A stretch of DNA of 64,000 nucleotides, from contig NZ_CP091787.1 of NCBI RefSeq assembly GCF_022024035.1, positions 186,001 through 250,000 on the forward strand, in the 5' to 3' direction. The notes beneath the pieces were generated by a model, which was not told the DNA's origin, ran no database searches, and saw nothing but the letters and a program-made list of their open reading frames with translations. The position numbers and the translations under genes are program-made. The stretch comes from Prevotella sp. E13-17. Lineage in GTDB: Bacteria; Bacteroidota; Bacteroidia; Bacteroidales; Bacteroidaceae. Shown in pieces: positions 1 through 64,000 of the stretch. The stretch's first letter is position 1. Each line of letters begins with the position of its first letter.

Positions 1-1
1 G

Positions 2-235
2 GCCATGAGTCGCAGTCAACTGAACCGTCGAATGTTGGCCATCACCAACCAGAACTCGTCCACCTACATCATGCAACTACGTCTGGCGCGTGCTAAACGA
101 CTGTTGAAGGCCGATGTTAATATGACTATCGGCGATGTGGCGCAGAGATGTGGCTTCGATGATGTGGCCTATTTTAGTCGAATATTCAAACAGACGTTCG
201 ACATTACTCCATCGCAATATCGGAAACAAATATAG
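2..235 (+). CDS. AraC-family regulator, C-terminal HTH end (5' truncated by window edge)
   Basis: The reading frame is open from the window edge, so only the last 78 codons are present. The residues form the second half of an AraC-type DNA-binding domain, with the helix series LRLARAKRLL, then IGDVAQRCGFDDVAYFSRIFK, ending TPSQYRKQI as is usual for the family. Such domains bind promoter DNA as two HTH motifs. In Bacteroidales this domain often ends a hybrid two-component system that controls glycan-utilisation genes, which would suit the glycosidases elsewhere in the window. The sensor part is not visible, so a plain AraC regulator is equally possible. The family call is safe; the hybrid assignment is inference. 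Confidence 0.85.
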   Translation, partial: AMSRSQLNRRMLAITNQNSSTYIMQLRLARAKRLLKADVNMTIGDVAQRCGFDDVAYFSRIFKQTFDITPSQYRKQI

Positions 236-266
236 ATTATTTACAAATTATTAATTCAAGAAAACT

Positions 267-482
267 ATGCACATCGGAAACAGAATCAGAGAGGTGATGA
301 AAGAGAAAAAAATGTCTGCCATCGCTATCGCTAAGATTATTAATTGCGAGCGCACCAACATCTACAACATCTATGCACGTAAGGATATTAATACTAAATT
401 GTTGGAGCAGTTTTGCATTATCTTGAACCATGACTTCTTCAAGGAATTGTCGAAAGACCTGAATCAGAGGAAGGGGAAGTAA
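267..482 (+). CDS. Small helix-turn-helix protein (71 aa)
   Basis: This is a 71-residue basic protein. Its N-terminal half (HIGNRIREVMKEKKMSAIAIA, then INCERTNIYNIYARK) resembles an XRE/Cro-like helix-turn-helix with a recognition helix around residues 26-38. It has no signal peptide or membrane segment and no partner domain. It lies 31 bp after the AraC-type gene on the same strand and is followed at once by a strong intrinsic terminator, so it may be the last gene of that unit. DNA binding is inferred from the fold-like pattern. No specific function is recognised. Confidence 0.7.
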   Translation: MHIGNRIREVMKEKKMSAIAIAKIINCERTNIYNIYARKDINTKLLEQFCIILNHDFFKELSKDLNQRKGK

Positions 483-490
483 GGCAAAGA

Positions 491-528
491 AAAAAGGCAA
501 GAACGTTTTGATTCTTGCCTTTTTTTTG
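491..528 (+). terminator. Intrinsic terminator after the small HTH gene
   Basis: A perfect stem of AAAAAAGGCAAGAA with TTCTTGCCTTTTTT encloses an 8-nt loop and runs into eight T residues. It starts 9 nt after the stop codon of the HTH gene. The loop and descending arm also contain the -33 TTTG of the coaD promoter, so terminator and promoter are interleaved. Confidence 0.9.
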
Positions 529-537
529 TACTTTTGT
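508..537 (+). promoter_or_regulatory. Bacteroidetes sigma-ABfr promoter of coaD
   Basis: TTTG at 508-511 and TACTTTTG at 530-537 are separated by 18 bp, matching the -33/-7 consensus. Only 4 nt separate the -7 box from the coaD ATG at 542, so the transcript start should fall on or next to the start codon and the mRNA would be leaderless. Confidence 0.75.
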
Positions 538-541
538 GCCC

Positions 542-1009
542 ATGAAAGAGAAGATTGGTATCTTTGTTGGGAGTTTCAATCCCTTTACCGTTGGACATGA
601 CTCTATCGTCAGAAGAGCGCTGCCACTGTTCGACCGTCTGGTCATTGGCGTCGTGGGCGACCATGTGTCGAAGCCGGGTATGGTGCCTGCCGAAACACGT
701 GTGCAAGCCATTGCCGAACTTTATCGCAACGAGGCGCGTATTGAGGTAAAACCTTACTATGGATTGGCTATTGACTTTGCTCGTGGCGTGGGTGCCCGTT
801 ACATAGTGAAAGGTGTGCGTTCGGTAAAGGATTTTGAATACGAACGTGAGCAGGCTGATATCAACCGTCAGATCAGTGGTGGCGAGATAGAGACCATCCT
901 TCTCTACAGCGAACCACAGCTGTCGAGCGTGTCGTCATCGATGGTGCGAGAGTTGCAGCACTTTGGAGTAGATGTCAGCGACTTCTTGCCGACGGCTAAC
1001 GAAGACTGA
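542..1009 (+). CDS. coaD: Phosphopantetheine adenylyltransferase
   Basis: CoaD catalyses the fourth step of coenzyme A synthesis, transferring AMP from ATP to 4'-phosphopantetheine to give dephospho-CoA in the cytoplasm. The 155-aa protein has the nucleotidyltransferase signature GSFNPFTVGH (residues 10-19), the KGVRSVKDFEYE segment (90-101) and the C-terminal SSVSSSMVREL motif (128-138), and its length is normal for the family. An upstream in-frame ATG at 515 would add nine residues, but it lies inside the terminator and before the promoter box, so 542 is the start. The 3' end overlaps the convergent ybeY gene by 14 bp. Confidence 0.97.
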   Translation: MKEKIGIFVGSFNPFTVGHDSIVRRALPLFDRLVIGVVGDHVSKPGMVPAETRVQAIAELYRNEARIEVKPYYGLAIDFARGVGARYIVKGVRSVKDFEYEREQADINRQISGGEIETILLYSEPQLSSVSSSMVRELQHFGVDVSDFLPTANED

Positions 1010-1406
1010 GGGCACGGTTCTCGGCTGCTTCCATAATCTCTCGTTCTCCCGGACCTTTATCGTTGATGCCACACAGGTGCAAGATGCCGTGAATGATGAC
1101 GCGGTGTAGCTCTTCGTCGTAGGTTTTTTTGAAGAGCTCTGCGTTGGAACGTACGGTGTCGAGCGAGATGACCAGGTCGCCGTTGAGCACATTGCCCTCG
1201 CAATAGTCGAAGGTGATGATGTCGGTGTAATAGTCGTGTCCCAGGTACTCGCGGTTTACCTCCAGGATGTGTTCGTCGTCGCAGAAGAGGTAGCCAACCT
1301 CGCCTATCTTCTTTTGATAGGTGGCTGCCACCTTCTTAATCCATGCTGTGGTCTCGCGTCGCTTGATGGCGGGGAACTTCACATTTTCAGAACTGTAGGT
1401 TATCAT
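996..1406 (-). CDS. ybeY: Endoribonuclease YbeY (rRNA maturation factor)
   Basis: This is a 136-aa metal-dependent endoribonuclease that takes part in 16S rRNA 3'-end maturation and ribosome quality control. The family landmarks are TDIITFDY (61-68) and the metal site HGILHLCGIND (106-116). The first two zinc histidines are present (H106, H110). The usual third histidine of HGxLHLxGxDH is Asp116, a variation I recall in Bacteroidetes orthologues. It is the last gene of the minus-strand run and starts 5 bp after the S41 protease gene. Its end overlaps coaD tail to tail. Confidence 0.93.
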   Translation of the reverse strand: MITYSSENVKFPAIKRRETTAWIKKVAATYQKKIGEVGYLFCDDEHILEVNREYLGHDYYTDIITFDYCEGNVLNGDLVISLDTVRSNAELFKKTYDEELHRVIIHGILHLCGINDKGPGEREIMEAAENRALSLR

Positions 1407-1411
1407 CGTCT

Positions 1412-2989
1412 TTACTTTTTGTCTGTTAGTAACTCAAGTGCTCGCTTAACCATGTCGTTGGTGTCGTTGAACACGGAGAAATATTCGCTCATGTCCCACA
1501 GATCGCGAGCTATCAAAGCCTTCAGCTGTTGGCGTAGATAAGGCAGCGTCTGCTGGCGTTCGGCATCGTCTTTGGGCTTGATATTTTGCTTTTCGCCCTC
1601 CTTTATGATTTGGTCCACCAGCGACTGAGGAACTTCAAAGCTGGTCTTGAATGTGGCGAAGTCGGGATAACGTTTCTTCAGTTCTTTTCGCTTGCTGTCA
1701 ACATAGCGCAGGTTCTGTTGCAGGATGATGCTCTTAGCTGCTAACTCGCGGTGATAGCGGGTGTACTTGGTGGTGTCGAGCGGTACGAAGTAGTCGGGCA
1801 TGATGCCACCGCCGCCATAAACGATGCGATGCTGCTTCAGCGTGTAGTATTTCAGCGAATCGGCAAAGTGGATACTGTCGGCATTGGTCAGTTCACCAGC
1901 TTTTAAGCGGTTCAGCAGGTCTTCATCGTAGCTCTTCTTGTTGCCCTTCTCATAGGGCTTTTGGATGCAGCGACCAGAGGGGGTGTAGTAATGGGCTATG
2001 GTGAGACGAATCATCGAACCGTCAGGCAGTTCAACAGGGCGTTGTACCAACCCTTTGCCGTAAGACCGGCGACCTACCACCAAGCCACGGTCGTGGTCCT
2101 GAATGGCACCAGTCACAATCTCGGCAGCAGACGCAGTGAACTGGTCGATTAGCACTACCACTCTTCCATCGAGGAAACTGCCGTCACGGGGAGCTGTGTA
2201 GTCGCGACGTGGTACGCGGCGCCCTTCGGTATAGACAATCATGTCGCCACGGTTCAGAAACTCACCTGCTAAGTCGGCTGCAGCCTGTAGATAGCCGCCG
2301 CCATTCTCCTGCAGGTCGAGAATCAGGTCGCGCATGCCTTGTGACTTCAGCTTCTCCATACTCTCGAGAAACTCCTTATAGGTGGTGGCACTAAAGTTGC
2401 CTATGCGGATATAGCCGATGCCGGGTTTGATCATATAGGTGGCATCGATAGAGTGTACAGGGATCTTGTCGCGTTTCACCATGAATACCAGCTCTTCGCC
2501 GATGCCATGACGGCGGATGCCTAACTTCACGGTGGTGCCTTTGGGGCCGCGCAGGCGACGCATGATTTCTTCTTTCGACATCTTCACACCGGCAATGGCG
2601 GTGTCGTTGACATGAACGATGCGGTCGCCAGCCAGGATGCCTACTTTCTCAGATGGTCCTTTGGTGACGGGCTGGATAATCAGCAGCGTGTCTTCGACCA
2701 TGTTAAACTGTACGCCGATGCCTTCGAACGAACCGTTCAAAGGTTCTGTCATCTGTTTGGTTTCCTGTGGATTGGTGTAGCTGGAGTGGGGGTCTAACTT
2801 CTCCAGCATGCCACGAATGGCATCTTCGACCAACTTGGTTTCATCAACCTCATCTACATATAGGTTGGTGATAACTTGTTCTGCGTAGTTCAGTTTGCGA
2901 AGATTGTTCTCGCTTTTATGTTGAGCTTGGGCAATGGTAGCCTGAGCAATCAGAACCGTTGCTAAAAGGAAAAAGTGTCTTTTGAGCAT
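1412..2989 (-). CDS. S41-family C-terminal processing peptidase with PDZ domain
   Basis: This is a 525-aa periplasmic serine protease of the Ctp/Prc type, which trims or degrades envelope proteins from a C-terminal recognition site. It has an N-terminal signal peptide (about residues 1-22), a helical prodomain, a PDZ domain at about 86-175 with LAGDRIVHVN, and the S41 catalytic domain. The likely catalytic serine is S287 in FTASAAE and the lysine is K312 in SYGKGLVQ. A C-terminal extension of about 150 residues is rich in charge, as in Bacteroidetes homologues. It lies between the hemerythrin-LuxR gene (11-bp gap) and ybeY (5-bp gap), so the three are probably co-transcribed. Confidence 0.95.
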   Translation of the reverse strand: MLKRHFFLLATVLIAQATIAQAQHKSENNLRKLNYAEQVITNLYVDEVDETKLVEDAIRGMLEKLDPHSSYTNPQETKQMTEPLNGSFEGIGVQFNMVEDTLLIIQPVTKGPSEKVGILAGDRIVHVNDTAIAGVKMSKEEIMRRLRGPKGTTVKLGIRRHGIGEELVFMVKRDKIPVHSIDATYMIKPGIGYIRIGNFSATTYKEFLESMEKLKSQGMRDLILDLQENGGGYLQAAADLAGEFLNRGDMIVYTEGRRVPRRDYTAPRDGSFLDGRVVVLIDQFTASAAEIVTGAIQDHDRGLVVGRRSYGKGLVQRPVELPDGSMIRLTIAHYYTPSGRCIQKPYEKGNKKSYDEDLLNRLKAGELTNADSIHFADSLKYYTLKQHRIVYGGGGIMPDYFVPLDTTKYTRYHRELAAKSIILQQNLRYVDSKRKELKKRYPDFATFKTSFEVPQSLVDQIIKEGEKQNIKPKDDAERQQTLPYLRQQLKALIARDLWDMSEYFSVFNDTNDMVKRALELLTDKK

Positions 2990-3000
2990 GTTGATGCGGG

Positions 3001-3954
3001 TTAAAGTTTAATATTGCTGATGTCTATCAGTCCATTGACAATGGCATAGATGGTGAGACCGGCAGGCGAGTGGATCTGAAGCTTGCGGGCAATGTTGCGA
3101 CGGTGAGTGATGACCGTGTTGACCGAGATGCAGAGGTGGTCGGCAATCTCCTTGTTTGACATGCCCTGAACCAGCGATACGATGACATCTTTCTCGCGGT
3201 CGGAGATGGCATCCTGATCGCTGTTCTTAAACACCATGTCGCTGATGTTGCGGGCGATGTCGGTCTGCTTGACGATTTGCTCCAAGCGGCGGATGGCTGG
3301 TACAAAGATGCGATCCTCAACCAAGGCATGCTGATGCAGCCACTCTTCGTTGTCGTAGATATCGTGAAGTGTGGCGGTGAGCTTGTTGTTGTGAAGCCCG
3401 TCGCTGGGCAGATATTTGATGATGAGCAGCTTCAGCTCGCGTAGCTTCTTGTCGGCAGCACCATGGTGCTTAGAGAAAGTTTCGATGCTATAGTCGGTAG
3501 TGGGATGACCATCGATGAGTGACTGTACGTAAGGGAACAACGTCTTCTGCTCGTACTGCATGTGACGACGTATCTCTTGCGAGTAGGCATCGTAGAAACG
3601 CAGGATGAGTTGTCCCAGCGAGTCGTCGGCATTCAGACTTTCTTCCAGTTCACGACGGATAAAGGGCAACTGGAAGTCGAGGTAGTAGGCATGGCTGGCC
3701 TGTAGGTAGTGCATGAGAGTGGGCACAGACAACTGTTCGTCGTTCTCGGCATCGCTATAGCCATTGATGGTGAAGTTGACTACGGCGAGGAAGGTGTAGG
3801 TGTCAACGTGGTTATCCTCGCAGGTTTCCTTAACGGTCTTGTCGCCGAAGCCCAGGTTGATGCCAAAGCTTCCCAACATTTGCAAGAGGTCGTAGTTATC
3901 GCGTATCAGCGATATCATCTTGTCGTCGGCCTCGTACATCTTTTGATTTCTCAT
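3001..3954 (-). CDS. Hemerythrin-like / LuxR-HTH fusion regulator
   Basis: This is a 317-aa cytoplasmic protein that joins a di-iron hemerythrin-like domain to a LuxR-type DNA-binding domain. Residues 20-60 (LGSFGINLGFGDKTVKETC) resemble the N-terminal segment of RIC/ScdA/YtfE iron-centre repair proteins. Residues 82-225 contain the full hemerythrin ligand pattern: H88, H131-x3-E135, H163 or H164, and H209-x3-E213. Residues 248-317 are a GerE/LuxR HTH with SDREKDVIVSLVQG, SNKEIADHLCIS and VNTVITHRRNIARKL. Hemerythrin domains bind O2 or NO at the iron pair, so a gas- or redox-responsive transcription factor is the natural inference. It has no phospho-acceptor receiver domain. It sits between parE and the S41 protease gene with 11-bp gaps on both sides. 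Confidence 0.9.
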   Translation of the reverse strand: MRNQKMYEADDKMISLIRDNYDLLQMLGSFGINLGFGDKTVKETCEDNHVDTYTFLAVVNFTINGYSDAENDEQLSVPTLMHYLQASHAYYLDFQLPFIRRELEESLNADDSLGQLILRFYDAYSQEIRRHMQYEQKTLFPYVQSLIDGHPTTDYSIETFSKHHGAADKKLRELKLLIIKYLPSDGLHNNKLTATLHDIYDNEEWLHQHALVEDRIFVPAIRRLEQIVKQTDIARNISDMVFKNSDQDAISDREKDVIVSLVQGMSNKEIADHLCISVNTVITHRRNIARKLQIHSPAGLTIYAIVNGLIDISNIKL

Positions 3955-3965
3955 ACGTTTTTGAT

Positions 3966-5948
3966 TTATTCGTAAATGTCCTCTTCGGGGCGGTCTTCTT
4001 CTATAACGAGGTTGTCGATGATGAAGTTCTGGCGCTCCATGGTGTTCTTACCCATGTAATACTCCAGCAGTTTCTGCACTTGGTCGGTCTTGTGCAGCGT
4101 CACCTGTTCCAGACGAATGTCGGGACCGATAAATCCGGCAAACTCTTCGGGACTGATTTCGCCAAGACCTTTGAATCGGGTAATCTCGGGATCGGGGCCT
4201 AACTCCTGAATGGCTTTTTGGCGTTCCTCCTCGCTATAGCAGTAGCGAGTGATGAAATCGGTCTTCTTACCGTCTTCCAGCATCTTCTTATTCTTGATCT
4301 TTGTGCGGCGGTTGCGCACGCGGAACAAGGGCGTCTGCAGCACATAGACATGGCCTGTGCGGATGAGCTCGGGGAAGAACTGCAGGAAGAAGGTGATGAT
4401 GAGCAGGCGGATGTGCATGCCATCGACATCGGCATCGGTGGCTACGATGACCTTGTTGTAACGCAATGTGTCTAATCCCTCTTCAATATCGAGGGCAGCC
4501 TGCAGAAGGTTGAACTCTTCGTTCTCGTAAACGACCTTCTTGGTGAGTCCGAAGGTGTTCAGGGGTTTTCCTCTCAGCGAGAAGACGGCCTGCGTGTTGA
4601 CATCGCGGCTCTTAGTGATAGAACCACTGGCTGAGTCACCCTCGGTGATGAAGATAGACGACTCTTCCTTGCGGTCGTTCTTTACGTCGCTATAGTGTAT
4701 GCGACAGTCGCGCAACTTACGGTTGTGCAGGTTGGCCTTCTTGGCACGTTCGCGTGCCAGTTTGGTGACGCCAGCCATAGCCTTGCGCTCTTTCTCGCTC
4801 TCTTGTATCTTCTGCAACATGGCCTCAGCCACGTCGGCATTCTTGTGCAGGTAGTTGTCAACTTCCTGCTTGATGAAGTCACCCACATACTTGTTGATAG
4901 ACACGCCCCCATTGGGCTCCATGGTCAGTGAGCCCAGCTTGATCTTGGTCTGGCTCTCGAACATGGGTTCTTCTACGTTGAGGGCAATGGCTGCCACAAT
5001 ACCTGTGCGGATGTCGCCATACTCAAAGTTCTTTTGGAAAAACTCCTTGATGGTCTTGGCAATGTGTTCCTTGAAGGCGCTTTGGTGCGTACCGCCTTGT
5101 GTGGTGTGCTGACCGTTGACAAACGAGTAGTACTCCTCGCCATACTGGTTGGCGTGGGTAAAGGCTATCTCGATGTCTTCGCCTTGCAGGTGGATGATGG
5201 GGTAGATGGCATCGGCGCTCATGCGGTCTTTCAGCAAGTCTTCCAGTCCGCGACGCGAAAGGATGCGTCGGCCATTATACATGATGGCCAGTCCGATGTT
5301 CAGATAGGTATAGTTGCGGAGCATGTTCTCCACAATATCATCGTGGAACTTATAGTTCAAAAAGAGGGTGTTGTCGGGCTCAAAGTAGATGTAGGTGCCG
5401 TTCTCGTCTTGGGTGTCTTCGGTGACGTCGCTGACCAGCTTGCCTTTCTCAAACACTGCCTTGCGCACCTTGCCATCACGAAAGCTCTGGACTTCGAAGC
5501 GAGAACTCAGGGCATTCACTGCTTTCACACCGACACCATTCAGGCCGATAGACTTCTTGAAGGCTTTCGAGTCGTACTTGCCACCGGTGTTCAGCACGCT
5601 GACGGCTTCGATCATCTTTCCCTGTGGGATGCCGCGGCCATAGTCTCTGACGCTGACGCGCAAATGGTCTTCAACGTTGATCTCTATGCGATCGCCAGCT
5701 TTCATCTTGAACTCATCGATAGAGTTGTCGATGACTTCCTTCAGCAGTACGTAGATACCGTCTTCTGGCAGTTGACCGTCGCCCAGACGTCCGATGTACA
5801 TGCCAGGGCGCAGGCGGATATGCTCTGTGCCACTGAGGGTGCGGATGTTGTCATCGTTGTAGTCAGAACGTTGATTATCCTCTCCCAAAACGGATGATGG
5901 TGGGGTGGAAGCTGTTGCCCCTATAGTTATGTCGTTTTCTAATGCCAT
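3966..5948 (-). CDS. parE: DNA topoisomerase IV subunit B (type IIA ATPase subunit)
   Basis: This is a 660-aa ATPase subunit that works with ParC to decatenate replicated chromosomes. The GHKL ATP site is shown by EVIDNSIDE (about residue 71), DYGRGIP and [11 protein letters not shown]. The TOPRIM domain has EGDSASGS (about 433-440) and the DADVDGMH metal-binding motif (about 502). The C-terminus has the [13 protein letters not shown] segment typical of GyrB/ParE. The length and the QTKIKLGS loop fit the topoisomerase IV B subunit rather than GyrB; that distinction rests on family memory. It begins the tightly spaced run parE - hemerythrin-LuxR - S41 - ybeY. Confidence 0.93.
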
Positions 5949-6034
5949 AGTCTATATGTTTTATTTCGTCTGTTCTGGCTCCCAATCTCTTTGCTTGAGC
6001 GTGCTTACGTGGCTTGCAAAAGACCTTGGAGCGT

Positions 6035-7195
6035 TTAGATAGAGAGACTTTTCTTGTAACATCTGCGGCGTTTGTGCTGCTCGTTGTCGAAGTAGCCCCA
6101 CTGGCTCTGCACCTTGCCGTTGGTCTCCATCTCTACATGTGTCTCGCCCCATTTGAACCCGTACTTCTGGTAGATGGGTATCAGATCGTAGAAAAGCAGG
6201 GCGTTAGCTCCTTTCGAACGGTATTCGGGCAGAATGCCAATGAGCAAGCAATCGACGATGTCGGTCTTCTTGAACTTCAGTGCTTTCATGAGATGCCACC
6301 ATCCGAAAGGCCACAGACGACCGTTGTGGCACTTCTGCAGGGCGCGCGTCAGCGAGGGAATGGTGATGCCAACACCGATGCAGTCGTGGTCGGGCGTGTT
6401 CCAGTCTTCTATAATACAAAGCATCTCCAGATCGATGAACTTGAAGTACATGTCCACATACTCGTCCATCTGCTTTTGCGACATCTCTGAGTAGCCGTAC
6501 AAATGGCCAAAGGTCTTATTGATGACCTCGAACACGCGGTGTCCATATTTCTTCGGTCCATAGATGTCTTCTTTCTTCAACTTCTTGATATGCAGGTTGT
6601 AGCGCGACATGCAGAGCTCTGCCACGCGCTTCATCTTGTCGGGCATACCCTCTTTGGGTACAAACACTTTGTACTCCACGTAGTCGTTGTCCTTCTCGTA
6701 GCCCGGCATTTGCTCCATCAGTTGTGGGTAGTAGGGGTAGTTGTAGAGCGTTGCCATGGTGCCCAACTGATCGAAACCGTCGGTCAGCATGCCTTCGGGG
6801 TCCATATCTGTGAAGCCCAGCGGACCTATAATCTCTTTCATGCCCTTCTCGCGTCCGTAGTCTTCTACTGCCGTGAGCAGTGCTTTCATCACCTCGGCAT
6901 CGTTGACGAGGTCCAGCCAACCGAAGCGCACACAGGGACGCTGCCATTGCTCGTTGTAACGGTGGTTGATGATAGCGGCTACGCGACCCACCAGTTTGCC
7001 ATCGCGATAGGCCAGAAAATATTCGGCCTCGCAGAATTCGAAAGCCGAGTTTTTGTCTTTACTAAGTGTGTGTAGTTCGTCACTGTATAGGTTAGGAGCA
7101 TCGAATTTGTTACCTTTATACAAGTCATAATGCAGTTGGATAAAGGCTTTCATTCCCTTTTTGTCGATGACTCTCTCAATCGTAACTGATGACAT
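6035..7195 (-). CDS. GNAT-like N-acetyltransferase-fold protein, function unknown
   Basis: This is a 386-aa soluble protein of a family common in Bacteroidetes. The N-terminal half carries an acetyltransferase-like core (EAEYFLAYRDGKLVGRVAAI, then REKGMKEIIGPLGFTDMDP). The C-terminal half has a second GNAT-like strand-turn (LIGILPEYRSKGANALLF) that could bind acyl-CoA. It has no signal peptide or membrane helix. The substrate cannot be told from the sequence. A -7 promoter box lies 43 nt upstream of the start, and parE follows after 86 bp. Confidence 0.75.
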   Translation of the reverse strand: MSSVTIERVIDKKGMKAFIQLHYDLYKGNKFDAPNLYSDELHTLSKDKNSAFEFCEAEYFLAYRDGKLVGRVAAIINHRYNEQWQRPCVRFGWLDLVNDAEVMKALLTAVEDYGREKGMKEIIGPLGFTDMDPEGMLTDGFDQLGTMATLYNYPYYPQLMEQMPGYEKDNDYVEYKVFVPKEGMPDKMKRVAELCMSRYNLHIKKLKKEDIYGPKKYGHRVFEVINKTFGHLYGYSEMSQKQMDEYVDMYFKFIDLEMLCIIEDWNTPDHDCIGVGITIPSLTRALQKCHNGRLWPFGWWHLMKALKFKKTDIVDCLLIGILPEYRSKGANALLFYDLIPIYQKYGFKWGETHVEMETNGKVQSQWGYFDNEQHKRRRCYKKSLSI

Positions 7196-7238
7196 TTCTT
7201 TCCTTATTTGGTGAATAATTATATGCTAAATCAACATA

Positions 7239-7246
7239 CAAAGGTA
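7239..7246 (-). promoter_or_regulatory. Promoter -7 box of the GNAT-like gene
   Basis: TACCTTTG on the minus strand matches TAnnTTTG. No TTTG is seen at the expected -33 position. The predicted leader is about 35 nt. Confidence 0.5.
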
Positions 7247-7315
7247 CTTTTTTTTTTAGACATATCAGCATAAATAAACAGTTTTTTGCATCTTTTCTCG
7301 TAAATTGCAGAAAAG

Positions 7316-7425
7316 AGGCGATAGCTTTGACGTAACTAAACCTATACTTTACCGTAACTAAACCTCTAGTTTACCGTAACTAAAGTGGCACTTTGCCGTA
7401 ACTAAAGTGATGGTTTGGCGTAGCC
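7316..7425. repeat. 22-bp-register dyad array A (4 clear units, 1 partial)
   Basis: Four consecutive 22-bp units have their AAA triplets at 7338, 7360, 7382 and 7404. Each reads AAA-N7-TTT followed by a 9-nt linker, which is ACCGTAACT or GCCGTAACT in the first three. The variable cores begin CC in units 1-2 and GT in units 3-4. A partial unit at 7316 keeps TTT and the GACGTAACT linker but has AGG in place of AAA. The array lies just past the 3' end of the methyltransferase gene and upstream of the GNAT-like promoter. Its function is unknown. Confidence 0.85.
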
Positions 7426-7442
7426 ATCGTAGCCGAATGACA

Positions 7443-8627
7443 TTATGAGGTGCGCTGACAGATGAGCAGGGTGTGCTGCCCGTTGCGCAGGGTGGTGGCA
7501 AAGATGTAGTGGTCGCCACCGTCTTTCAGTTTCAGGCGCTGGCGCAACTGGACGGCGCTGAGGGGGAAGTTGCGCACGCTGATGTTGGCTTTTGTGATGT
7601 CGGCGAGGGCTGCTTTCAGCTCTTTCTTGTTCATCGTGGTGGCAGTCGTGATGCGGAAGCGGCGTCCTGGAAACTGGGGGCGCTCCTCGTTGGAGGTAAA
7701 CAGGTGACTGTTGGGTGCCAACTGCTTGACGCCGAACGCCTTTTCTACTTCTGCGAAGCAACCGGCCTTCATGATAGAGGCGTTGGGTTCGTAGAGGTAT
7801 ATGCCTATTTCGGCGGGCTCGTCTGTCGAGGGGACCATGGTCGTTGGCGCGCTTGCCGTCACCTGCCACACCTGTTCATCGTTCACGCAGTAGAGCTGCA
7901 GCGCTTCTGCCTGTTGGCGCATCACGATGAGCAGTTCCTTGCATTCGTTCTGTGCCGAGACGATGTGCACCTCGCTAACGTGCTGTGGCCCCAGGTCTTC
8001 CACGGCTTTTTGCCAGTCGAGCATGGGCGACAGTTTCAGCACCACCACGTCGGCCTTTTGCAACAGTTCGTCGCGCAGTTCCAGTACGTTGGGCGTGCAG
8101 TCGCCGATGCCATAGGTGCGAGCGCCGTGAGTGTCGCGGCGAGCCGGGTCCATATAGATCATCGAAACATGCTCTAGTTGGTGCAATATGGCCACACCGT
8201 CGCCACACGTGCACGTCACGTTGGGTGCCAACTGCTGCATGTTGTGCTTCACCACCGCAAAGAGCTCCCCGTTCTGTTCTACGTAGGTGGCTTCTTTGAA
8301 GGCCTGACTCATGAACGAGATGTCCACACCGAAGCCACCGGTCAGGTCCACGAGGCGTTCTGCCGCTGCCGTCAGTCGCCGACAGAGGTTCTTCTTATAC
8401 AGGGCAGTCTGTTCGCTAGAACACTGTTCCAGCGACAGGTGCTGAGGATATAAAAGCCCGTCAGTAGCTGCCCACGATGGCAACTTCTGACGGGCCTTTT
8501 GTAGTCCCGCAATCTGACGTAGCGCCAAGGCGAAGTCCACGTCCTTGTCGCGGCAACCTTTCAGCGCCAGCTGGCGCACGTCGGCATTGATGTTTTGTTC
8601 GATGAAATCGCGGGTTTTCTCGTTCAT
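7443..8627 (-). CDS. Class I SAM-dependent methyltransferase with THUMP-like domain
   Basis: This is a 394-aa cytoplasmic protein. Motif I is VDLTGGFGVD (93-102), followed by the acidic strand ATYVEQNG. The DPP-like motif is MDPARRD (159-165). The C-terminal part (about 330-390, KANISVRNFPLSAVQLRQRL) matches the THUMP-like domain found in Bacteroidetes RNA methyltransferases. It probably modifies rRNA or tRNA, but the target base is not evident. The start codon follows the stop of the endonuclease I gene by 2 bp, so it is translated from the same mRNA. Codons 45-58 contain a strong terminator-like hairpin. Confidence 0.82.
   Translation of the reverse strand: MNEKTRDFIEQNINADVRQLALKGCRDKDVDFALALRQIAGLQKARQKLPSWAATDGLLYPQHLSLEQCSSEQTALYKKNLCRRLTAAAERLVDLTGGFGVDISFMSQAFKEATYVEQNGELFAVVKHNMQQLAPNVTCTCGDGVAILHQLEHVSMIYMDPARRDTHGARTYGIGDCTPNVLELRDELLQKADVVVLKLSPMLDWQKAVEDLGPQHVSEVHIVSAQNECKELLIVMRQQAEALQLYCVNDEQVWQVTASAPTTMVPSTDEPAEIGIYLYEPNASIMKAGCFAEVEKAFGVKQLAPNSHLFTSNEERPQFPGRRFRITTATTMNKKELKAALADITKANISVRNFPLSAVQLRQRLKLKDGGDHYIFATTLRNGQHTLLICQRTS
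8451..8495 (-). terminator. Terminator-like hairpin inside the methyltransferase CDS
   Basis: GCCCGTCAG (8456-8464) pairs perfectly with CTGACGGGC (8487-8495), and a nested TGCC/GGCA stem lies inside the loop. On the coding strand the stem is followed by TTTTATA. It could act as an attenuator; whether it terminates is unknown. Confidence 0.4.
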
Positions 8628-8629
8628 TT

Positions 8630-10261
8630 TTATTTTAGGATTACTTTCCTTCCGTTTATGATATAAAGTCCTTTGCGAGGATGCTTCGTGCGCTGTCCTT
8701 GCAGGTTGAACACCGCAGTGCCAAGCCTGTCGTTTACGATGGTCGAGATGCCGTCGGGCTGCTCTTTCGCAAAGGTCACGTTGACGCCACTCACCTTGAT
8801 ATGGTTGGCCTCAGCGCCAAATGTCACCTCACTGGCCTCGCCAGTCCACACATAGTCGTTGCCGATGGAGCCCTTGTCGGCAGTCATCTTCTTGTTGCTG
8901 TCTATGGTGACGAAAGCCAGTCGGATCAGTTTCCCGTTGCTGCTTGCCACCTTCAGCGTGTTGTCTTTGTACATACGAATCTGCGAGTCGTTGCAATACA
9001 TGTTGGCGCTGCTGCCTTTTGCATAGGTGATGGTGACGCCGCCTTGTGAACCACTGAGTTCTGTCTCTTTCCCACTGTTCCAGGCTCCTTGCCATGAAAC
9101 ACCGAAGAAACTATTGTTCAGCAGTATCGTTCCATCCGTAGGTTGCTCGTCAGTCTTTGCAGTGATGGTGTAGGTGGCTGCCGATACAGCACTTTTCTTG
9201 TCGCCTTTCATGGCGAAGGCCTTCACGGTCGTGGTCTCGCTGATAGTAATCGGTGCCGTATATATATTGCTTTGCGCGGTGGGTTCGGTGCCATCGGTCG
9301 TGAAATAGATGGTGGATCCAATGGTCGAACAGCTCATGCTCACCTCCACACGCTCGGTGTAGCTGCCACTTTGTGGTGTGAATACGGGTTGCATCACGAA
9401 GTCAGGATCCACCGTGCCGCCACCCTCGTAGTTGTCGTAGCTGAAGGCTGTTTCCGTCTTCGAGCCCCATACGTATTCCTCCAGTCCTGGATAGTCTACA
9501 AATGGATTGCGGTTTTGCTGCACATCATCGCTGGCCACGGCATTGTTGCGTGCACGTTCCACCTCGTCAACAGGGTCTTGTTGCGACCAGCGGAAAAGCA
9601 TATTCAGGTACCATTGTTGCAGTCCGGGATAGGCATCGTCGGTAAACACCTTCTTCACCTCGCCCTTAGACCAGTTCTTCAGCTTGTCCTGATAGCAGGT
9701 GGCCATATAGAAATAGATACGTGCGATGTCACCTTTTATCTCGTCGTTGGGTTCAAACACCGTACCACTATAGCCCGATGTCTTGCACGAGCCCAGTATG
9801 CTGTAGTTGTTGGCCGATGCTTTTGAGATGTTGCCCACCTCGGCGATGACGTAGGATGAGCGCATATTGTTGATCTTGGCATCCGTGGGCACCACGTGGA
9901 TGATATCGCTTTTCATCGGACTGGCTTCAGCAAACCAGCTCTGCGGCACGGTGTGCTCCTTGTTCCAGCCAGCCCCTTCTGAGCTGTTGCCATGCTGGTT
10001 CCAGTTATAGTTGGTGATGTTTGAGTACCAGTCGCGCACATGACCGTCAGGTCGTTTGTCGGTCAACTGGTAGTATTCCTCAAGTCCTGAGTAGCTCAGG
10101 GTCTTGTGGTTCTTGATAATGTTGTGCAAAGCCGTCTTCAGTGCTTCGCCTTTCTTTCCGTTGGCGTTCTGGTAGTAAGTACCAGAGCCGTTAGGGCCTT
10201 GTGCCCAACTGCTCAACAGTGTTAACGTCAGCACCGCAAGCAGTGTCAGTGTCTTCTTCAT
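8630..10261 (-). CDS. Secreted endonuclease I with chitobiase-type Ig domain and sorting-like tail
   Basis: This is a 543-aa extracellular DNase/RNase of the EndA/endonuclease I family. A signal peptide ends near SSWAQG (residue 21). The nuclease domain (about 22-275) has the beta-beta-alpha metal core NKEHTVPQSWF (100-110), the EPNDEIKGDIARIYFYM segment and QNRNPFVDYPGLEEY. Residues about 288-365 form a chitobiase/HEX C-terminal-like Ig domain (TDGTEPT). The last 30 residues are a FNLQGQR...KGLYI...GRKVILK tail of the type seen on other exported proteins here. It probably digests extracellular nucleic acid for nutrients. It is the most 3' of three tandem paralogues. Confidence 0.92.
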   Translation of the reverse strand: MKKTLTLLAVLTLTLLSSWAQGPNGSGTYYQNANGKKGEALKTALHNIIKNHKTLSYSGLEEYYQLTDKRPDGHVRDWYSNITNYNWNQHGNSSEGAGWNKEHTVPQSWFAEASPMKSDIIHVVPTDAKINNMRSSYVIAEVGNISKASANNYSILGSCKTSGYSGTVFEPNDEIKGDIARIYFYMATCYQDKLKNWSKGEVKKVFTDDAYPGLQQWYLNMLFRWSQQDPVDEVERARNNAVASDDVQQNRNPFVDYPGLEEYVWGSKTETAFSYDNYEGGGTVDPDFVMQPVFTPQSGSYTERVEVSMSCSTIGSTIYFTTDGTEPTAQSNIYTAPITISETTTVKAFAMKGDKKSAVSAATYTITAKTDEQPTDGTILLNNSFFGVSWQGAWNSGKETELSGSQGGVTITYAKGSSANMYCNDSQIRMYKDNTLKVASSNGKLIRLAFVTIDSNKKMTADKGSIGNDYVWTGEASEVTFGAEANHIKVSGVNVTFAKEQPDGISTIVNDRLGTAVFNLQGQRTKHPRKGLYIINGRKVILK

Positions 10262-10303
10262 AATATGTGTATAATGGTTTGGCTTTTATTCTAGATGATG
10301 TGT

Positions 10304-11293
10304 TTATCTTACGAATACTTTCTTTCCGTCGATGATATAGAGGCCCCTTGCAGGGCTCTTGATGCGCAGCCCTTGCAGGTTGAACGTGCCTTTCATCACC
10401 CTAATGGCGGCATTGTTCATTTGGTGTATGCCATCTGTGTGGTCATAGTTGTCATAGCTGAAGTCCACCATGGTCTTGTTGCCCCAGATGTATTCCTCCA
10501 GTCCCGGATAGTCGATGAAGGGGTTGCGGTTCTCCTGGATGCCATAGACAGCATTGTTGCGGTTGATCTCCTTCTCGCTCACAGGGTCATTTTTAGCCCA
10601 TTTCATCAGCATCTTCAGTTGCCAGCTGCTCAGTCCGGGATAGGTGTTACCGTCCAGTGTGGGTCTCGAGTCGCTGCAGTTAGAGTACCAATCAGACAGT
10701 TTTTCCTCATAACATGTCACCATATAGAAATAGGTGCGTGCGAAGTCACCCTTGTATTCATCGTTAGGTTCGAAGACGGTACCCGTATAGCCAGGATAGG
10801 TGCATGTGCCCAGCTTGCTGAACTCGCCTGCCGACTTGTAGCTTTCGCCTTTCGTTTCGCCAAAGGGGAAGTTGCTGCGTTTTCCGTTGACCGTACCATC
10901 GGTGGGGTAGAGGTGGAACAGGTCGGTGTACATGGGTGAATTACTGCCAAACCAACTCTTAGGGAACGAGTGTTCGCGGTTGTACTTGTCGCCTTCTTTC
11001 GAGAAGTTGCCGGCCTGGTCCGTTTCAAATTCGTAGTTCGTGATGCCAGAGTACATGTCCCACACCTTTCCGTCTTCACGCACGTCGGTGGTGCGGAAGT
11101 CAATCCAAAGGTCTCTATAGGTTCGTTCCGTATGTGGATAGATGATGCCGCAAAGTGCCGTTTTCAGCGCTTCGCCCTGTTTCCCGTCGGCATTCTGATA
11201 GTAGGTGCCCGAGTTGTTGGGGCCCTGTGCCCATAGGCTGATGCTGGTCAGCGTCAGCATCATGAGGCTTATTGTTTTTCCAAATGTTCTCAT
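10304..11293 (-). CDS. Secreted endonuclease I (second paralogue)
   Basis: This is a 329-aa member of the endonuclease I family with a signal peptide ending near SLWAQG (residue 23). The active-site block is NREHSFPKSWF (105-115). The conserved EPNDEYKGDFARTYFYM and QENRNPFIDYPGLEEYIWG segments follow. It lacks the Ig domain of its neighbour and ends directly in the tail FNLQGLR...RGLYI...GKKVFVR. The three paralogues share the N-terminal GTYYQNA-like motif right after the signal peptide, which suggests tandem duplication. The gap to the next paralogue is 42 bp. Confidence 0.92.
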   Translation of the reverse strand: MRTFGKTISLMMLTLTSISLWAQGPNNSGTYYQNADGKQGEALKTALCGIIYPHTERTYRDLWIDFRTTDVREDGKVWDMYSGITNYEFETDQAGNFSKEGDKYNREHSFPKSWFGSNSPMYTDLFHLYPTDGTVNGKRSNFPFGETKGESYKSAGEFSKLGTCTYPGYTGTVFEPNDEYKGDFARTYFYMVTCYEEKLSDWYSNCSDSRPTLDGNTYPGLSSWQLKMLMKWAKNDPVSEKEINRNNAVYGIQENRNPFIDYPGLEEYIWGNKTMVDFSYDNYDHTDGIHQMNNAAIRVMKGTFNLQGLRIKSPARGLYIIDGKKVFVR

Positions 11294-11318
11294 TGCTCGA
11301 TAACTAAGACGTACGTTC

Positions 11319-12854
11319 TCACTTTATAATGAATTTCTTATGGTTGCAGATAAAGATGCCAGGGCGTAGGTAGCACTTGTCAACCCGCATACCATATATA
11401 TTATATGTGCAGTTGTGGCGCTGCATTGTCGTAGTAGTGATGTTGTCAATGCCCGCTTTGTTCGTCACTTCCACACGTGCCTCTTCAATCTGTATGTGCT
11501 TGTTGGCATTGGTCTGTGGCCAGCTGCTGGTGTAGGTAGAGGTGAATTCTACGCTGCTCACCAGTGTGTCTGTGGGTGCAGTCCACACGTTGCCGTTCAT
11601 CTCGCCTACCGAAGGGATAAACTCCTTGTCACTCGACTTCTCAGGAACCACAAACTCAATGCGGCTGATGCCGTTATGACGAGCCTTGAATGTCAGCGTG
11701 TTCTTGTTGTAGAGACGAATCTGTGTGGCGTCGCAATACATGCGTGCGCCCTCAATGCCATAGGAGAACGTGATGCTGATGCCGTTTTGCTCAGCCTTCA
11801 GCGGCGGGCGCTCGTAGTAGTCGCGCATGTAGTCCGTGCTGCTCCAGTCTGTGCCAAACGTCTTTTCATTCAGCAGGATGGTGCAGTCGGTAGCCATCGT
11901 TTCATCGTCTGTCACCGGCTCGCCGCCGTAGTCAAAAGCAGTTTCTTTCTTTTCGCCCCAGATATAGTCCTCCAGTCCGGGATAATCTACAAAAGGATTG
12001 CGGTTGCCCTGTAGCTGGTAGATAGCCTCGTTGCGTGCCACCTCCTTCTCGCTGACGGGGTCCTGCTTAGACCATTGCATCAGCATGTTGAATGCCCACG
12101 GTGCAAAAGGCTGATAGACAGTCTCGTCTTCCAGATTGAACATCGCTCCCGTCCACGTGCCACAATGGTCGCCAATGCTATCCTTCGTGCTACTCCACGA
12201 CGGTTGTCTCTTCTCATAGGCCGTTACCATGTAGAAGTAGATGCGTGCCAGGTCTCCCTTATACTCGTCGTTGGGCTCAAAGCATCGACCCGTGTATTCC
12301 TCGGAAAAAGTGCAGGCCCCCATCTTGCTGAAGCCCTCTTCTGAGGTGTAAAAATCACCGTTGTTGGTGCCATAGGGGTTGTTGCTACGCTTATTGTTGA
12401 CGATACCTTCTGCCGGGATAACGTGTACTATGTCTGAATACATGGGTTTGATATCCTTGTAGGTATAGCTGCTTCCGCTCTTAGCTGCAGGGTTAAACCA
12501 GCTTTTGGGCATGGAATGCTCACGTTGAAAACCCTTGGTGCCCTCCGGGTCAATACCCGCTTTGCCGTTTCTATGAAGATTGGTGTAGATAGAGTAGGCC
12601 GACTTGCATGAATACATGTCCCAAATGATGGGCACCGTGTCCGTAGGTTTAGCATCCGTGTACTGATATGCATGCCATAGCGAGTCGTAGTCCACGACAG
12701 CCGGCGTGTTGATAATCTCGTAGAGAGCCGTTTTCAGTTCGGCCCCTTTCTTTCCATGGGCGCTTGCATAGTATGTGCCAGTGTTGTGAGGAGCCTGTGC
12801 CCCCATGGCTATCGCCGTGATGCAAGCCACTAAGCAGAGTAGCGTTTTCTTCAT
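11319..12854 (-). CDS. Secreted endonuclease I with C-terminal extension (third paralogue)
   Basis: This is a 511-aa paralogue of the two following nucleases. The ATG at 12854 is chosen because it opens a clear signal peptide (MKKTLLCLVACITAIAMGAQ); an upstream ATG at 12959 would overlap the helicase gene and precede the promoter. The catalytic block is QREHSMPKSWF (110-120). Conserved EPNDEYKGDLARIYFYM and GNRNPFVDYPGLEDYIWG segments follow. A beta-rich region of about 150 residues resembles the C-terminal part of the 8.6-kb paralogue (ILLNEKTFGTDW versus ILLNNSFFGVSW). The end is a divergent sorting-like tail. It is first in the operon and has its own promoter box. Confidence 0.9.
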   Translation of the reverse strand: MKKTLLCLVACITAIAMGAQAPHNTGTYYASAHGKKGAELKTALYEIINTPAVVDYDSLWHAYQYTDAKPTDTVPIIWDMYSCKSAYSIYTNLHRNGKAGIDPEGTKGFQREHSMPKSWFNPAAKSGSSYTYKDIKPMYSDIVHVIPAEGIVNNKRSNNPYGTNNGDFYTSEEGFSKMGACTFSEEYTGRCFEPNDEYKGDLARIYFYMVTAYEKRQPSWSSTKDSIGDHCGTWTGAMFNLEDETVYQPFAPWAFNMLMQWSKQDPVSEKEVARNEAIYQLQGNRNPFVDYPGLEDYIWGEKKETAFDYGGEPVTDDETMATDCTILLNEKTFGTDWSSTDYMRDYYERPPLKAEQNGISITFSYGIEGARMYCDATQIRLYNKNTLTFKARHNGISRIEFVVPEKSSDKEFIPSVGEMNGNVWTAPTDTLVSSVEFTSTYTSSWPQTNANKHIQIEEARVEVTNKAGIDNITTTTMQRHNCTYNIYGMRVDKCYLRPGIFICNHKKFIIK

Positions 12855-12885
12855 AGTGTGTCTGTTTTTAGAAAGGTTTAGCTTA

Positions 12886-12893
12886 CAAAAGTA
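12886..12893 (-). promoter_or_regulatory. Promoter -7 box of the endonuclease I operon
   Basis: TACTTTTG on the minus strand lies 31 nt upstream of the ATG at 12854. A clear -33 TTTG is not seen. Confidence 0.5.
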
Positions 12894-12931
12894 CGGATTA
12901 ATTTTGTAATGGCGAAACAATTGACCGAAAA

Positions 12932-14797
12932 TTATTGCAGTGCAGCAATGTACTCCCACAATTTGCGATAGAAAGGATGCTTCGTCATGGTTTGACGGTC
13001 GCCCAGTATGATGAGCTTCATGCGTGCTCTGGTGATGGCCACATTCATGCGTCGCAAGTCGCGCAAGAAGCCTATCTGTCCCTCGTCGTTCGAGCGTACC
13101 AGCGAGATGATGATGATGTCGCGCTCCTGTCCTTGGAAACCATCCACCGTGTTGATGCTGATCAGGTGGCGGAAGGGTTTGAAGAACTCGCGTTTGCGCA
13201 CTAACTGGCGCAGGTACTGCACCTGTGCTCTGTAGGGCGAGATGATGCCCACGTCCAGTCGTTCGTCCAGAATGCGTTCCTTGCCAATCATCTCGAAGTA
13301 GGCTTGCAGCGACAACAGCGTCAGTTCGGCCTCGGTCTTGTTCACGCGTCCGAACGACTCGCCCACGAACTCCTCCTTGCCTTCATACTGCGACGTGTCA
13401 ATCCATGTCATGGGCAGGTCCAGATCCAGAATGCTGCGGTGCTTCACCTCGGGTGCCGACACCATCTGGTTGTGGTAGAACCAGTCGCTGGAGAAGCGCA
13501 TGATGTCTTCGTGCATGCGGTATTGTATGCGTAGCAGCGTCACCACCTCGGGCTTTAGGTGGGCAATGCGCTCCATCAGTGTGCGCCCCAGTCCGCCTTT
13601 CAGCGCTTCGTAGCACTTCACGGTAGGCGGCAGCTGACAGTGGTCGCCGGCAAAGACCACGCGCCCGGCCCGGCGGATAGGTATCCAACAAGCAGCTTCA
13701 AGCGCTTGGGCTGCCTCGTCGATAAACAGCGTGCCAAACTTCATGCCGTCCAGCAATCGGTTGGCTGAGCCTACCAGTGTGCAGGCAACGACGCGAGCTT
13801 CGCCAAACAGTTCGGTATTGATGCGTATTTCTATCTCCGTGGCACGACTCTTCAGTCGGTCCATCTTCTGGTGCCAGTTGTCGCTACGCTTGCGTTGCGC
13901 CCGCAGTTCGCGTATGGCTTTGCGTATGGCCCACAGCTGCGGATAGTCGGGGTGCGCCTCGAAGCGTCGCTCGTAGGTGAACGACAACATCTTGTCATCC
14001 ACGCGTGTGGGGTTGCCGATGCGCAGCACGTTGAGGCCGCGGTCCACCAGTTTCTCGCTGATCCAATCCACCGCCATGTTGCTCTGTGCGCATACCAGCA
14101 CCTGACTCTCGCGGCGTAGGGTCTCGTAGATAGCCTCTACCAGTGTCGTGGTCTTGCCTGTTCCTGGCGGTCCGTGAACGATGGCAACATCCTTGGCACG
14201 CAACACCTCGTTGACCGCATGCTCTTGGGTGGCGTTGAGGTAGGGAAACCCCATGTCTGGAAACGAGAACGTCTCTGCCTTCTGCCGTGTGTAGAACAGG
14301 TCCCGCAGATAGCCCAACCGCCCTTTGGCACGCATGGTGCGCTCCAACGCCTCGAACATCAGGCGGTAGCTGGTCTCGTCGAAGAACAGCTGTACGCCCA
14401 GTTGTCCGTCGGTCACCTGCAGGTCGGCAACAGGAAAGCTGTCTGGCACGGCTACCACCATGCGGTCACCATCCACATAGCTCACCGTGCCGGGCATAGA
14501 GAAGAAGTGCATGTCCTTCTCATGTTGCACAAAGAACTGTACGGGTTTGCCGAACTCAAAGTTGTGGTCGGTGTCGTCGTCGGTGTTCCGATACACCTCT
14601 ACGCACAGCTGGTTCAGCGAGTTAAAGTAGCTCTTGCCCAGTCGCAATGGCATCCACGCATCGCCACGACTCACGCGTCGCAGCATGCCAATGGTCTTGG
14701 TGTGCTCCTGGAAAGCCTTCTTTTCCTCATCGTACTCCATCTGAAGCAACATACGTTGCTGCTGAAGTTCTAATATCGGTGACAGCGTCTCGTTCAT
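12932..14797 (-). CDS. Superfamily 1 helicase (UPF1/IGHMBP2-like)
   Basis: This is a 621-aa cytoplasmic nucleic-acid helicase. An N-terminal OB-like region is followed by Walker A GPPGTGKTTT (about residue 207), motif II FIDEAAQALE (about 355), motif III FAGDHCQLPPTVK, motif IV LLRIQYRMHEDI, motif V VDGFQGQERDI and motif VI NVAITRARMKLI. This arrangement is that of SF1B UPF1-like helicases such as Smubp-2. The start at 14797 opens MNETLSPILELQQ; the upstream ATG at 14833 lies before the promoter box. It may unwind DNA or RNA. No phage or plasmid genes are near. Confidence 0.9.
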   Translation of the reverse strand: MNETLSPILELQQQRMLLQMEYDEEKKAFQEHTKTIGMLRRVSRGDAWMPLRLGKSYFNSLNQLCVEVYRNTDDDTDHNFEFGKPVQFFVQHEKDMHFFSMPGTVSYVDGDRMVVAVPDSFPVADLQVTDGQLGVQLFFDETSYRLMFEALERTMRAKGRLGYLRDLFYTRQKAETFSFPDMGFPYLNATQEHAVNEVLRAKDVAIVHGPPGTGKTTTLVEAIYETLRRESQVLVCAQSNMAVDWISEKLVDRGLNVLRIGNPTRVDDKMLSFTYERRFEAHPDYPQLWAIRKAIRELRAQRKRSDNWHQKMDRLKSRATEIEIRINTELFGEARVVACTLVGSANRLLDGMKFGTLFIDEAAQALEAACWIPIRRAGRVVFAGDHCQLPPTVKCYEALKGGLGRTLMERIAHLKPEVVTLLRIQYRMHEDIMRFSSDWFYHNQMVSAPEVKHRSILDLDLPMTWIDTSQYEGKEEFVGESFGRVNKTEAELTLLSLQAYFEMIGKERILDERLDVGIISPYRAQVQYLRQLVRKREFFKPFRHLISINTVDGFQGQERDIIIISLVRSNDEGQIGFLRDLRRMNVAITRARMKLIILGDRQTMTKHPFYRKLWEYIAALQ

Positions 14798-14802
14798 CAG
14801 TG

Positions 14803-14810
14803 CAAAAGTA
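14803..14810 (-). promoter_or_regulatory. Promoter -7 box of the helicase gene
   Basis: TACTTTTG on the minus strand ends 5 nt before the ATG at 14797, implying a leaderless or near-leaderless transcript. It is back to back with the promoter of the sensor kinase. Confidence 0.55.
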
Positions 14811-14883
14811 CTAAAAATGAATGGAATAGACAAGCGAAACGTAAAAATAGCATCTTGTTTATCGTTATATTAGAAACTTTTCG

Positions 14884-14891
14884 TATATTTG
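14884..14891 (+). promoter_or_regulatory. Promoter -7 box of the sensor kinase gene
   Basis: TATATTTG matches TAnnTTTG and lies 25 nt upstream of the ATG at 14917. The -33 region shows only a weak TTTA. Confidence 0.5.
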
Positions 14892-14916
14892 CCGCAGAAA
14901 ATATAATCTTGCCTGT

Positions 14917-16671
14917 ATGATGAATCATTTTAAGCTAATTATAATAACCCTATTGGTTGCTTTTGGGAATCATGGTATCGTGCATGCTCAATCGAAGCGT
15001 GAGCAGGATCCAAAGTATGTCGCCCTTCGCGACACAATGGTTCGTGCCTTCAACAATGATGACAGTATCCATTTTTATGCTGCGCTGAATAATTTTGAGT
15101 CCTATCTTCTGGAACGTAACGACCTGCATGGCTATTACACCCAGCGATGCAACGAGATTATCTTTCTGATGAATCGCCAGGAGATTTTTGAGGCTTACAA
15201 GCTGGCGCGCAAGCTTATTAGCGAACTGCAGGAGAGACAACTGGACAGCGAGATGTATATGGCTGTCAACATGATGGGGCATATCAATAATTATTGTGGC
15301 AACAAAGAGGCTGCCAAGAATAATTTCCGTGAGGTGATTGCGCGTTTGGAGAAGCAGGGCTACTACGAAAGCATGCCACCCATCTACATGAATATCGTCA
15401 ACGTGTCATTAGACGACGACCCCGAGGAGGCCATGAAACTGTTGGATAAGGCGCGTGATATAGCTGTCAAATACTCACCAGAACGCGTTTTCGACATCGA
15501 TACTCGCAAGACGCTGACCTACTTTGCCGACGATAAGCTAGACCTCTTCAAACAGGGCTACGAGGCCTATGTCGAAGGCGTAAAAGAAGGTAAAAGCTCT
15601 GTGCATGGCCGTTTGCTCGAGGCCTACTATCAGGCTTCTATTGGCAACACCGAGAAGGCTGTAGAGCTGGCTCGTCAGTTGGGTGATGATGGTCATGAAG
15701 CCATCACGATGATCTACAAGAAGGCGGGCCTGTGGGAGAAAGCCTATAACTCCCTCAACGATTTGCTGGTGGCCAACGACTCTGTCATCAACGTGGTGCT
15801 GAACAACAGCATGCAGGGGCTGCAGGATGACATGGCATTATACGAGAGCGAACGTGAGGCGGCACGTGCCAAAATGATTGGTCTTACAGTCATCATTGTA
15901 CTGCTGATCATGCTGGTGGTGGCTTTGTTCTATATCGTGAATAGTCGTCGTCGCCACACGGCACAGCTCACCTCTGCCTACCAGCATGCCTTGGAGAGTG
16001 ACAAGATGAAGCGTGCGTTCATCAGGAATGTGAGTCATCAGATACGTACACCGCTCAACATCGTCAGTGGATTCTCGCAGTTGTTCACCGATACGGACAT
16101 GCAACTCAGCACCGAGGAACGTCGCATGCATGCCGAGATGATTGCCAAGAATACGCAGCTCATCACCTCGCTGGTCGATGAAATCTTGGAACTCTCCGAA
16201 AACGAGTCCACCACCAGTATCGACAAGAATGATGTGGTACAGGTGAGCAGTCTGCTGCAAACGCTGCAGACTGAGAACAGCGAGGGGTTGAGCGAGAAGA
16301 TAGAGATAAAGATAGACTGTGGGGTGGACGAGGACTATGCTTTCCGTTCTAATGCCTCGGTGCTCAAGCGTGTGCTGAACATTCTGATAGAGAATGCAAA
16401 GAAATATACTGTTGCCGGCTCTATCACACTGTCTGCACAGCAAGAAGACCATCAGCTCGTGCTATCAGTGACCGATACGGGCGTTGGCATTTCAGAAACT
16501 GATGCAGAGCGTATCTTTGAGCGCTTTGTCAAGCTCGATGATTTCAAAGAGGGACTGGGCTTGGGGCTCTCATTATGTCGTGTGCTGGTGAAGCACCTCG
16601 GAGGTAGCGTGTCGTTGGATACGACCTATCACAACGGTGCCCGCTTTGTCATCACATTGCCAAACACGTGA
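14917..16671 (+). CDS. TPR-containing sensor histidine kinase
   Basis: This is a 584-aa inner-membrane kinase. A signal sequence (about 1-24) is followed by a periplasmic helical region with tetratricopeptide-like repeats (about 30-310, for example GNTEKAVELARQLGD). One membrane segment follows (MIGLTVIIVLLIMLVVALFYIV region, about 325-346). The cytoplasmic kinase core has the H-box SHQIRTPLN (His at about 374), then N-box ILIENAKKY, G1 box DTGVGI, F-box FERF and G2 box GLGLGLSL. There is no receiver or output domain, so its response regulator must be encoded elsewhere. The periplasmic TPR array suggests it senses a protein or peptide; that is inference. Its stop codon lies inside the first unit of a heptanucleotide repeat. 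Confidence 0.93.
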   Translation: MMNHFKLIIITLLVAFGNHGIVHAQSKREQDPKYVALRDTMVRAFNNDDSIHFYAALNNFESYLLERNDLHGYYTQRCNEIIFLMNRQEIFEAYKLARKLISELQERQLDSEMYMAVNMMGHINNYCGNKEAAKNNFREVIARLEKQGYYESMPPIYMNIVNVSLDDDPEEAMKLLDKARDIAVKYSPERVFDIDTRKTLTYFADDKLDLFKQGYEAYVEGVKEGKSSVHGRLLEAYYQASIGNTEKAVELARQLGDDGHEAITMIYKKAGLWEKAYNSLNDLLVANDSVINVVLNNSMQGLQDDMALYESEREAARAKMIGLTVIIVLLIMLVVALFYIVNSRRRHTAQLTSAYQHALESDKMKRAFIRNVSHQIRTPLNIVSGFSQLFTDTDMQLSTEERRMHAEMIAKNTQLITSLVDEILELSENESTTSIDKNDVVQVSSLLQTLQTENSEGLSEKIEIKIDCGVDEDYAFRSNASVLKRVLNILIENAKKYTVAGSITLSAQQEDHQLVLSVTDTGVGISETDAERIFERFVKLDDFKEGLGLGLSLCRVLVKHLGGSVSLDTTYHNGARFVITLPNT

Positions 16672-16781
16672 GAGGTGAGAACTGAGAGGTGAGAACTGAG
16701 AGGTATGATTAGATTTTGTGCTTCTGCCAAAACTGATAGTAATCATACCTCTCAGTTCTCAGTTCTCAGTTCTCACTTAAA
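16670..16781. repeat. Heptanucleotide inverted-repeat element 1
   Basis: The left arm is a run of 7-mers, GAGAGGT GAGAACT repeated and ending ATGATTA (16670-16711). After a 28-nt loop the right arm starts TAATCAT and continues ACCTCTC then AGTTCTC three times (16740-16774). The arms can pair over about 35 nt. The element fills the space between two convergent genes and would form a large hairpin in either transcript, so it may serve as a bidirectional terminator. The first 7-mer overlaps the kinase stop codon. Confidence 0.85.
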
Positions 16782-16788
16782 AAAGGGT

Positions 16789-17607
16789 TTACTTTGTTTT
16801 TGCTGTCATCGGGTTGCGTACGCCCTTGTAACCTTTTAGGAAGGCCTTGGCCGATCCAAAGCTCAGGAACATGTCAAGTCTTACGGGCAGGTGGTTCTGG
16901 TCGTCGGTCACGTAGAAGCGAATCAGCTCGTGATTCTCGCCATCCTCTTTCTCATAGAACGAGAACACCAGACAACGGAACTTCTCGCCGGTGCCGTCCA
17001 CCTTGAAGTTCTCCTTGCCGCGGTACTTCAGCCACGAGTTGGTCAGGTGCTTGGCATCGCTGATGGGCATGGGGATGATGTCACCCTTCTTCATCTTCGA
17101 CGCATCGAAGTTGCGAGCACGCAAGAAGATGCTCATCATGTCGTAAACACAATCGGTGTATTCCTTGTTCTTCCAGGTGTGCTCACCGTCGGCATCGATG
17201 CGGTGCATCTTCAGTCGGCAGTTGTTGCCAGGGTAGCTGTACCACAGCTCGTCCACATAGTAACGCTTGCCCTCCAGGGCACCCTTGCGGAAATACACTG
17301 GTGCCAGCGTGGCGGCATCGCAGTAGGACAACAGCGTGTCGCGCATCACGAAGATGCCATCCAACTTCTGGTTGCCGCGGGTGGTCAGACTGCTGCGGAA
17401 CACCTTTTTGCCGGCATATCTCGACTCCATGGTTGACATGGAGGCAGAGCCTACCTTCACCCATACGAATTTCCAGTTGAAATAGAGGTCATAGACCAGA
17501 AACTCGCCCGATTTAAAGGCTTTGTTCTCAATGCCGCACGACTGTGCATTCATGCTGATGACACTCATCATGCCTATGATAGCAGTAAAAATGATTCTCT
17601 TTATCAT
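16789..17607 (-). CDS. DUF3108 secreted protein
   Basis: This is a 272-aa protein with a signal peptide ending near SMNAQS (residue 21). The mature part matches the DUF3108 family in pattern: FKSGEFLVYDLYFNWKFVWV near the start, TRGNQKLDGIFVMRDTLLSY in the middle, and a C-terminal LPVRLDMFLSFGSAKAFLKG strand. The family is a periplasmic or outer-membrane-associated beta-barrel-like fold of unknown function. It starts 3 bp after the stop of the Ig-like lipoprotein gene, so the two are very likely co-translated. Confidence 0.85.
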   Translation of the reverse strand: MIKRIIFTAIIGMMSVISMNAQSCGIENKAFKSGEFLVYDLYFNWKFVWVKVGSASMSTMESRYAGKKVFRSSLTTRGNQKLDGIFVMRDTLLSYCDAATLAPVYFRKGALEGKRYYVDELWYSYPGNNCRLKMHRIDADGEHTWKNKEYTDCVYDMMSIFLRARNFDASKMKKGDIIPMPISDAKHLTNSWLKYRGKENFKVDGTGEKFRCLVFSFYEKEDGENHELIRFYVTDDQNHLPVRLDMFLSFGSAKAFLKGYKGVRNPMTAKTK

Positions 17608-17610
17608 ACC

Positions 17611-19611
17611 TTATCTATTTATATTGTCAGTATATTCCTTGCCCATCTTCTTGGCACGGTCAAGGTTGCGGTTGCGCAGTTGCTTTTCTTTGTCGGGCTT
17701 CTGCTTCGTGATGGCAGGCGCCTTCTGCTTGTAGCGGGGCAGCGCTGTGAGGTTCCACTGTCGCGAAACGTCCCATTTGGCTTTGCACTCCACGATTTCG
17801 GGGTTGTAGAACACAGGCTCGGGTTGCAGGTCATCGTCGTAGCGACCGGTGTCCCAGCGACCATTGCCGTTCTTGTCGATGAACGCACGCAGGTAGTAGC
17901 TGCCAGGCTGCAGGTAGTAGAACTCGGCAGGCTGACCGCCGTGGGCCACCGACTGACGTTTCACCTTGTCGCTGGTGTCCATCAGCTGCACCACCACCGA
18001 GTCGCCCTGTTCGGCACCGCTAATCTCTACGGTCAGTGTGCTGAACGCATCCTCGTTCAGCACCTTGATGCCCTGCTTGATGGGTTTCGACACCTGTCCG
18101 TAGATGCCCTCGAAGGCTGCCGAGTCTATCTCCAGACTGTATTCCGTGTCTGGTCGCCAGTCCACGTTCATCTCGTAGATGCGTGTAGCTATCTGTCGGA
18201 AGTCGTGAGGGGCGCGATACCAAGTGGTGTCAATCTTCGAGTAGAGGTGCACACTGCCCGTGTCGCATCGTGCCAGTGGCTCAGGCATCTCGAAGCGCAG
18301 CACGTGCAGCGGACTGATGTTCTGGTTGGCATTGATTTTCACCTCCAGAGCCTTGGGCTTCATGATGGTGTCATAGGGCTCCTCGCGCTTTTTGCGTTTC
18401 TCCTGTTCCTTCTGCCATTTCTCGAAGGCCTTTTGTTGCTCCTTCAGTCGTTTGGCGTGGGGCGTCTTGGCTATCTGCTCCAAGGTGTCGGTGCGCTGCA
18501 CCAATTGTCCCAGCGTGTCGGTCATCAGATAGCTGAACTCCACCAACAGCGTGTCTTGGTTCACCAGCGTCGTGTCGCTCAGCCAGTAGGTGATGGTGTC
18601 GTTCTTCATCGAGTATTCTGGTATCACGGCACTGTCCAAGTTGCAGTTCAGTCCTCTCAGCACGGGCAGTGAATCGCTGCCATAGGTGAAATAGAACCCC
18701 AGCCGGTCGGGCTCCTTGCGTTCGGTCTTCAGCAGGAAGCGGTCGGTCTGTGGCTCCTGGAAGCACAGCAGTGTGACGTCGTCGGGCAGGAAGTGGGTGT
18801 AGCCCACCCTCACGATGTTGGCAATGTGCAGTGAGTCGCGCCAGATGGTGTCTTGACGCACATCCTGCATACAACGGGGCACGATGCTGTCGTGCGAGAA
18901 AGCCATGTATTCGCTTTTCTGACCGTAGAGGAAGTCGCCGTCGGCATCTTGCAGTGCATAGATGCGATAAGCCCCGGGCCCCACCCCTTTCACGGTGAAG
19001 CGTCCGCTGCCGTTGGTGCGCGACACGCGCATCATGGGCTCTCGGTGTATGACCGAGTCGGCAAAGTTCTGGTATAGTCCCACCAGTACGCCCTTCATGG
19101 GTTCCAGGTTCTCGGCGTTCAGCACGTAGCCGCTCACCTCCAGAGTGTCTATCTGTGTGCCGGTAGAGAAGCTGAACGTGTAGTTGCCCATGGGGTTGCC
19201 TTCGTTGTTGTCGGTGATGGCATCGCTGAAGTCGATGGTGTAGGTAGTGTTAGCCTTCAGTGAGTCTTTCAGGTCCACCACGATGCGTCGGCCCGACGCC
19301 TTGATGTCGGCCTGTTCCAGTTGAGGTGGCGACACGATGACCTTGTTCTGTATGTCTTCCACCTTGATATATTCGTCGAAGTTGATCACCACCTTACGGT
19401 TTTTCACGTTCACGCCATGTTCAGCTGGCGACGAACTGATCACGCGTGGTGGTGTGTCGTCATACCAGCCACCGTCGGGGCTGCCCATGCGTGCGCAGGA
19501 AGAAAGGACCCCACCCAAAAGTGAAAGATGAAAGATGAGAGATATGATTACCATATTCTCAAACACACCTTTCCGTTGGCTCTTATTGTTAAATCTAATC
19601 ATATCTTTCAT
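17611..19611 (-). CDS. Ig-like domain (Big_5) lipoprotein
   Basis: This is a 666-aa lipoprotein with the lipobox LSSC (Cys at about residue 38). The mature protein opens with GSPDGGWYDDTPPRV and a Big_5 Ig-like domain (PAEHGVNV, then VVINFDEYIKVEDI, then TYTIDFSDAITDNNEGN). A carboxypeptidase-regulatory-like domain (VSGYVLNAENLEPMKGVLVG) and long beta-rich regions follow. A charged helical stretch (about 395-420) separates two halves. Homologues are widespread outer-membrane lipoproteins of unknown role in Bacteroidetes. The signal peptide is encoded by a heptanucleotide repeat arm, and either the ATG at 19611 or the one at 19554 could be the start. Confidence 0.85.
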   Translation of the reverse strand: MKDMIRFNNKSQRKGVFENMVIISLIFHLSLLGGVLSSCARMGSPDGGWYDDTPPRVISSSPAEHGVNVKNRKVVINFDEYIKVEDIQNKVIVSPPQLEQADIKASGRRIVVDLKDSLKANTTYTIDFSDAITDNNEGNPMGNYTFSFSTGTQIDTLEVSGYVLNAENLEPMKGVLVGLYQNFADSVIHREPMMRVSRTNGSGRFTVKGVGPGAYRIYALQDADGDFLYGQKSEYMAFSHDSIVPRCMQDVRQDTIWRDSLHIANIVRVGYTHFLPDDVTLLCFQEPQTDRFLLKTERKEPDRLGFYFTYGSDSLPVLRGLNCNLDSAVIPEYSMKNDTITYWLSDTTLVNQDTLLVEFSYLMTDTLGQLVQRTDTLEQIAKTPHAKRLKEQQKAFEKWQKEQEKRKKREEPYDTIMKPKALEVKINANQNISPLHVLRFEMPEPLARCDTGSVHLYSKIDTTWYRAPHDFRQIATRIYEMNVDWRPDTEYSLEIDSAAFEGIYGQVSKPIKQGIKVLNEDAFSTLTVEISGAEQGDSVVVQLMDTSDKVKRQSVAHGGQPAEFYYLQPGSYYLRAFIDKNGNGRWDTGRYDDDLQPEPVFYNPEIVECKAKWDVSRQWNLTALPRYKQKAPAITKQKPDKEKQLRNRNLDRAKKMGKEYTDNINR

Positions 19612-19630
19612 CTATCATCTCTCATCTTCC
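19523..19630. repeat. Heptanucleotide inverted-repeat element 2
   Basis: The left arm is GAAAGAT, GAAAGAT, GAGAGAT, ATGATTA (19523-19550). The right arm is TAATCAT, ATCTTTC, ATCTATC, ATCTCTC, ATCTTCC (19596-19630). The loop is 45 nt. It shares the inner ATGATTA/TAATCAT pair and 7-nt period with element 1. Unlike element 1 it is embedded in coding sequence. The right arm encodes the last codons and stop of the GH3-like gene and the start codon of the lipoprotein; the left arm encodes part of the lipoprotein signal peptide. Confidence 0.8.
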
Positions 19631-21120
19631 GATGAAAGAGCCAGCAATTCCTCAATATGCTTGCGCTCATTGCTCAGTCGGGGCACCTTGTGCTGTCCGC
19701 CCAGCTTACCCTTAGACTTCAGCCAGTCGTTGAACAGTCCCTGGCGTGCCACCACGATCTCCAGTGGCTGCAGGGTGATGTCTTTATAGCGCTTCGCCTC
19801 GTAGTCGCTGTTCAGCTCTTGCAGTTTGCGGTCCAGTATCGAAGCAAACTCATGGATGTCGGCAGGTGGCGTAGAGAACTCGATGAGCCACTGATGGCGG
19901 CACTTGGCGTTCTGGTCCATAAACACGGGAGCGGCGGTGTATTCCAGCACCTGTGCCCCAGTTTTCTCGCAGGCATAGGCCAGTCCCTGTTCAGCATTGT
20001 CCTGTATCAGTTCCTCGCCGAAGGCATTGATGAAGTACTTGGTGCGTCCCGAAATGATAAACTTATAAGGATTGATAGAGGTGAACATCACCGTGTCGCC
20101 AATCTTGTAGCGCCACAGACCGCACGAGGTGCTGATCAGCATGGCGTAGTTCTTGCCTTTCTCCACACCCCACAGAGGCACGATGTGGTCGGTGCCCATC
20201 TCCTGGAACTCGTAGAACACGTCATAGTCTATCATCAGCAGCATCGACTTGTCGGCAGGATCGTCCTGCAATCCGAAGAAGCCCTCGCTGGCATTGTAGG
20301 TCTCCATGTAGTGCATGCGTGGCGAGGTGATGAGCTGCTGGTATTGTTCGCGGTAGGGCGTGAAGGCCACGCCACCATGGAAGAACACCTCCAGGTTGGG
20401 CCACACCTCTTCCAGATGTTGCTTGCCCGACAGTTCCATCACGCGGTTCAGCACCGAGAGCATCCACGAGGGCACACCGCTCAGGTTGGTCACGTCTTTG
20501 TTCATGGCCTCCTTGGCAATGCGGTCGCGCTTGATCTCGAAGTCACTCAGCAGAGCCGTCTCCTTTGCAGGCACGCGAAAGAGGTTCACCATGGGGTTGA
20601 TGTTTTCTATCAGGATGGCGCTGAGGTCGCCCACCAGCGAGCCCGGCAGGTTGTAGTTGGGCGCATGACTGCCGCCCAGTATCAGTCCTTTGCCACTGAA
20701 CATGCGGCTCTGCGGGTTGTTTCTCAAGTAGAGCACCACGGCATCGGTGCCACCATGGTAGTGCACACGCTTCAGTCCGTCGGGGCTCACGGGTATGAAC
20801 TTCGACTTGTCGTTGGTGGTGCCGCTCGATTTGGCATACCACTTCACGCGTCCGGGCCACAGCACGTCGCTTTCGCCGTGGCGCATGCGGTCGATGTCGC
20901 CCTTCAGTTCCTCGTAGGTGTTCACGGGTGTGTTCTTCACAAAGTCTTCATAGCCACGGGTGGCGGCAAAGAGATGTTTCCGTCCGTATTCCGTATCCTT
21001 AGCTTTTGTCAACAGGTGGTTGAGCGCTGCTCTCTGCAGTGCCTCTGCTTCGTTGTTGTAGCGCTCTATCTCTCGCGCTCTCGAAGCAAACACCATTCTT
21101 GCTATTCCTGTAAAATCCAT
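19615..21120 (-). CDS. GH3 auxin-responsive-promoter family protein (acyl-adenylate-type)
   Basis: This is a 501-aa soluble protein related to plant GH3 acyl-acid-amido synthetases. It has the ATP-binding block KWYAKSSGTTNDKSKFIPVS (about 95-115), the GGSHAPNYNLPGSLVGD region, YNASEGFFG and the C-terminal YKIGDTVMFTSINPYKFIISGRT-type loop. Bacterial members are common in Bacteroidetes but their substrates are unknown. The ATG at 21120 (MDFTGIARM) is preferred because the upstream ATG at 21144 overlaps the promoter box. The last residues (LSSEDER) come from a heptanucleotide repeat, so the C-terminus appears extended. It heads an operon with the Ig-like lipoprotein and DUF3108 genes. Confidence 0.88.
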   Translation of the reverse strand: MDFTGIARMVFASRAREIERYNNEAEALQRAALNHLLTKAKDTEYGRKHLFAATRGYEDFVKNTPVNTYEELKGDIDRMRHGESDVLWPGRVKWYAKSSGTTNDKSKFIPVSPDGLKRVHYHGGTDAVVLYLRNNPQSRMFSGKGLILGGSHAPNYNLPGSLVGDLSAILIENINPMVNLFRVPAKETALLSDFEIKRDRIAKEAMNKDVTNLSGVPSWMLSVLNRVMELSGKQHLEEVWPNLEVFFHGGVAFTPYREQYQQLITSPRMHYMETYNASEGFFGLQDDPADKSMLLMIDYDVFYEFQEMGTDHIVPLWGVEKGKNYAMLISTSCGLWRYKIGDTVMFTSINPYKFIISGRTKYFINAFGEELIQDNAEQGLAYACEKTGAQVLEYTAAPVFMDQNAKCRHQWLIEFSTPPADIHEFASILDRKLQELNSDYEAKRYKDITLQPLEIVVARQGLFNDWLKSKGKLGGQHKVPRLSNERKHIEELLALSSEDER

Positions 21121-21141
21121 TTGTTCTTTATTAATATGGTG

Positions 21142-21149
21142 CAAAGGTA
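21142..21149 (-). promoter_or_regulatory. Promoter -7 box of the GH3-like operon
   Basis: TACCTTTG on the minus strand lies 21 nt upstream of the ATG at 21120. It is the proximal end of the first of four repeat units, each of which carries the same box. Confidence 0.5.
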
Positions 21150-21440
21150 CGATTAAGTGAGCGAAAATGCAAATTTATTTGCAATTTTCCGAACGGAAGT
21201 ACCTTCGAGACCCGTTCTCAAAGGTACGAATAAGCGAGTACAAAACAAAGAATTTTATTCTTTTTTTGTCGAGCGTGAGTATCTTCGACATTTTTGTCAA
21301 AGGTACGATTAGGTGAGCGAAAAAGCAAAAAGAAAATCCATTTTCCTTTCTCTTTTCCGAACGTGAGTATCTTCGAGACTCGTTCTCAAAGGTACGGTTA
21401 AGTGAGCGAAAAAGCAAATTAATTTGCAATTTTCCGAGGG
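21142..21440. repeat. Four tandem copies of a 77-89 bp promoter-bearing repeat
   Basis: Copies begin at 21142, 21219, 21298 and 21387. Each starts CAAAGGTACG, continues TTAAGTGAGCGAAAA-like, has an A/T-rich core (TGCAAATTTATTTGCA can form a hairpin in copy 1) and ends CCGAACGTGAGTATCTTCGAG-like. On the minus strand each start reads TACCTTTG, a -7 promoter box pointing at the GH3-like gene. This is a dispersed intergenic repeat rather than a gene; the open frame across it is not coding. Confidence 0.85.
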
Positions 21441-21484
21441 AGAGTTTCCAATTCAGAGTCTTGGAGCATTATTTTTAAAGTATA

Positions 21485-21748
21485 AAAGTAGTGGTTTTAG
21501 AGTCTGAAAGTTGCAGTTCTGAAGTCTAAAACCCAAGCAATCATTTCTGTTCCAGCCCCTGGGAAGCCTGTTTTCAGCCCCTGGACTGACCGCGTCCAGG
21601 GGCTGAAACGACCACATCCAGCCCCTGGATTTGACCTTTTCAGGGGCTGGATGCGGAGTAAAACCTTAACAATTGCATCATCAAACCAAAGGTATTGCAT
21701 CGTCAAACCGCCACTTTTCATGCGTCAAACCGTCATTTTTCGATGGCA
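21485..21748. repeat. 22-bp-register dyad array B (12 units)
   Basis: Twelve consecutive 22-bp units start at 21485, 21507, 21529 and so on to 21727 without any indel. Units 1-3 and 9-12 begin AAAGT or AAACC, and several close with TTT ten positions later. Units 4-8 carry the dyad CCAG-CCC-CTGG or its inverted core (YCAG-GGG-CTGR), with centres at 21557, 21579, 21601, 21623 and 21645. Linkers in units 9-12 are related (GCATCATC, GCATCGTC, CATGCGTC, CGATGGCA). The array fills the gap between the repeat cluster upstream of the GH3-like gene and the 3' end of the next gene. No coding potential is seen. Confidence 0.9.
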
Positions 21749-21761
21749 TTGTGGCTTTGTT

Positions 21762-23129
21762 CTACTTCTGAACATACTTCTTCCCATCCTTAATATACAT
21801 CCCTTTCTCTGGAATGCGACTGAGGCGACAGCCCTGGAGGTCGAAGAATTGAATCTTGTCGCTAACAGATGGCCTAATTGTTCTTATGTTATCGGGGATA
21901 TTTGGAATGTTTGGATTGTCAGACATAAAGATGCACTCATCGCCTTCATAACAAGACACGAAATAAGTACAATCATTTGCGTTCATGTTTTGTGGTTCAG
22001 ACGCTGGACGTTGCTCTTCAATACCAGAGGATACAGAGCCTATGCCTTCAATCCAAATGTCGTGCCAAACATCCTCGCCATCTACTATCGTGGATAGTCT
22101 TTGACCCTTTTCCGAATACTTTTGCAAGCAGATAATTCTGCGAAAAGAATGATTATCCACTTGAATGGTGTCAACATCATATACCATCCAGTTGGTATTG
22201 GCAGGCTTCTGTTTTGACTCCCAACTATATACCCGGCCAAAATCTTCTCTCCCAAAGTTGAAATAAAGTGAAGCAATAGGTTGATGAAATGAATTATTGC
22301 CAAAGTCACATTTATAAACCGATCGTTCTACCTCATAAAGAAGACAAACATCATATTCTCTTTCGTAATCTTGATAAATCAGTTTGGGATATTTGGTACG
22401 TTTAATGACTGTGTCACCTTTCACGACATACGAATAGGGCTTGCAATGTTCTCCACTATCGTCTATGTAATAGTGAATATAGTTCCAACGTTTTCCTTCA
22501 ATGCCCATCTTGTGATACCCTTTCTCTGTAAGTTCAGGCTCAATGATTTGATAAAGCTTTTCTCCCTTACACTCACAAGACTGTAATGTGTTGTAGTTAC
22601 CAGGAAGGGGTATCATAGCAAAGAAATCTTTTGTTGCACCAACGCCCTCTATCCATGTAAAGTTGTATGTTTCCCCGTACTCTCTGTTTGTGGGTATGTT
22701 CTGCAATGAGTATTTCTTTATGGGAATGTTCCCGTTGTTTTCAGTTTTAATATCCTTAACTATTATATTTTCGTTATGTAGATGAATCGTATCACCGACA
22801 GCACAGTCAAAGTCATAGATTAACTCTGCAGTGTCCTTGTTCGGCTGGAAAAAATAAACTTTTTTGTTCTCCTCGTAAAGACTTCCTCTATATTCTACGG
22901 CTTTACTGCCAAATCTGTTTTCAATATACATTTTAAGGCATTGCTTTCCTGCAATTAAAGTATCACCTTTTAAGTCATAATAGTAATAGTAATCATACAT
23001 GGCGGGGCGCGCTGACAGAAAGTCATCATACATCCAGTGTTTCCCTTCCTCCACCAATGGCCTATATTCCGTTTCAGCAGCAGCGGTCTGTACAAACAGA
23101 GTTAGTAATAGTAGGATTGTTTTATTCAT
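21762..23129 (-). CDS. Secreted protein of unknown function with sorting-like tail
   Basis: This is a 455-aa protein with a short signal peptide (LLLLTLFVQTAAA). The mature part seems to contain two related halves. Each starts with a KHWMYDD or KRWNYIHYY-like strand, followed by a GDTLIAGKQCLKMY or GDTVIKRTKYPKLIY strand and later a W(I)EG(I/V)G motif (FTWIEGVGATKD, then IWIEGIGSVSSG). The tail is FFDLQGCRLSRIPEKGMYI then KDGKKYVQK. I do not recognise an enzyme. It follows the 23.2-kb gene by 21 bp and shares 35 identical nucleotides with it in the tail region, so they are likely an operon with related ends. Confidence 0.8.
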   Translation of the reverse strand: MNKTILLLLTLFVQTAAAETEYRPLVEEGKHWMYDDFLSARPAMYDYYYYYDLKGDTLIAGKQCLKMYIENRFGSKAVEYRGSLYEENKKVYFFQPNKDTAELIYDFDCAVGDTIHLHNENIIVKDIKTENNGNIPIKKYSLQNIPTNREYGETYNFTWIEGVGATKDFFAMIPLPGNYNTLQSCECKGEKLYQIIEPELTEKGYHKMGIEGKRWNYIHYYIDDSGEHCKPYSYVVKGDTVIKRTKYPKLIYQDYEREYDVCLLYEVERSVYKCDFGNNSFHQPIASLYFNFGREDFGRVYSWESKQKPANTNWMVYDVDTIQVDNHSFRRIICLQKYSEKGQRLSTIVDGEDVWHDIWIEGIGSVSSGIEEQRPASEPQNMNANDCTYFVSCYEGDECIFMSDNPNIPNIPDNIRTIRPSVSDKIQFFDLQGCRLSRIPEKGMYIKDGKKYVQK

Positions 23130-23150
23130 AATTAGCTTGTCTTTCTTCTT

Positions 23151-24305
23151 TTATTTCACGTACTTCTTCCCATCCTTAATATACATCCCTTTCTCAGGAA
23201 CGCGGTTGAGGCGACGGCCTTGGAGGTCGAAGATGGCTCCCTCTCCTTTGTAAATGGCTGGGGAGAGGTCTGCAATGTTTAATGGAATGATGAAGCCTTG
23301 AATATTGTTGATAAGACATAGCTTGGGCTGCTTCTCCTCTGTATAGAGAACGGCATCCATCGAAATGCAACGAGCAGGAATGCTGATGGCTTCCAGATTA
23401 AATCCATAGAGATCGGTGATGGGCAGACGGTGGACACCCTTGCAGGCATAAAGCATCCGAGTGCCGTTGTTGTCTTCAAGTGAGTCGATGACCACATCTT
23501 CTACCGTAACCACGTCTCCACTGTTTTTATCTATTTCAAGATCGTTGAAGTTTAGGGGATGATCTTTGTAGAACTTCTCTATAAAAGGATCTGCGTCTTG
23601 GCAAACAAGATACTGGTCGGAGGTGTTTTCAGAAGCGAGGAGTGTAGGAATGCCATGCTGTTCACCCCTAATGCCAATCACTGTTCCGCGCAAAATGTTA
23701 CCCACTTTTAAGTCAAGCCCCGTGGCATGGAAACAGATTGGCGCATCGCCTCGTATATAGATGTCTTCGCCGCCAATGAATAATACCGTGTCGCGTTGGA
23801 ACTTAAGTCGCGCTTCGGTGCCAATGGGCAGATCGCGGAAGGCACGTATGCCCTCTGCCGTGGGCAGACCTTCTATGTCGTCTTGTGGCAGCGGGTCATC
23901 GTCATTGGGCCCTGCAGGCTCTTGTTGGCTAAGACTCTTTTCATAGGCATCAAGGTCAATGACGAAAAAGGGTATTTCGGTGCCGATGATCTCATAGTTG
24001 CTCTTGGCTGCATCTATGATAAACAAAGGATAACCGTCTGCCGACTTTTTGGTACCTTTAAGAATGCCCGAGATGACTTGTCCGGCATGGACCTGCTCAA
24101 GTCCTTCGACAAGGACTTTTACACCATCCGAGAGACAGATACGATCATCGGTAGTCTTGTAGATGGTGTCCTGATTGGACTGCAGGGCAATCTCTGTGTT
24201 GTCGGCCAGCGCTCGAAGTTGCTCAATGGAATTAATCTCTTGTTCGGAAGCACACACACAAAGTGAGATGGAAGTGAGCAGAATTGAAAGTAGAAGTTCT
24301 TTCAT
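23151..24305 (-). CDS. Secreted two-repeat (OB-like) protein with sorting-like tail
   Basis: This is a 384-aa protein with a signal peptide ending near VCAS (residue 19). Two similar beta-rich modules are visible. Module 1 (about 22-110) has NSIEQLRALADNTEIALQ and GQVISGILKGTKKSADGYPL. Module 2 (about 155-230) has GIRAFRDLPIGTEARLKFQ and GNILRGTVIGIRGEQHGIPTL. The pattern recalls OB-fold-like repeats in Bacteroidetes surface proteins. An acidic linker (GPNDDDPLPQDD) joins them. The tail is FDLQGRRLNRVPEKGMYI then KDGKKYVK. Function is unknown. Confidence 0.8.
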   Translation of the reverse strand: MKELLLSILLTSISLCVCASEQEINSIEQLRALADNTEIALQSNQDTIYKTTDDRICLSDGVKVLVEGLEQVHAGQVISGILKGTKKSADGYPLFIIDAAKSNYEIIGTEIPFFVIDLDAYEKSLSQQEPAGPNDDDPLPQDDIEGLPTAEGIRAFRDLPIGTEARLKFQRDTVLFIGGEDIYIRGDAPICFHATGLDLKVGNILRGTVIGIRGEQHGIPTLLASENTSDQYLVCQDADPFIEKFYKDHPLNFNDLEIDKNSGDVVTVEDVVIDSLEDNNGTRMLYACKGVHRLPITDLYGFNLEAISIPARCISMDAVLYTEEKQPKLCLINNIQGFIIPLNIADLSPAIYKGEGAIFDLQGRRLNRVPEKGMYIKDGKKYVK

Positions 24306-24386
24306 AGGCGGGGAATGATGTAGGTTGAAGTTTGATAGTTATATTAGTTTTATTTTTTCTTATGCGAAGGATATGGTTTTCGATTA

Positions 24387-24394
24387 CAAAGATA
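24387..24394 (-). promoter_or_regulatory. Promoter -7 box of the 23.2-24.3 kb gene pair
   Basis: TATCTTTG on the minus strand gives a predicted leader of about 75 nt before the ATG at 24305. No clear -33 box is seen. Confidence 0.45.
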
Positions 24395-24510
24395 TGATGA
24401 ATGGGTAGTCGTTGTTATTGTGCTTTGCGTTCTTTAACACGTTTAGTCTTTTCTTAACTATTATTAAATAGATGTCTTGTTTATAATAAGACAGTCTTTG
24501 CAAAGAATGA

Positions 24511-24625
24511 TTATTGGCTGATTCTCACCCAGCAGACCTCGCGCTGAAATCCGCGCGGGTCGCGCAGTGTGAAGCGATATTCACGGCCCGGTTCGAAAGT
24601 CCGCTCCAGCTCTGCTGGCTTGCAA
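24511..24625 (-). pseudogene. Duplicated 3' fragment of the aspartyl-protease/PDZ gene
   Basis: The minus-strand frame ends FEPGREYRFTLRDPRGFQ then REVCWVRISQ, matching the last 30 residues of the protein encoded at 28538-29716 (FEPGREYRFTLRDALGTQ, REVHWVRISK). At DNA level a 25-nt block around 24574-24598 is identical. The rest of the gene is absent, so this is a decayed copy and not a functional gene. Confidence 0.8.
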
Positions 24626-24666
24626 GGCAAGAACTTAGGACACGGAATTTTGATTTTCAATCGTGC

Positions 24667-24727
24667 CAAATCCGTGATTAAGCGAGAGCAAAACAATAGT
24701 TTACTTTTGCTTTGTCGAGTGTGAACG
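24667..24727. repeat. Degenerate copy of the 21-kb repeat
   Basis: The stretch keeps GATTAAGCGAGAGCAAAA and TTTGTCGAGTGTGAACG, which align with the GATTAAGTGAGCGAAAA and TCGAGCGTGAGTATC parts of the units at 21142-21440. The CAAAGGTA box has decayed to CAAATCCG. Confidence 0.6.
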
Positions 24728-24890
24728 GATTATCTAATGTTTATGTGTCGCCAGACAGGTAATCTTTGGTTCATATTAATTGAAAAAGGTAGGGAAAAGA
24801 AAGGATGAGGTAACACTTTGAGGCAAAAAGGGGATTTCTTAGGCTGCTTTTATTCTAAAAGCTAGTCCTCACCGCTTTTTACTCCGAAAG

Positions 24891-24922
24891 TTTGGCTATT
24901 CAAAATAAAAGCAGTACCTTTG
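24891..24922 (+). promoter_or_regulatory. Consensus promoter upstream of the structured RNA
   Basis: TTTG (24891-24894), 20 bp, then TACCTTTG (24915-24922) is one of the best matches to the Bacteroidetes promoter in the window. Transcription should start near 24929. Confidence 0.75.
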
Positions 24923-24928
24923 TACCAC

Positions 24929-25013
24929 CAGAACCCGCCAAGCCTCTCCGCTCGACCTATGGTCGCTTGCCATAGCAAGAACGATGCTCAAATGTGCTGG
25001 TCGTTTTATTTTT
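24929..25013 (+). ncRNA. Candidate structured small RNA upstream of an Abi-like remnant
   Basis: Three hairpins lie end to end. CGACC-TAT-GGTCG is at 24953-24965 and CTTGC-CATA-GCAAG at 24966-24979. The third pairs AACGA (24980-24984) with TCGTT (25001-25005) and runs into TTTATTTTT. An alternative pairing of CTATGG (24957-24962) with CCATAG (24970-24975) would compete with the first two. A consensus promoter sits just upstream and the last hairpin could terminate the RNA. Its position in front of an Abi-family fragment suggests the antitoxin RNA of an AbiF-type locus, which is inference. Confidence 0.45.
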
Positions 25014-25018
25014 ACACA

Positions 25019-25150
25019 ATGAGCAACAGAATTTCGCCGAACAACGATATGAAGGCTAAGATTGATTCACTTCTTGCCGACTACCCGGCCATTGATACCG
25101 TAGCAATGGGCTTTCCCCGTGGTTGGGAGAACGAACCGTTGTGGCAATAG
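25019..25150 (+). pseudogene. C-terminal remnant of an Abi_2 (AbiD/F-like) protein
   Basis: The 43-codon frame ends with DSLLADYPAIDTVAMGFP then RGWENEPLWQ. The pattern YP-x-ID-x3-MGFP-x2-W-x3-PLW is how I remember Abi_2 abortive-infection proteins ending. Full-length members have about 300 residues, so roughly the first 85 per cent is missing. A start codon and the upstream promoter remain, which suggests an internal deletion that joined the start region to the last exonic part of the gene. It is followed by an intact terminator. The family call rests on motif memory and is moderately sure. Confidence 0.5.
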
Positions 25151-25165
25151 GCACAATTATACAAG

Positions 25166-25203
25166 GCGGGCGAGGATGGAAAAGGCGCATCCTCGCCCGC
25201 TTT
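25166..25203 (+). terminator. Strong hairpin terminator after the Abi-like remnant
   Basis: GCGGGCGAGGATG (25166-25178) pairs perfectly with CATCCTCGCCCGC (25188-25200) around a 9-nt loop and is followed by TTT. The 13-bp stem insulates the ECF sigma operon from upstream transcription. Confidence 0.8.
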
Positions 25204-25259
25204 CGGTAAGGTGAAATGCTCTACACCAGAAGAAAATCAAAAAAAGTTGCTTGCCAGGC

Positions 25260-25285
25260 GTGACATTTCGGCTATTTGCGTCTAT
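25260..25285 (+). promoter_or_regulatory. Possible ECF-sigma-type promoter of the sigma operon
   Basis: GTGACAT followed 12 bp later by CGTCTAT, just upstream of the sigma factor ATG, resembles autoregulated ECF promoters of Bacteroidetes. No TAnnTTTG box is present here. The match is by eye. Confidence 0.35.
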
Positions 25286-25295
25286 ATATAGTAGA

Positions 25296-25847
25296 ATGGC
25301 AAACGAAGACAACATAATCATACAACGCGTTCTCAGCGGTGATACCCAGAAGTTCGGGCTGCTGGTCAACCGACATGGCCCTGCGCTCATGACATTTGTG
25401 GGGCGCATTGCCCAGCAGCAGGAGGATGCCGAGGATGTAGTGCAGAACGCCTTCGTTGCTGCCTACCAGCACCTGATGGACTTCGATCCACAGCAGGCAT
25501 CGCTGTTGACATGGCTGCAGCGCATAGCCTACCATGAAGCGTTGTACCATCTGCGAAAGCGAAGGCGCCAGGTGCTGCTGCCGCTTGATGTGGGTGACGA
25601 CGTTCCTGACGAACTGCCAGAGACGGCTACAGCAGAAAAACTGGACGAGGCCATTCAAAAGCTGAGCCCGGAAGACCAAATGCTCTTGCAACTCTACTAC
25701 TTCGACGAGCGTCCTCTGAAGGAAATAGCCTACATAACAAGCTCATCAAGCGACTCTCTCAATCGTGAAGTCTCGCGTCTCAGCAGCCGGCTTCATCGAA
25801 TACGTCAACGACTCAGAATCATCTTAACACGCATGAACAATGAATAA
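25296..25847 (+). CDS. ECF-type RNA polymerase sigma factor
   Basis: This is a 183-aa sigma-70 family protein. Region 2 contains DTQKFGLLVNRHGPALMTFV, EDAEDVVQNAFVAAY and the -10-recognition part LLTWLQRIAYHEALYHLRKR. Region 4 contains SPEDQMLLQLYYFDERPLKEIAYI and the HTH that follows. It has no region 3, as expected for ECF sigmas. The start at 25296 (MANEDN) gives normal family length. Its end overlaps the next gene by 8 bp, so sigma factor and membrane partner are translationally coupled. Confidence 0.92.
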   Translation: MANEDNIIIQRVLSGDTQKFGLLVNRHGPALMTFVGRIAQQQEDAEDVVQNAFVAAYQHLMDFDPQQASLLTWLQRIAYHEALYHLRKRRRQVLLPLDVGDDVPDELPETATAEKLDEAIQKLSPEDQMLLQLYYFDERPLKEIAYITSSSSDSLNREVSRLSSRLHRIRQRLRIILTRMNNE

Positions 25848-26208
25848 CGATAAAGATTTATTCTTCCAGGCCTTGCAACGACAGAACGAACGAGCCGCAA
25901 GGATGAAGATGCCCGACGACATGGAGCAGTGGGTGATGCAGCACATTGAAACCGAGGAAAAGAAGCCCACGCGAAACGTCTTTCTGTTCGCATTGAGAGC
26001 CATAGCATCAACCGCAGCTGTTATACTCATTGGACTATTCCTGCATGTGTATGAACCAGTAAAGAAAACGAGCAATGATCATAGCTACGATAAAACCAAC
26101 TGGACAGGAGGCAGCACGCTGAAAAATGTGTATACCAGCAATCTGCAACCTAAACAGGCTACATTTAGTTACATTCAATTAAAAAAGAAACTGTATGAAA
26201 AGTATTAG
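25840..26208 (+). CDS. Probable anti-sigma-like single-pass membrane protein
   Basis: This is a 122-aa protein with a charged cytoplasmic N-terminus (about 1-45), one membrane segment (about 47-65, ALRAIASTAAVILIGLFLHV) and a short periplasmic tail. The layout and the overlap with an ECF sigma gene are what is expected of an anti-sigma factor that holds the sigma at the membrane. There is no ZAS zinc motif (HxxxCxxC) and no FecR domain. It overlaps the downstream lipoprotein gene by 14 bp. Confidence 0.65.
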   Translation: MNNDKDLFFQALQRQNERAARMKMPDDMEQWVMQHIETEEKKPTRNVFLFALRAIASTAAVILIGLFLHVYEPVKKTSNDHSYDKTNWTGGSTLKNVYTSNLQPKQATFSYIQLKKKLYEKY

Positions 26209-27280
26209 TTTATATTTTCTGCTTATTGTAGCAGTATTGAGTTCGTGCCAGAAGCAGAACATCAACATGCACACCGTCATTCACTCCGATGGTACTTGCG
26301 AGCGCACGGTCAGCTACAGCAATGTGATGACTAAAGAGCAAAGAGACTCCCTCTTAGGAGAGCATTTGAATGGATGGTCTCAACCTATGCCAGAATGTCT
26401 GAACATCGATGCTTCCTGTAAGAGTTATACAGAAGTTGGCAAGGATGATACTGTAAAAACAACATTTACCTGTCCATTCTCGTCTGTGGAAGAGATGTGC
26501 CAACAGACACCTCTGCAACTGAATGGCGTCCGCCTGAAGTCAAGTGCCAAGTTGCATAAACGCTTCCGTTGGTTCTATACAGAATATACTTTCACGGAAA
26601 CTTTTGCTTGTGTCGGCGATTCCTTCAAACTGCCACCTGTCAACTATGCCGACGAAAACATTGTGAGCTATTGGTTTACGGGACATCCTAATATTACCGA
26701 AGGATTCAGCGGAGCAGAAACTATGTCGAAACTGAACGAGATAGAACCTCTCATCAACAAATGGCTTGATGATAACTTTGTCAACCTGTGTTTCGACTAC
26801 ATCGTGAGCCACTACGACAGCATCCCAAATCCACCAGTCAGTCGCCAACGATTCATTGAACTTGAAGACTCTCTCGTGAAATTTGCAAAAAAGGGCAAGG
26901 ATGATATTTTAGGGATACAAGCTGATAAAGTCTTTAAGGATTTCTTCGGCTCTGATTCTTACGCTTTGTTCTTCGATGAAGACACTAACTGCGGAAAAGA
27001 ACTCATGAAAATTTACTCCGACCGCTTGAGCATTTTGGGTTTCAGTGTTCCTTACTCCCTCTCTATGCCAGGCACGGTCATTGATGCCGGAACGGGAATC
27101 TGCAAGGATGGTGTTGTCTATTACCCATTAACCGGCGAGCGGCTCATTCCTCACGATTATGTGATCTCTGCCAAGTCGAGAATCACCAACATCTGGGCTT
27201 ATATAGTCACGCTGCTTGTCATTCTTATTGCCATTGGTAGTTTTGCTTATGGCAAAAAGCTAATTTTGAAGAAAGACTAA
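26195..27280 (+). CDS. Lipoprotein with C-terminal transmembrane segment (ECF operon)
   Basis: This is a 361-aa protein with a lipobox at VLSSC (Cys18) and a second hydrophobic segment near the end (about 333-354, IWAYIVTLLVILIAIGSF) followed by a basic tail. The domain between them starts MHTVIHSDGTCERTVSYS, a pattern reminiscent of LppM-like lipoproteins, and carries many conserved aromatics. Anchoring at both ends would fix it in the inner membrane with the bulk in the periplasm. Because its start lies inside the anti-sigma gene, a role in sensing or transmitting the ECF signal is inferred. No enzyme motif is seen. Confidence 0.75.
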   Translation: MKSISLYFLLIVAVLSSCQKQNINMHTVIHSDGTCERTVSYSNVMTKEQRDSLLGEHLNGWSQPMPECLNIDASCKSYTEVGKDDTVKTTFTCPFSSVEEMCQQTPLQLNGVRLKSSAKLHKRFRWFYTEYTFTETFACVGDSFKLPPVNYADENIVSYWFTGHPNITEGFSGAETMSKLNEIEPLINKWLDDNFVNLCFDYIVSHYDSIPNPPVSRQRFIELEDSLVKFAKKGKDDILGIQADKVFKDFFGSDSYALFFDEDTNCGKELMKIYSDRLSILGFSVPYSLSMPGTVIDAGTGICKDGVVYYPLTGERLIPHDYVISAKSRITNIWAYIVTLLVILIAIGSFAYGKKLILKKD

Positions 27281-27420
27281 AACGAAACAAAGATGGACAA
27301 GAAAACCATCAGCACCTGTTTGAGGGGACTTGTAATGTTTTGCTGAGCGTTCTTGTCAATTGTGACAGTTATCGGTGACAAAAAAATGAGGGAAATGGAA
27401 GAATGATAGCGTTTTTTGTT

Positions 27421-27428
27421 TATCTTTG
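27421..27428 (+). promoter_or_regulatory. Promoter -7 box of the two-repeat secreted protein gene
   Basis: TATCTTTG lies 35 nt upstream of the ATG at 27464. The spacer region lacks a clear -33 TTTG. Confidence 0.5.
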
Positions 27429-27463
27429 CAAACAGAATATTATTCATTTAATAGATTTGGATT

Positions 27464-28537
27464 ATGAGAAACCTAATGAGACTTTTCGGACTTGTGGTTC
27501 TTGGAATCATGATGTGTACACCGGCGAATGCCCAGTTTGGTAAACTGCTGAAGAAGATGGGCGATGCCATTGATAAGGCTAGCGAGGTGACTAATGCTAT
27601 CGTGGGTGAGAATAATACGGAGGCGGCAAAGCTGCCGGAGGGAACCGTGCAGGTGAATATTGAAGGCGGCGGTATGCTGGAGAATCCGCTGGCTGACTAT
27701 ATGGATGTGGAGTGCGAAGGCGTGTATGGTCGCACCACATCGCCATCGTTTGGTGAAGTGTATGCTGTGCTGAAGGTTAAGATGAAGGTGCCACAGACGA
27801 ATCTTGGTATTGGTGGTGACCACGGCAACGCCGGCAACACGTTTGCTTATGATGCAAAGGGTACTGCGTACAAGCAGAAAATGAATATTATTGGTAACTA
27901 TGATGTGCAGGAAGGCTTCTTTGTGCGTATCAAGTTGGACGACAGTCGCCGCTTTGTAGATGTGCCTAGAACGTTGACACACTTAGCCCTGGTGGACTAT
28001 ATGTTCTCTACGCAGGACACGAAATGGAAGGTGGTGAAACTGAGAGATGTGCCCATCCAGTGGGATGTGGAGCCGAAGGTGCACTTGGAGATGAGTAGCC
28101 AGCCGCCTGTTGGCGCTCCTCTGATTATAAATCCGCTGCGCGATGTGCTGGATATTCAGTTGGAAGGTGTATATGGTCAGACAACCGAAGAGGGTTTTGG
28201 TACCATCTATACGGTGCTCATGCTGAAGCCTAAGAAGCCATTCAAGCGTGTGGCAATAGGCAGCAACTGGGGTAGTAGTGCTCCCACACTGGCCATTGAC
28301 CAAGATGCCAACCTGTATATGCCTTATAAGAACCTGTCGGATGCATTTACGTTTGAGCCGGGAAAACCGCTGCGCGTGGTGCTCAATGATAATACCCGCT
28401 ATAAGAACATGTCAAAGGCCATACGGAGCATGGGCGTGATGAGGTTCTGCGTGAAGTTGGATGGTGGTGACCATTCTGGCTACATCTATTTGCAGAATGT
28501 ACCCGTGACATGGGATCCGGAGCAGACGGAAGAATAA
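27464..28537 (+). CDS. Secreted protein with two internal repeats, function unknown
   Basis: This is a 357-aa protein with a signal peptide ending TPANAQ (residue 24). It is followed by a short helical stretch and two homologous domains of about 130 residues. Repeat 1 begins ENPLADYMDVECEGVYGR, and repeat 2 begins INPLRDVLDIQLEGVYGQ. Each continues through a (G/T)xx(Y)AVLK or YTVLMLK strand and ends in a (D/Q)(V)PxxWD strand (VPIQWD, VPVTWD). It may be a beta-sandwich surface or periplasmic protein. Its stop codon directly abuts the stop codon of the convergent protease gene with no base between. Confidence 0.8.
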   Translation: MRNLMRLFGLVVLGIMMCTPANAQFGKLLKKMGDAIDKASEVTNAIVGENNTEAAKLPEGTVQVNIEGGGMLENPLADYMDVECEGVYGRTTSPSFGEVYAVLKVKMKVPQTNLGIGGDHGNAGNTFAYDAKGTAYKQKMNIIGNYDVQEGFFVRIKLDDSRRFVDVPRTLTHLALVDYMFSTQDTKWKVVKLRDVPIQWDVEPKVHLEMSSQPPVGAPLIINPLRDVLDIQLEGVYGQTTEEGFGTIYTVLMLKPKKPFKRVAIGSNWGSSAPTLAIDQDANLYMPYKNLSDAFTFEPGKPLRVVLNDNTRYKNMSKAIRSMGVMRFCVKLDGGDHSGYIYLQNVPVTWDPEQTEE

Positions 28538-29716
28538 CTATTTGCTGATTCTCACCCAGTGTACCTCGCGCTGAGTGCCGAGGGCATCGCGAAGGGTGAA
28601 ACGATATTCACGGCCCGGTTCGAAAGCCCAGCGTAGGAACTGCTGGAAACTGCGAACTGGGCGGTTGTCTATCTGCGTGATGATGTCGCCCTCGCGAAAG
28701 CCCAGTTGGTAGGGCGTGCCGCCTTCCCACACCAAGCCTACGGCGGGAAGTCCGTCTTTCTCGATGAAGGCAATCTCTAATTGGGGATTGCTGACCTGCA
28801 CAAAGGGCTGACCGTCGTAAGACTGGAAGCGCAGGCGGCGTTTCCGGGGGTTGATGATGAGCGTGCCATAGTCCAGCACGGCGGCGCCAAGATGTGAGCC
28901 GCCCTGCGTGGTGATGGTGTGAACATCGGCGAAGAGGAAGCTGCCCATGCGCAGCTGATGAAAATGGAGGAACACCACCTCGCCGCGCTTCTCAAGTCCG
29001 AAATGTCCCATGGCATGGCGTCCCTCGCTACGTCCTTCTATCTGGGAAACGAGTGTAGCGGCGTTGTTCTGTTCACCCTGGTCGAAACTTTCCTTGTTCA
29101 TGATGTAGAGGCTGCGACTGCCCGTGTCGAAGAGCACCCGCTCCTTGTAGCGTCCGAAGGGCTTCACCTGGATGTAAGGTACATGATAGTGCAGTTGATA
29201 GCGCATGTCGAAACCGTCTTCCTGGTCGAAGAACTTTTTGCGGTCGGTCAGGATGAGGCGACGGTTGGCCACATCGATCTTAGCCAAAAGACCCTTGCAG
29301 AAGAGGTCGAAGCCGATGATGCCATCGATGGTTTGATTGCTCGTGGTGCGCTGTTGCACGGTGGCTTGCAGTCCTGTCAGCGTCAGTTGACCCAGCGTGA
29401 GTGGCGGCAACTTGACCACAGCGACCGTATCGCGCCGGTTGTTGGCATCGTAGGCAATCATCTGTCCGGCAGGTCGGCAGCCTTCTGGTTGGGTGTCGCT
29501 GAAGATGACGCTCTGTCCGGCGCCGGTGTCCAGCAGAAAACGATGCTGGCGGCCATTGATTGTGACGGGCAGATAAACCTGATGACTGTCCCACTCAATG
29601 GCGATGGAATCGACGAAATCGGTGCGCGACAGCGTGAAATCCAACGAATAGCGAGCCAACTGTGCATCGGCATTGATGCACAGCCAGCTCGCTAAAAGTA
29701 GTATCCATCGTGTCAT
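28538..29716 (-). CDS. Retropepsin-like aspartyl protease with C-terminal PDZ domain
   Basis: This is a 392-aa exported protein (signal peptide through INADAQ). It carries two aspartyl-protease halves. The first has FLLDTGAGQSVIFSD and IDGIIGFDLF; the second has VLFDTGSRSLYIM and LGAAVLDYG. The C-terminal 75 residues form a PDZ domain (LGFREGDIITQIDNRPV). This is the Bacteroidetes family of periplasmic aspartyl proteases. It is the last gene of the SpmAB - flippase - DPP7 - protease run. A decayed copy of its 3' end lies at 24.5 kb. Confidence 0.88.
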   Translation of the reverse strand: MTRWILLLASWLCINADAQLARYSLDFTLSRTDFVDSIAIEWDSHQVYLPVTINGRQHRFLLDTGAGQSVIFSDTQPEGCRPAGQMIAYDANNRRDTVAVVKLPPLTLGQLTLTGLQATVQQRTTSNQTIDGIIGFDLFCKGLLAKIDVANRRLILTDRKKFFDQEDGFDMRYQLHYHVPYIQVKPFGRYKERVLFDTGSRSLYIMNKESFDQGEQNNAATLVSQIEGRSEGRHAMGHFGLEKRGEVVFLHFHQLRMGSFLFADVHTITTQGGSHLGAAVLDYGTLIINPRKRRLRFQSYDGQPFVQVSNPQLEIAFIEKDGLPAVGLVWEGGTPYQLGFREGDIITQIDNRPVRSFQQFLRWAFEPGREYRFTLRDALGTQREVHWVRISK

Positions 29717-29749
29717 AGGCTGTCAGCAGATGGCTGCTGTGATGATGGT

Positions 29750-31822
29750 TTATCGTTTCATCTCGTTGATGAGGCGGTCGGCATGTCCCCACTTGTCCAT
29801 CATGAAGAGCACATAGCGGATGTCCACACCGATGCAGCGGGCCAGATGGCTGTCGAAGAAGATGTCGCTGGAAAGACTGTCCCAGTTGCCGTCGAAGGCC
29901 AGACCGATGAGGCGGTTCTTGCCGTCGAACATGGGCGAGCCGCTGTTGCCGCCCGTGATGTCGTTGGTGGTGAGGAAACAAAGGTTCATATTTCCGGCAC
30001 TCTCCATCAGGGGAATCATCTCGGGTTCCACCTTGTAGTCCTCGATGCGGTTGCCGGTCTTCATCTTCTCCACGATGCTGGGCGCTGAGGTGAAGTAGCC
30101 CGAAGGTTTGCCGCCCAGGTTGTATTCCTTCACCTGTCCATAGCTCAGGCGCATGGTCATATTGGCATCGCTGTAGTGGGGCAGGTCTTGCTCCATGCGA
30201 ATCTTGGCATCGCAGAGGTAACGCTCCTGAATGGCGATGGAATCGTTGATTTTCTGCATGCCTTCGCGCAGTTGGTTCATCATGTCGGTCAACTCAAAAC
30301 CAAACCACACGCCGGGATCTTTCATGAACGACTTCTTGTTGGGATAGAGGCGGGCGCCCTTCTTCATGAGCTTTGACTCGGCATAGAGGAAGTCGGCATA
30401 TTTCTGGCAGTCGCCATCGAATTGCTTGTCGATGAGTGCATAGACAGCCGAGAGGTACTGCTTCTGTGTCATCTGCTGACGGAAGTTGCTCAGCAGTGTG
30501 CCCAGAATCTCGCAGTCGGTAGCCTGGTCGAAGGTCTCGTTGTTGTCTTTCAGGGTGATGCGCTGGCGTTTGCCTTTGCCCACAGGCGATGCACCGTTGT
30601 GAACGAACATGGCGCGTGTCGATAGTTCGTCGGTGCGGCGGAAAGTCTCCGTCCAGTACATGAACGCCTCCATCAACTTGATGCGCTGGCTATACAGCTC
30701 ATTCATCTTGTCAAAGTCAAGCTTTCCAACGAGGAAACCACTGCTTTTCTGCCACTTCTGCAATGCTTTCTCAAAGTCGCGCTTCTGCTGTATCAGTTGG
30801 ATGCTGTCGATGCACTTGTTCATGCCGATAGAGTTCTTCCAGTAGTTGGACGACTGGGCATACTTTGAGTCGTACTTGATACGTACGGCTTCGGCGCCAT
30901 CCATGTGGCGCTTCATGACCTCTTGCTTGACGCCACGCACCTGAGCGCGGATGGCATTCTGCACGTAGCGCTCTTCGATGCCATAGCTGGACAGGTAGCG
31001 ACTGGTGCTGCCAGGATAACCAATGGTCATGGAGAAGTCACCCTCCTTGTAGCCCTCGTCAGAGATGCGAGCCCAGTGCTCGGGGTGATAGGGCACATTA
31101 TCTTTTGAATAGGCGGCAGGACCGTTGGTCTTGGGGTCGGCATAGATGCGGAACACAGAGAAATCGCACGTTTGGCGAGGCCACATCCAGTTGTCGGTCT
31201 CGCCACCAAACTTACCCATAGACTTAGGAATGGTAAACACCAGACGCAGGTCGGTGAAGTCGCGATAGGTGGTGGCAAAGTAGCGGTTGCCCTCGTAGAA
31301 AGGTTTTAATTCAAGGCGAAGTGTAGAGTCCTTGGCCTTGATCTGTTTAGACATCTCATTCTCGATGGAATCGAGGAAAATGCTACGTTCCTTCTCGCTC
31401 ATGTCGGCCAGTCCCTGTTTCATCAGTTCGTCGGTGACATCTTTCTGGTCAACCATAAATGCCACAAACATGTTCTCGTTGGGCAACTCTTCTTCGAATG
31501 ACTTGGCACAGAACCCGTTCAGCATGTAGTCGTGCTCGACGGTGGAGTGCGAACGGATGGCCTCGAAGCCACAGTGGTGGTTGGTGAACACCAGACCATC
31601 GGGGCTTACTACCACACCTGAGCAATAGCCCGAGAAACATACCACCGACTTCATGATGGCATCGTCGGCTTTATAGAGCTGGTCGTAGGGCAGTTGGTAA
31701 CCGTAGCCCTGCATCTGTTCATAGACAGCTTGGGGCAGATCGTAGAGCGTCCACATGCCTTCGTCGGCCTTCGCTCCTGTGACGGCCAGCATGATAAAGA
31801 GAGAGAATAATAGCTTTTTCAT
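29750..31822 (-). CDS. S46-family dipeptidyl-peptidase (DPP7-like)
   Basis: This is a 690-aa periplasmic exopeptidase that removes dipeptides from oligopeptide N-termini and so supports peptide-based growth. The signal peptide is MKKLLFSLFIMLAVTGAKA. The catalytic histidine lies in TNHHCG (81-85) and the serine is S627 in GGNSGSP. The residue 18 positions after that serine, which sets P1 specificity in this family, is Gly645 (FDGNW). This fits the DPP7 type (hydrophobic P1) rather than DPP11, which has Arg there. The ATG at 31822 is chosen for its signal peptide; upstream codons overlap the flippase gene. Confidence 0.93.
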   Translation of the reverse strand: MKKLLFSLFIMLAVTGAKADEGMWTLYDLPQAVYEQMQGYGYQLPYDQLYKADDAIMKSVVCFSGYCSGVVVSPDGLVFTNHHCGFEAIRSHSTVEHDYMLNGFCAKSFEEELPNENMFVAFMVDQKDVTDELMKQGLADMSEKERSIFLDSIENEMSKQIKAKDSTLRLELKPFYEGNRYFATTYRDFTDLRLVFTIPKSMGKFGGETDNWMWPRQTCDFSVFRIYADPKTNGPAAYSKDNVPYHPEHWARISDEGYKEGDFSMTIGYPGSTSRYLSSYGIEERYVQNAIRAQVRGVKQEVMKRHMDGAEAVRIKYDSKYAQSSNYWKNSIGMNKCIDSIQLIQQKRDFEKALQKWQKSSGFLVGKLDFDKMNELYSQRIKLMEAFMYWTETFRRTDELSTRAMFVHNGASPVGKGKRQRITLKDNNETFDQATDCEILGTLLSNFRQQMTQKQYLSAVYALIDKQFDGDCQKYADFLYAESKLMKKGARLYPNKKSFMKDPGVWFGFELTDMMNQLREGMQKINDSIAIQERYLCDAKIRMEQDLPHYSDANMTMRLSYGQVKEYNLGGKPSGYFTSAPSIVEKMKTGNRIEDYKVEPEMIPLMESAGNMNLCFLTTNDITGGNSGSPMFDGKNRLIGLAFDGNWDSLSSDIFFDSHLARCIGVDIRYVLFMMDKWGHADRLINEMKR

Positions 31823-31854
31823 TTTTCGTTGTTTGAATAACTTGTGTGTGTTCT

Positions 31855-33348
31855 TTATTTGTTCTTGAAATACTTGCCAATTACAGGAAGCCCAGCGAGG
31901 GGCAGGTCGCGCTTCACGATCAGTGCAACGAATAGCAGGATGAGCAGTGTGTTGAACGCCAGAGAAGCAATCAGCGGCCAACTGCTGGCGATGCGCATGA
32001 AGGTGTAGAAGATAAAGGCGATGACAACATAGACGGAGATGTCCTTCAGAGGATAGTTGATCTTGTAATAGTGCTGGCCAATGAAGTAGGACAGCAACAT
32101 CGAAGCGGCATAGGCCACAAAGCCAGCCCATGCGCAGGCCATATAACTGAAACGGGGAATGAACAGCACATCGATGCTGATGAGCACCAGCGCACCGAAG
32201 CCCGAGAAATAGGCGCCCCAGATGGTGCGGTCGGTCAGTTTATACCAGAACGACAGGTTGAAGAACACGCCAAACATGATCTCGGCGGCCATCACGATGG
32301 GCACCACCTTCAGACCCTCCCAGTAGCTCTCGCCGATGATGAACTTCAGTACGTCGATGAAACCCATGACGCAGAGGAAGGCCAGCAGCGTGAATATCAC
32401 GTAGAACTTCATGGCCTGGGCATAGGTCTCACGGTTGTCTTTGTCCTTAGACCTGCCAAAGACAAAGGGCTCGTAGGCAAAGCGGAATGCCTGTGTGATC
32501 ATGACCATGATCATGGCTATCTTGATGCAGGCACCATAGATGCCCAACTGGGCGCGAGCCTCCTCGACGGAACCGTCGTAGAGATAGGGGAACAGAATCT
32601 GTGAGGCGGCCTGGTTGAGCTGTCCTGCCACACCCATGATGAGCAGTGGCCATGTGTAGCTGAGCATACGCCGACAAGCTGCACCGTCGAAGCCAAAGCG
32701 GAAACCGCGCAACTCCTTCCAAAGCAGCAGCAGCGAACAGATGGTGCACACCAGGTTGATATAGAACACAAAGGCCACATCGAGCGTGAACTGTTCGTCG
32801 TAGATGCCGAAAGGATTCAGTCTTAGCGCAGGCAGAATGATCAGGTAGAGCAGGTTGAGCGAGATGTTCAACAGGATGTTGATGATCTTCAGAGCGGCAA
32901 ACTTGACGGGCTTATGCTGATAGCGCAGGTAGGCAAAAGGCACTGCCATAAAGGCATCGATGGCCACGGTGACATACATGACTGCCACATATTCGGGATG
33001 GTCGGCATAGCCCACGGCACTGGAGATGGGCTCAATGAGCAACAGCACCAGTATGATGGACAGTAAAGAGGTGGTGGCCAGCATGCGCAGGGTGGTGGAG
33101 TAGATGCGCTCGGGTTGCTCGCCTTCGCGATTCATAAACCTGAAGAAGGTGGTCTCCATGCCAAAGGTGAGCAAGATGATGAGTATGGACACGTAGGCAT
33201 AGACGTTGGTGATGACACCATACTCGCCACCTGAAGCAGCAAAGCGTGCGGTCTGGATGGGTACCAGAAGGTAATTGATAAAACGGGCAACGATGCTCGA
33301 GAGACCATAGATGGCCGTGTCTTTGACAAGTGATTTAAGATTTGCCAT
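31855..33348 (-). CDS. Oligosaccharide flippase / polysaccharide biosynthesis protein
   Basis: This is a 497-aa integral membrane protein with about 12-14 hydrophobic segments, starting LVKDTAIYGLSSIVARFINYL, typical of MATE/MVF-superfamily Wzx-type flippases. These move lipid-linked glycans across the inner membrane. Several charged loops (EGEQPERIYS, GRSKDKDNRETYAQ) lie between helices. No glycosyltransferase cluster adjoins it, so the transported glycan is not evident. It follows the SpmAB-like gene by 9 bp. Confidence 0.88.
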   Translation of the reverse strand: MANLKSLVKDTAIYGLSSIVARFINYLLVPIQTARFAASGGEYGVITNVYAYVSILIILLTFGMETTFFRFMNREGEQPERIYSTTLRMLATTSLLSIILVLLLIEPISSAVGYADHPEYVAVMYVTVAIDAFMAVPFAYLRYQHKPVKFAALKIINILLNISLNLLYLIILPALRLNPFGIYDEQFTLDVAFVFYINLVCTICSLLLLWKELRGFRFGFDGAACRRMLSYTWPLLIMGVAGQLNQAASQILFPYLYDGSVEEARAQLGIYGACIKIAMIMVMITQAFRFAYEPFVFGRSKDKDNRETYAQAMKFYVIFTLLAFLCVMGFIDVLKFIIGESYWEGLKVVPIVMAAEIMFGVFFNLSFWYKLTDRTIWGAYFSGFGALVLISIDVLFIPRFSYMACAWAGFVAYAASMLLSYFIGQHYYKINYPLKDISVYVVIAFIFYTFMRIASSWPLIASLAFNTLLILLFVALIVKRDLPLAGLPVIGKYFKNK

Positions 33349-33357
33349 AGTTTTCTT

Positions 33358-34590
33358 TTATCCAAAGAACATATATGATACCAGGATGGCGGCAATGATG
33401 CCGGCAAGGTCGGCCAACAGGCCGCAGGCCACGGCATGACGCGTGTAGCGAATGCCTACAGAACCGAAGTAAACGGCCAGAATGTAGAAGGTGGTGTCTG
33501 TTGATCCCTGAAATACGCACGACAGACGGCCCACAAAGGAGTCGGCACCGTAGGTTGTCATGGCGTCGATCATCATGCCACGGGCGCCGCTGCCGCTGAG
33601 TGGTTTCATCAAGGCTGTAGGCAAGGCACCAACGAATTGGGCATCGATGCCCATCGATTCTATGCCGTAGCGGATGCCGTCGATCAAGAAGTCCATGGCT
33701 CCGGAAGCACGGAAAACACCGATTCCAACGAGGATAGCAACCAGATAGGGGATGATGCGCACGGCTGTCGTAAACCCGTCCTTTGCTCCTTCTACAAAGG
33801 CGTCATAGACGTTGATCTTCTTGAGTAGTCCTGCCGTGATAAAGCAAATGATGATGGTCATCAGGATGATGTTGGCAGCCGACGTGCTGACCAAGTTCAT
33901 CTGTTCGCCATTCAGCTGGTTGAACCCCCAGATGATGCCCGACACCAACAGACAAGCGCCTCCTAAGGTGGCCAATACAGGTACGTTGAAAAGGTTGATG
34001 CGCTGGAAGAGTGAAGTGACCAGCACGCCCATCAACGTGGAAAAGAAGGTAGCCAGCAGGATGGGAATAAAGATGTCGGTAGGTTGGGCTGCCCCCATCT
34101 GTGCACGATAAACCAGAATGCTGACCGGTATCAACGTCAGTCCGCTGGTGTTCAGCACCAAAAACATGATCATGGGGTTCGAAGCGGTGTCCTTCTTGGG
34201 ATTGATCTCCTGCAACTGCTCCATGGCTTTCAGTCCTAAGGGCGTTGCCGCATTGTCCAGTCCCAGCATGTTGGCAGCGATGTTCATAAAGATACTGCCC
34301 GTCACGGGGTGCCCTTTGGGAATGTCTGGAAACAGTTTGACGAACACCGGACTCAGCAGGCGGGCCAAGACGTTGACCACACCACCGCGTTCGCCAATCT
34401 TCATGATGCCTAACCATAGAGACAAAACGCCAGTCAGACCCAGAGAAATCTCAAATGCTGTTTTTGACGATGAAAACGTAGAATCCATCATTTCTGGGAA
34501 AACGTCAAAATCCCCCAGAAAGACTAATCGCACCAATGCTACCACAAAGGCGATGATAAAGAATGCAATCCAAATATAATTTAATACCAT
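33358..34590 (-). CDS. SpmA-SpmB-like nucleoside-recognition (Gate) domain membrane protein
   Basis: This is a 410-aa membrane protein that fuses two Gate domains. The first (about 40-200) has GLTGVLSLWLGIMKIGE, FMNIAANMLGLDNAATPLG and ASNPMIMFLVLNTSGLTLIP. The second (about 265-400) has AVRIIPYLVAILVGIGVF, KPLSGSGARGMM and QGSTDTTFYILAVYFGS. These match spore-maturation proteins SpmA and SpmB, which are joined in one chain in Bacteroidetes. The organism does not sporulate, so a transport role is more likely. The ATG at 34590 starts a hydrophobic helix; an upstream ATG at 34629 precedes the promoter box. Confidence 0.88.
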   Translation of the reverse strand: MVLNYIWIAFFIIAFVVALVRLVFLGDFDVFPEMMDSTFSSSKTAFEISLGLTGVLSLWLGIMKIGERGGVVNVLARLLSPVFVKLFPDIPKGHPVTGSIFMNIAANMLGLDNAATPLGLKAMEQLQEINPKKDTASNPMIMFLVLNTSGLTLIPVSILVYRAQMGAAQPTDIFIPILLATFFSTLMGVLVTSLFQRINLFNVPVLATLGGACLLVSGIIWGFNQLNGEQMNLVSTSAANIILMTIIICFITAGLLKKINVYDAFVEGAKDGFTTAVRIIPYLVAILVGIGVFRASGAMDFLIDGIRYGIESMGIDAQFVGALPTALMKPLSGSGARGMMIDAMTTYGADSFVGRLSCVFQGSTDTTFYILAVYFGSVGIRYTRHAVACGLLADLAGIIAAILVSYMFFG

Positions 34591-34598
34591 ACAAGATG

Positions 34599-34606
34599 CA
34601 AAGGTA
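34599..34606 (-). promoter_or_regulatory. Promoter -7 box of the SpmAB-like operon
   Basis: TACCTTTG on the minus strand ends 8 nt before the ATG at 34590, so the leader would be at most a few nucleotides. Confidence 0.5.
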
Positions 34607-34704
34607 GTGTAAATTATTGAAATATGCAAAAGAAATTATGAGTTAAGCTATGTTAATAATAGGTACCTGTGTACATATTTAAATATAAAAAATAAAATGT
34701 AATG

Positions 34705-34735
34705 CTTGCCAAATGAAAAAAAATATTTAATTTTG
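34705..34735 (+). promoter_or_regulatory. Promoter of the LruC lipoprotein gene
   Basis: CTTG (34705-34708), 19 bp, then TAATTTTG (34728-34735). The leader to the ATG at 34774 is about 30 nt. It diverges from the SpmAB-like promoter. Confidence 0.6.
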
Positions 34736-34773
34736 CACCCGAATTGGTTAAGAAATTTTTTTGTTGAAAAATT

Positions 34774-37413
34774 ATGATGAATGGAAAATCTCTTTTAGGT
34801 TTAATTTTGTCTATGTTGGCTTTCACTTCTTGCGAGCGTGATTTGTTCGACTTGGAGAAGTATAGAGAAACCGTGGCTGCTGCGTTCCCCGTGATGAATG
34901 TTGATCCAGACCACACATGGACCACCATTGGTACGGCAAGCGTGGAGCTCGGTGTAAACATGGGCACAGGCGAGGCGTACGACGTGAGGATTTACGATGA
35001 GAATCCTATCGGCAATCCCGAATCACTCACACTGCTGGCTCAGGGTACGGTAAACGATGGCGAGGTGCTCTCCACCGTGCTCAGCTATCCGTTGGATAAG
35101 AACTATGTCTTTGTGGCTTTGTTTGACAAAGACCGCTATATGAGTGTCTATCCCTTCGGTATCGTCGATGGTAAGATAGAGGGCGTCGTCAGCCTTGAGG
35201 CTACTGAGGAATCAAGAAGAATGGCTCCTCAGCGTCAGGTGGCGCACAGCTTCAACTTCCCCGATGCGCCTAATGCATCGCTCTTCGCCACATCAATCCC
35301 AAGTGGTGCAAAGACCGTAGATCGGTATTACGAGACCCAGAGCGGCAATTACTCCGTAAGAACCAGCGATACGCAAATCAACGTGTGGAACGGTAACTGT
35401 AATCTGTACTTCGGAGCAGGTTCTTACAATGTGAAGCTCACAGGTGTTAACAATAATACAAATATCTACTTGCTGTCTGGTGCAGTGGTCACGATGGATG
35501 TTAATATGAAATATGGCAATGTCAATGTCTATGTGGCTCAGGGTGCTACGTTGACGAGCAGTATTAATACCAATGTGCATATCTATAACAAGGGTACTAT
35601 GAATGTTTCTGTCCTGACCCTCTATAGTTCGTATAATCCATGGTGGAATGATCCTAATGCTTCTGATGGAACCTTGTATAATGAAGGAACCGTGAGGGTT
35701 TCTGGCACTATCAATGTCAATAGCCATTCTCAGTTGGTCAATGCCGGCACAATCACCGCCGCTGCGATTAATGTGGCAGAGACCGGTCAGATCCTGAACA
35801 AGGGCACCATGACCGTGAGTGGTCATCTGGGCGTAGAGAACACCGAATCGCTCTTTATCAACGAGGGCACCTGTACAGCAGGAACTGTCGGCGTGGCTGG
35901 CAGTGCCGATCTCTACAACGACGGTAATATGACCGTCACGGGCGAGACCACCGTCAGCAGTAACCAGGCTACCTGGCACAACGACGGTACCTATACTACT
36001 CAGAAGTTCACCTATACAGCCGGTAGTACCGACGTGATTAACAACTGTAAGATGATTGTCACCGACCGTTTCTACATCGGTCTGGGCGACACCGACAAAA
36101 ACAGCTTCCAGTTGAATGGCGGCGCTTCTGTTGTCACCAAAGACTTTGAGTTCTCTGGTCCTGGCTTCATCAAGATGGGGTCTGGCTCACTGTTTCAGGT
36201 CACTGGCAAGGCTTACATGGCTATCACCAAGGATGTCTATGGCATCTATGGTCCCAGCAAGGGCAGCTATGCCGTGTTCCAGGCTAAGGAGATCACTCGT
36301 CGTAGCGATATCAATCCTCGTCAGGGCTTCGTGGCCAACTATTTCAATCGTGTCTATGTGGCTACCGACAAGCACTTCAACTTTGGCTATAGCGACAAGA
36401 GCGATGCTCAGATAGCCAATGGTGAAATAGGCAATCAGCCCTATTATCGTCTCGACAGTAAGTCGGGCGCCAAGATGTCTTCATACAATGGTGCCGATGT
36501 CAAGATCGAAGCCGGCGAGTGCTCGCCTGGTTATGGTGGTCAGCCCCAAGCTGAGGAACCGCAGGCAGGTCCGTTGGGACTTCGCTACTGTTTCGAAGAT
36601 AACTTCCCACAGTTGGGCGACTATGACTTCAACGATGCTGTGCTCACCGTTACACCAACGGTTAATGGCAAGAACGTCACCCTGAAGGTAACCCTTGATG
36701 CTGTCGGTGCTACCAAGCAGTTGGCTGCAGCTATCCGCATAGTAGGTCTGAAAGACAGTGATATCAAGAGTTGCACTCGTACTGGCAATCTCGATGACAA
36801 CTATCCCAACACCTCTCGTGTCATCATCAACGGTATGGGTGAGAATGGTCTTGTCAGCAACAGTGCCAAGAACAACACCACCGATGTGGTCATTGGCCTC
36901 TTCAACAATGCCCACTGGTCTATCGGTCGTACCATCGCCAATATAGGTTCTGTGCAGAACTGGTTCTATAACACCGTCAATCCAACCAGTGGTTATGCTG
37001 GTAAGAAGAATGGCGTTGCTCCTGCCGAGGTGACCTTCACCTTCGAACTGAACAGCGCTGAGGCTGCTGCTCACTTCTCTGAGAAGGATCTCGACGTGTT
37101 CATTCTTGAGCCTTATAACTCTGCCTATTGGGAAGTGCACACCGTGCCCTTCAAGACCGACGAGGTGATGAAGGACTATGCCACCAACAGAAAGAAGGAG
37201 CTCTATGGCGACAACTTCCCATGGGCTATCTGTGTGCCGGGCAACTTTAAGTATCCTTACGAGTGGACCACCATTGGTAATGACAAGAGTGGTGAGATTG
37301 TCGGTGCCTACAGAACGCCTGGTCACTCTTTTGCCGAGTGGGCTCACGACCAGAAGAGCGCCACCGACTGGTATAAGTATCCCACCACGGAGGATGTCTA
37401 TCAAGGACAATAA
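34774..37413 (+). CDS. LruC-domain lipoprotein with beta-helical repeats
   Basis: This is an 879-aa surface-type lipoprotein with the lipobox AFTSC (Cys at about 20). A DHTWTTIG segment follows near residue 50. The centre (about 215-430) has at least six repeats of about 20 residues of the form LYNEGTVRVSGTINV, LVNAGTITAAAINV, ILNKGTMTVSGHLGV, which suggests a parallel beta-helix. The C-terminal third (about 600-870) is a LruC/DUF4842 domain with YCFEDNFPQLGDYDFNDAVL, a Ca-binding-like DYDFND motif, and a conserved PYEW near the end. Such proteins are cell-surface lipoproteins of unknown role, possibly adhesins. It stands alone and converges on the mannosidase operon with a 12-bp gap. Confidence 0.88.
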   Translation: MMNGKSLLGLILSMLAFTSCERDLFDLEKYRETVAAAFPVMNVDPDHTWTTIGTASVELGVNMGTGEAYDVRIYDENPIGNPESLTLLAQGTVNDGEVLSTVLSYPLDKNYVFVALFDKDRYMSVYPFGIVDGKIEGVVSLEATEESRRMAPQRQVAHSFNFPDAPNASLFATSIPSGAKTVDRYYETQSGNYSVRTSDTQINVWNGNCNLYFGAGSYNVKLTGVNNNTNIYLLSGAVVTMDVNMKYGNVNVYVAQGATLTSSINTNVHIYNKGTMNVSVLTLYSSYNPWWNDPNASDGTLYNEGTVRVSGTINVNSHSQLVNAGTITAAAINVAETGQILNKGTMTVSGHLGVENTESLFINEGTCTAGTVGVAGSADLYNDGNMTVTGETTVSSNQATWHNDGTYTTQKFTYTAGSTDVINNCKMIVTDRFYIGLGDTDKNSFQLNGGASVVTKDFEFSGPGFIKMGSGSLFQVTGKAYMAITKDVYGIYGPSKGSYAVFQAKEITRRSDINPRQGFVANYFNRVYVATDKHFNFGYSDKSDAQIANGEIGNQPYYRLDSKSGAKMSSYNGADVKIEAGECSPGYGGQPQAEEPQAGPLGLRYCFEDNFPQLGDYDFNDAVLTVTPTVNGKNVTLKVTLDAVGATKQLAAAIRIVGLKDSDIKSCTRTGNLDDNYPNTSRVIINGMGENGLVSNSAKNNTTDVVIGLFNNAHWSIGRTIANIGSVQNWFYNTVNPTSGYAGKKNGVAPAEVTFTFELNSAEAAAHFSEKDLDVFILEPYNSAYWEVHTVPFKTDEVMKDYATNRKKELYGDNFPWAICVPGNFKYPYEWTTIGNDKSGEIVGAYRTPGHSFAEWAHDQKSATDWYKYPTTEDVYQGQ

Positions 37414-37425
37414 CCCAAACTCTTT

Positions 37426-40400
37426 TTAGGGAATCAATTTCAGACTGCCGCCCCTTACAATGTCTTCATGCTGAATGCTGTTGCGTTGTAAGGGGTGGTC
37501 GTTTATTGTTGCCTTGCCAGTCTTGTCGGCCGATGAAATCGTGAATGTCCGTCCATGGCTCAGGTTCAAGGTGATCTGTTCAAACGACGGTGCACCTACG
37601 ACATACTCAGTGGTGGCGGGACAAACGGGATAGAAGCCCATCATGGCAAACACCTGCCATGCCGACATCTGTCCAGCATCGTCATTACCGCTCAGTCCGC
37701 CCGGTGTATTGTTATATTCCGTTGCCAGAATATGACTGACCCACCGACGTGTCTTATCGGGTGCTCCTGCCAGTGCATAGAGCCAGGCCACCTGATGACA
37801 GGGCTCGTTGCCATGCCAGTATCTGCCTTCGCCGAACATCGAGTCGAGCTTTGCTACAAAAGCCTCGCGTCCACCCAACAGCTGTATCAGCCCTTCCACA
37901 TTCTGTGGTACGTACCAGGTGTAATGACAAGTGGCTCCTTCTGTGATAAACGATTTGCGGTGGGTATGGTCACTGTTGTTCTCCCAACTGCCGTCAGCAT
38001 GTCGTCCGTCGGCATAACCCGTATGTGGGTTTATCACGTTGCGCCAGTTCTCGCTGCGTTTCATCAGTTGTTGATAGTCCTCATCATGCCCCAGGGCCTT
38101 AGCCATCTGTGCTACGCAGAAGTCATCATACGCATATTCCAGTGTTCGTGAGGTCTGCTCATCAGTGTGAAAGGCCTCTTTGACGTGGTCTTCCATGGGT
38201 ATATAACCATACTTCAGATATGATTGCAGGGCACGTCGGCCTAATCCGTTCTCATACGCTTCTGCCGTTTCCGGCCATTCCATCGCGTTTTTCCTCATCC
38301 CCTCGTAGGCTTTCTCTGCATCGAAGTCGCGGATGCCTTTCAGGTAGGCATCTGCCAGCACCGACACACAGTGGTCGCCTATCATCGCCGCTGTATAGCT
38401 GTTCCAACACGGAAAGATGGGCAGCCATCCACCCTCTTCGTACATGTCCACCAGCGACTGCATCATGTTGGCCGAACGTAAGGGGTCAATGAGGTTCAGT
38501 AGTGGGTGTAGAGCCCTGTAGGTGTCCCACATGGAGAAGTCGCCATAGTGTGTTCTGCCATTGCTGCTCTTAATGTTTCCACCCGCAAAGGCAGGATAGC
38601 GGCCGTCCACATCGCTCATCTCGCGAGGCAAGAACGACGCGCGGTAGAGTGCTCCGTAGAACTGATTGATTTTGTCTGCATTGCTGTCACTCACGTCGAT
38701 GCGATGCATGCGCTCATTCCATTGCTGTATGTTGGTTTCCATCATTTCTTCAAACGACCGAAGCTCGCATAGGTTCTTTTCGGCTCCGTTTGCAGCGGTA
38801 AAAGAGGTGGCCATTCTCAGCTCCAGTGGTTGGCTCTTCTTTCCATTGAACGTCAGGCAGATGCCTTGCTCAAATGACGAAAAACGAACCATTTCATCGT
38901 TATATCTCATGACCATAAACCCGCAGAAACCAGCCGGTTCGCCCCATCCCTGATAGATGCGATGCACGGGGTTGCAGGCCGTGACTTGTCTTGCCTTTTC
39001 GTCCAGTTTTGCCCATCCCTCTTTCTCGTCGCTGTTGGTGTTCAGCACGATGTGGATCGGACCGTCTGCTATGGGCGTGATACGCATGATGGCGCTGTGG
39101 CTCAGTGCCGTCATCTCGATGGTCAGCCTCTCGTCGGGCAGATAGACCTTATAGTAATAAGGATGCGACACCTCATTGTCGTGGCTGAAGCGTGTGGCTC
39201 TCTCTGTCGGCGTGAAACGAGCGTTGCCGCTCAGTGCAGCCACGGTAAACGACCCATAGTCCTGCGTACAGCCCCCCACCAGCCAGTGACTGGCACGGAT
39301 GCCTTGGAACAGCGAGTCCGTGTAGTAGTAGGGTGCCACGCATTTCTTTTCCGTGTCGCGCGTTTGTGGTGTCCAGAAAGTCTGTCCGTGAGGCACGAGC
39401 ACGGCAGGCAGTGTCTGCCCGTGTTCCTCCGACCCTTTGCCGAAGAGTCCTGCCGACTTCGTGTTGGCAGGTGCCGTTCCCACCATGGTGTTGAGTGTCG
39501 CCAGCTGCCTGACGTGGTTCAGCATGTGAATGCGCTGGTGCATGTAGGTCTTGATATCCTCCCATCGGTAGCTGTTTTCCACCGAAGGAATGGGCAGTTT
39601 TTGCAATTTCTCGTTGTGCAGCAACTGTACCAGCACCTCGCCTTGGCGGTTTTTGGCAAAGATCATTTGCAGGTTGGCAGCCATCGGTACGATATCTTCC
39701 ATCCCATCGCCAGGCAGTGATAGCTGAAGCAGCGTCAGTAGTCGGAAGAGCGCCGTGTCGTGACCAAAGCGAAGCGAAACCCCATGTCCACCACGGGCAA
39801 TCATGGTGTCTGCTTCCTGCTCAATGTTTTCCCATAGTGGTATGCTCGAGCGGGCAGGAATACCATCGTTTAAAGGTGTCCGATCGTTGATCATCGTCAT
39901 CCGTTCGTTGTTAGCGCGGTGCACGGCCATCATCTCTTCTGATGTAAACAGGTCCCAAAACGTCAGTTTCATCGGGATGTCCTGCATGTCGGAGGCGATG
40001 GTGTGAAGTTCTGTCAGCAAGCGCTTCTCTGTCGCATCGTCTGCCAAGGGCAACTTGAAAAGACTGCCAATGAAGCGCGCCGTTGATATGTTGAGCATGC
40101 TCTTTGTCTTCTGCGAGAGCACCTTCAGCTCGTCAGACTCATGGTTGATATACGCCATGAAGCGTGCTTCTGTCTCAGGGTGCAGGTCCTTGCAGGGCAG
40201 TTGACTGCAGAAAGCCAGCATCGAAACCCTGCATCGTGGCACCGTGCTTGACCGGGCCTGCATCGTGGCACCTTTAGAAAACACCTGTGGGTAGTTCTTC
40301 ACCATGCGTTGTGCAATCTGTCGGTGTTGCTTTGCTCCCAAGGGCGTCAGCTGTCCGGCGTTCCCTTGGGCATTCTTCCACACCCGTAGCAAGCGTTTCT

Positions 40401-40671
40401 TCACGTCTTTGCCCAGGGCGGTCAGCTTGCTGTCGTCTTCAAACTGCTCCAACACCCAGGTGTAACGCTGTTCGTCGGGCAGCCATCTCGAACCATGGCG
40501 CCCATAGTGTGAGATATAAAAAACATCGAATCCATCGGGGAAAATGCCTTTCTCGGCCTTTGTCACGGGGTAGGCATAATAAACACCACCCGTCTGCTCG
40601 GGCGATAATGTCTGTGCTACGTTGGTCAGCGCCCACAACAGGCACACCGTAAGAATGCTTAGTCTTTTCAT
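37426..40671 (-). CDS. Histidine acid phosphatase - GH92 alpha-mannosidase fusion
   Basis: This is a 1081-aa exported protein (signal peptide to about residue 20). Residues about 21-395 form a histidine-type acid phosphatase, with the nucleophile motif RHGSR (58-62) and the proton-donor pair HD (304-305, FGHDTALF). Residues about 405-1081 form a GH92 exo-alpha-mannosidase with TFWTPQ, GDFSMWDTYRALHPLL, DDFCVAQMAKALG and GNDDAGQMSAWQVFAMMGFYP. GH92 enzymes are Ca-dependent inverting exo-mannosidases. Linking both activities suggests removal of phosphate from a mannose-phosphate glycan before or during trimming, which is inference. Its start overlaps the stop of the upstream GH92 gene by 4 bp. 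Confidence 0.9.
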   Translation of the reverse strand: MKRLSILTVCLLWALTNVAQTLSPEQTGGVYYAYPVTKAEKGIFPDGFDVFYISHYGRHGSRWLPDEQRYTWVLEQFEDDSKLTALGKDVKKRLLRVWKNAQGNAGQLTPLGAKQHRQIAQRMVKNYPQVFSKGATMQARSSTVPRCRVSMLAFCSQLPCKDLHPETEARFMAYINHESDELKVLSQKTKSMLNISTARFIGSLFKLPLADDATEKRLLTELHTIASDMQDIPMKLTFWDLFTSEEMMAVHRANNERMTMINDRTPLNDGIPARSSIPLWENIEQEADTMIARGGHGVSLRFGHDTALFRLLTLLQLSLPGDGMEDIVPMAANLQMIFAKNRQGEVLVQLLHNEKLQKLPIPSVENSYRWEDIKTYMHQRIHMLNHVRQLATLNTMVGTAPANTKSAGLFGKGSEEHGQTLPAVLVPHGQTFWTPQTRDTEKKCVAPYYYTDSLFQGIRASHWLVGGCTQDYGSFTVAALSGNARFTPTERATRFSHDNEVSHPYYYKVYLPDERLTIEMTALSHSAIMRITPIADGPIHIVLNTNSDEKEGWAKLDEKARQVTACNPVHRIYQGWGEPAGFCGFMVMRYNDEMVRFSSFEQGICLTFNGKKSQPLELRMATSFTAANGAEKNLCELRSFEEMMETNIQQWNERMHRIDVSDSNADKINQFYGALYRASFLPREMSDVDGRYPAFAGGNIKSSNGRTHYGDFSMWDTYRALHPLLNLIDPLRSANMMQSLVDMYEEGGWLPIFPCWNSYTAAMIGDHCVSVLADAYLKGIRDFDAEKAYEGMRKNAMEWPETAEAYENGLGRRALQSYLKYGYIPMEDHVKEAFHTDEQTSRTLEYAYDDFCVAQMAKALGHDEDYQQLMKRSENWRNVINPHTGYADGRHADGSWENNSDHTHRKSFITEGATCHYTWYVPQNVEGLIQLLGGREAFVAKLDSMFGEGRYWHGNEPCHQVAWLYALAGAPDKTRRWVSHILATEYNNTPGGLSGNDDAGQMSAWQVFAMMGFYPVCPATTEYVVGAPSFEQITLNLSHGRTFTISSADKTGKATINDHPLQRNSIQHEDIVRGGSLKLIP

Positions 40672-43256
40672 AGTGATTTGATGGTCCAGTCAATACCTAA
40701 AGGATTATGCCGCATTTCAAGCACCAGCGGCAGTGCTTCGTTCTTCTCTATCCACATCTCCGTGGCGTCGATGTCGGCTTTCACATGCACGGCGGCAGTC
40801 GTCTCATCGACTTTCCGCCATGTGATGGTGTCGTAAACGAAGGCGCCCTTTGCCCTTAGCTCGGCATAGGCCTTTTGCGAAATGAAGGCGAAGGTGCCCT
40901 TGACGGCGTGGTAGGTGGTGCCGTCTTGCTGCGGGGTGAGCCAGCAGAAGGTGGTGGCTTGCTCTACCTCCTGGCGCGGGATGTGGTAGGTGGTCTGCTT
41001 GCAGGTGAGCACCAGCGTGTCAGCGCGCCAGCTGTAGGCCAGGGGCCAGCTGCGGTACTGGCGGTTCAGGGTGAAGGCGATATGGGCGCTGGGGGAGGCG
41101 GGAGTGCCAGCCGAAACGGCTGGCCTACGGAGAAGGGCTGCAGGAGCGGCGGGCCCGGGGGCGGCGGTGAAATGGAGCTTGCCGCCTTTTAGGAGGTCTT
41201 GGTGGGTGATGCGGGCGGCGGGGAGTGGGCGGCCGTTCCAGGTGACGGCGGCGAAGTGGGGGGCGTCGCCCGTTCTTTCTACCTCCAGCTGCTGGCCGTT
41301 GGGCAGGGTGAAGCGGTAGTGGGGCAGTAGCGGGAGGTTGAGTAGGTAGGTGTCGGTGCCTGCCAGTGGGTAGAGTCCCATCATGTGGAAAGCCAGCCAC
41401 GACGACATGGCACCTGAGTCATCGTTGCCGGGCAGTCCGTCTGGCAAGTCCGTATAGTGGTTGTTGATGATCTGATGGATGCGCTGGGTGCTCAGGTCGG
41501 GTCTTCCTATCCAATGGTATAGACAAGGTGAGAGGAAGGAAGGCTCGTTCTGTACGTTGTAGTAGCCCTTTTCAAAGAATAGGTCCAGTCGCTGCTTGAA
41601 TGCCTCCTTGCCACCGCAAGCCTCGATCAGTCCCTCCACGTCGTGTGGGATGCTGAGTGAGTACTCCTCGCTCGTAGCTTCATAGAAGAATGTGTCCCAC
41701 CAAGGCACGTACCATGGTGCCACCTTGGTGGTTGGCGTATAGGCTATCGTGGGGTGGAACACCTGAGAGTGTCCCCACGGTACTGAGTCGAGCCACTGTC
41801 CCTCTGCGTCTTTGGGCATGATGAAACCGCACATGCCGTCGTATATATAATCCTTACGCCACAGGTTCTTCCAGTTCTCCGACCGTTTCATATAGCGCTG
41901 ATACACCCCAGTGTCGCCCAGTCGTTTGGCCACCTGTGCGATGCACCAGTCGTTGAAAGCATATTCCACGGTGCGTGTGCCGGCACGCGGGATGCCATAG
42001 GGAATATAGCCCAATGCGATATATTCGTTCAGTCCGCCGCGTCCGTGTTTCTCGTGTTCGCTGCCAGCATCCACTTCGCCATCTTTCAACATTGCCTCCA
42101 AAGCCAGGCGGTAGTCAATGCCTTTCAGTCCTTTGGCCATCGCATCGGCCACCACCACGTCGGCATTTGAGCCGCCCTGTGTCCTGCCGTTGCAGTCGCC
42201 ACTGCGTGCATCGGGCATATATCCCTCATGTTGATAGATGTTGAGGAGCGCGTTGACCATGGCCACCTCGCGATCGGGGCACAGCAGCGTGAGCAGTGGC
42301 GACGAGGTGCGGTAGGTGTCCCAGATGGCATAATAGTCATCGTAGTAAGCCCCCTTCTTCCATCGTGGATTCTCTCCCGTCTTATCTACCGGCATCAGCA
42401 TGGTGTGATAGAGCGCCGTGTAGAACATACGTTTCTGTTGTTCGGTGCCCTCGATGCTGATCTTCGACAGCTGTTGCTCCCATGTGGCGCGCAAGTGTTG
42501 CAGTTGCTGGTTGAAGTTTCGCTTCCCGATGTTCTTTTGAGCCTTTTGTATGCCGACATACGAGATGCCAATCTTTACGTTCACCAGTGTGTCGCTGAAG
42601 GTCAGTAGGTTGCCTTCAGCCTTGAAGGGCCGGTCAGTCCTCAAGGCAAAGAACACCGTGTAGGGACCGCCATTGTTCCAGCCACCCCTGATGCAAGAGA
42701 ATCCCTGCACCTCATGGTCGGACACCACCTGGAAGTCTGCACCCACAAACTGCTGACGTTCGCGCAGGTTGGGCACCGGGTTCTTGCCCAGAAAATGGGT
42801 CACGTCCACCAGCAGCGCCCCCCTGTTGGGATAGTGAAAGCGGTAGTAGGCACAGCGCTCGTCGGTGGTAATCTCCGTGCGGATGCCGTTGTCGAAGGTG
42901 GTGGCATAGTAGCCCAGCTCGATCTGTTCCTCGCGGCGGGCCTGTTCGCTTTGGTCACCGCCCACAAGGCACGGCAGTATCAGAATGTTGCCATACTTCT
43001 GTCCGCCGCCCGTGCCGCTGACGTGCGTCTGCGAGAAGCCCGTCACCTTGGCAGGCATCTCGGCCCATCCCGCATTGGGCAGCACCCCGCAGTCAGGGCC
43101 AGGCTTCACCATGCCGAAAGGCATGCAGGGACCGGGGAACGTGCGTCCCACGCCCACGCTGCCAATACGCGGGTCAACATATTGCCAGCACTGGGCCGAC
43201 AGTTCCGAAAAAAGACTCAGAAGACTTGTAAATAGTAGTATGGTTTTTAGTTTCAT
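40668..43256 (-). CDS. GH92 family exo-alpha-mannosidase
   Basis: This is an 862-aa exported glycosidase. The ATG at 43256 is chosen because it opens the signal peptide MKLKTILLFTSLLSLFSELS; upstream in-frame ATGs lie beyond the promoter and inside queC. GH92 landmarks are YVDPRIGSVGVGRTFPG at the mature N-terminus, YAIWDTYRTSSPLLTL, DWCIAQVAKRLG and GNDDSGAMSSWLAFHMMGLYP. After the GH92 fold comes an unusual Pro/Ala-rich linker (about 700-725) encoded by very GC-rich DNA with a perfect palindrome. A beta-rich C-terminal domain of about 130 residues follows. It is translationally coupled to the phosphatase-GH92 gene. Confidence 0.92.
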   Translation of the reverse strand: MKLKTILLFTSLLSLFSELSAQCWQYVDPRIGSVGVGRTFPGPCMPFGMVKPGPDCGVLPNAGWAEMPAKVTGFSQTHVSGTGGGQKYGNILILPCLVGGDQSEQARREEQIELGYYATTFDNGIRTEITTDERCAYYRFHYPNRGALLVDVTHFLGKNPVPNLRERQQFVGADFQVVSDHEVQGFSCIRGGWNNGGPYTVFFALRTDRPFKAEGNLLTFSDTLVNVKIGISYVGIQKAQKNIGKRNFNQQLQHLRATWEQQLSKISIEGTEQQKRMFYTALYHTMLMPVDKTGENPRWKKGAYYDDYYAIWDTYRTSSPLLTLLCPDREVAMVNALLNIYQHEGYMPDARSGDCNGRTQGGSNADVVVADAMAKGLKGIDYRLALEAMLKDGEVDAGSEHEKHGRGGLNEYIALGYIPYGIPRAGTRTVEYAFNDWCIAQVAKRLGDTGVYQRYMKRSENWKNLWRKDYIYDGMCGFIMPKDAEGQWLDSVPWGHSQVFHPTIAYTPTTKVAPWYVPWWDTFFYEATSEEYSLSIPHDVEGLIEACGGKEAFKQRLDLFFEKGYYNVQNEPSFLSPCLYHWIGRPDLSTQRIHQIINNHYTDLPDGLPGNDDSGAMSSWLAFHMMGLYPLAGTDTYLLNLPLLPHYRFTLPNGQQLEVERTGDAPHFAAVTWNGRPLPAARITHQDLLKGGKLHFTAAPGPAAPAALLRRPAVSAGTPASPSAHIAFTLNRQYRSWPLAYSWRADTLVLTCKQTTYHIPRQEVEQATTFCWLTPQQDGTTYHAVKGTFAFISQKAYAELRAKGAFVYDTITWRKVDETTAAVHVKADIDATEMWIEKNEALPLVLEMRHNPLGIDWTIKSL
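41106..41124. repeat. Palindrome inside the GH92 linker-coding DNA
   Basis: GCCAGCCG-AAA-CGGCTGGC is a perfect 8-bp inverted repeat. It sits in the GC-rich segment that encodes the Pro/Ala linker and looks like a REP-type palindrome kept in frame. Confidence 0.5.
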
Positions 43257-43260
43257 AGTG

Positions 43261-43268
43261 CAAAGATA
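43261..43268 (-). promoter_or_regulatory. Promoter -7 box of the GH92 operon
   Basis: TATCTTTG on the minus strand lies 4 nt before the ATG at 43256, the same spacing as at coaD, implying a leaderless message. No -33 TTTG is seen. Confidence 0.5.
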
Positions 43269-43312
43269 TACATTTTTTCCTTTTGAATGTGCTCCAATTA
43301 AAATAAATTGCA

Positions 43313-43320
43313 TATATTTG
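43313..43320 (+). promoter_or_regulatory. Promoter -7 box of queC
   Basis: TATATTTG lies 23 nt upstream of the queC ATG. The nearest TTTG (43282-43285) is 27 bp away, longer than usual. Confidence 0.45.
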
Positions 43321-43343
43321 CAACCGAATAGCAGAGAAAGAAT

Positions 43344-43997
43344 ATGAAAGACAGCATTTTGATTTTGAGCGGCGGCGTCGATTCTACCACCATGCTCTAC
43401 GACTACAAAGACCGTATTGCGATGGCCATCTCGTTTGACTATGGCTCCAATCATAATGCCCGTGAGATACCCTTTGCCCGCATGCACTGCGAGCGACTGG
43501 GCATCCGTCATATCACCATCCCCCTGCAGTTTATGGCCACCTATTTTCGCAGTTCGCTGCTGTCGGGCGATGATGCCATTCCCGAAGGCCACTATGCCGA
43601 CGAGAATATGAAGTCAACGGTGGTGCCTTTCCGCAACGGCATCATGCTGTCTATCGCCGTGGGCATGGCCGAGAGCAACAATCTGCAGTATGTGATGATG
43701 GCCAACCACGGCGGCGACCACACCATCTATCCCGACTGCCGCCCCGAGTTTGTGGATGCTTTCGATGCCACGGCGCAGGCCGGTACGTACAATGGCGTGC
43801 GTCTGTTGTCGCCCTATACCAACCTGACCAAGGCACAGATTGCCGCCCGCGGCAAGGAGCTGGGCATCGACTACAGCGAGACGTGGTCGTGCTATCGTGG
43901 TGGCGAGCACCATTGTGGTCGTTGTGGCACCTGCGTAGAGCGCCGTGAGGCATTTGAGCAGGCAGGCATCGACGACCGTACTGTCTATGAAGACTAA
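43344..43997 (+). CDS. queC: 7-cyano-7-deazaguanine synthase
   Basis: QueC converts 7-carboxy-7-deazaguanine to preQ0 with ATP and ammonia, on the route to queuosine in tRNA. The 217-aa protein has the PP-loop SGGVDST (9-15), a second conserved stretch VPFRNGIMLSIAVGMAE, and the zinc site with C183, C191, C194 and C197 (CX7CX2CX2C). The length is normal. No queD or queE gene follows; the next gene is an unrelated lipoprotein 54 bp away. I see no preQ1 riboswitch in the short leader. Confidence 0.96.
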   Translation: MKDSILILSGGVDSTTMLYDYKDRIAMAISFDYGSNHNAREIPFARMHCERLGIRHITIPLQFMATYFRSSLLSGDDAIPEGHYADENMKSTVVPFRNGIMLSIAVGMAESNNLQYVMMANHGGDHTIYPDCRPEFVDAFDATAQAGTYNGVRLLSPYTNLTKAQIAARGKELGIDYSETWSCYRGGEHHCGRCGTCVERREAFEQAGIDDRTVYED

Positions 43998-44051
43998 TCT
44001 TACTGCATACCAATAACTACTTTTATACTAACCTTTTAATATTACTACATT

Positions 44052-44948
44052 ATGAAGAAACTATCATCATTATTATTGATTCTGGTGGCCGCCCTGTGTT
44101 TGACGGCTTGCAGTGACAGTCCCGACAGTCTGGGTGCATCAAAAGCTAAGAAGCTGTTTAAAAAAGAGATGGCGCGTACGCATCGTCTTGAAGGTTTTGC
44201 TAATGTTCGCACCGGTTATTACGAGTGCAACGACAACGAGGATCGCTACAAGCTGCGCCAGTTGGCTGCCAACGACATCGTGACCTACAAGTGTGACGTG
44301 GTGAAAAAGACAGAGCGCGTCAGGAAGAAGCGCCGCGTGCAGGCAGGCTACTATTATAGATATTGGACCACCGAGAGCTACTATGTCAACGAAGAGGTGG
44401 ACACCTATTTCGTGACCGTCGAGCTGACCGAGAAAGGTCGTGCTCTGCTCTATGAACCCCAGGAAGCCGAACCCGATGAGGACACCAAGGAACTGAAGCT
44501 CGATCAGGAGATAGACCTGAGCAAGTATCCCGAGTACAAGGTGGAAGCTGAGGAGTTTTCAAAGCCTGCAGCACAGGCCGAAGCACCAACTGTCGTAGAG
44601 ACCCCCGACACGGTGGCTGCCTACGAAGAGAGCGAGGAAGCTTTCCAGCCCGATGAGCCAGCTACAGAGGCCGTTGACTCTAAAGCCAGTGCCTACGACA
44701 AGGCTAAAGCCAAGGAAAAGTACGAGGATGTGACGCTTAATGCCTTTGAACTGGACGTGATTAAGGCACGCAACGTGCGCAAGACGAGCGACAATACCGC
44801 GACGGCCCAGATTCTGGTGGAGTATGAAGACGTGACTCCCGTGGGTCGTATCATGATGGGCGTGTACGACGGTCAGCGCTTCGTTTCGCCAACACTGCAC
44901 TACACCTATTTCGAAGACAAGGGCTGGCAACTGGACAGTGACGAATAA
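44052..44948 (+). CDS. Lipoprotein of unknown function
   Basis: This is a 298-aa lipoprotein with the lipobox LTAC (Cys20). An N-terminal domain (about 25-140) has FKKEMARTHRLEGFANVRTGYYECND and VTVELTEKGRALLYE, a pattern of small periplasmic domains in Bacteroidetes. A low-complexity acidic, Ala/Pro/Glu-rich linker (about 140-225) follows. A C-terminal domain (about 228-298) has NVRKTSDNTATAQILVEYE and ends HYTYFEDKGWQLDSDE. No function is recognised. A terminator hairpin lies just after the gene. Confidence 0.8.
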   Translation: MKKLSSLLLILVAALCLTACSDSPDSLGASKAKKLFKKEMARTHRLEGFANVRTGYYECNDNEDRYKLRQLAANDIVTYKCDVVKKTERVRKKRRVQAGYYYRYWTTESYYVNEEVDTYFVTVELTEKGRALLYEPQEAEPDEDTKELKLDQEIDLSKYPEYKVEAEEFSKPAAQAEAPTVVETPDTVAAYEESEEAFQPDEPATEAVDSKASAYDKAKAKEKYEDVTLNAFELDVIKARNVRKTSDNTATAQILVEYEDVTPVGRIMMGVYDGQRFVSPTLHYTYFEDKGWQLDSDE

Positions 44949-44968
44949 GCAGGACTCCTGTCAACATA

Positions 44969-45022
44969 ACAACAGCTCCCATCCTACCGCCTGTCGGCCA
45001 GGATGGGAGCTGTTCTTTTTCA
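44969..45022 (+). terminator. Intrinsic terminator after the lipoprotein gene
   Basis: AACAGCTCCCATCCT and AGGATGGGAGCTGTT form a perfect 15-bp stem around the loop ACCGCCTGTCGGCC, followed by CTTTTTC. Confidence 0.85.
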
Positions 45023-45088
45023 CGACGGCAGAAACAGCAACTCAAGAGCTAAGCCATGACGACCTAAGCGTGGAGGTTTAGCGGCGCA

Positions 45089-45211
45089 AAACGGTCCCTT
45101 TGGTGCCTTTCGACTTAAGTCGTGAGACTTGTTGACTTAAGTCGTGAACGTTGTTGACTTAAGTCGAAAGGTCTGTTGACTTAAGTCGTGAACTACAGAA
45201 ACGGCACTTTT
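45089..45211. repeat. 22-bp-register dyad array D (6 units)
   Basis: Four copies of the palindrome GACTTAAGTC start at 45112, 45134, 45156 and 45178, exactly 22 bp apart. The linkers between them vary but end in TTGTT or CTGTT. On the same register, one unit before and one after, lie AAA-CGGTCCC-TTT (centre 45095) and AAA-CGGCACT-TTT (centre 45205), the motif type of the arrays at 7.3 and 21.5 kb. The array lies between a terminator and the GH43 promoter. No coding potential is seen in the 392-bp interval. Confidence 0.9.
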
Positions 45212-45277
45212 AGGTTGGAAAAGAGGCTCTGTTATACCGCTATATGGCCGAGATTGGATTGTTTTTTCTAGCAAAAG

Positions 45278-45309
45278 TTTGGCGATAAAGAAAACAATGT
45301 TTATCTTTG
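45278..45309 (+). promoter_or_regulatory. Promoter of the GH43 gene
   Basis: TTTG (45278-45281), 20 bp, TATCTTTG (45302-45309), 31 nt before the ATG at 45341. It is a near-perfect match to the lineage consensus. Confidence 0.75.
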
Positions 45310-45340
45310 CAGACAAGAAACAACTAATCTGCAGATAATT

Positions 45341-48217
45341 ATGAGGAGAATCTTTACACTGTTAACTATGGGATTGCTGGCACTGAACAGCACCGCCCAG
45401 ACAGAGTTGACGCAGACTGAGGCGAAGACCTTGTACAAGACTACAAGCAAGCACTGGATCAGCGTGCATGACCCATCTGTGGTATGGGAACCTAAAACCA
45501 AGCGATACTATATCTTCGGCTCACATCGTGCGCAGGCCTGGACACAGGATCTGCAGAACTGGACGTGGTTTAACTCGCCATGGAAAGTGGGAACCAACAA
45601 TAATGCTTCTAACGAAGATGCTTTTGTGACGCCTCAGGTGAAGAAGGTGAAGAAAAATGGCCAGGAGGTTGACTTCCCGGCATTCAATGCCTATGAGTGG
45701 GCTGCTGCCTATCCTACGTGGAAAGACGGCAACGGCAATGCGTGGAATATCAATGGCAACATGTGGGCGCCCGACGTGATCTGGAACCCCGTCATGCAGA
45801 AATGGTGCCAGTATCTGAGCATCAACGGACCGAAGTGGAATTCGAGCATCATCTTGTTGACGGCCGATGACATCGAGGGTCCCTATGAGTATCAGGGACC
45901 TGTGGTGATTAGTGGCTTCGGGTTGAACGCTAACACTGACTATAAGAAGACCGACCTGGAACTGGTGCTCGGCACGACGCTGTCGGCACTGCCTTCGCGC
46001 TATAACAGTCCATGGGCCAGCACCCAAAAACCCAGTTTCCCGAACAATATCGACCCTTGCGTGTTCTATGATGAGGAGGGCAAACTGTGGATGGCCTACG
46101 GCTCGTGGTCGGGTGGCATCTTTATTTTGGAACTCGACGAGCAGACGGGTCTGCGCGATTATGACGTGGAGTACGAGAATAGCAACACCAGCGATGCCTA
46201 CTTCGGCAAGAAGATAGCAGGTGGCTACTACTCGTCGGGTGAGGCACCCTACATAGAATATATTGGTGGCTACTACTATCTGTTTATCACCTATGGCGAA
46301 CTGCAGCAAAACGGCGACTACAACATGCGCGTGTATCGGTCGAAGAACCCCAACGGACCTTATGCCGATCCCGCCGGACGCTCGCCCATCTATACGCAGT
46401 ACACCATGAACTATGGCAATAATGCGCCTGCCCGTGGCGAGAAGCTGGTAGGTCCCTATAGTCATTGGGGCTACATGTCGCAGGGTGAGCGCTCGCAAGG
46501 GCATAACTCGATCATTGCGGCACCCGACGGTCGTACGTATCTGGTCTATCACACCCGTTTCTGCAATGACGACAAAGCCAGTGACGAGGGCCATCAGGTG
46601 CGCGTGCACCAAGTGTTCCAAAACAAGGAAGGCTGGCTTGTGGCAGCACCATTTGAATATAATGGAGAGGAAATCACGGATGCTGACATTGCCTCTAACC
46701 AGCCTTTCACACAGGAAGAGATGATCGGAACCTACAGTCTGCTGATGCATAAGTTTAGCAACAACCGCACGCAGTTGGAGCAGGTGGAACCTGTAGAGGT
46801 GACACTGAATGCTGATGGCACGGTGACAGGTAAGTACACGGGCAAGTGGAGTATGACCGAGGGCACTGGCTACGTCACGCTGACGCTGAACAACATAGTC
46901 TATCAGGGCGTTGCTGTCGAGGAAGTGATGGACAACAAGTCGATGCATGCGCTGGCCATCACAGCCTGCGGAACGTCGGGCGTGAACATCTGGGCTCACA
47001 AACTGATGCCTAAGTATGAACTGGCATGGATGCTGAACAACATGACGGTGCCTGTGAAGCAGAACCAGACTGTCTCTAAGGATGTGGACCTCTATGGCAT
47101 GAAGATAGGTTTGCCCAACGTGATGCTGAGCTGGCAGAGCAACCAGCCCGAGGTTATCTCGCACTATGGTAAGTATAACCCCAGCGGACTGACCGAGGAT
47201 GTGCCGGTGGTGCTCTCGGCACGCTTGGAGGCAGCCAACTACTATTGGGCACAAGACTATAAGGTGTATGCTGGAAAGGAGAACATGCCTACTGCCAATT
47301 GGAAGGGTGGCATGGTGGCACACTATGGCTTCGACCACCAGCAGCTCAGCAACTCGTTTGATGCGGCCCAGGTGGCAACGCTGGGTAAGAAGGGTACTGG
47401 CGTTGTGCCAGTGCTGGAAGACAATGACCCGATGCGCACCGGACGCGTGACACGCACCTACCCATCGGTCAACAACAACGAGGGTTATGTCACTATTCCT
47501 AACCCGCTCTATGGCAAGAACCTGGAGAATGGCGCAACCATCTCGCTGTGGGTGCAGCGCAACGACAACAACCTCTATGGCGCATTGTTGGGCGTAACAG
47601 ATGGCAGTGCACGGCTGTTCTTCACGGGCAATGCCTATCTGGGTTTCAATGATGGCAAAACAGAGAATGTCGCTGGTGGCGTGTGGAACAACTGGATAGA
47701 CCTGAACCATCCAGGGACGACCGAGACAAAACTTCTGTCGCAGAACAAGTGGGAGCTTGTGACGCTGTGCTTCGCCAAGGATGGCATCAGACTCTATGTC
47801 TCAGGGGCAGTGAAGAATTTTACAGCAGCCAATGGTAAACTAAACGGAACGGCAGTCAGTCAGGCGGCAAACTTTGACTACAGCCTCGTGCTGGAGCACT
47901 TGGCGGCCTCGCAATATCTGTATCTCGGCAATGGCGGTTTCTGGGGAACACCCGATGCCCGCTACGATGATCTTGTTGTGTACGACCGTACACTGTCGTT
48001 TTCCGAGGTTCTGGCTCTGAACACGATGGAGAACCGTGCGTTTGACTTCTGGACACTGAACCCCACGGGCATCGACGACATGCCACAGCAGCATGCCGCA
48101 CCGGCAACAGCCATCTTCGACCTGCAAGGCAGGGTCATCAAAAATGGCAAATCGCTGGATAGCAATTTGCCACGTGGAATCTATGTAATCAACGGACGGA
48201 AGGTCGTCGTGAAGTGA
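45341..48217 (+). CDS. GH43 arabinan-type glycoside hydrolase with LamG-like domain and sorting-like tail
   Basis: This is a 958-aa secreted enzyme (signal peptide ends near STAQ). The five-bladed GH43 domain (about 35-440) shows the general-base Asp44 in SVHDPSVVW, a second acidic residue in NIDPCVFYDEEGKLWMAYGS (about 236) and the acid Glu in GEAPYIEYIGG (about 302). RSQGHNSII follows. The pattern fits endo-1,5-alpha-arabinanase-type subfamilies. A beta-sandwich accessory region follows, then a LamG/concanavalin-like domain (about 665-890, with GATISLWVQRNDN and LVTLCFAKDGIRLYVSG). The tail is FDLQGRV...PRGIYVINGRKVVVK. It stands alone after its own promoter and converges with the SGNH hydrolase gene, leaving 3 bp. 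Confidence 0.9.
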   Translation: MRRIFTLLTMGLLALNSTAQTELTQTEAKTLYKTTSKHWISVHDPSVVWEPKTKRYYIFGSHRAQAWTQDLQNWTWFNSPWKVGTNNNASNEDAFVTPQVKKVKKNGQEVDFPAFNAYEWAAAYPTWKDGNGNAWNINGNMWAPDVIWNPVMQKWCQYLSINGPKWNSSIILLTADDIEGPYEYQGPVVISGFGLNANTDYKKTDLELVLGTTLSALPSRYNSPWASTQKPSFPNNIDPCVFYDEEGKLWMAYGSWSGGIFILELDEQTGLRDYDVEYENSNTSDAYFGKKIAGGYYSSGEAPYIEYIGGYYYLFITYGELQQNGDYNMRVYRSKNPNGPYADPAGRSPIYTQYTMNYGNNAPARGEKLVGPYSHWGYMSQGERSQGHNSIIAAPDGRTYLVYHTRFCNDDKASDEGHQVRVHQVFQNKEGWLVAAPFEYNGEEITDADIASNQPFTQEEMIGTYSLLMHKFSNNRTQLEQVEPVEVTLNADGTVTGKYTGKWSMTEGTGYVTLTLNNIVYQGVAVEEVMDNKSMHALAITACGTSGVNIWAHKLMPKYELAWMLNNMTVPVKQNQTVSKDVDLYGMKIGLPNVMLSWQSNQPEVISHYGKYNPSGLTEDVPVVLSARLEAANYYWAQDYKVYAGKENMPTANWKGGMVAHYGFDHQQLSNSFDAAQVATLGKKGTGVVPVLEDNDPMRTGRVTRTYPSVNNNEGYVTIPNPLYGKNLENGATISLWVQRNDNNLYGALLGVTDGSARLFFTGNAYLGFNDGKTENVAGGVWNNWIDLNHPGTTETKLLSQNKWELVTLCFAKDGIRLYVSGAVKNFTAANGKLNGTAVSQAANFDYSLVLEHLAASQYLYLGNGGFWGTPDARYDDLVVYDRTLSFSEVLALNTMENRAFDFWTLNPTGIDDMPQQHAAPATAIFDLQGRVIKNGKSLDSNLPRGIYVINGRKVVVK

Positions 48218-48220
48218 CGC

Positions 48221-49819
48221 TTACAGAGTGTACTTACGACCGTTCTGCACGATAATACCTTTTCGATTCTTTTTAACTGCACGCCCCGACAAGTCATAAC
48301 ATCTTGTTGGGGCGTCCGTTTTTACCGCAGGACGGATGCCTGTGGTCTGCTTAGACACGAAGTTGACGGTGTTGAGGCTCATGGCCTTGTTCTCCAACTG
48401 ATCGGGGGCAACCATGGGCACGTAGAGCTCGAGGCTGGACTTCAGCATCTTGCCGGCATTCAACTGCTCGACCTCCTCGGGACAGAAGGCTGAACGCCAG
48501 AAGAACAACTCGCTGAACTGACGTGATACCTGACTGGTTGAGTCGCCTACGATGGTGCTGAACTGCGTGTTGATGCGCTCGTTGGCCTCTACGGATTTGT
48601 TGTCCACATAGAGCAGCACACGGCGCTGAGCGTAGTAATGAGTCAGCGTGATGGTGTGCCACTGGTCGTCGTTGATTGGAGCATCGACCGTCATCTGGTC
48701 GTCATACATGCTGGTGTAAACCACTTTACCCTCGGCATTGACCGACAGGTTGGCCTCGCGGGTACCTCTGGTGGCTTTCAAGGTGAGCAGCCTCCCGGCG
48801 TCGCCGCCTTTCACACGCAGGCTGATGGTGAAGGGATGTACGGTGCTTTCGCCCTGGAAGCTGACTACATCGCCCTGCCCCAGTGGCATGGCTGCTGTGG
48901 TGTTGCGCACGGGCTGTGACTTGCCGCTGGCGATGGCGTCGAAGAGTGATGGTGTCATGGCATAGAAAAACTCTTGGTGACCAGCCGTGGTGGGGTGGTA
49001 ATCGTCGTCCTTATAGCCGGTTGCCCAGTGGCCCATGCCATCATCAATGGCACCCAGCGTGTTGACTGAAGACACGTCCCAGCTGTGGATGAGCAGGTTC
49101 ATCTGCTTGATGTAGTTATAGTCCTCGGTGGTATAGTCGGCGCGGGTGTAGTTGTTCATCACCACAGGAATCTTGCCGTCGGCCTTGATCTTGCGGATGA
49201 GCAACTGCATGTTGTTGGCAAACTGATTGAAAATCTTCTGCTGGTCGGCAGCGCCATGGATACCCTCGTTGCCCATCGAGAGGCCAATGATGACATAGCG
49301 GGCGTGGTCGCGGGTCATCTCGGCATAGCGGTTCAGCAGGTCGTTGGTGGTGTTGCCGCCAATGGCAATGCCCGACACGTAGAAAGGTGTCTCGCTGGTT
49401 TTATCGTTGAAGCGCTTCTTCAGCTGTTCGCCGTAGAGGTAGGCATAGCCTTTGTTGCCCGTAGCACCCGTGCCGTTGCATACCGACGATCCGAAAGCTG
49501 AGATGCGGTAGGCATCGACGGGGGCGGTGAAGCTCCATGCCTTGGTCGTCATGTCGAAGCGCACGGTATAGGTGCCGCCATTGATGCGGATGTTGTTGGA
49601 CTTGTAGGAAGGTTGGTCAGACTCGAAGTAAACATACTTGTCGCTGAACAAGAAGATGTGTGAATCGTCGAGGGTGACCTCCGACTGCCACACCTGATCT
49701 TCGACCTGTTCCAGCAGGATAGGCGTGGTGACAATGTTTCCCTTTAGGTACAGTTTGGTTTGGGCATAGCCCATGAGTGAAACGAGTAGCAAGAGTGCTA
49801 CCAATGCTTTTTTCTTCAT
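48221..49819 (-). CDS. SGNH/GDSL hydrolase with SusE-like N-domain and LamG domain
   Basis: This is a 532-aa exported esterase-type protein. After the signal peptide (to about 20), residues 22-100 resemble the SusE/SusF N-terminal Ig-like module (KLYLKGNIVTTPILLEQ). The SGNH core has block I FGSSVCNGTG (109-118, nucleophile S111 or S112), the GGNTT block, GLSMGNEG and block V with DYHPTTAGHQ (about 273-282). A LamG-like domain follows (about 315-490, with HTITLTHYYAQRRVLLYVDN). The tail is YDLSGRAVKKNRKGIIVQ then NGRKYTL. It probably deacetylates or de-esterifies a plant glycan such as pectin or arabinan, given the adjacent GH43. Confidence 0.88.
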   Translation of the reverse strand: MKKKALVALLLLVSLMGYAQTKLYLKGNIVTTPILLEQVEDQVWQSEVTLDDSHIFLFSDKYVYFESDQPSYKSNNIRINGGTYTVRFDMTTKAWSFTAPVDAYRISAFGSSVCNGTGATGNKGYAYLYGEQLKKRFNDKTSETPFYVSGIAIGGNTTNDLLNRYAEMTRDHARYVIIGLSMGNEGIHGAADQQKIFNQFANNMQLLIRKIKADGKIPVVMNNYTRADYTTEDYNYIKQMNLLIHSWDVSSVNTLGAIDDGMGHWATGYKDDDYHPTTAGHQEFFYAMTPSLFDAIASGKSQPVRNTTAAMPLGQGDVVSFQGESTVHPFTISLRVKGGDAGRLLTLKATRGTREANLSVNAEGKVVYTSMYDDQMTVDAPINDDQWHTITLTHYYAQRRVLLYVDNKSVEANERINTQFSTIVGDSTSQVSRQFSELFFWRSAFCPEEVEQLNAGKMLKSSLELYVPMVAPDQLENKAMSLNTVNFVSKQTTGIRPAVKTDAPTRCYDLSGRAVKKNRKGIIVQNGRKYTL

Positions 49820-49877
49820 GCGATTTTTAGATTCTAGTTATTAATTATTACTTACTTTATCTTCTTGCTGGGTGGAC

Positions 49878-50690
49878 TCAGAGCAAATCAAGACATCGCT
49901 CTATGTAGATGCCACACATGCGGTCTTCGACATCGCGGTTGCGATAGATCATCTCGCGAACCACATCCATGGCTTGACGGGTGCTGGCCGAGAGCGACTC
50001 GCCTTTCATCATGTGGCCGATGAGAACGGCCGAGAAGATGTCGCCGGTGCCATGAAACAGACCGGGAATCTCGTTGTATTCGTGGAGGAAATACTTGCCG
50101 GTGCTGGCATCGTAGCCCGCCACTTGGTTCTTGTCGTCAATGATACAGCTGGTGATGAGGGCAGAATGGGCTCCCAAGGCCACCAGACGGTCAAGCAACC
50201 GGCAGGCCTCGCTTCGAGTGAGACCTTCTTCCTGAAACGGTATGTCTGCCAGATAGCATGCCTCGGTGTAGTTGGGGAAGATGACATGTGCCACGCTGAC
50301 CATCTCGCGCATCAGCTCTACCTGTTCCTGACCAATGCCATGGTAGAGACTGCCGCCATCGCCCATCACTGGATCAACAAACACGGTGCACCCCGTCTTG
50401 GCCTGTTCTCTGCAGAAGTCGGACACCAAGCGGGCTTGCTCCTCGCTGAACATCAGGCCGGTGCAGATGGCATCAAAATGAAAGCCCAGGCGCTTCCATA
50501 CGGGAAGCGTCTGGCGCATATATTCTGTGGTGTCGAGTTGTGCAAAGTCGCCGTAGTTCAAGGTGTTTGATACTAAAGCGGTGGGAAGGTTGAAAGCGGG
50601 AATACCCATATAGTTAAGGATGGGGAGCATGGCTGCCATGCCTACCTTTCCATAACCGGCAATGTCGTTGATCAAAAGAACTTGTTTCAT
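49878..50690 (-). CDS. Pyridoxamine/pyridoxal kinase
   Basis: This is a 270-aa ribokinase-superfamily enzyme that phosphorylates B6 vitamers to pyridoxal or pyridoxamine phosphate. Family landmarks are INDIAGYGKVGMAAMLPIL at the N-terminus, VFVDPVMGDGG in the middle, PNYTEACYL, and the catalytic GTGDIFSAVL near residue 218. The gene starts 5 bp after the stop of the aldo/keto reductase gene. The call between PdxK and PdxY types is not possible by eye. Confidence 0.92.
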   Translation of the reverse strand: MKQVLLINDIAGYGKVGMAAMLPILNYMGIPAFNLPTALVSNTLNYGDFAQLDTTEYMRQTLPVWKRLGFHFDAICTGLMFSEEQARLVSDFCREQAKTGCTVFVDPVMGDGGSLYHGIGQEQVELMREMVSVAHVIFPNYTEACYLADIPFQEEGLTRSEACRLLDRLVALGAHSALITSCIIDDKNQVAGYDASTGKYFLHEYNEIPGLFHGTGDIFSAVLIGHMMKGESLSASTRQAMDVVREMIYRNRDVEDRMCGIYIERCLDLL

Positions 50691-50695
50691 GTCAT

Positions 50696-51640
50696 TTACT
50701 TAACACATTGCAGATTCTTTTCAAGTTGAGCGGTACTGCTGGCACCAACGAGTACGGAGGTGACACCGCGCTGCTTCAGAATCCAACGAAGGGCATATTC
50801 GGCCAGCGTCATGCCTTGCTGCTGGGCCTCGGCATTATAGCTGCGCAGACGGTCCAGAAGTTCGGGGGTGAGGGCGCTCTCCTTGAGGAACTTGCCTTTC
50901 GACATGCGTGAGTCGGCAGGGATTCCGTTGAGATAACGGTCGGTGAGCAGACCTTGTGCCAGGGGCGAGAACGAGATGAAGCCCACACCGTGCTCTGCAC
51001 AGAAGTCCATGATGCCTGACTCTTGTGGCTCGCGGTCCAACATGTTCAGGCGACCCTGATAGATGAGCAGGGGCACATCGCGCTGCTTCAGGTAGTTGTA
51101 GGCAAAACGGGTGGCTTCGAGTGGCCAACGGGAGATGCCAATATAAAGGGCTTTACCGCTGCGAACGATGTCAACAAGTGCCTGGAGGGTTTCTTCAAGT
51201 GGGGTGTTGGGGTCGTAGCGATGACTATAGAACAGATCTACATAGTCCAGATGCATGCGCTTCAAACTCTGGTCGAGCGATGCCATGAGGTATTTGCGGG
51301 AACCCCAGTTGCCGTAAGGTCCAGGCCACATGTCGTAGCCGGCCTTAGAGGCGATGAACAGTTCGTCGCGATAGGGGCGGAAGGTGTCGTCCATCAGTCG
51401 GCCCATGGTCTCCTCGGCCGATCCATAGACAGGACCATAGTTGTTGGCCAGGTCGAAATGGGTGATGCCATGGTCGAAGGCATAGCGGGTAATCTCGCGT
51501 GAGCGCTCGTAGGGATCCACACTTCCGAAGTTATGCCAGAAGCCTAATGATACCTGTGGCAGCAGTACACCACTGTTACCACATCTCTTGAATGCCATGC
51601 CGCCTTCATCGTAGCGGTGTTCGTCAGCCTTGTATGTCAT
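50696..51640 (-). CDS. Aldo/keto reductase (YghZ/Mgr-like)
   Basis: This is a 314-aa NADPH-dependent oxidoreductase with the TIM-barrel AKR tetrad D63, Y68, K99 and H140 (FDLANNYGP, ASKAGYDM, FYSHRYD). The C-terminal cofactor loop ends SVLVGASSTAQLEKNL. The segment MWPGPYGNWGSRKYL is typical of the YghZ (AKR14) group that reduces methylglyoxal or L-glyceraldehyde 3-phosphate. The substrate here is inference. It leads a two-gene unit with the pyridoxamine kinase. Confidence 0.93.
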   Translation of the reverse strand: MTYKADEHRYDEGGMAFKRCGNSGVLLPQVSLGFWHNFGSVDPYERSREITRYAFDHGITHFDLANNYGPVYGSAEETMGRLMDDTFRPYRDELFIASKAGYDMWPGPYGNWGSRKYLMASLDQSLKRMHLDYVDLFYSHRYDPNTPLEETLQALVDIVRSGKALYIGISRWPLEATRFAYNYLKQRDVPLLIYQGRLNMLDREPQESGIMDFCAEHGVGFISFSPLAQGLLTDRYLNGIPADSRMSKGKFLKESALTPELLDRLRSYNAEAQQQGMTLAEYALRWILKQRGVTSVLVGASSTAQLEKNLQCVK

Positions 51641-51671
51641 GCTCTTTCTCCTTATGATTTATATTTGGGAA

Positions 51672-51679
51672 CAAAGGTA
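51672..51679 (-). promoter_or_regulatory. Promoter -7 box of the aldo/keto reductase - kinase pair
   Basis: TACCTTTG on the minus strand lies 31 nt before the ATG at 51640 and just past the end of the glycan operon. Confidence 0.5.
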
Positions 51680-51718
51680 CTAAAAAAAAGCGAACTGACA
51701 TACAAGGCTGCGAAAAAC

Positions 51719-54700
51719 TTATTCATAGAGTCCAAATTCATAGATACGTGTAGCATCGTTAGGACGTTGTGCGGGACTGACAACGTACAGACGTACGTAG
51801 CGAACACTGGCTGGTCTGAAACGACGGTCAACGATGTCGTTGCGGTTGTTGTCAAACATGTCGAGTGTCTGCCATTCCTCGGTGGCACTGTTGCGACCTT
51901 GCAGCAGACAGGTGCGCGTGATGCACGACTGGTCTTCTGCGCCAGCGTTGAGCAGATACCACCGACTGATGGTGGTGGGCTGACCGAAGTCGTACACCAC
52001 ATAGTTGGGGGCATCGGTCACGTCGCACCATTTTGTCTCTGCATTATCATCGGTCAGGTTGGCGGCACGCTCGTTGTCCTTGCACTCGCCAGAGACAGCC
52101 ACTACCTTGGCCTTTTTCAGCAGGTTGTCCTTGAGGCTGTCCTTGCTGGCATCACCTTTCTGTTCGGTACTCTTCATAGAGGTCTGGAACAGGGGTGCCG
52201 CAGCTGTGGTGCTGCTGTCGTCGTTGGCCAGTGTGGCGGCAAAGAGGACGATGTGCTGGTCGGCTGGCAGGATCACCTGGGTAGCCTCGGCAGGGAGTTC
52301 AATTCTCAGCAGATACATATAGGTGAACTCATAGGGCTCGTCGCCGGCAGAAGAGTGGCGGTGGGTGCCTATGTAGGCTACCTGAGCATCTTTCAGATAG
52401 GCTTCGGTCTGACCGTCATGGCCCCACTGTCCGATGAAACCGGTGTAGTTGGGCACGGTGAGCTGCTGATTGAACGTCTGCTTGCGACCTGTCACCTTGA
52501 ACTGTGCCTGACGGTCGTTCTTGTCGGAAGCTGCCAAGAGGTAGAGGTGACGGTAGTGCTTGTCGGTGGGCAACAGCAGGGTGTCGCCATGACAGGTGTG
52601 ACCGTTGGCTGCGTCTGTATCGCCGAAGGTGAAGGGGATGTCGTTGACAGTCAGACCTTCTGTAGGCAACAGTTCTGCAGCATAGCTGTAGCCGCCTTCG
52701 AAATTGGATGAACCGGTGAAGGCATTGCTGCTGAAGCAGTGGCGGTCGAAGTCGAGAGCCAGCTGCTGACAATCTACAGCCTGACGCTGTGCGGGGCGCT
52801 TCAGGGTGACCTTATAGGTCTTCACGCTGAAGGGCTTCAGTTCTACTTGCAGCGAACGACCATCGAACTGTGCTGCACCAATGGTGCGCTCGGTACCGTC
52901 GGCCTCGACAGCCAAGGTGACGTCAGCAGCGAAGGTGATGTTGGCTTTCTGGTTTTGCTTGCCGCTCAACTCGTAAACACGAACCACATACTCGTTGCTG
53001 CGCTCTGCACGTTTCAGGGCACGAACCATCACTTGGTCGTTGTCGGAGCTGACAAAAGAGAAAGAGCGGCCGAGGGTGCCTTGATGACGGGTGGTGCGGA
53101 AGGTCTTCAACGGACTGTTCAGGGCTTTCGACTGCTGGTTGACTGCTGCCATGTCGAGTGCGCCTTGGTGACCGATGAGACTGTAGGTGAAGACATGGTA
53201 GCCCATGTCCTGGCGAGCCTGATAGGCATAGTTCTTTTTTACCTTTGGAGAGTAGAGCAGCGACAGACGCATGGTATTGTCGCAGGGCTTGTCCCAACCA
53301 TAGCGAGAGTCGGTCAACAGGCTGACGCCATAGTTGTCGGAACGGTCGGTGAGGTCGGCCCATTCGTGTGCATAGACTTCAAAGAGGTGGTCTTGGTTGT
53401 TGGGGCGCTTCACGCTGCCCAGACCGATGTCGTAGGTGGTTTCTTTGTTGCTGACGCTGAGTGGGAACTCAGCCTTCAGCAGCGCATTCTCGGAACGCCA
53501 GTCAACCTCGTTCTCGAAGTCGATGCGGTCGATGGGACCATGATTATAAAGGTGGATGCGCTGAACGATGTCAGACGTTCCATACTTCTTGCGGATGATG
53601 AGTGTCTGACGCATGGCACCTTTCTCTAAGGCAATGCTGACTCCGTCGTGAACGGCCACGGGCTCGCGGTCGAGGGTGGCTTTCTGGATTTCCCATGCGG
53701 GCCATACTTCAGAGAGACAGTCGTCGAAGACCACCAGGCGGAGGCTCTTGCCGCCAGCCACCAACTCCTTGTTGGCGCGCTTGTCGAGCAGTGAGGTGAT
53801 GTCGCCATACTTATCTACCTGCAGACGATAGGCTGCATTCTCGATGATGGTGCCCTGCTGGCTGACGGTGCTTGTCTTGCCACCGGCCTTGAGGCTATAA
53901 ACGGCGTAACCGGTAGATGGTACGGTGGCGTGGAACAGCAGCAGTCGCTGTCCGTTCTTCTCAATAATCTGTGAGGCTACGCGCTTGCCGTCGGGACCGC
54001 TGACCTGGTAGCTCTTACCGTCGTTGATGACTACCTGTGCGATGCCGTCAACGGGGAAGGTCTCGTTGTTGTACACCACGATGGGTTGTCCAGCCACTTT
54101 GGTGTCCAGTCTGGAGGCAATACCGTTGATACTGTGCGTCATTACATCGGAGAAACCTTTCAGACTCAGCAACTCGTCGTTCCATGAAAACTCGTAGGCA
54201 CGAGGTATGCTGGTGCCAGTCAGGTCGTCGTGGAACTGGTGCCAGATGAAACGCTGCCAGGTGTCGGTCAGTTGCTTGGCGGGGTATTGGTTGACACCCA
54301 GCCAGTCGGCCACAACAGCCGTACGCTCAGCGGCATCGCCAAGGTGTTCGTTCTGGCGGTTATAGAGTTTCATGGCTGCCTGTGAGGTGTAGCAGCCATT
54401 GCCGTGCACGTCCATGGGCAGTTCGCCGTCGAACACGGGCAATTCGGGATGGTCTTCGTAGGGCAGGTAGTCCTTGTACAGTTGGTCGCTGGTGGCGCTG
54501 ATGATCTCGATGGGACCATCGCCTTTAAGACCTTTCTCCAAGGCGCGGACCGAGGGGATGTTGGGCGAGCCACCGGTGTCGCCGGTGCCATAGTAGCGAT
54601 AGACGGTGTTCAGCGGACTCTCCTTGACCTCGCGCTGCAGCTGCTCGTTCTTCGACAGGTCTTCGTCCTTATAGCGCTGACCATAGCCAAAGCCGTGGGT

Positions 54701-55306
54701 CATCATGATGCGACTGCCGTCGATGCCCTGCCACAGTCCTACAGTGAACGGGTAGCGGCGGTTGCCCTCATAGAAGGGTTTTACGCGCCAAGCCAACTTC
54801 TGCGACGAGAAACCAATCAGGCCGCAGTGGCTGGCCAGGGTGGGCAGTGTGTAGCTGAAGCCGAAGCAGTCGGGCAGGAAGATGTCGGTACCCTCGGTGT
54901 TGAACTCCTTACGGTAGAAGTTCTGACCCAGCATGATGTTGCGCATGAACGACTCGGGCGAACAAACCACGGCTTCGTTGGCATCCCAACTGCTGCCTGT
55001 GATGTGCCAGCGACCGTCGGCCACATATTTCTTCATCTCTTCATAAAGGCTGGGGTAGTACTCCTTCATCCAGGCATACTTCACAGCACCTTCGAAGTTG
55101 AAAATGTAGTCAGGATAAGTCTTCAGAAGGTACAGGTTCTGAGTCAGAGTCTTGCGGATGTGGTCGCGGATGGTGGCCTGAACATCCCAGTTCCACTGGG
55201 TGTCGAGGTGAGCGTCAGAGACCATATATGCTTTCATCTTCTTTTCCTGAGCGGTGGCGCCCAGGGAAAGAAGTGATAAAGCGATAATCAGTATTTTCTT
55301 GTTCAT
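51719..55306 (-). CDS. GH38 alpha-mannosidase with F5/8C (discoidin) domain
   Basis: This is a 1195-aa exported enzyme (signal peptide ends GATAQ). The GH38 domain opens with the zinc-binding SDAHLDTQWNWD (H33, D35) and has the nucleophile D146 in PDCFGFSYTLP and the third-ligand region WHQFHDDLTGTSIPRAY. The central and C-terminal mannosidase beta domains extend to about 900. Further beta-rich regions precede a discoidin-like domain in the last 140 residues (NAETKWCDVTDAPNYVVYD, then SVRYVRLYV). GH38 retaining enzymes cut alpha-mannosides such as N-glycan cores. It is the last gene of the glycan operon. Confidence 0.93.
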   Translation of the reverse strand: MNKKILIIALSLLSLGATAQEKKMKAYMVSDAHLDTQWNWDVQATIRDHIRKTLTQNLYLLKTYPDYIFNFEGAVKYAWMKEYYPSLYEEMKKYVADGRWHITGSSWDANEAVVCSPESFMRNIMLGQNFYRKEFNTEGTDIFLPDCFGFSYTLPTLASHCGLIGFSSQKLAWRVKPFYEGNRRYPFTVGLWQGIDGSRIMMTHGFGYGQRYKDEDLSKNEQLQREVKESPLNTVYRYYGTGDTGGSPNIPSVRALEKGLKGDGPIEIISATSDQLYKDYLPYEDHPELPVFDGELPMDVHGNGCYTSQAAMKLYNRQNEHLGDAAERTAVVADWLGVNQYPAKQLTDTWQRFIWHQFHDDLTGTSIPRAYEFSWNDELLSLKGFSDVMTHSINGIASRLDTKVAGQPIVVYNNETFPVDGIAQVVINDGKSYQVSGPDGKRVASQIIEKNGQRLLLFHATVPSTGYAVYSLKAGGKTSTVSQQGTIIENAAYRLQVDKYGDITSLLDKRANKELVAGGKSLRLVVFDDCLSEVWPAWEIQKATLDREPVAVHDGVSIALEKGAMRQTLIIRKKYGTSDIVQRIHLYNHGPIDRIDFENEVDWRSENALLKAEFPLSVSNKETTYDIGLGSVKRPNNQDHLFEVYAHEWADLTDRSDNYGVSLLTDSRYGWDKPCDNTMRLSLLYSPKVKKNYAYQARQDMGYHVFTYSLIGHQGALDMAAVNQQSKALNSPLKTFRTTRHQGTLGRSFSFVSSDNDQVMVRALKRAERSNEYVVRVYELSGKQNQKANITFAADVTLAVEADGTERTIGAAQFDGRSLQVELKPFSVKTYKVTLKRPAQRQAVDCQQLALDFDRHCFSSNAFTGSSNFEGGYSYAAELLPTEGLTVNDIPFTFGDTDAANGHTCHGDTLLLPTDKHYRHLYLLAASDKNDRQAQFKVTGRKQTFNQQLTVPNYTGFIGQWGHDGQTEAYLKDAQVAYIGTHRHSSAGDEPYEFTYMYLLRIELPAEATQVILPADQHIVLFAATLANDDSSTTAAAPLFQTSMKSTEQKGDASKDSLKDNLLKKAKVVAVSGECKDNERAANLTDDNAETKWCDVTDAPNYVVYDFGQPTTISRWYLLNAGAEDQSCITRTCLLQGRNSATEEWQTLDMFDNNRNDIVDRRFRPASVRYVRLYVVSPAQRPNDATRIYEFGLYE

Positions 55307-55348
55307 GGTTAATGGATGTTTTAGTTTATAGGTATTGGAAAGGATGCC

Positions 55349-57280
55349 TTACTCGATGACACCACACCAGCCACCGTTGCGCACCAGCTTGATGGTCATG
55401 GTGGTAGCAGGCGACACGGGCTGTTGGCGCTTCTTGTAGTCAACAGCAATGCGATAGGCATTCTTGCCATCCTCGAAAGAGGTGAGCTGACCGCCGGTCT
55501 TCAGGAAATCGAGGTTCAGCGTGAGCTCTTGTGCATCGTTGGCGGTGATGGCACCCAGATACCATTTGTTGCCCTTGCGCTTGGCCACGGCATAGTAGCT
55601 GCCTGCCTTTGCTGCCAGCACGCGGGTCTCGTCCCAAGTGGTGGGAACAGATGCAATGAAGCGGGTGCACTCGTCTTCGCGCAGATAGCGGGTGGGACTG
55701 TCTGCCAGCATCTGGAAGGCACTCTCGAAGACTACATACATCGCCATCTGATAGGCGCGGGTGCCGGTGCCCTGAGGCAGTGAGCCACTGCTGTGGTTGT
55801 CTTCGGGCTGTGCCGACTGCATAGAGCCGGGGGTGAAGTCCATGCCGCCAACAGCATTGCGCATGAAGGGTTGCCAGATGGTGTTCTCGGTGCGGCACCA
55901 CTGGTTGTTCTCCATTCCGCGAACGCCTTCGTAAGAGATGATGTTGGGATAGCGCATCTCAAGACCTGATGGCTTGAACGATCCGTGGAAGTCAACCATC
56001 AACTTATTGTCGGCGCAGGCCTTGGCCACGCGCTCGTAGAAGTTCACCATCCACTGGTCGCTATGGTCCATGAAGTCAACCTTCAACCCCTTGACGCCCA
56101 TCTTTGCATAGTAGGGGATGAGGTCCATGTTCTGCTCTACGGTGAGCCAAGACAGCCAGAGGAACACGCCTACACCTTTCTCACGGCCATAGTCCACCAG
56201 CTCTTTCACATCGATGTCATCGATGGTGACGAAGGGGTTGCGCACGTCTTTGTTCCATCCTTCGTCCAGGAGGATGTACTCAATGCCGTACTTGGCAGAG
56301 AAGTCGATGAAGTACTTATACGTCTGGTTGTTGATGCCAGTGACGAAGTCAACATCCCACACGGTCCAGTGGTTCCACCAGTCCCAGCTTACCTTTCCCG
56401 GACGAATCCAAGAGACGTCGTTCAGCTGGCTCTTGCCACCCAGGATGCGCTCCATCTCGTTGGCAGCAATGGTGGCATCGTCGCCAATGACCAGGAAGCG
56501 CCAGGGCAGACTGCGGTTTGCAGAGGTGCGGGCGATGTAGTTGCCCTCTTGTGTAATCTTCTCGCTACGGTCGCCCCATGGTTCCCATTTCTCAGGAGAA
56601 CGGGGGAACAAAGCGGTGAGTCCATTGTTGCCGGTGCTCTTGAGGAACATGTTGGGATAGTCGCGCAGGTCGCTCTCTGAGAAGAGTAGCTTGGTGCCCG
56701 AGGGTGATTCCAGCAGGATGGGCAGGTGGGTCATCTTGTCGTCAGCCTTATAGGTGCTGGTCTGAAGATGAGAGTATTCTTCTTCATAAGATGTCATGAA
56801 CGAGCCACACTGTGAGAGGTGGGCTGTCATGTCCTGTGCCAGGTTGAGGGTCATGCCTTCGTTGATGATGTCGGTGGTGCCTTTGCCTTTCAGAATGAAG
56901 CGATAGGCCATACCATTATCATAGGCGCGGAACTCCACATCGTAGTTGTCGGCAAACTTTAGGGTCAGCACGTTGGCCACATTGGGTGTTACAGCGTTTT
57001 TCAGGGGGACCAGATTCTTGATTTGTTCGTTGATAGTAGAACGCTTGGCTTGGCGCAGACGTGGTTTGATGCCCAATAGCTTCTTGCCGTTCTGCAAGGA
57101 GATGGCGCTGGGGCTGAGCAGTTGCTCGGCTCCCTTTTCTACAGAGAAAGCCAGGCTGTCGCCGACCTCTATGTTTACACGGATGTCACCATTGGGTGAT
57201 GTGAGAGTCAAGGCTTTCTGTGCCATCATGCTCAGTGGCATCATGGCGAGGATAGCCAGGTTAAGGAATAATTTTCGCAT
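55349..57280 (-). CDS. GH97 family alpha-glucosidase/alpha-galactosidase
   Basis: This is a 643-aa exported enzyme with signal peptide MRKLFLNLAILAMMPLSMMA. The N-terminal beta-sandwich (LTLTSPNGDIRVNIEVGD) is followed by the TIM barrel with KVSWDWWNHWTVWDVD, IEYILLDEGWN, GVGVFLWLSW, GLKVDFMDHSDQWMVNFYE and LMVDFHGSFKPSGLEM. A short C-terminal beta domain ends the chain. GH97 contains both inverting glucosidases (SusB) and retaining galactosidases; deciding here requires alignment of the base/nucleophile position in the VDFMDHSDQ region. It is separated from the C10 protease gene by 6 bp. Confidence 0.92.
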   Translation of the reverse strand: MRKLFLNLAILAMMPLSMMAQKALTLTSPNGDIRVNIEVGDSLAFSVEKGAEQLLSPSAISLQNGKKLLGIKPRLRQAKRSTINEQIKNLVPLKNAVTPNVANVLTLKFADNYDVEFRAYDNGMAYRFILKGKGTTDIINEGMTLNLAQDMTAHLSQCGSFMTSYEEEYSHLQTSTYKADDKMTHLPILLESPSGTKLLFSESDLRDYPNMFLKSTGNNGLTALFPRSPEKWEPWGDRSEKITQEGNYIARTSANRSLPWRFLVIGDDATIAANEMERILGGKSQLNDVSWIRPGKVSWDWWNHWTVWDVDFVTGINNQTYKYFIDFSAKYGIEYILLDEGWNKDVRNPFVTIDDIDVKELVDYGREKGVGVFLWLSWLTVEQNMDLIPYYAKMGVKGLKVDFMDHSDQWMVNFYERVAKACADNKLMVDFHGSFKPSGLEMRYPNIISYEGVRGMENNQWCRTENTIWQPFMRNAVGGMDFTPGSMQSAQPEDNHSSGSLPQGTGTRAYQMAMYVVFESAFQMLADSPTRYLREDECTRFIASVPTTWDETRVLAAKAGSYYAVAKRKGNKWYLGAITANDAQELTLNLDFLKTGGQLTSFEDGKNAYRIAVDYKKRQQPVSPATTMTIKLVRNGGWCGVIE

Positions 57281-57286
57281 AGTTTT

Positions 57287-60200
57287 TTAGTGTTTGATAA
57301 ATTTTTTATTGTTAAGAATGTAGATTCCTTTCTGTTTGCCCGAAGAGCGGCGGCCCTGCAGGTCGTAAATGATGTTAGAGGACTGTTGGCGGCCGATGGT
57401 GGTGATGCCCAGCACCTCTTCCATGCTAATGACAATATCCTCAGCCTCTGCAGGTGCTACAAGCCATGCGCGGAAAGCATCTACCGGTGTGGCAGCCTCG
57501 GCATGAACAAAGGCGGTGCCAGCTTCGTTGATGACCATGGCGTCTGCGCCTGTGCTGCTAGCGTTTGTAGTACCAACAAACTGATAGTTGTCGGTCATGG
57601 CCTTCATGGCAGATGCAGAGTTCAGCACGGTGGCGTCTTTACTATAAAACGTAATTGTGTCCTGTTTTGTTGTGTAGAAGATGTGAGGTACACCGACTTC
57701 CATCTTATCTACAGCTTCGAAATGGGCTATGCCGTCTTCTTCGCGGTCGAATGCCTTAACAACGGTGTGCGAAGGAAGCTGAGAAACCTCGAAGGGCAGG
57801 GTGATGGTCTCCCACTTTGCCGTGTTGGCTGGGCGTTTATATTCAATCTCCTTGGCTGTGAAGCGCTTGGGCGCCATGAAGTTCTTGCCGTCAATCAGGG
57901 TGATGTGCGCTGCCTCGCCGTTGATGATGGCATTGGCATTCTCCAGACCTCTGGTCTCTTTAGACAGGTAGTAGAGCGTGTTGGGGTTGTTGTTGGGACG
58001 CACCGTTTTGATGAGGCTATTGATGGTTGTCATATCCACAGCTACGGCTTCGGCAGGAATGGTGTAGGTCGATTTTCCGGCAGTACCCTTCAGCTCGTTG
58101 TTGGCAGTCCAGTAGATGACACCTTTTTGGGTGGTACCCATGTCTTTCAGACCACCACCGTTGATGTCGCCACCCTGGCTGTCGCCATAGATGATGCTCA
58201 TGTTGTATTTAGCTCCGGTAGCGAGGTTGTTGAAGTCGAAATTCAGTTCGGCGGTCTCACCTGGTTCGATGTGGGCAGGCACCATGATACTGTTGGCACC
58301 ATAGAAATAACCGTTGCTTTCCAGTTTGAACAGCCAGAGGCGGATGTTGTCGTCATAAGCTTCGTCGGCGTCATTATGTACTTTTACCGTGCCCTGCATG
58401 CGGTTGCCATAAACGCTGCTGCCAGTCATGTTGTTGATGGTATGAGAAACATAGCGCAGGTTGCGGTTGCGAGTGATACCCTCGTCGGTGATGTCAACAG
58501 TGGCATGAGCAATGATGTTGTTGCCACGGTTGTCGGTTGAGAGCCAGATGTTCCAGGTGCCCGTCTTCTCGGGTTTGAAGATGAACGAGCTGGTGGTTTC
58601 GCCGCCTTCGGTCATGGTGACAGCCGTGCGTCCGATGCTTTCACCTTTATCTTCGGTCTGGCTGACTAAGATATGAATTTCGCGATAGTACTCGTCGGCA
58701 TTGTTCTTGAAGTTCACGCAGATGGGCTGGTTCTCGTTGACCTTATGGTTGCCGGGGAACGTGATGCCCGTCACGGTGACGTCCTCAACGGGGTGCATGC
58801 TGAGTGTGATGTTGTTTTCTCCGTCAACCTCTGCCAGGATATAGCGGATGGCAGGGTTTACGTGGGTCTGCCAGTCAGAGCTGGCACTGCGCTTGCTGAT
58901 GGGCACAATGTGATAGCTGCCTGGTTGCAGATTGCCAATCTGGAATTCTAATCCGAAATAATAGTTGACGCCGAGGTCTCTGTTCAGTTGGCTGGCGATA
59001 GGTGTGATTTTACCTTCCTCGTTGATGTAGCCAATACCCATGTCCCACTGACCACTGACGCCCGACCAGTTGACGTAGTTGGCAAAGAACTTGTTCCCAG
59101 AGCGCAGTTCCCAGTCGTTGACCGTCAGTTTGGGTTGCTCTCTGGGAGCGGTGATATTGTCGGGCAAACGCAGACCGATGATAGCGTCCTGTCCCATGTT
59201 GTAACCGTCGGGAGTGGCGCTGGCGCCAATACCACTGTTGTTGTCGGGCGCCATCACGTCGATACGGAAGTAGCCATCATCAAGACTGCCCCATCCCCAG
59301 TTGACGTGATAAAGGCCTTGAATATCATAGCCATCAAGCACAAAAGCGTGCGCGCCACCCGAGTTGGAAGCTGCAAAAGCAATGGGATGACCAGTGGCAA
59401 GCTCGTTGTAGAGCAGGTTGTTCCAACTGTCGATGCTATGATTGCCGCGTGTTTCGATGTGTGCACCGTCATCAAAGCCGAAGTTGTTGATCAGCGTCTT
59501 GACACCTTCGGGGAAGCCCGCGCCCGACGAGGGACCATAGCCCATTTTACAGCCGACACCGACGTAGAGCATCAGTTGGGCGATGGCGGTCTTCTGAGCC
59601 TCAGTCTCGCTGCCGTTATAGTTGTCGAGCATATTGTCCCAGTCAATCGCAGCACCTTTTCTGATACCCTGTATGGTCACGGTGCGTTTGCCGTTGTTCG
59701 TGTCGTAGTCTATCGTATAGCTTGGGATAGTGCGCAACAACGCCTCAGGTTGGCGATAGTAGTTGATGACCTGGGCGATGGCAGTTGCCACACATCCTGT
59801 GGCACTGCGGTCTCCCTCGGTGCCATCCTCCTTGATATAACGCGGACAGAGGTCGTTGTAGGGACTTCCCTGGTTCCATGTGGTGGTCATCAGCGGAGCA
59901 ATGTTATGCTTCGCGGGCTGTGGCATAGGTTTGGCATCGGTAGTCTTGGCTGCCGCTTTTTTAATGTTAGACTTGCCAATGTTGTTGATTTGCGTCTCGT
60001 AGCTGTTCAGCAGCCATCTCAGTCCTTCAGGCATGTTGTCGGCATCGAAGTGTCCTTGGTCCGTATAGCCTAATACCGATGGCGTACGGTCGTCGCCCGA
60101 GATAATAACAAAGCCACGGTTAGCGTCGGCATTGAAGATATAATAGGAAGCCTCGTCGGCAGTGCCTTGCCCCAGACGTGGAGCTTTGGCGGGTGTCTTT

Positions 60201-60334
60201 TCCGAAAGGTTGATGCCGCGCTCGCTCAAGAACTGACGAGCCTGCTGACGTGCTTGGTTGACAGATACTGTTGCTGCTTGCAAAGAAAGGCCCATGAGCA
60301 GAGCCATAGCAGTTGTAATTTTGTGCTTAATCAT
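57287..60334 (-). CDS. C10-family (streptopain-like) cysteine protease with long C-terminal region and sorting-like tail
   Basis: This is a 1015-aa secreted protease. A signal peptide (to about 21) precedes a Spi-type propeptide (SVNQARQQARQFLSE, ISGDDRTPSVLGY). The catalytic Cys181 lies in SATGCVATAIAQV. The histidine is near 328 in GGAHAFVLDGYD and is followed by HVNWGWGSLDDGYF. About 600 residues of Ig-like beta modules follow, ending with the tail IYDLQGRRSSGKQKGIYIL then NNKKFIKH. It is 6 bp upstream of GH97, so protease and glycosidases are co-expressed, consistent with attack on glycoproteins. Confidence 0.92.
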   Translation of the reverse strand: MIKHKITTAMALLMGLSLQAATVSVNQARQQARQFLSERGINLSEKTPAKAPRLGQGTADEASYYIFNADANRGFVIISGDDRTPSVLGYTDQGHFDADNMPEGLRWLLNSYETQINNIGKSNIKKAAAKTTDAKPMPQPAKHNIAPLMTTTWNQGSPYNDLCPRYIKEDGTEGDRSATGCVATAIAQVINYYRQPEALLRTIPSYTIDYDTNNGKRTVTIQGIRKGAAIDWDNMLDNYNGSETEAQKTAIAQLMLYVGVGCKMGYGPSSGAGFPEGVKTLINNFGFDDGAHIETRGNHSIDSWNNLLYNELATGHPIAFAASNSGGAHAFVLDGYDIQGLYHVNWGWGSLDDGYFRIDVMAPDNNSGIGASATPDGYNMGQDAIIGLRLPDNITAPREQPKLTVNDWELRSGNKFFANYVNWSGVSGQWDMGIGYINEEGKITPIASQLNRDLGVNYYFGLEFQIGNLQPGSYHIVPISKRSASSDWQTHVNPAIRYILAEVDGENNITLSMHPVEDVTVTGITFPGNHKVNENQPICVNFKNNADEYYREIHILVSQTEDKGESIGRTAVTMTEGGETTSSFIFKPEKTGTWNIWLSTDNRGNNIIAHATVDITDEGITRNRNLRYVSHTINNMTGSSVYGNRMQGTVKVHNDADEAYDDNIRLWLFKLESNGYFYGANSIMVPAHIEPGETAELNFDFNNLATGAKYNMSIIYGDSQGGDINGGGLKDMGTTQKGVIYWTANNELKGTAGKSTYTIPAEAVAVDMTTINSLIKTVRPNNNPNTLYYLSKETRGLENANAIINGEAAHITLIDGKNFMAPKRFTAKEIEYKRPANTAKWETITLPFEVSQLPSHTVVKAFDREEDGIAHFEAVDKMEVGVPHIFYTTKQDTITFYSKDATVLNSASAMKAMTDNYQFVGTTNASSTGADAMVINEAGTAFVHAEAATPVDAFRAWLVAPAEAEDIVISMEEVLGITTIGRQQSSNIIYDLQGRRSSGKQKGIYILNNKKFIKH

Positions 60335-60370
60335 TATTACGTTTTGGTTATTTAGTTTGGTTATGTTGTT

Positions 60371-61636
60371 TTATTTCACTGTGAATTTGTGTTGGCCTTT
60401 CACGTAGATACCTTTGCGATGAGGCTGCTGTACGGGTTGTCCTTGCAGGTTGAAGACCGTATCGTCCTTGCTTGCTTGGCTCACGGTCTTGATACCTTCG
60501 GTGTCGTCTATCTTTTCGATTTTCAGCGAACTGATACGCAGTGTCCAGGCTGCCAAACGTGGGTAATCACCGCCAGTCCAGCTGTTGCTGGTGCCGGTCA
60601 GGTCGGCCTCCTGATAGGCAGTCAGTCGATAGCCTTCGGCCAATTTCATAGACATGACCTCCTTCATGCCGATGCCGTGGTTAGACAGCTCACCGGCGCA
60701 GTAGGTGCCAGGTGCCAGACTGACGGCATAGCCGCCATAGCTATTCCTGCTATAGAGCGTAACAACAGGTTCCTCGTTTTGTTTCGGTGGGAACACACGG
60801 TTGATTGCCGAAGCCCACTTGTTCAGATCCCATGTCTCATCGTTATAGACCCAGAGGAACCCACCCGTCACGTTGTTGTTGTCGTGCCAAGACTGCATCT
60901 TCTCTATGCAGGCTGTAAGGTTTGAGCCATCTTGGTAGTTCTCACGACCTGCATGTAGGGGAATGTTGCCAAAATGCCAGTCGTTGGGATTGTTATAGGC
61001 GCCACCGCCATAACACTGAATCAGCACACAGTCGCATGCACCAGTATGCTTGTTGTTCAACTGTGATACCAAGTTCTGCCAGAACGACTTGTTCATGTAG
61101 GGAGCCACGGTCGTCTTATAGCCCAACTCGTACATCATGCTGTGGAACTTCACTGCGGTGCTGACATCATAGCAGTGTTCATCATCGTTGTTGACGGCCT
61201 CAACCCAGGGAAGAGCCTCTTTCAGAGCCTTGAAGTTCTTGTAGAGAATGGTGTTTGAGCCAGTGCCTTGAGCGTTGATCAGATCCTTGATGCGATAATA
61301 CGACTCGTTGCCCCAACCGCCAATGCAAATCTCCAAGCGCTGGATGCCTGTAGGCCAAGTCTTGAGTGCCTCCACATCCTCGACGTAGTGAGGCTGCTTG
61401 TTGGCAAAGACATAGACGCCATCCTTACAGATGGTCTCGCCATCGGTGGTTAGTGTACCATCGGTTTCCACGTTGACATTGAATAGAATGGCATAGGTGA
61501 AACCAGAGTTTTTCAGTTTAGTTACGGTGTTAGGACGCTCACGTCTGATATGACCGCCCACATAGATACCCGATTGGGCTGCCATATCGGCAGCCCATAA
61601 AAGGGTGATAAGCAAGGTTGCTATCAGTTTACTCAT
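60371..61636 (-). CDS. GH18-like TIM-barrel protein with beta/gamma-crystallin-like domain and sorting-like tail
   Basis: This is a 421-aa exported protein (signal peptide ends DMAAQ). Residues about 22-285 look like a GH18-type barrel: GIYVGGHIRRER at the start, RLEICIGGWGNESYY where SxGG is expected, and WVEAVNNDDEHCYD (about 144-156) in place of DxxDxDxE. TGGFLWVYNDE ends the barrel. Residues about 300-385 (VTLYSRNSYGGYAVSLAPG, EGYRLTAYQEADLTG) match a beta/gamma-crystallin Greek-key pair. The tail is VFNLQGQPVQQPHRKGIYVK. The catalytic motif is imperfect, so it may be a binding protein or a divergent endo-N-acetylglucosaminidase. Confidence 0.7.
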   Translation of the reverse strand: MSKLIATLLITLLWAADMAAQSGIYVGGHIRRERPNTVTKLKNSGFTYAILFNVNVETDGTLTTDGETICKDGVYVFANKQPHYVEDVEALKTWPTGIQRLEICIGGWGNESYYRIKDLINAQGTGSNTILYKNFKALKEALPWVEAVNNDDEHCYDVSTAVKFHSMMYELGYKTTVAPYMNKSFWQNLVSQLNNKHTGACDCVLIQCYGGGAYNNPNDWHFGNIPLHAGRENYQDGSNLTACIEKMQSWHDNNNVTGGFLWVYNDETWDLNKWASAINRVFPPKQNEEPVVTLYSRNSYGGYAVSLAPGTYCAGELSNHGIGMKEVMSMKLAEGYRLTAYQEADLTGTSNSWTGGDYPRLAAWTLRISSLKIEKIDDTEGIKTVSQASKDDTVFNLQGQPVQQPHRKGIYVKGQHKFTVK

Positions 61637-61648
61637 TATTACAAATTA

Positions 61649-62575
61649 CTATTTATTATATCTTCTTTTCGCTACTTTAATAATCCGTCCGTCAGTTCTT
61701 CGTATGATGTTTAGTCCAGGACTGAGCGATGTTCGTTTCATGCCGTTCAGGTCATAGACCGTGGCTGGTGATTCTGTCTCATTGTCCATTGTGCTGATGC
61801 CCAGTGTTTTCCGTATCTGGTAACTGCTTGCAGGCACCATTTCTGCATGGACGGTCTCGTCGTAGAGATTCACGGTGATACGGTATCTGCCGTTCTTTGA
61901 CACCTTCCACTTGTTGTCGTTGCCACCGATACATACTTGTTGAGAATTGAGGATGTCTTCACCATGCTGGTAGGGGTGAAGCTCGCGTGGTCCCCAGGTC
62001 ATCTGCCCCTCAAGTTTGAAGTAGCCAGGTTCCACCACATTGTTATAGATGCCCAGTTCGCCCTCCCATGTGAAGATGTAGGGATTCTCATGGTCGCGCA
62101 CGAAAGGCAGCATGTTGTCTCGTTTCCATTCTGTGTTGTCGGCGCCGTTTGGGATGGCACTGCCAGCTATCAGCAGTTCGTTCCATGGGAAGAACAGTTC
62201 TCCCTGCAGTTTTTTGCTGCCGGGCAAGACAACAAAATGGTAAAGGTCTTCTTGGAACGAAACGACCCACCCGGGCTGGCTGGCATCCTTGGTGGTCACA
62301 TAATAGAGCCCGTTGTTGATGAGGTAAGAATCAGTCAACTGTGGTTTTAAGAATTGGGTGACACCCTCCTGATAGGTGGCGGTAGTCATCACTTTTACCT
62401 CGCCGACGTTCAGCGCACCTTTGAAGGCAAAGTTGCCGTTTGGCTGTTTCACCAGTTGTTGGGTGCCCTCGGGCACCGCACTTCCTGTAATCCAAAGGGC
62501 CGTGAAATCTTGTGCTGCCATTGCAGAAGGCAGTAGCAGTGCTATCAAGAATAGGATGGTTTGTATCTTCTTCAT
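61649..62575 (-). CDS. SusE/SusF-like surface glycan-binding protein
   Basis: This is a 308-aa exported protein with signal peptide MKKIQTILFLIALLLPSAMA and no lipobox Cys. Two starch-binding-type beta modules are visible, opening ALWITGSAVPEGTQQLVK (about 27) and ELLIAGSAIPNGADNTEWK (about 133). Each is followed by a (F/Y)xFxGxL or YIFTWEGEL strand, as in SusE and SusF. The tail is VYDLNGMKRTSLSPGLNII then a basic end. It probably holds oligosaccharide at the cell surface for the GH31 and GH97 enzymes. It lies 13 bp after the GH31 gene. Confidence 0.82.
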   Translation of the reverse strand: MKKIQTILFLIALLLPSAMAAQDFTALWITGSAVPEGTQQLVKQPNGNFAFKGALNVGEVKVMTTATYQEGVTQFLKPQLTDSYLINNGLYYVTTKDASQPGWVVSFQEDLYHFVVLPGSKKLQGELFFPWNELLIAGSAIPNGADNTEWKRDNMLPFVRDHENPYIFTWEGELGIYNNVVEPGYFKLEGQMTWGPRELHPYQHGEDILNSQQVCIGGNDNKWKVSKNGRYRITVNLYDETVHAEMVPASSYQIRKTLGISTMDNETESPATVYDLNGMKRTSLSPGLNIIRRTDGRIIKVAKRRYNK

Positions 62576-62588
62576 AAGGGTTTAATAC

Positions 62589-64000
62589 TTATTGGATGGC
62601 TTTCTGTGTTGTTACGATGCCGTCGCTCCAAGTGCGACGCACGATATAAGGATGACCGATGACGGGACGTGCCAGTTCGCGACCTTGCATGTCGAAGAAT
62701 CTCTCGCTCTTCATGTTGCGTGTGGTCGTGTCTTGGATATTCTCGGTCCAGTGTTGAATTTCGATTGTTGCAGATGTGTTGCAGCTGCGCTTTTCAATAC
62801 CCACAGTGACAATGCCCGTCGTTTCATCGTAAGTCCACGTGTCAACGGTCTGACCGTCAACCTTCACACAGTCGGGCTTGGTCTCGCCCATGAACATGAC
62901 AGTGTAGCTGCGCATCTCGACCATGCCTTTGAAGGCGCCTTCACGCGGTCTGATGCTTACTATGCGACGGTCGGTACCCATGGTCTGCGTGATGGTGGTG
63001 TTGGTGTAGGCTCCCTCCATATACCCTTGGGTGTCGCCCTCGTCTTCGTAGAGAACAGTGCTGCCATCGGCGCCAGGGATGATCTTCAACACCAGTTCGT
63101 CAGCCTGCGATTTCAGGTTGTCCATGTGAGGATTGCATGGAATGACAGCACCAGCCTTGATGAAATAAGGAATCTCGTTCATGGCATAGTAGTCGCTGAT
63201 GGTCTGTTCGCCTTCTATCAGTCGATGGCGGCAGACATCGTACCACCTACCCTTGGGAAGCCATGTGCTGCGGAAAGTCTTGTCGGCATCTTCCGATGCA
63301 GTGGTGACGGGCGATACCAAAATGTCGTCGCCAAACATGTATTCGCCCTCTTGGCGATAAGACTCGTTTTCCTCGGGCCACTCGTAGTAGAGCGGGCGAC
63401 AGATAGAGATGCCCGTGTCGTAGGCCTGACGGGCAGCCGTGTAGATATAGGGCATCAACTCGTAGCGCAGGTTGACGCAATCCAGCAACAAGGGGAAGTT
63501 GTCGTACTTCCAGATGCGGCGCTCATTGCCAGCCTGACTGGCACCGTGAGTGCGGAAGATGGGGCTGAACACACCAAACTGCAGCCAGCGCAGCATCAGT
63601 TCAGGGTTGGTTTCGCCTATCTGCAGATGACCACCAATGTCGTGGCCCCAGTAGCCGAAGCATACGTTAGAGGCAGTGGCGGTGAAATAAGGCTGGAAAG
63701 TCAGTGAGCCGTAGGTGCCATAGGTATCGCCCGAGAATCCGATGGGATAGCGATGGCTGCCCATACCACCCCAGCGATGGAATATCATGGGGCGACGGTC
63801 TTTGCGGTTCAAACGCATATCGTTGAAGAACACGTGGTTACACCAGAACGTCTCGCTCAGTCCTGGGGTGGCGTCGCTGGTCAAGTTCTGCTGCCAGTCC
63901 AACCACCAGAAGTCCACACCTTGTTTTTCGCGGTCGCGTATGATACGGTCAAACATGGCACGATAGAACGTAGAGTCTTCAAGCTCCCAAGGAATACGAT
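62589..64000 (-). CDS. GH31 alpha-glucosidase/xylosidase (5' truncated by window edge)
   Basis: The frame is open to the window edge, giving the last 470 residues. The nucleophile Asp lies in GVDFWWLDWQQNL and the acid/base Asp in GFSGDTYGTYGSL. FGYWGHDIGGH and SPIFRTHG are further GH31 marks. The proximal C-terminal beta domain (YMFGDDILVSPV, KGRWYDV) and the distal one (STVLYEDEGDTQGYMEG) are present. The C-terminus is a divergent sorting-like tail (RFFDMQGRELARPVIGHPYI). GH31 enzymes are retaining alpha-glycosidases; alpha-glucosidase or alpha-xylosidase cannot be separated without the missing part. It is the first visible gene of the operon, whose start lies outside the window. Confidence 0.93.
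   Translation of the reverse strand, partial: RIPWELEDSTFYRAMFDRIIRDREKQGVDFWWLDWQQNLTSDATPGLSETFWCNHVFFNDMRLNRKDRRPMIFHRWGGMGSHRYPIGFSGDTYGTYGSLTFQPYFTATASNVCFGYWGHDIGGHLQIGETNPELMLRWLQFGVFSPIFRTHGASQAGNERRIWKYDNFPLLLDCVNLRYELMPYIYTAARQAYDTGISICRPLYYEWPEENESYRQEGEYMFGDDILVSPVTTASEDADKTFRSTWLPKGRWYDVCRHRLIEGEQTISDYYAMNEIPYFIKAGAVIPCNPHMDNLKSQADELVLKIIPGADGSTVLYEDEGDTQGYMEGAYTNTTITQTMGTDRRIVSIRPREGAFKGMVEMRSYTVMFMGETKPDCVKVDGQTVDTWTYDETTGIVTVGIEKRSCNTSATIEIQHWTENIQDTTTRNMKSERFFDMQGRELARPVIGHPYIVRRTWSDGIVTTQKAIQ

Follow-up and report, generated by a model that had tools for sequence, protein, structure and literature searches.

Three arrays in the window

The window analysed here, a 64-kb stretch of the Prevotella sp. 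E13-17 genome, carries three arrays of short units that repeat every 22 bp (Table 1). When all periods from 10 to 60 were scanned (66-bp window, at least 38 matches), only periods 22 and 44 passed the threshold, with three matches each, and arrays 1, 2 and 3 scored 52, 43 and 51, respectively. Among 100 Markov-1 randomisations of the window, a score of 38 was reached at any period in two and a score of 43 in none, which, with the scan itself, confirms the three arrays of common period proposed in the first-pass annotation. A search of the window against Rfam, the sole repeat-type library searched, gave no gathering-level match and no known structured RNA, and to that extent the arrays are not explained by a known repeat family.

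Table 1. Arrays and neighbouring genes in the window (whole-array extents are those of the merged scan)
Feature	Position	Strand	Description
Gene	6035..7195	-	GNAT acetyltransferase domain; downstream of array 1
Array 1	7299..7446	.	~4-5 units of 22 bp, CGTAACTAAA-N7-TTTNC; cells AAACCTATACTTT, AAACCTCTAGTTT, AAAGTGGCACTTT, AAAGTGATGGTTT
Gene	7443..8627	-	PG_1098 ferredoxin-like/THUMP-like protein; 3' end adjoins array 1
Array 2, whole	21440..21750		
Array 2, block C	21440..21541	.	AGAGTCTAAAA type, arms TTCTA..TAGAA
Array 2, block B	21542..21650	.	TCYAG-CCC/GGG-CTRGA type (CCAGCCCCTGG type), five sites, 22-bp steps
Array 2, block A-like	21643..21750	.	(CATC)GTCAAACCGCCACTTTTC type (TCAAACC..TTTTC)
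Gene	44052..44948	+	no Pfam family at E 0.001; upstream of array 3
Array 3, whole	45088..45208		
Left AAA-N7-TTT cell beside block D	45089..45101	.	AAACGGTCCCTTT
Array 3, block D	45112..45187	.	four GACTTAAGTC sites, 22-bp steps
Right AAA-N7-TTT cell beside block D	45199..45211	.	AAACGGCACTTTT
Gene	45341..48217	+	glycoside hydrolase family 43; downstream of array 3

The first-pass annotation had placed all three arrays in one AAA-N7-TTT class mixed with other dyads. The units of array 3 depart from this, as each combines GACTTAAGTC with a further 12 bp and their dyads are half-integer, but cells of the AAA-N7-TTT type flank its block D at a centre-to-centre distance of 110 bp, or 10 x 11 bp (right-hand centre counted by hand). 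Array 2, of around 310 bp, is made up of three blocks (C, B and A-like) on one grid, and the site centres of block B lie in either orientation within the one array. Each array had also been described as lying past a 3' end and upstream of the next promoter; the 3'-end placement holds for all three, whereas the next start codon from array 2 is ~300 bp off, with another repeat between. Array 3 is located past a terminator-like hairpin, seen by eye at ~44970-45018.

The 11-bp dyad lattice and motif B

Strong dyad pairs lying at least 100 bp apart were separated by exact multiples of 11 bp in 23 of 24 cases, with a flat non-array control, and this 11-bp dyad lattice runs on through blocks of differing motif. 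The earlier claim that blocks are swapped while the grid is kept is confirmed and strengthened, the grid being the dyad lattice. Of 119 arrays drawn from six sets, 65 had a higher dyad symmetry than their units gave after permutation of columns (p <= 0.05). To our knowledge, a dyad lattice continuing through unrelated motifs is known in no described repeat family, and the portions of the literature on such repeats and on HU-HIG proteins available to us hold no description of these arrays.

Motif B, TCYAGCCCCTRGA, has a layout of 13 bp of motif and 9 bp of spacer on the 22-bp grid, with the spacers unconserved. To be collected, a unit had to contain the core AG-SSS-CT and have another such core 22 or 44 bp away, and units with six or fewer differences were collapsed (172 to 119), so that only positions outside the core bear on conservation, as the core was used for collection. 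Positions +-5 and +-6 are 87-96% conserved, and those from +-7 outward are unconserved. Spacer likeness averages 3.41 of 9 within an array, hardly above the 2.78 of 9 seen when different arrays are compared. Distances between cores fall at 22 bp (50), 44 bp (38), 66 bp (24) and 88 bp (11), with none at 110 bp and a sum of 30 for all others up to 300 bp; ten of 11 near-identical composite loci were left out whole from the lattice, core-distance and spacer counts, and with the composite loci included the distances become 65, 56, 31, 19 and 0. A CRISPR array, which would have repeats of 24-48 bp with unique spacers (PMC3733652) and cas genes, does not agree with this 13 + 9 bp layout, and the ten neighbouring proteins examined are ordinary.

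The cells have an AT content of ~0.75 at their edges against 0.40 in their centres, and it could be that a nucleoid protein or gyrase reads only this 11-bp alternation of AT-rich edges and GC-rich centres, responding to how readily 110-330 bp of DNA bend or wrap, with the motifs as by-products. Such a generic element of DNA geometry would suit the register kept through unrelated blocks and the favouring of convergent regions described below, but the motifs go far beyond compositional need, with 65 full copies of motif B inside arrays and none outside in 864 kb. Their restriction to one lineage and their matching to HU-HIG genes, both set out below, would likewise be unexpected, and we consider this explanation improbable.

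Hairpins in RNA or single-stranded DNA, acting as tandem 3' untranslated structures (stability, termination) or as cruciforms, would account for palindromic units that stand mostly past 3' ends, and position +-4 of motif B does covary (z 3.7), with 33 U.G-compatible mismatches against nine C.A. At the conserved +-5 and +-6, though, compensatory changes were not found among the 119 collapsed units; a single array can hold motif centres of both orientations, and the orientation shows no significant preference relative to the strand of neighbouring genes (31 vs 21). Considering also that array 3 is beyond a terminator-like hairpin, that Rfam families are absent from the window and that the HU-HIG arrays stand before genes, a hairpin role seems very improbable.

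Distribution, turnover and comparison with known repeats

A scan of 864 kb of the genome, a total that counts the 6-kb overlap between the window and L006 twice (the overlap is without any array), gave 41 array matches. The merged list retains three arrays that coincide in part with predicted ORFs (L031:18986, L016:746 and L040:7910); L040:7910 has no dyads and may not be an array member. Arrays with other motifs were found in same-genus genomes and in named Prevotella, Segatella, Hallella and Hoylesella loci. The arrays are thus not limited to three spots in one strain, which supports the proposal that they form a family, occurring throughout the genome and in several Prevotella-type genera. 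The motifs are lineage-private: spaced pairs numbered 137, 59 and 54 in three close genomes and zero in the 59 other relatives searched and in four more distant named genomes. Marker-protein searches centred on other families gave matches in 0/6 and 0/1 genomes.

Summed over four sample sets, arrays are borne by 32 of 111 convergent, 58 of 345 co-directional and 11 of 129 divergent intergenic regions, and in our own sample by 29 of the 108 non-divergent regions of at least 150 bp. Placement past 3' ends is only a tendency, with exceptions upstream of HU-HIG genes and inside coding sequence in other genomes. The latter is seen in the PG_1098-type gene, the coding sequence of which contains an in-frame array of 3-4 units of 22 bp in seven other genomes, and four genomes have further, dispersed arrays of the in-frame motif outside this gene. 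The ten neighbouring proteins examined for a common function proved unrelated (EamA transporter, RuvB, glutamine synthetase, glycoside hydrolases and others), with no family found for one of them.

Arrays of relatives differ by whole 22-bp units. At the array 3 locus, X. brevis has one block D site and 66 bp fewer, while a near-identical four-site D block is present in that species at another locus (L288). Array 1 lies at the equivalent place in X. brevis (L164) and in Prevotella sp. RUI122 (L165), with its cells inverted or swapped in the latter, and the array of block B in array 2 is found in X. brevis as well. An A-B-C composite of ~380 bp occurs in 11 near-identical copies in our own sample; the RUI122 list has a single occurrence of its B sequence and the X. 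brevis list has none, and alignment of the 11 copies showed ragged ends and, by eye, no terminal inverted repeats. One array is 99.7% identical between species where its flanks are 83-86% identical. The process copying units that the first-pass annotation had listed as a candidate is also seen as evolution, in the gain or loss of 22-bp units and the relocation of a block, but leaves unexplained the conservation of motifs beside unrelated spacers and the limit of five sites.

Minisatellites that evolve neutrally, their units staying similar through slippage and quasi-palindrome template switching, would likewise produce exact 22-bp differences between close copies or species and cells inverted in place. 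Slippage would nonetheless have no cause to favour 22 bp across species and motifs, to end at five sites or to conserve 13 bp beside unrelated 9-bp spacers, and the array that is more alike between species than its flanks also speaks against neutrality, leaving this a highly unlikely origin.

The arrays could instead be palindromic repeats of a selfish or mobile kind (REP/BIME-, MITE- or RPE-like), which would spread as units mobilised by an enzyme encoded elsewhere and be tolerated past 3' ends, HU-HIG genes being tolerated neighbours. The composite copies and the near absence of their B sequence in the two relatives' lists, the four-site D block that X. brevis carries at another locus than this genome does, and the location near 3' ends would all fit, as would the in-frame arrays, which resemble the Rickettsia palindromic elements, described as in-frame palindromes of ~150 bp inside coding sequences (PMC10969869); the in-frame arrays here are instead 3-4 units of 22 bp with a motif dispersed elsewhere in four genomes. 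REP, BIME and REPIN repeats with their RAYT are similarly dispersed, lineage-private, palindromic, clustered and mostly extragenic, but the arrays here have a strict 22-bp step, an 11-bp dyad lattice, ~5 sites per block and several unrelated motifs on one grid. Motif B also lacks the GTAG or CGTC tag of a REP, which is defined as a palindrome of 20-40 bp bearing such a tag (PMC3733652), the other array motifs being judged by eye. The Y1 transposase family (PF01797) matched in 7 of 12 genomes searched, G000 and G084 included, but not in array-bearing G026 and G024 (both 99% complete), G085, G090 and G091, and the Y1/RAYT transposase was rejected as a universal partner. BrickBuilt, a minisatellite-MITE of Porphyromonas gingivalis, is likewise from Bacteroidales, intergenic and multicopy with tandem units of similar length, and is described as one sequence with a 23-nt unit without spacers and a leader and tail with inverted-repeat ends (PMC4596501), whereas the arrays here are palindromic at 22 bp with many motifs, and their composite ends are ragged. 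Many arrays with unique spacers keep motif, spacing and site number, and mobility gives no reason for the dyad register across unrelated motifs or for motif-matched arrays upstream of HU-HIG paralogs. We regard mobile repeats as an unlikely explanation overall.

Viruses and plasmids were considered as carriers and rejected. Exact spaced-pair scans of viral contigs gave 11 stretches (9 and 2), and the phage and plasmid collections contained nothing matching the 331-bp region of array 2. One viral locus (L315) holds two period-22 stretches with scores of 47 and 37 and AGGGGCT-like units; L313, L319, L321 and L322 reach 38-41 at period 22, all but L322 in short-period or G/C-run sequence, and the six remaining stretches of the 11 are below 38 at that period. 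AsnC/Lrp proteins (PF01037) were also dismissed as partner, with 2-3 copies in all eight genomes and no relation to array density.

HU-HIG genes as candidate partners

Four HU-HIG proteins score 85.6, 87.1, 63.8 and 82.2 bits against PF18291 (cut-off 26.2), TIGR01201 gives 68.4 bits, slightly below its cut-off of 68.6, and HU-HIG 1, as modelled by AF2 (mean pLDDT 79.8), matches the structure of B. vulgatus 4fmr as well as solved HU/IHF structures. The array-linked proteins belong to the HU-HIG family, with a predicted HU fold. HU is generally held to be non-specific and IHF to use single sites. By Pfam and fold the proteins implicated here are of the HU/IHF, HU-HIG or TIGR01201 HU_rel type, and literature searches turned up no description of site arrays for the HU-HIG/HU_rel branch.

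An array is present upstream of 8 of 28 HU-HIG (PF18291) loci compared with 51 of 1475 ORFs (p 5.9e-6), the loci being non-independent in that L333/L338 and L340/L344 are orthologs. Downstream there is no excess (1/28 vs 65/1541). The choice of HU-HIG began as a hunch; genome-wide searches covered three protein families, and of these HU-HIG was the one covered by the upstream-array test. The prediction was then tested in G026, where 8 of 15 HU-HIG genes and 3 of 77 ORFs have an upstream array (p 9e-6; upstream lengths differ slightly, at 620-707 bp to the HU domain vs 650 bp to ATG), with differing motifs. A clear upstream array is absent from 20 of the 28 loci, 7 of the 15 G026 genes and all five G024 genes examined. 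Among ten strong HU-HIG genes in this genome, two have an upstream array at threshold 38 and six at 33, AT-rich simple stretches upstream of two of the genes being excluded from the count.

Of 20 HU-upstream arrays, 12 have a motif that recurs in dispersed arrays of their own genome or clade, where 3.2 would be expected, the counted matches for L373, L018 and L368 being weak (0.50-0.60), and six of the 20 arrays have no motif match in their own genome's sample. Motif likeness is 0.88 in each of two ortholog pairs, compared with a mean of 0.31 and a maximum of 0.52 among G026 paralogs. Two HU-HIG paralogs of this genome, own7 and own10, which are 84% alike, both have a CGTTT..AAACG type upstream (by eye). 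Upstream of HU-HIG 1, motif B flanked by A-type cells is found in this genome and motif C in X. brevis and RUI122, motifs B and C having the same arms. Private-motif arrays upstream of HU-HIG paralogs lend weight to a combination of the two other candidates of the first-pass annotation, families of regulators each with its own motif and polymerising DNA-binding proteins, with HU-HIG as the putative binder. The co-occurrence that it proposed to look for, between a DNA-binding gene and the number of arrays, is not seen for HU-HIG copy number: a trend with array density in eight genomes was cancelled over 50 (Spearman -0.08, p 0.58). PF18291 matches reach 23 per genome, ordinary HU included; Hallella seregens has four HU-type matches yet eight arrays in one 21-kb locus, while P. 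communis has 20 and no array in its locus.

These findings are best explained by the arrays being dispersed cognate binding platforms for paralogous HU-HIG proteins, each with a private motif, a reading to which we give a probability of roughly one half. An array block is typically a row of ~5 dyad-symmetric sites in 22-bp steps, to which HU-HIG dimers would bind and on which they are predicted to assemble cooperatively. Half-site direction alternates about every 11 bp, so that dimers could align in one continuous register, also over blocks of different paralogs. Each paralog would read its own motif and would regulate itself through the array that carries this motif in front of its gene, and the same motif would be scattered genome-wide mainly past 3' ends, where the predicted nucleoprotein would form a chromatin or boundary element between transcription units. 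Operator arrays of the Arc, MetJ and omega/ParG type offer a parallel in their contiguous dyad-symmetric boxes, dimers in register and autoregulation (here a candidate). Arc, MetJ and omega/ParG, however, belong to the ribbon-helix-helix class and act at one or few target loci, whereas the family implicated here has an HU fold, scores of arrays are dispersed over the genome, and motifs and paralogs form several pairs.

As judged from sequence comparison, the pairing of arrays with HU-HIG genes suggests that these bacteria have a set of chromatin elements, addressed by sequence, that has not been described before. A wider version, which we put forward tentatively and hold to be somewhat doubtful, is that Prevotella-type bacteria may have a multi-channel, sequence-addressed chromatin based on an expanded family of histone-like HU-HIG proteins, in which each paralog would have a private palindromic address, displayed as ~5-site arrays on a common 11-bp dyad lattice at the promoter of that paralog and at tens of positions that separate transcription units, with different addresses fused in register and mixed filaments possible. 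The HU-HIG reading is directly testable, since every motif-paralog pair is a prediction, and the 11-bp dyad lattice through unrelated motifs is noteworthy even without the HU-HIG link. If true, paralogs with private genome-dispersed addresses and a fixed site number would provide bacteria with a chromatin counterpart that is sequence-specific, giving a function to HU-HIG genes and a partial explanation of the larger intergenic regions of this lineage.

Period-22 arrays in the window and in other genomes

The period-22 arrays placed by the first-pass annotation at 7.3, 21.5 and 45.1 kb were borne out: in a scan of periods 10 to 60, with a threshold of at least 38 matches per 66-bp window, only periods 22 and 44 reached 38, and only at these three places. 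Among 100 Markov randomisations of the window, 38 was attained in two and 43 in none, and no Rfam family matched in the window. Other repeats were also seen. Positions 21139–21440, between array 2 and a GH3-like gene, hold by eye about three copies of a second repeat type of roughly 110 bp each (CAAAGGTACGATTAAGTGAGCGAAAA...TTCCGAACGKRAGTAYCTTCGAGAC), parts of which are absent from the close relative X. brevis in a rough alignment, and the gap between two ORFs at 16668–16775 holds two short 7/14-bp tandem repeats (TGAGAGGTGAGAAC; TCTCAGT).

Location of the window and of its three period-22 arrays
Feature	Position	Source or scope	Description
Window	C1:186001-250000	contig of 3,454,626 bp	
Array 1	7299-7446	merged scan	CGTAACTAAA-N7-TTT
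Array 2	21440-21750	merged scan	three blocks with unlike motifs
Array 3	45088-45208	merged scan	four GACTTAAGTC sites flanked by two AAA-N7-TTT cells

The suggestion that these arrays belong to a wider family also held, with 41 period-22 hits in 864 kb of E13-17 DNA (the window and 40 stretches of 20 kb, a 6-kb overlap being counted twice) and arrays of other motifs in relatives. If spread evenly, this would amount to about 160 hits per genome. Period 22 was the commonest in the 40 stretches (39 hits, one a masked run), period 44 gave 19 hits and every other period at most nine. Merging left 38 arrays, nearly all intergenic and mostly about 110 to 330 bp long.

The pattern AGCCCCTRG-N{2,32}-AGCCCCTRG had 137 matches in E13-17, and each of the 66 matches listed has spacing 22. 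It was absent from 59 other genomes, of which 35 belong to the same genus and 24 to other families of the order. Spaced pairs of AGCCCCTRG numbered 59 in X. brevis and 54 in Prevotella sp. RUI122, at spacing 22 among the matches listed, and none were found in P. communis, Hallella seregens, Segatella baroniae or Hoylesella timonensis. Same-genus stretches carry period-22 arrays built from each genome's own palindromes, with 11 hits in 420 kb of genome G024, seven in 180 kb of G016 and 12 in 120 kb of G026; two genomes were array-poor (G004, one hit in 100 kb; G009, one low-complexity hit in 80 kb). In the named loci (73 in all, covering 1.38 Mb), the leading period was 22, with 51 hits at 40 or above (period 21, 19; period 23, two), and 32 loci had at least one period-22 hit. 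TTCCC-N5-GGGAA, searched with gaps of 2–30, formed 56 spaced pairs in four MAGs, 54 at 22 bp and two at 44, and none in three other genomes of the same search. The array family is real and widespread. Viral contig L315 (IMGVR_UViG_3300007028_000002) has period-22 stretches of AGGGGCT-like units at 1459 and 6060 (scores 47 and 37).

Array anatomy and the logic of motif B sites

The anatomy of the arrays can be observed directly. Dyad symmetry exceeded that of column-permuted units (p ≤ 0.05) in 65 of 119 arrays in six sets (E13-17, 17/28; X. brevis, 9/14; named loci, 27/49; G024, 5/11; G016, 3/5; G026, 4/12). In non-redundant arrays, strong dyads (at least 7/9 arm pairs) have almost exclusively integer centres, and of the 24 pairs with a separation of 100 bp or more, 23 keep to multiples of 11 bp, even across blocks of unlike motif. 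When weaker dyads are included, 121 of 315 pairs fall in one of 22 classes, with a flat control. Block D has half-integer dyads in both the window and X. brevis, yet lies at most half a base pair off the lattice of either flank (the right-hand flank in the window was counted by hand).

Motif B (TCYAGCCCCTRGA) was studied in 119 collapsed units chosen by their AG-SSS-CT core and the presence of a neighbour 22 or 44 bp away, which makes core conservation a given. Outside the core, positions ±5 are conserved in 103 and 105 units and ±6 in 114 and 114, with farther positions hardly conserved; no compensating changes occur at ±5 and ±6 in these units, and ±4 covaries (z 3.7). Distances between cores are 22 (50 cases), 44 (38), 66 (24) and 88 bp (11), with 30 in total at others up to 300 bp; none is 110 bp, and B blocks therefore stop at five sites. 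In the 864 kb of E13-17 DNA the full motif occurs 65 times within arrays and never outside, and spacers agree at 3.41 of nine positions within an array versus 2.78 between arrays. Half-sites that a dimer reads account for this behaviour better than hairpins or recent tandem duplication do, and from it we infer that the array reader is a dimer. The orientation of B centres shows no significant bias relative to gene strand (31 vs 21, 12 loci).

Turnover and genomic position

A composite of motifs A (TCAAACC..TTTTC-like), B and C (arms TTCTA..TAGAA) has 11 near-identical, ragged-ended copies in the E13-17 sample, one deviating by exactly one 22-bp unit. At a position where E13-17 has this composite, X. 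brevis has an almost unchanged four-site D block. Array 3 has one site in X. brevis versus four in E13-17 (66 bp fewer), and between the same two genomes a further array shows a length difference of a single 22-bp unit. The intergenic array stretch L056/L249 is 99.7% identical between the two genomes, with flanks at 86% and 83%, which would reflect either strong constraint or a recent exchange limited to the intergenic array; against RUI122 it is 72.7% alike, with AGCCCCT cores kept and inner cells altered. In two further cases (L007, 96.8%; array 1, 93.9%) array identity is close to that of the flanks, and array 1 is retained in both relatives.

Among intergenic regions of at least 150 bp, delimited by an ORF heuristic, those containing arrays numbered, in four summed sets, 32/111 for convergent, 58/345 for co-directional and 11/129 for divergent regions. 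Divergent regions differed from the rest in E13-17 (p 0.034) and in G024, G016 and G026 together (p 0.018), and not significantly in the X. brevis set and named loci. A common function of array neighbours was rejected, proteins downstream of 10 arrays being functionally unrelated. An EcoRI-type adenine methyltransferase gene (L013:7091-8197) adjoins a B-containing array.

Arrays of three to four units and several motifs also lie in frame within a PG_1098-like conserved gene in seven translated loci (L170, L174, L175, L181, L185, L186, L191), in one loop preceding YLYEPNASIMKAGC (elsewhere written YLYEPNASIMKAGCF). For L174, L181, L185 and L191 the motif is that dispersed in the same genome. 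Further 22-bp arrays lie within the PG_1098-like match of L142, L147, L150, L152 and L162, and in several genomes matches to the gene are split in that region.

HU-HIG proteins as candidate readers

The sole array between divergent ORFs in the merged 38-array set (L004; a looser ORF set gave three in the E13-17 sample) precedes a gene for an HU-fold DNA-binding protein, HU-HIG (PF18291), at C1:5377-5715 on the minus strand. Thirty loci taken from a PF18291 search of 50 genomes contained 12 arrays in 92 kb. Arrays lay within 420 bp upstream at 8/28 testable loci versus 51/1475 ORFs (p 5.9e-6), with no downstream excess (1/28 vs 65/1541). Dispersed G026 and G024 motifs were written down before upstream regions were examined for 15 of 23 and 5 of 11 HU matches, respectively. 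In G026, an upstream array scoring at least 40 was present at 8/15 HU-HIG genes versus 3/77 ORFs (p 9e-6), and in G024 at none of five (L377-L381); these five may form a subfamily that is mobile or silent. Four of these five have nearly equal scores.

Among ten strong HU-HIG genes of E13-17, HU-HIG 1 has an upstream B array surrounded by A-type cells, HU-HIG 4 the A type (score 37), HU-HIG 7, 8 and 10 a CGTTT..AAACG type (33, 33 and 43) and HU-HIG 9 a weak array (35); HU-HIG 5 and 6 have only AT-rich simple sequence, and HU-HIG 2 and 3 no upstream array. Many HU-HIG genes are array-less, in E13-17 as in the 28-locus set and G026/G024, and across the 50 genomes array density does not correlate with HU-HIG copy number.

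Compared with 146 dispersed arrays, 12 of 20 HU-upstream arrays had their top match within the same genome or clade (3.2 expected), the best profiles being L370 (0.92), L333 (0.92), L342 (0.89), L338 (0.87) and L372 (0.80), and the weakest L368 (0.60), L018 (0.58) and L373 (0.50). L340 and L344 come from two genomes, and each matches the other's arrays as well as its own (0.93 and 0.92; 0.86 and 0.82). For six others (L327, L351, L363, L364 with a tie, L371, L374), the sample of the genome of origin contained no match. The pre-noted G026 motifs CGTTTT..AAAACG (L370) and GTYTCA..TGARAC (L368) were recovered upstream of HU-HIG genes by pattern; the array expected for L368 was not the one chosen by profile comparison. 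AAAAAGG..CCTTTTT (L372) was missed by pattern and found by eye and profile. Orthologs have common motifs (0.88, 0.88), and eight G026 paralogs are unlike (mean 0.31). The HU-HIG 1 orthologs of X. brevis (about 88% identical) and RUI122 (about 91%) have motif C, with the same arms as B.

HU-HIG 1, 4 and 10 and the L340 protein match both PF18291 and PF00216, HU-HIG 10 falling just below the PF00216 family cut-off, and a model of HU-HIG 1 (mean pLDDT 79.8, pTM 0.60) has structural matches in B. vulgatus 4fmr and numerous HU/IHF chains. HU proteins are DNA-bending dimers, and the dyad lattice fits them for this reason. From the upstream enrichment, motif matching and behaviour of orthologs and paralogs, we infer HU-HIG proteins as candidate readers of the arrays; as the specific partner they are put forward as a hypothesis with statistical support. 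The dispersed arrays would then serve as a boundary or chromatin element.
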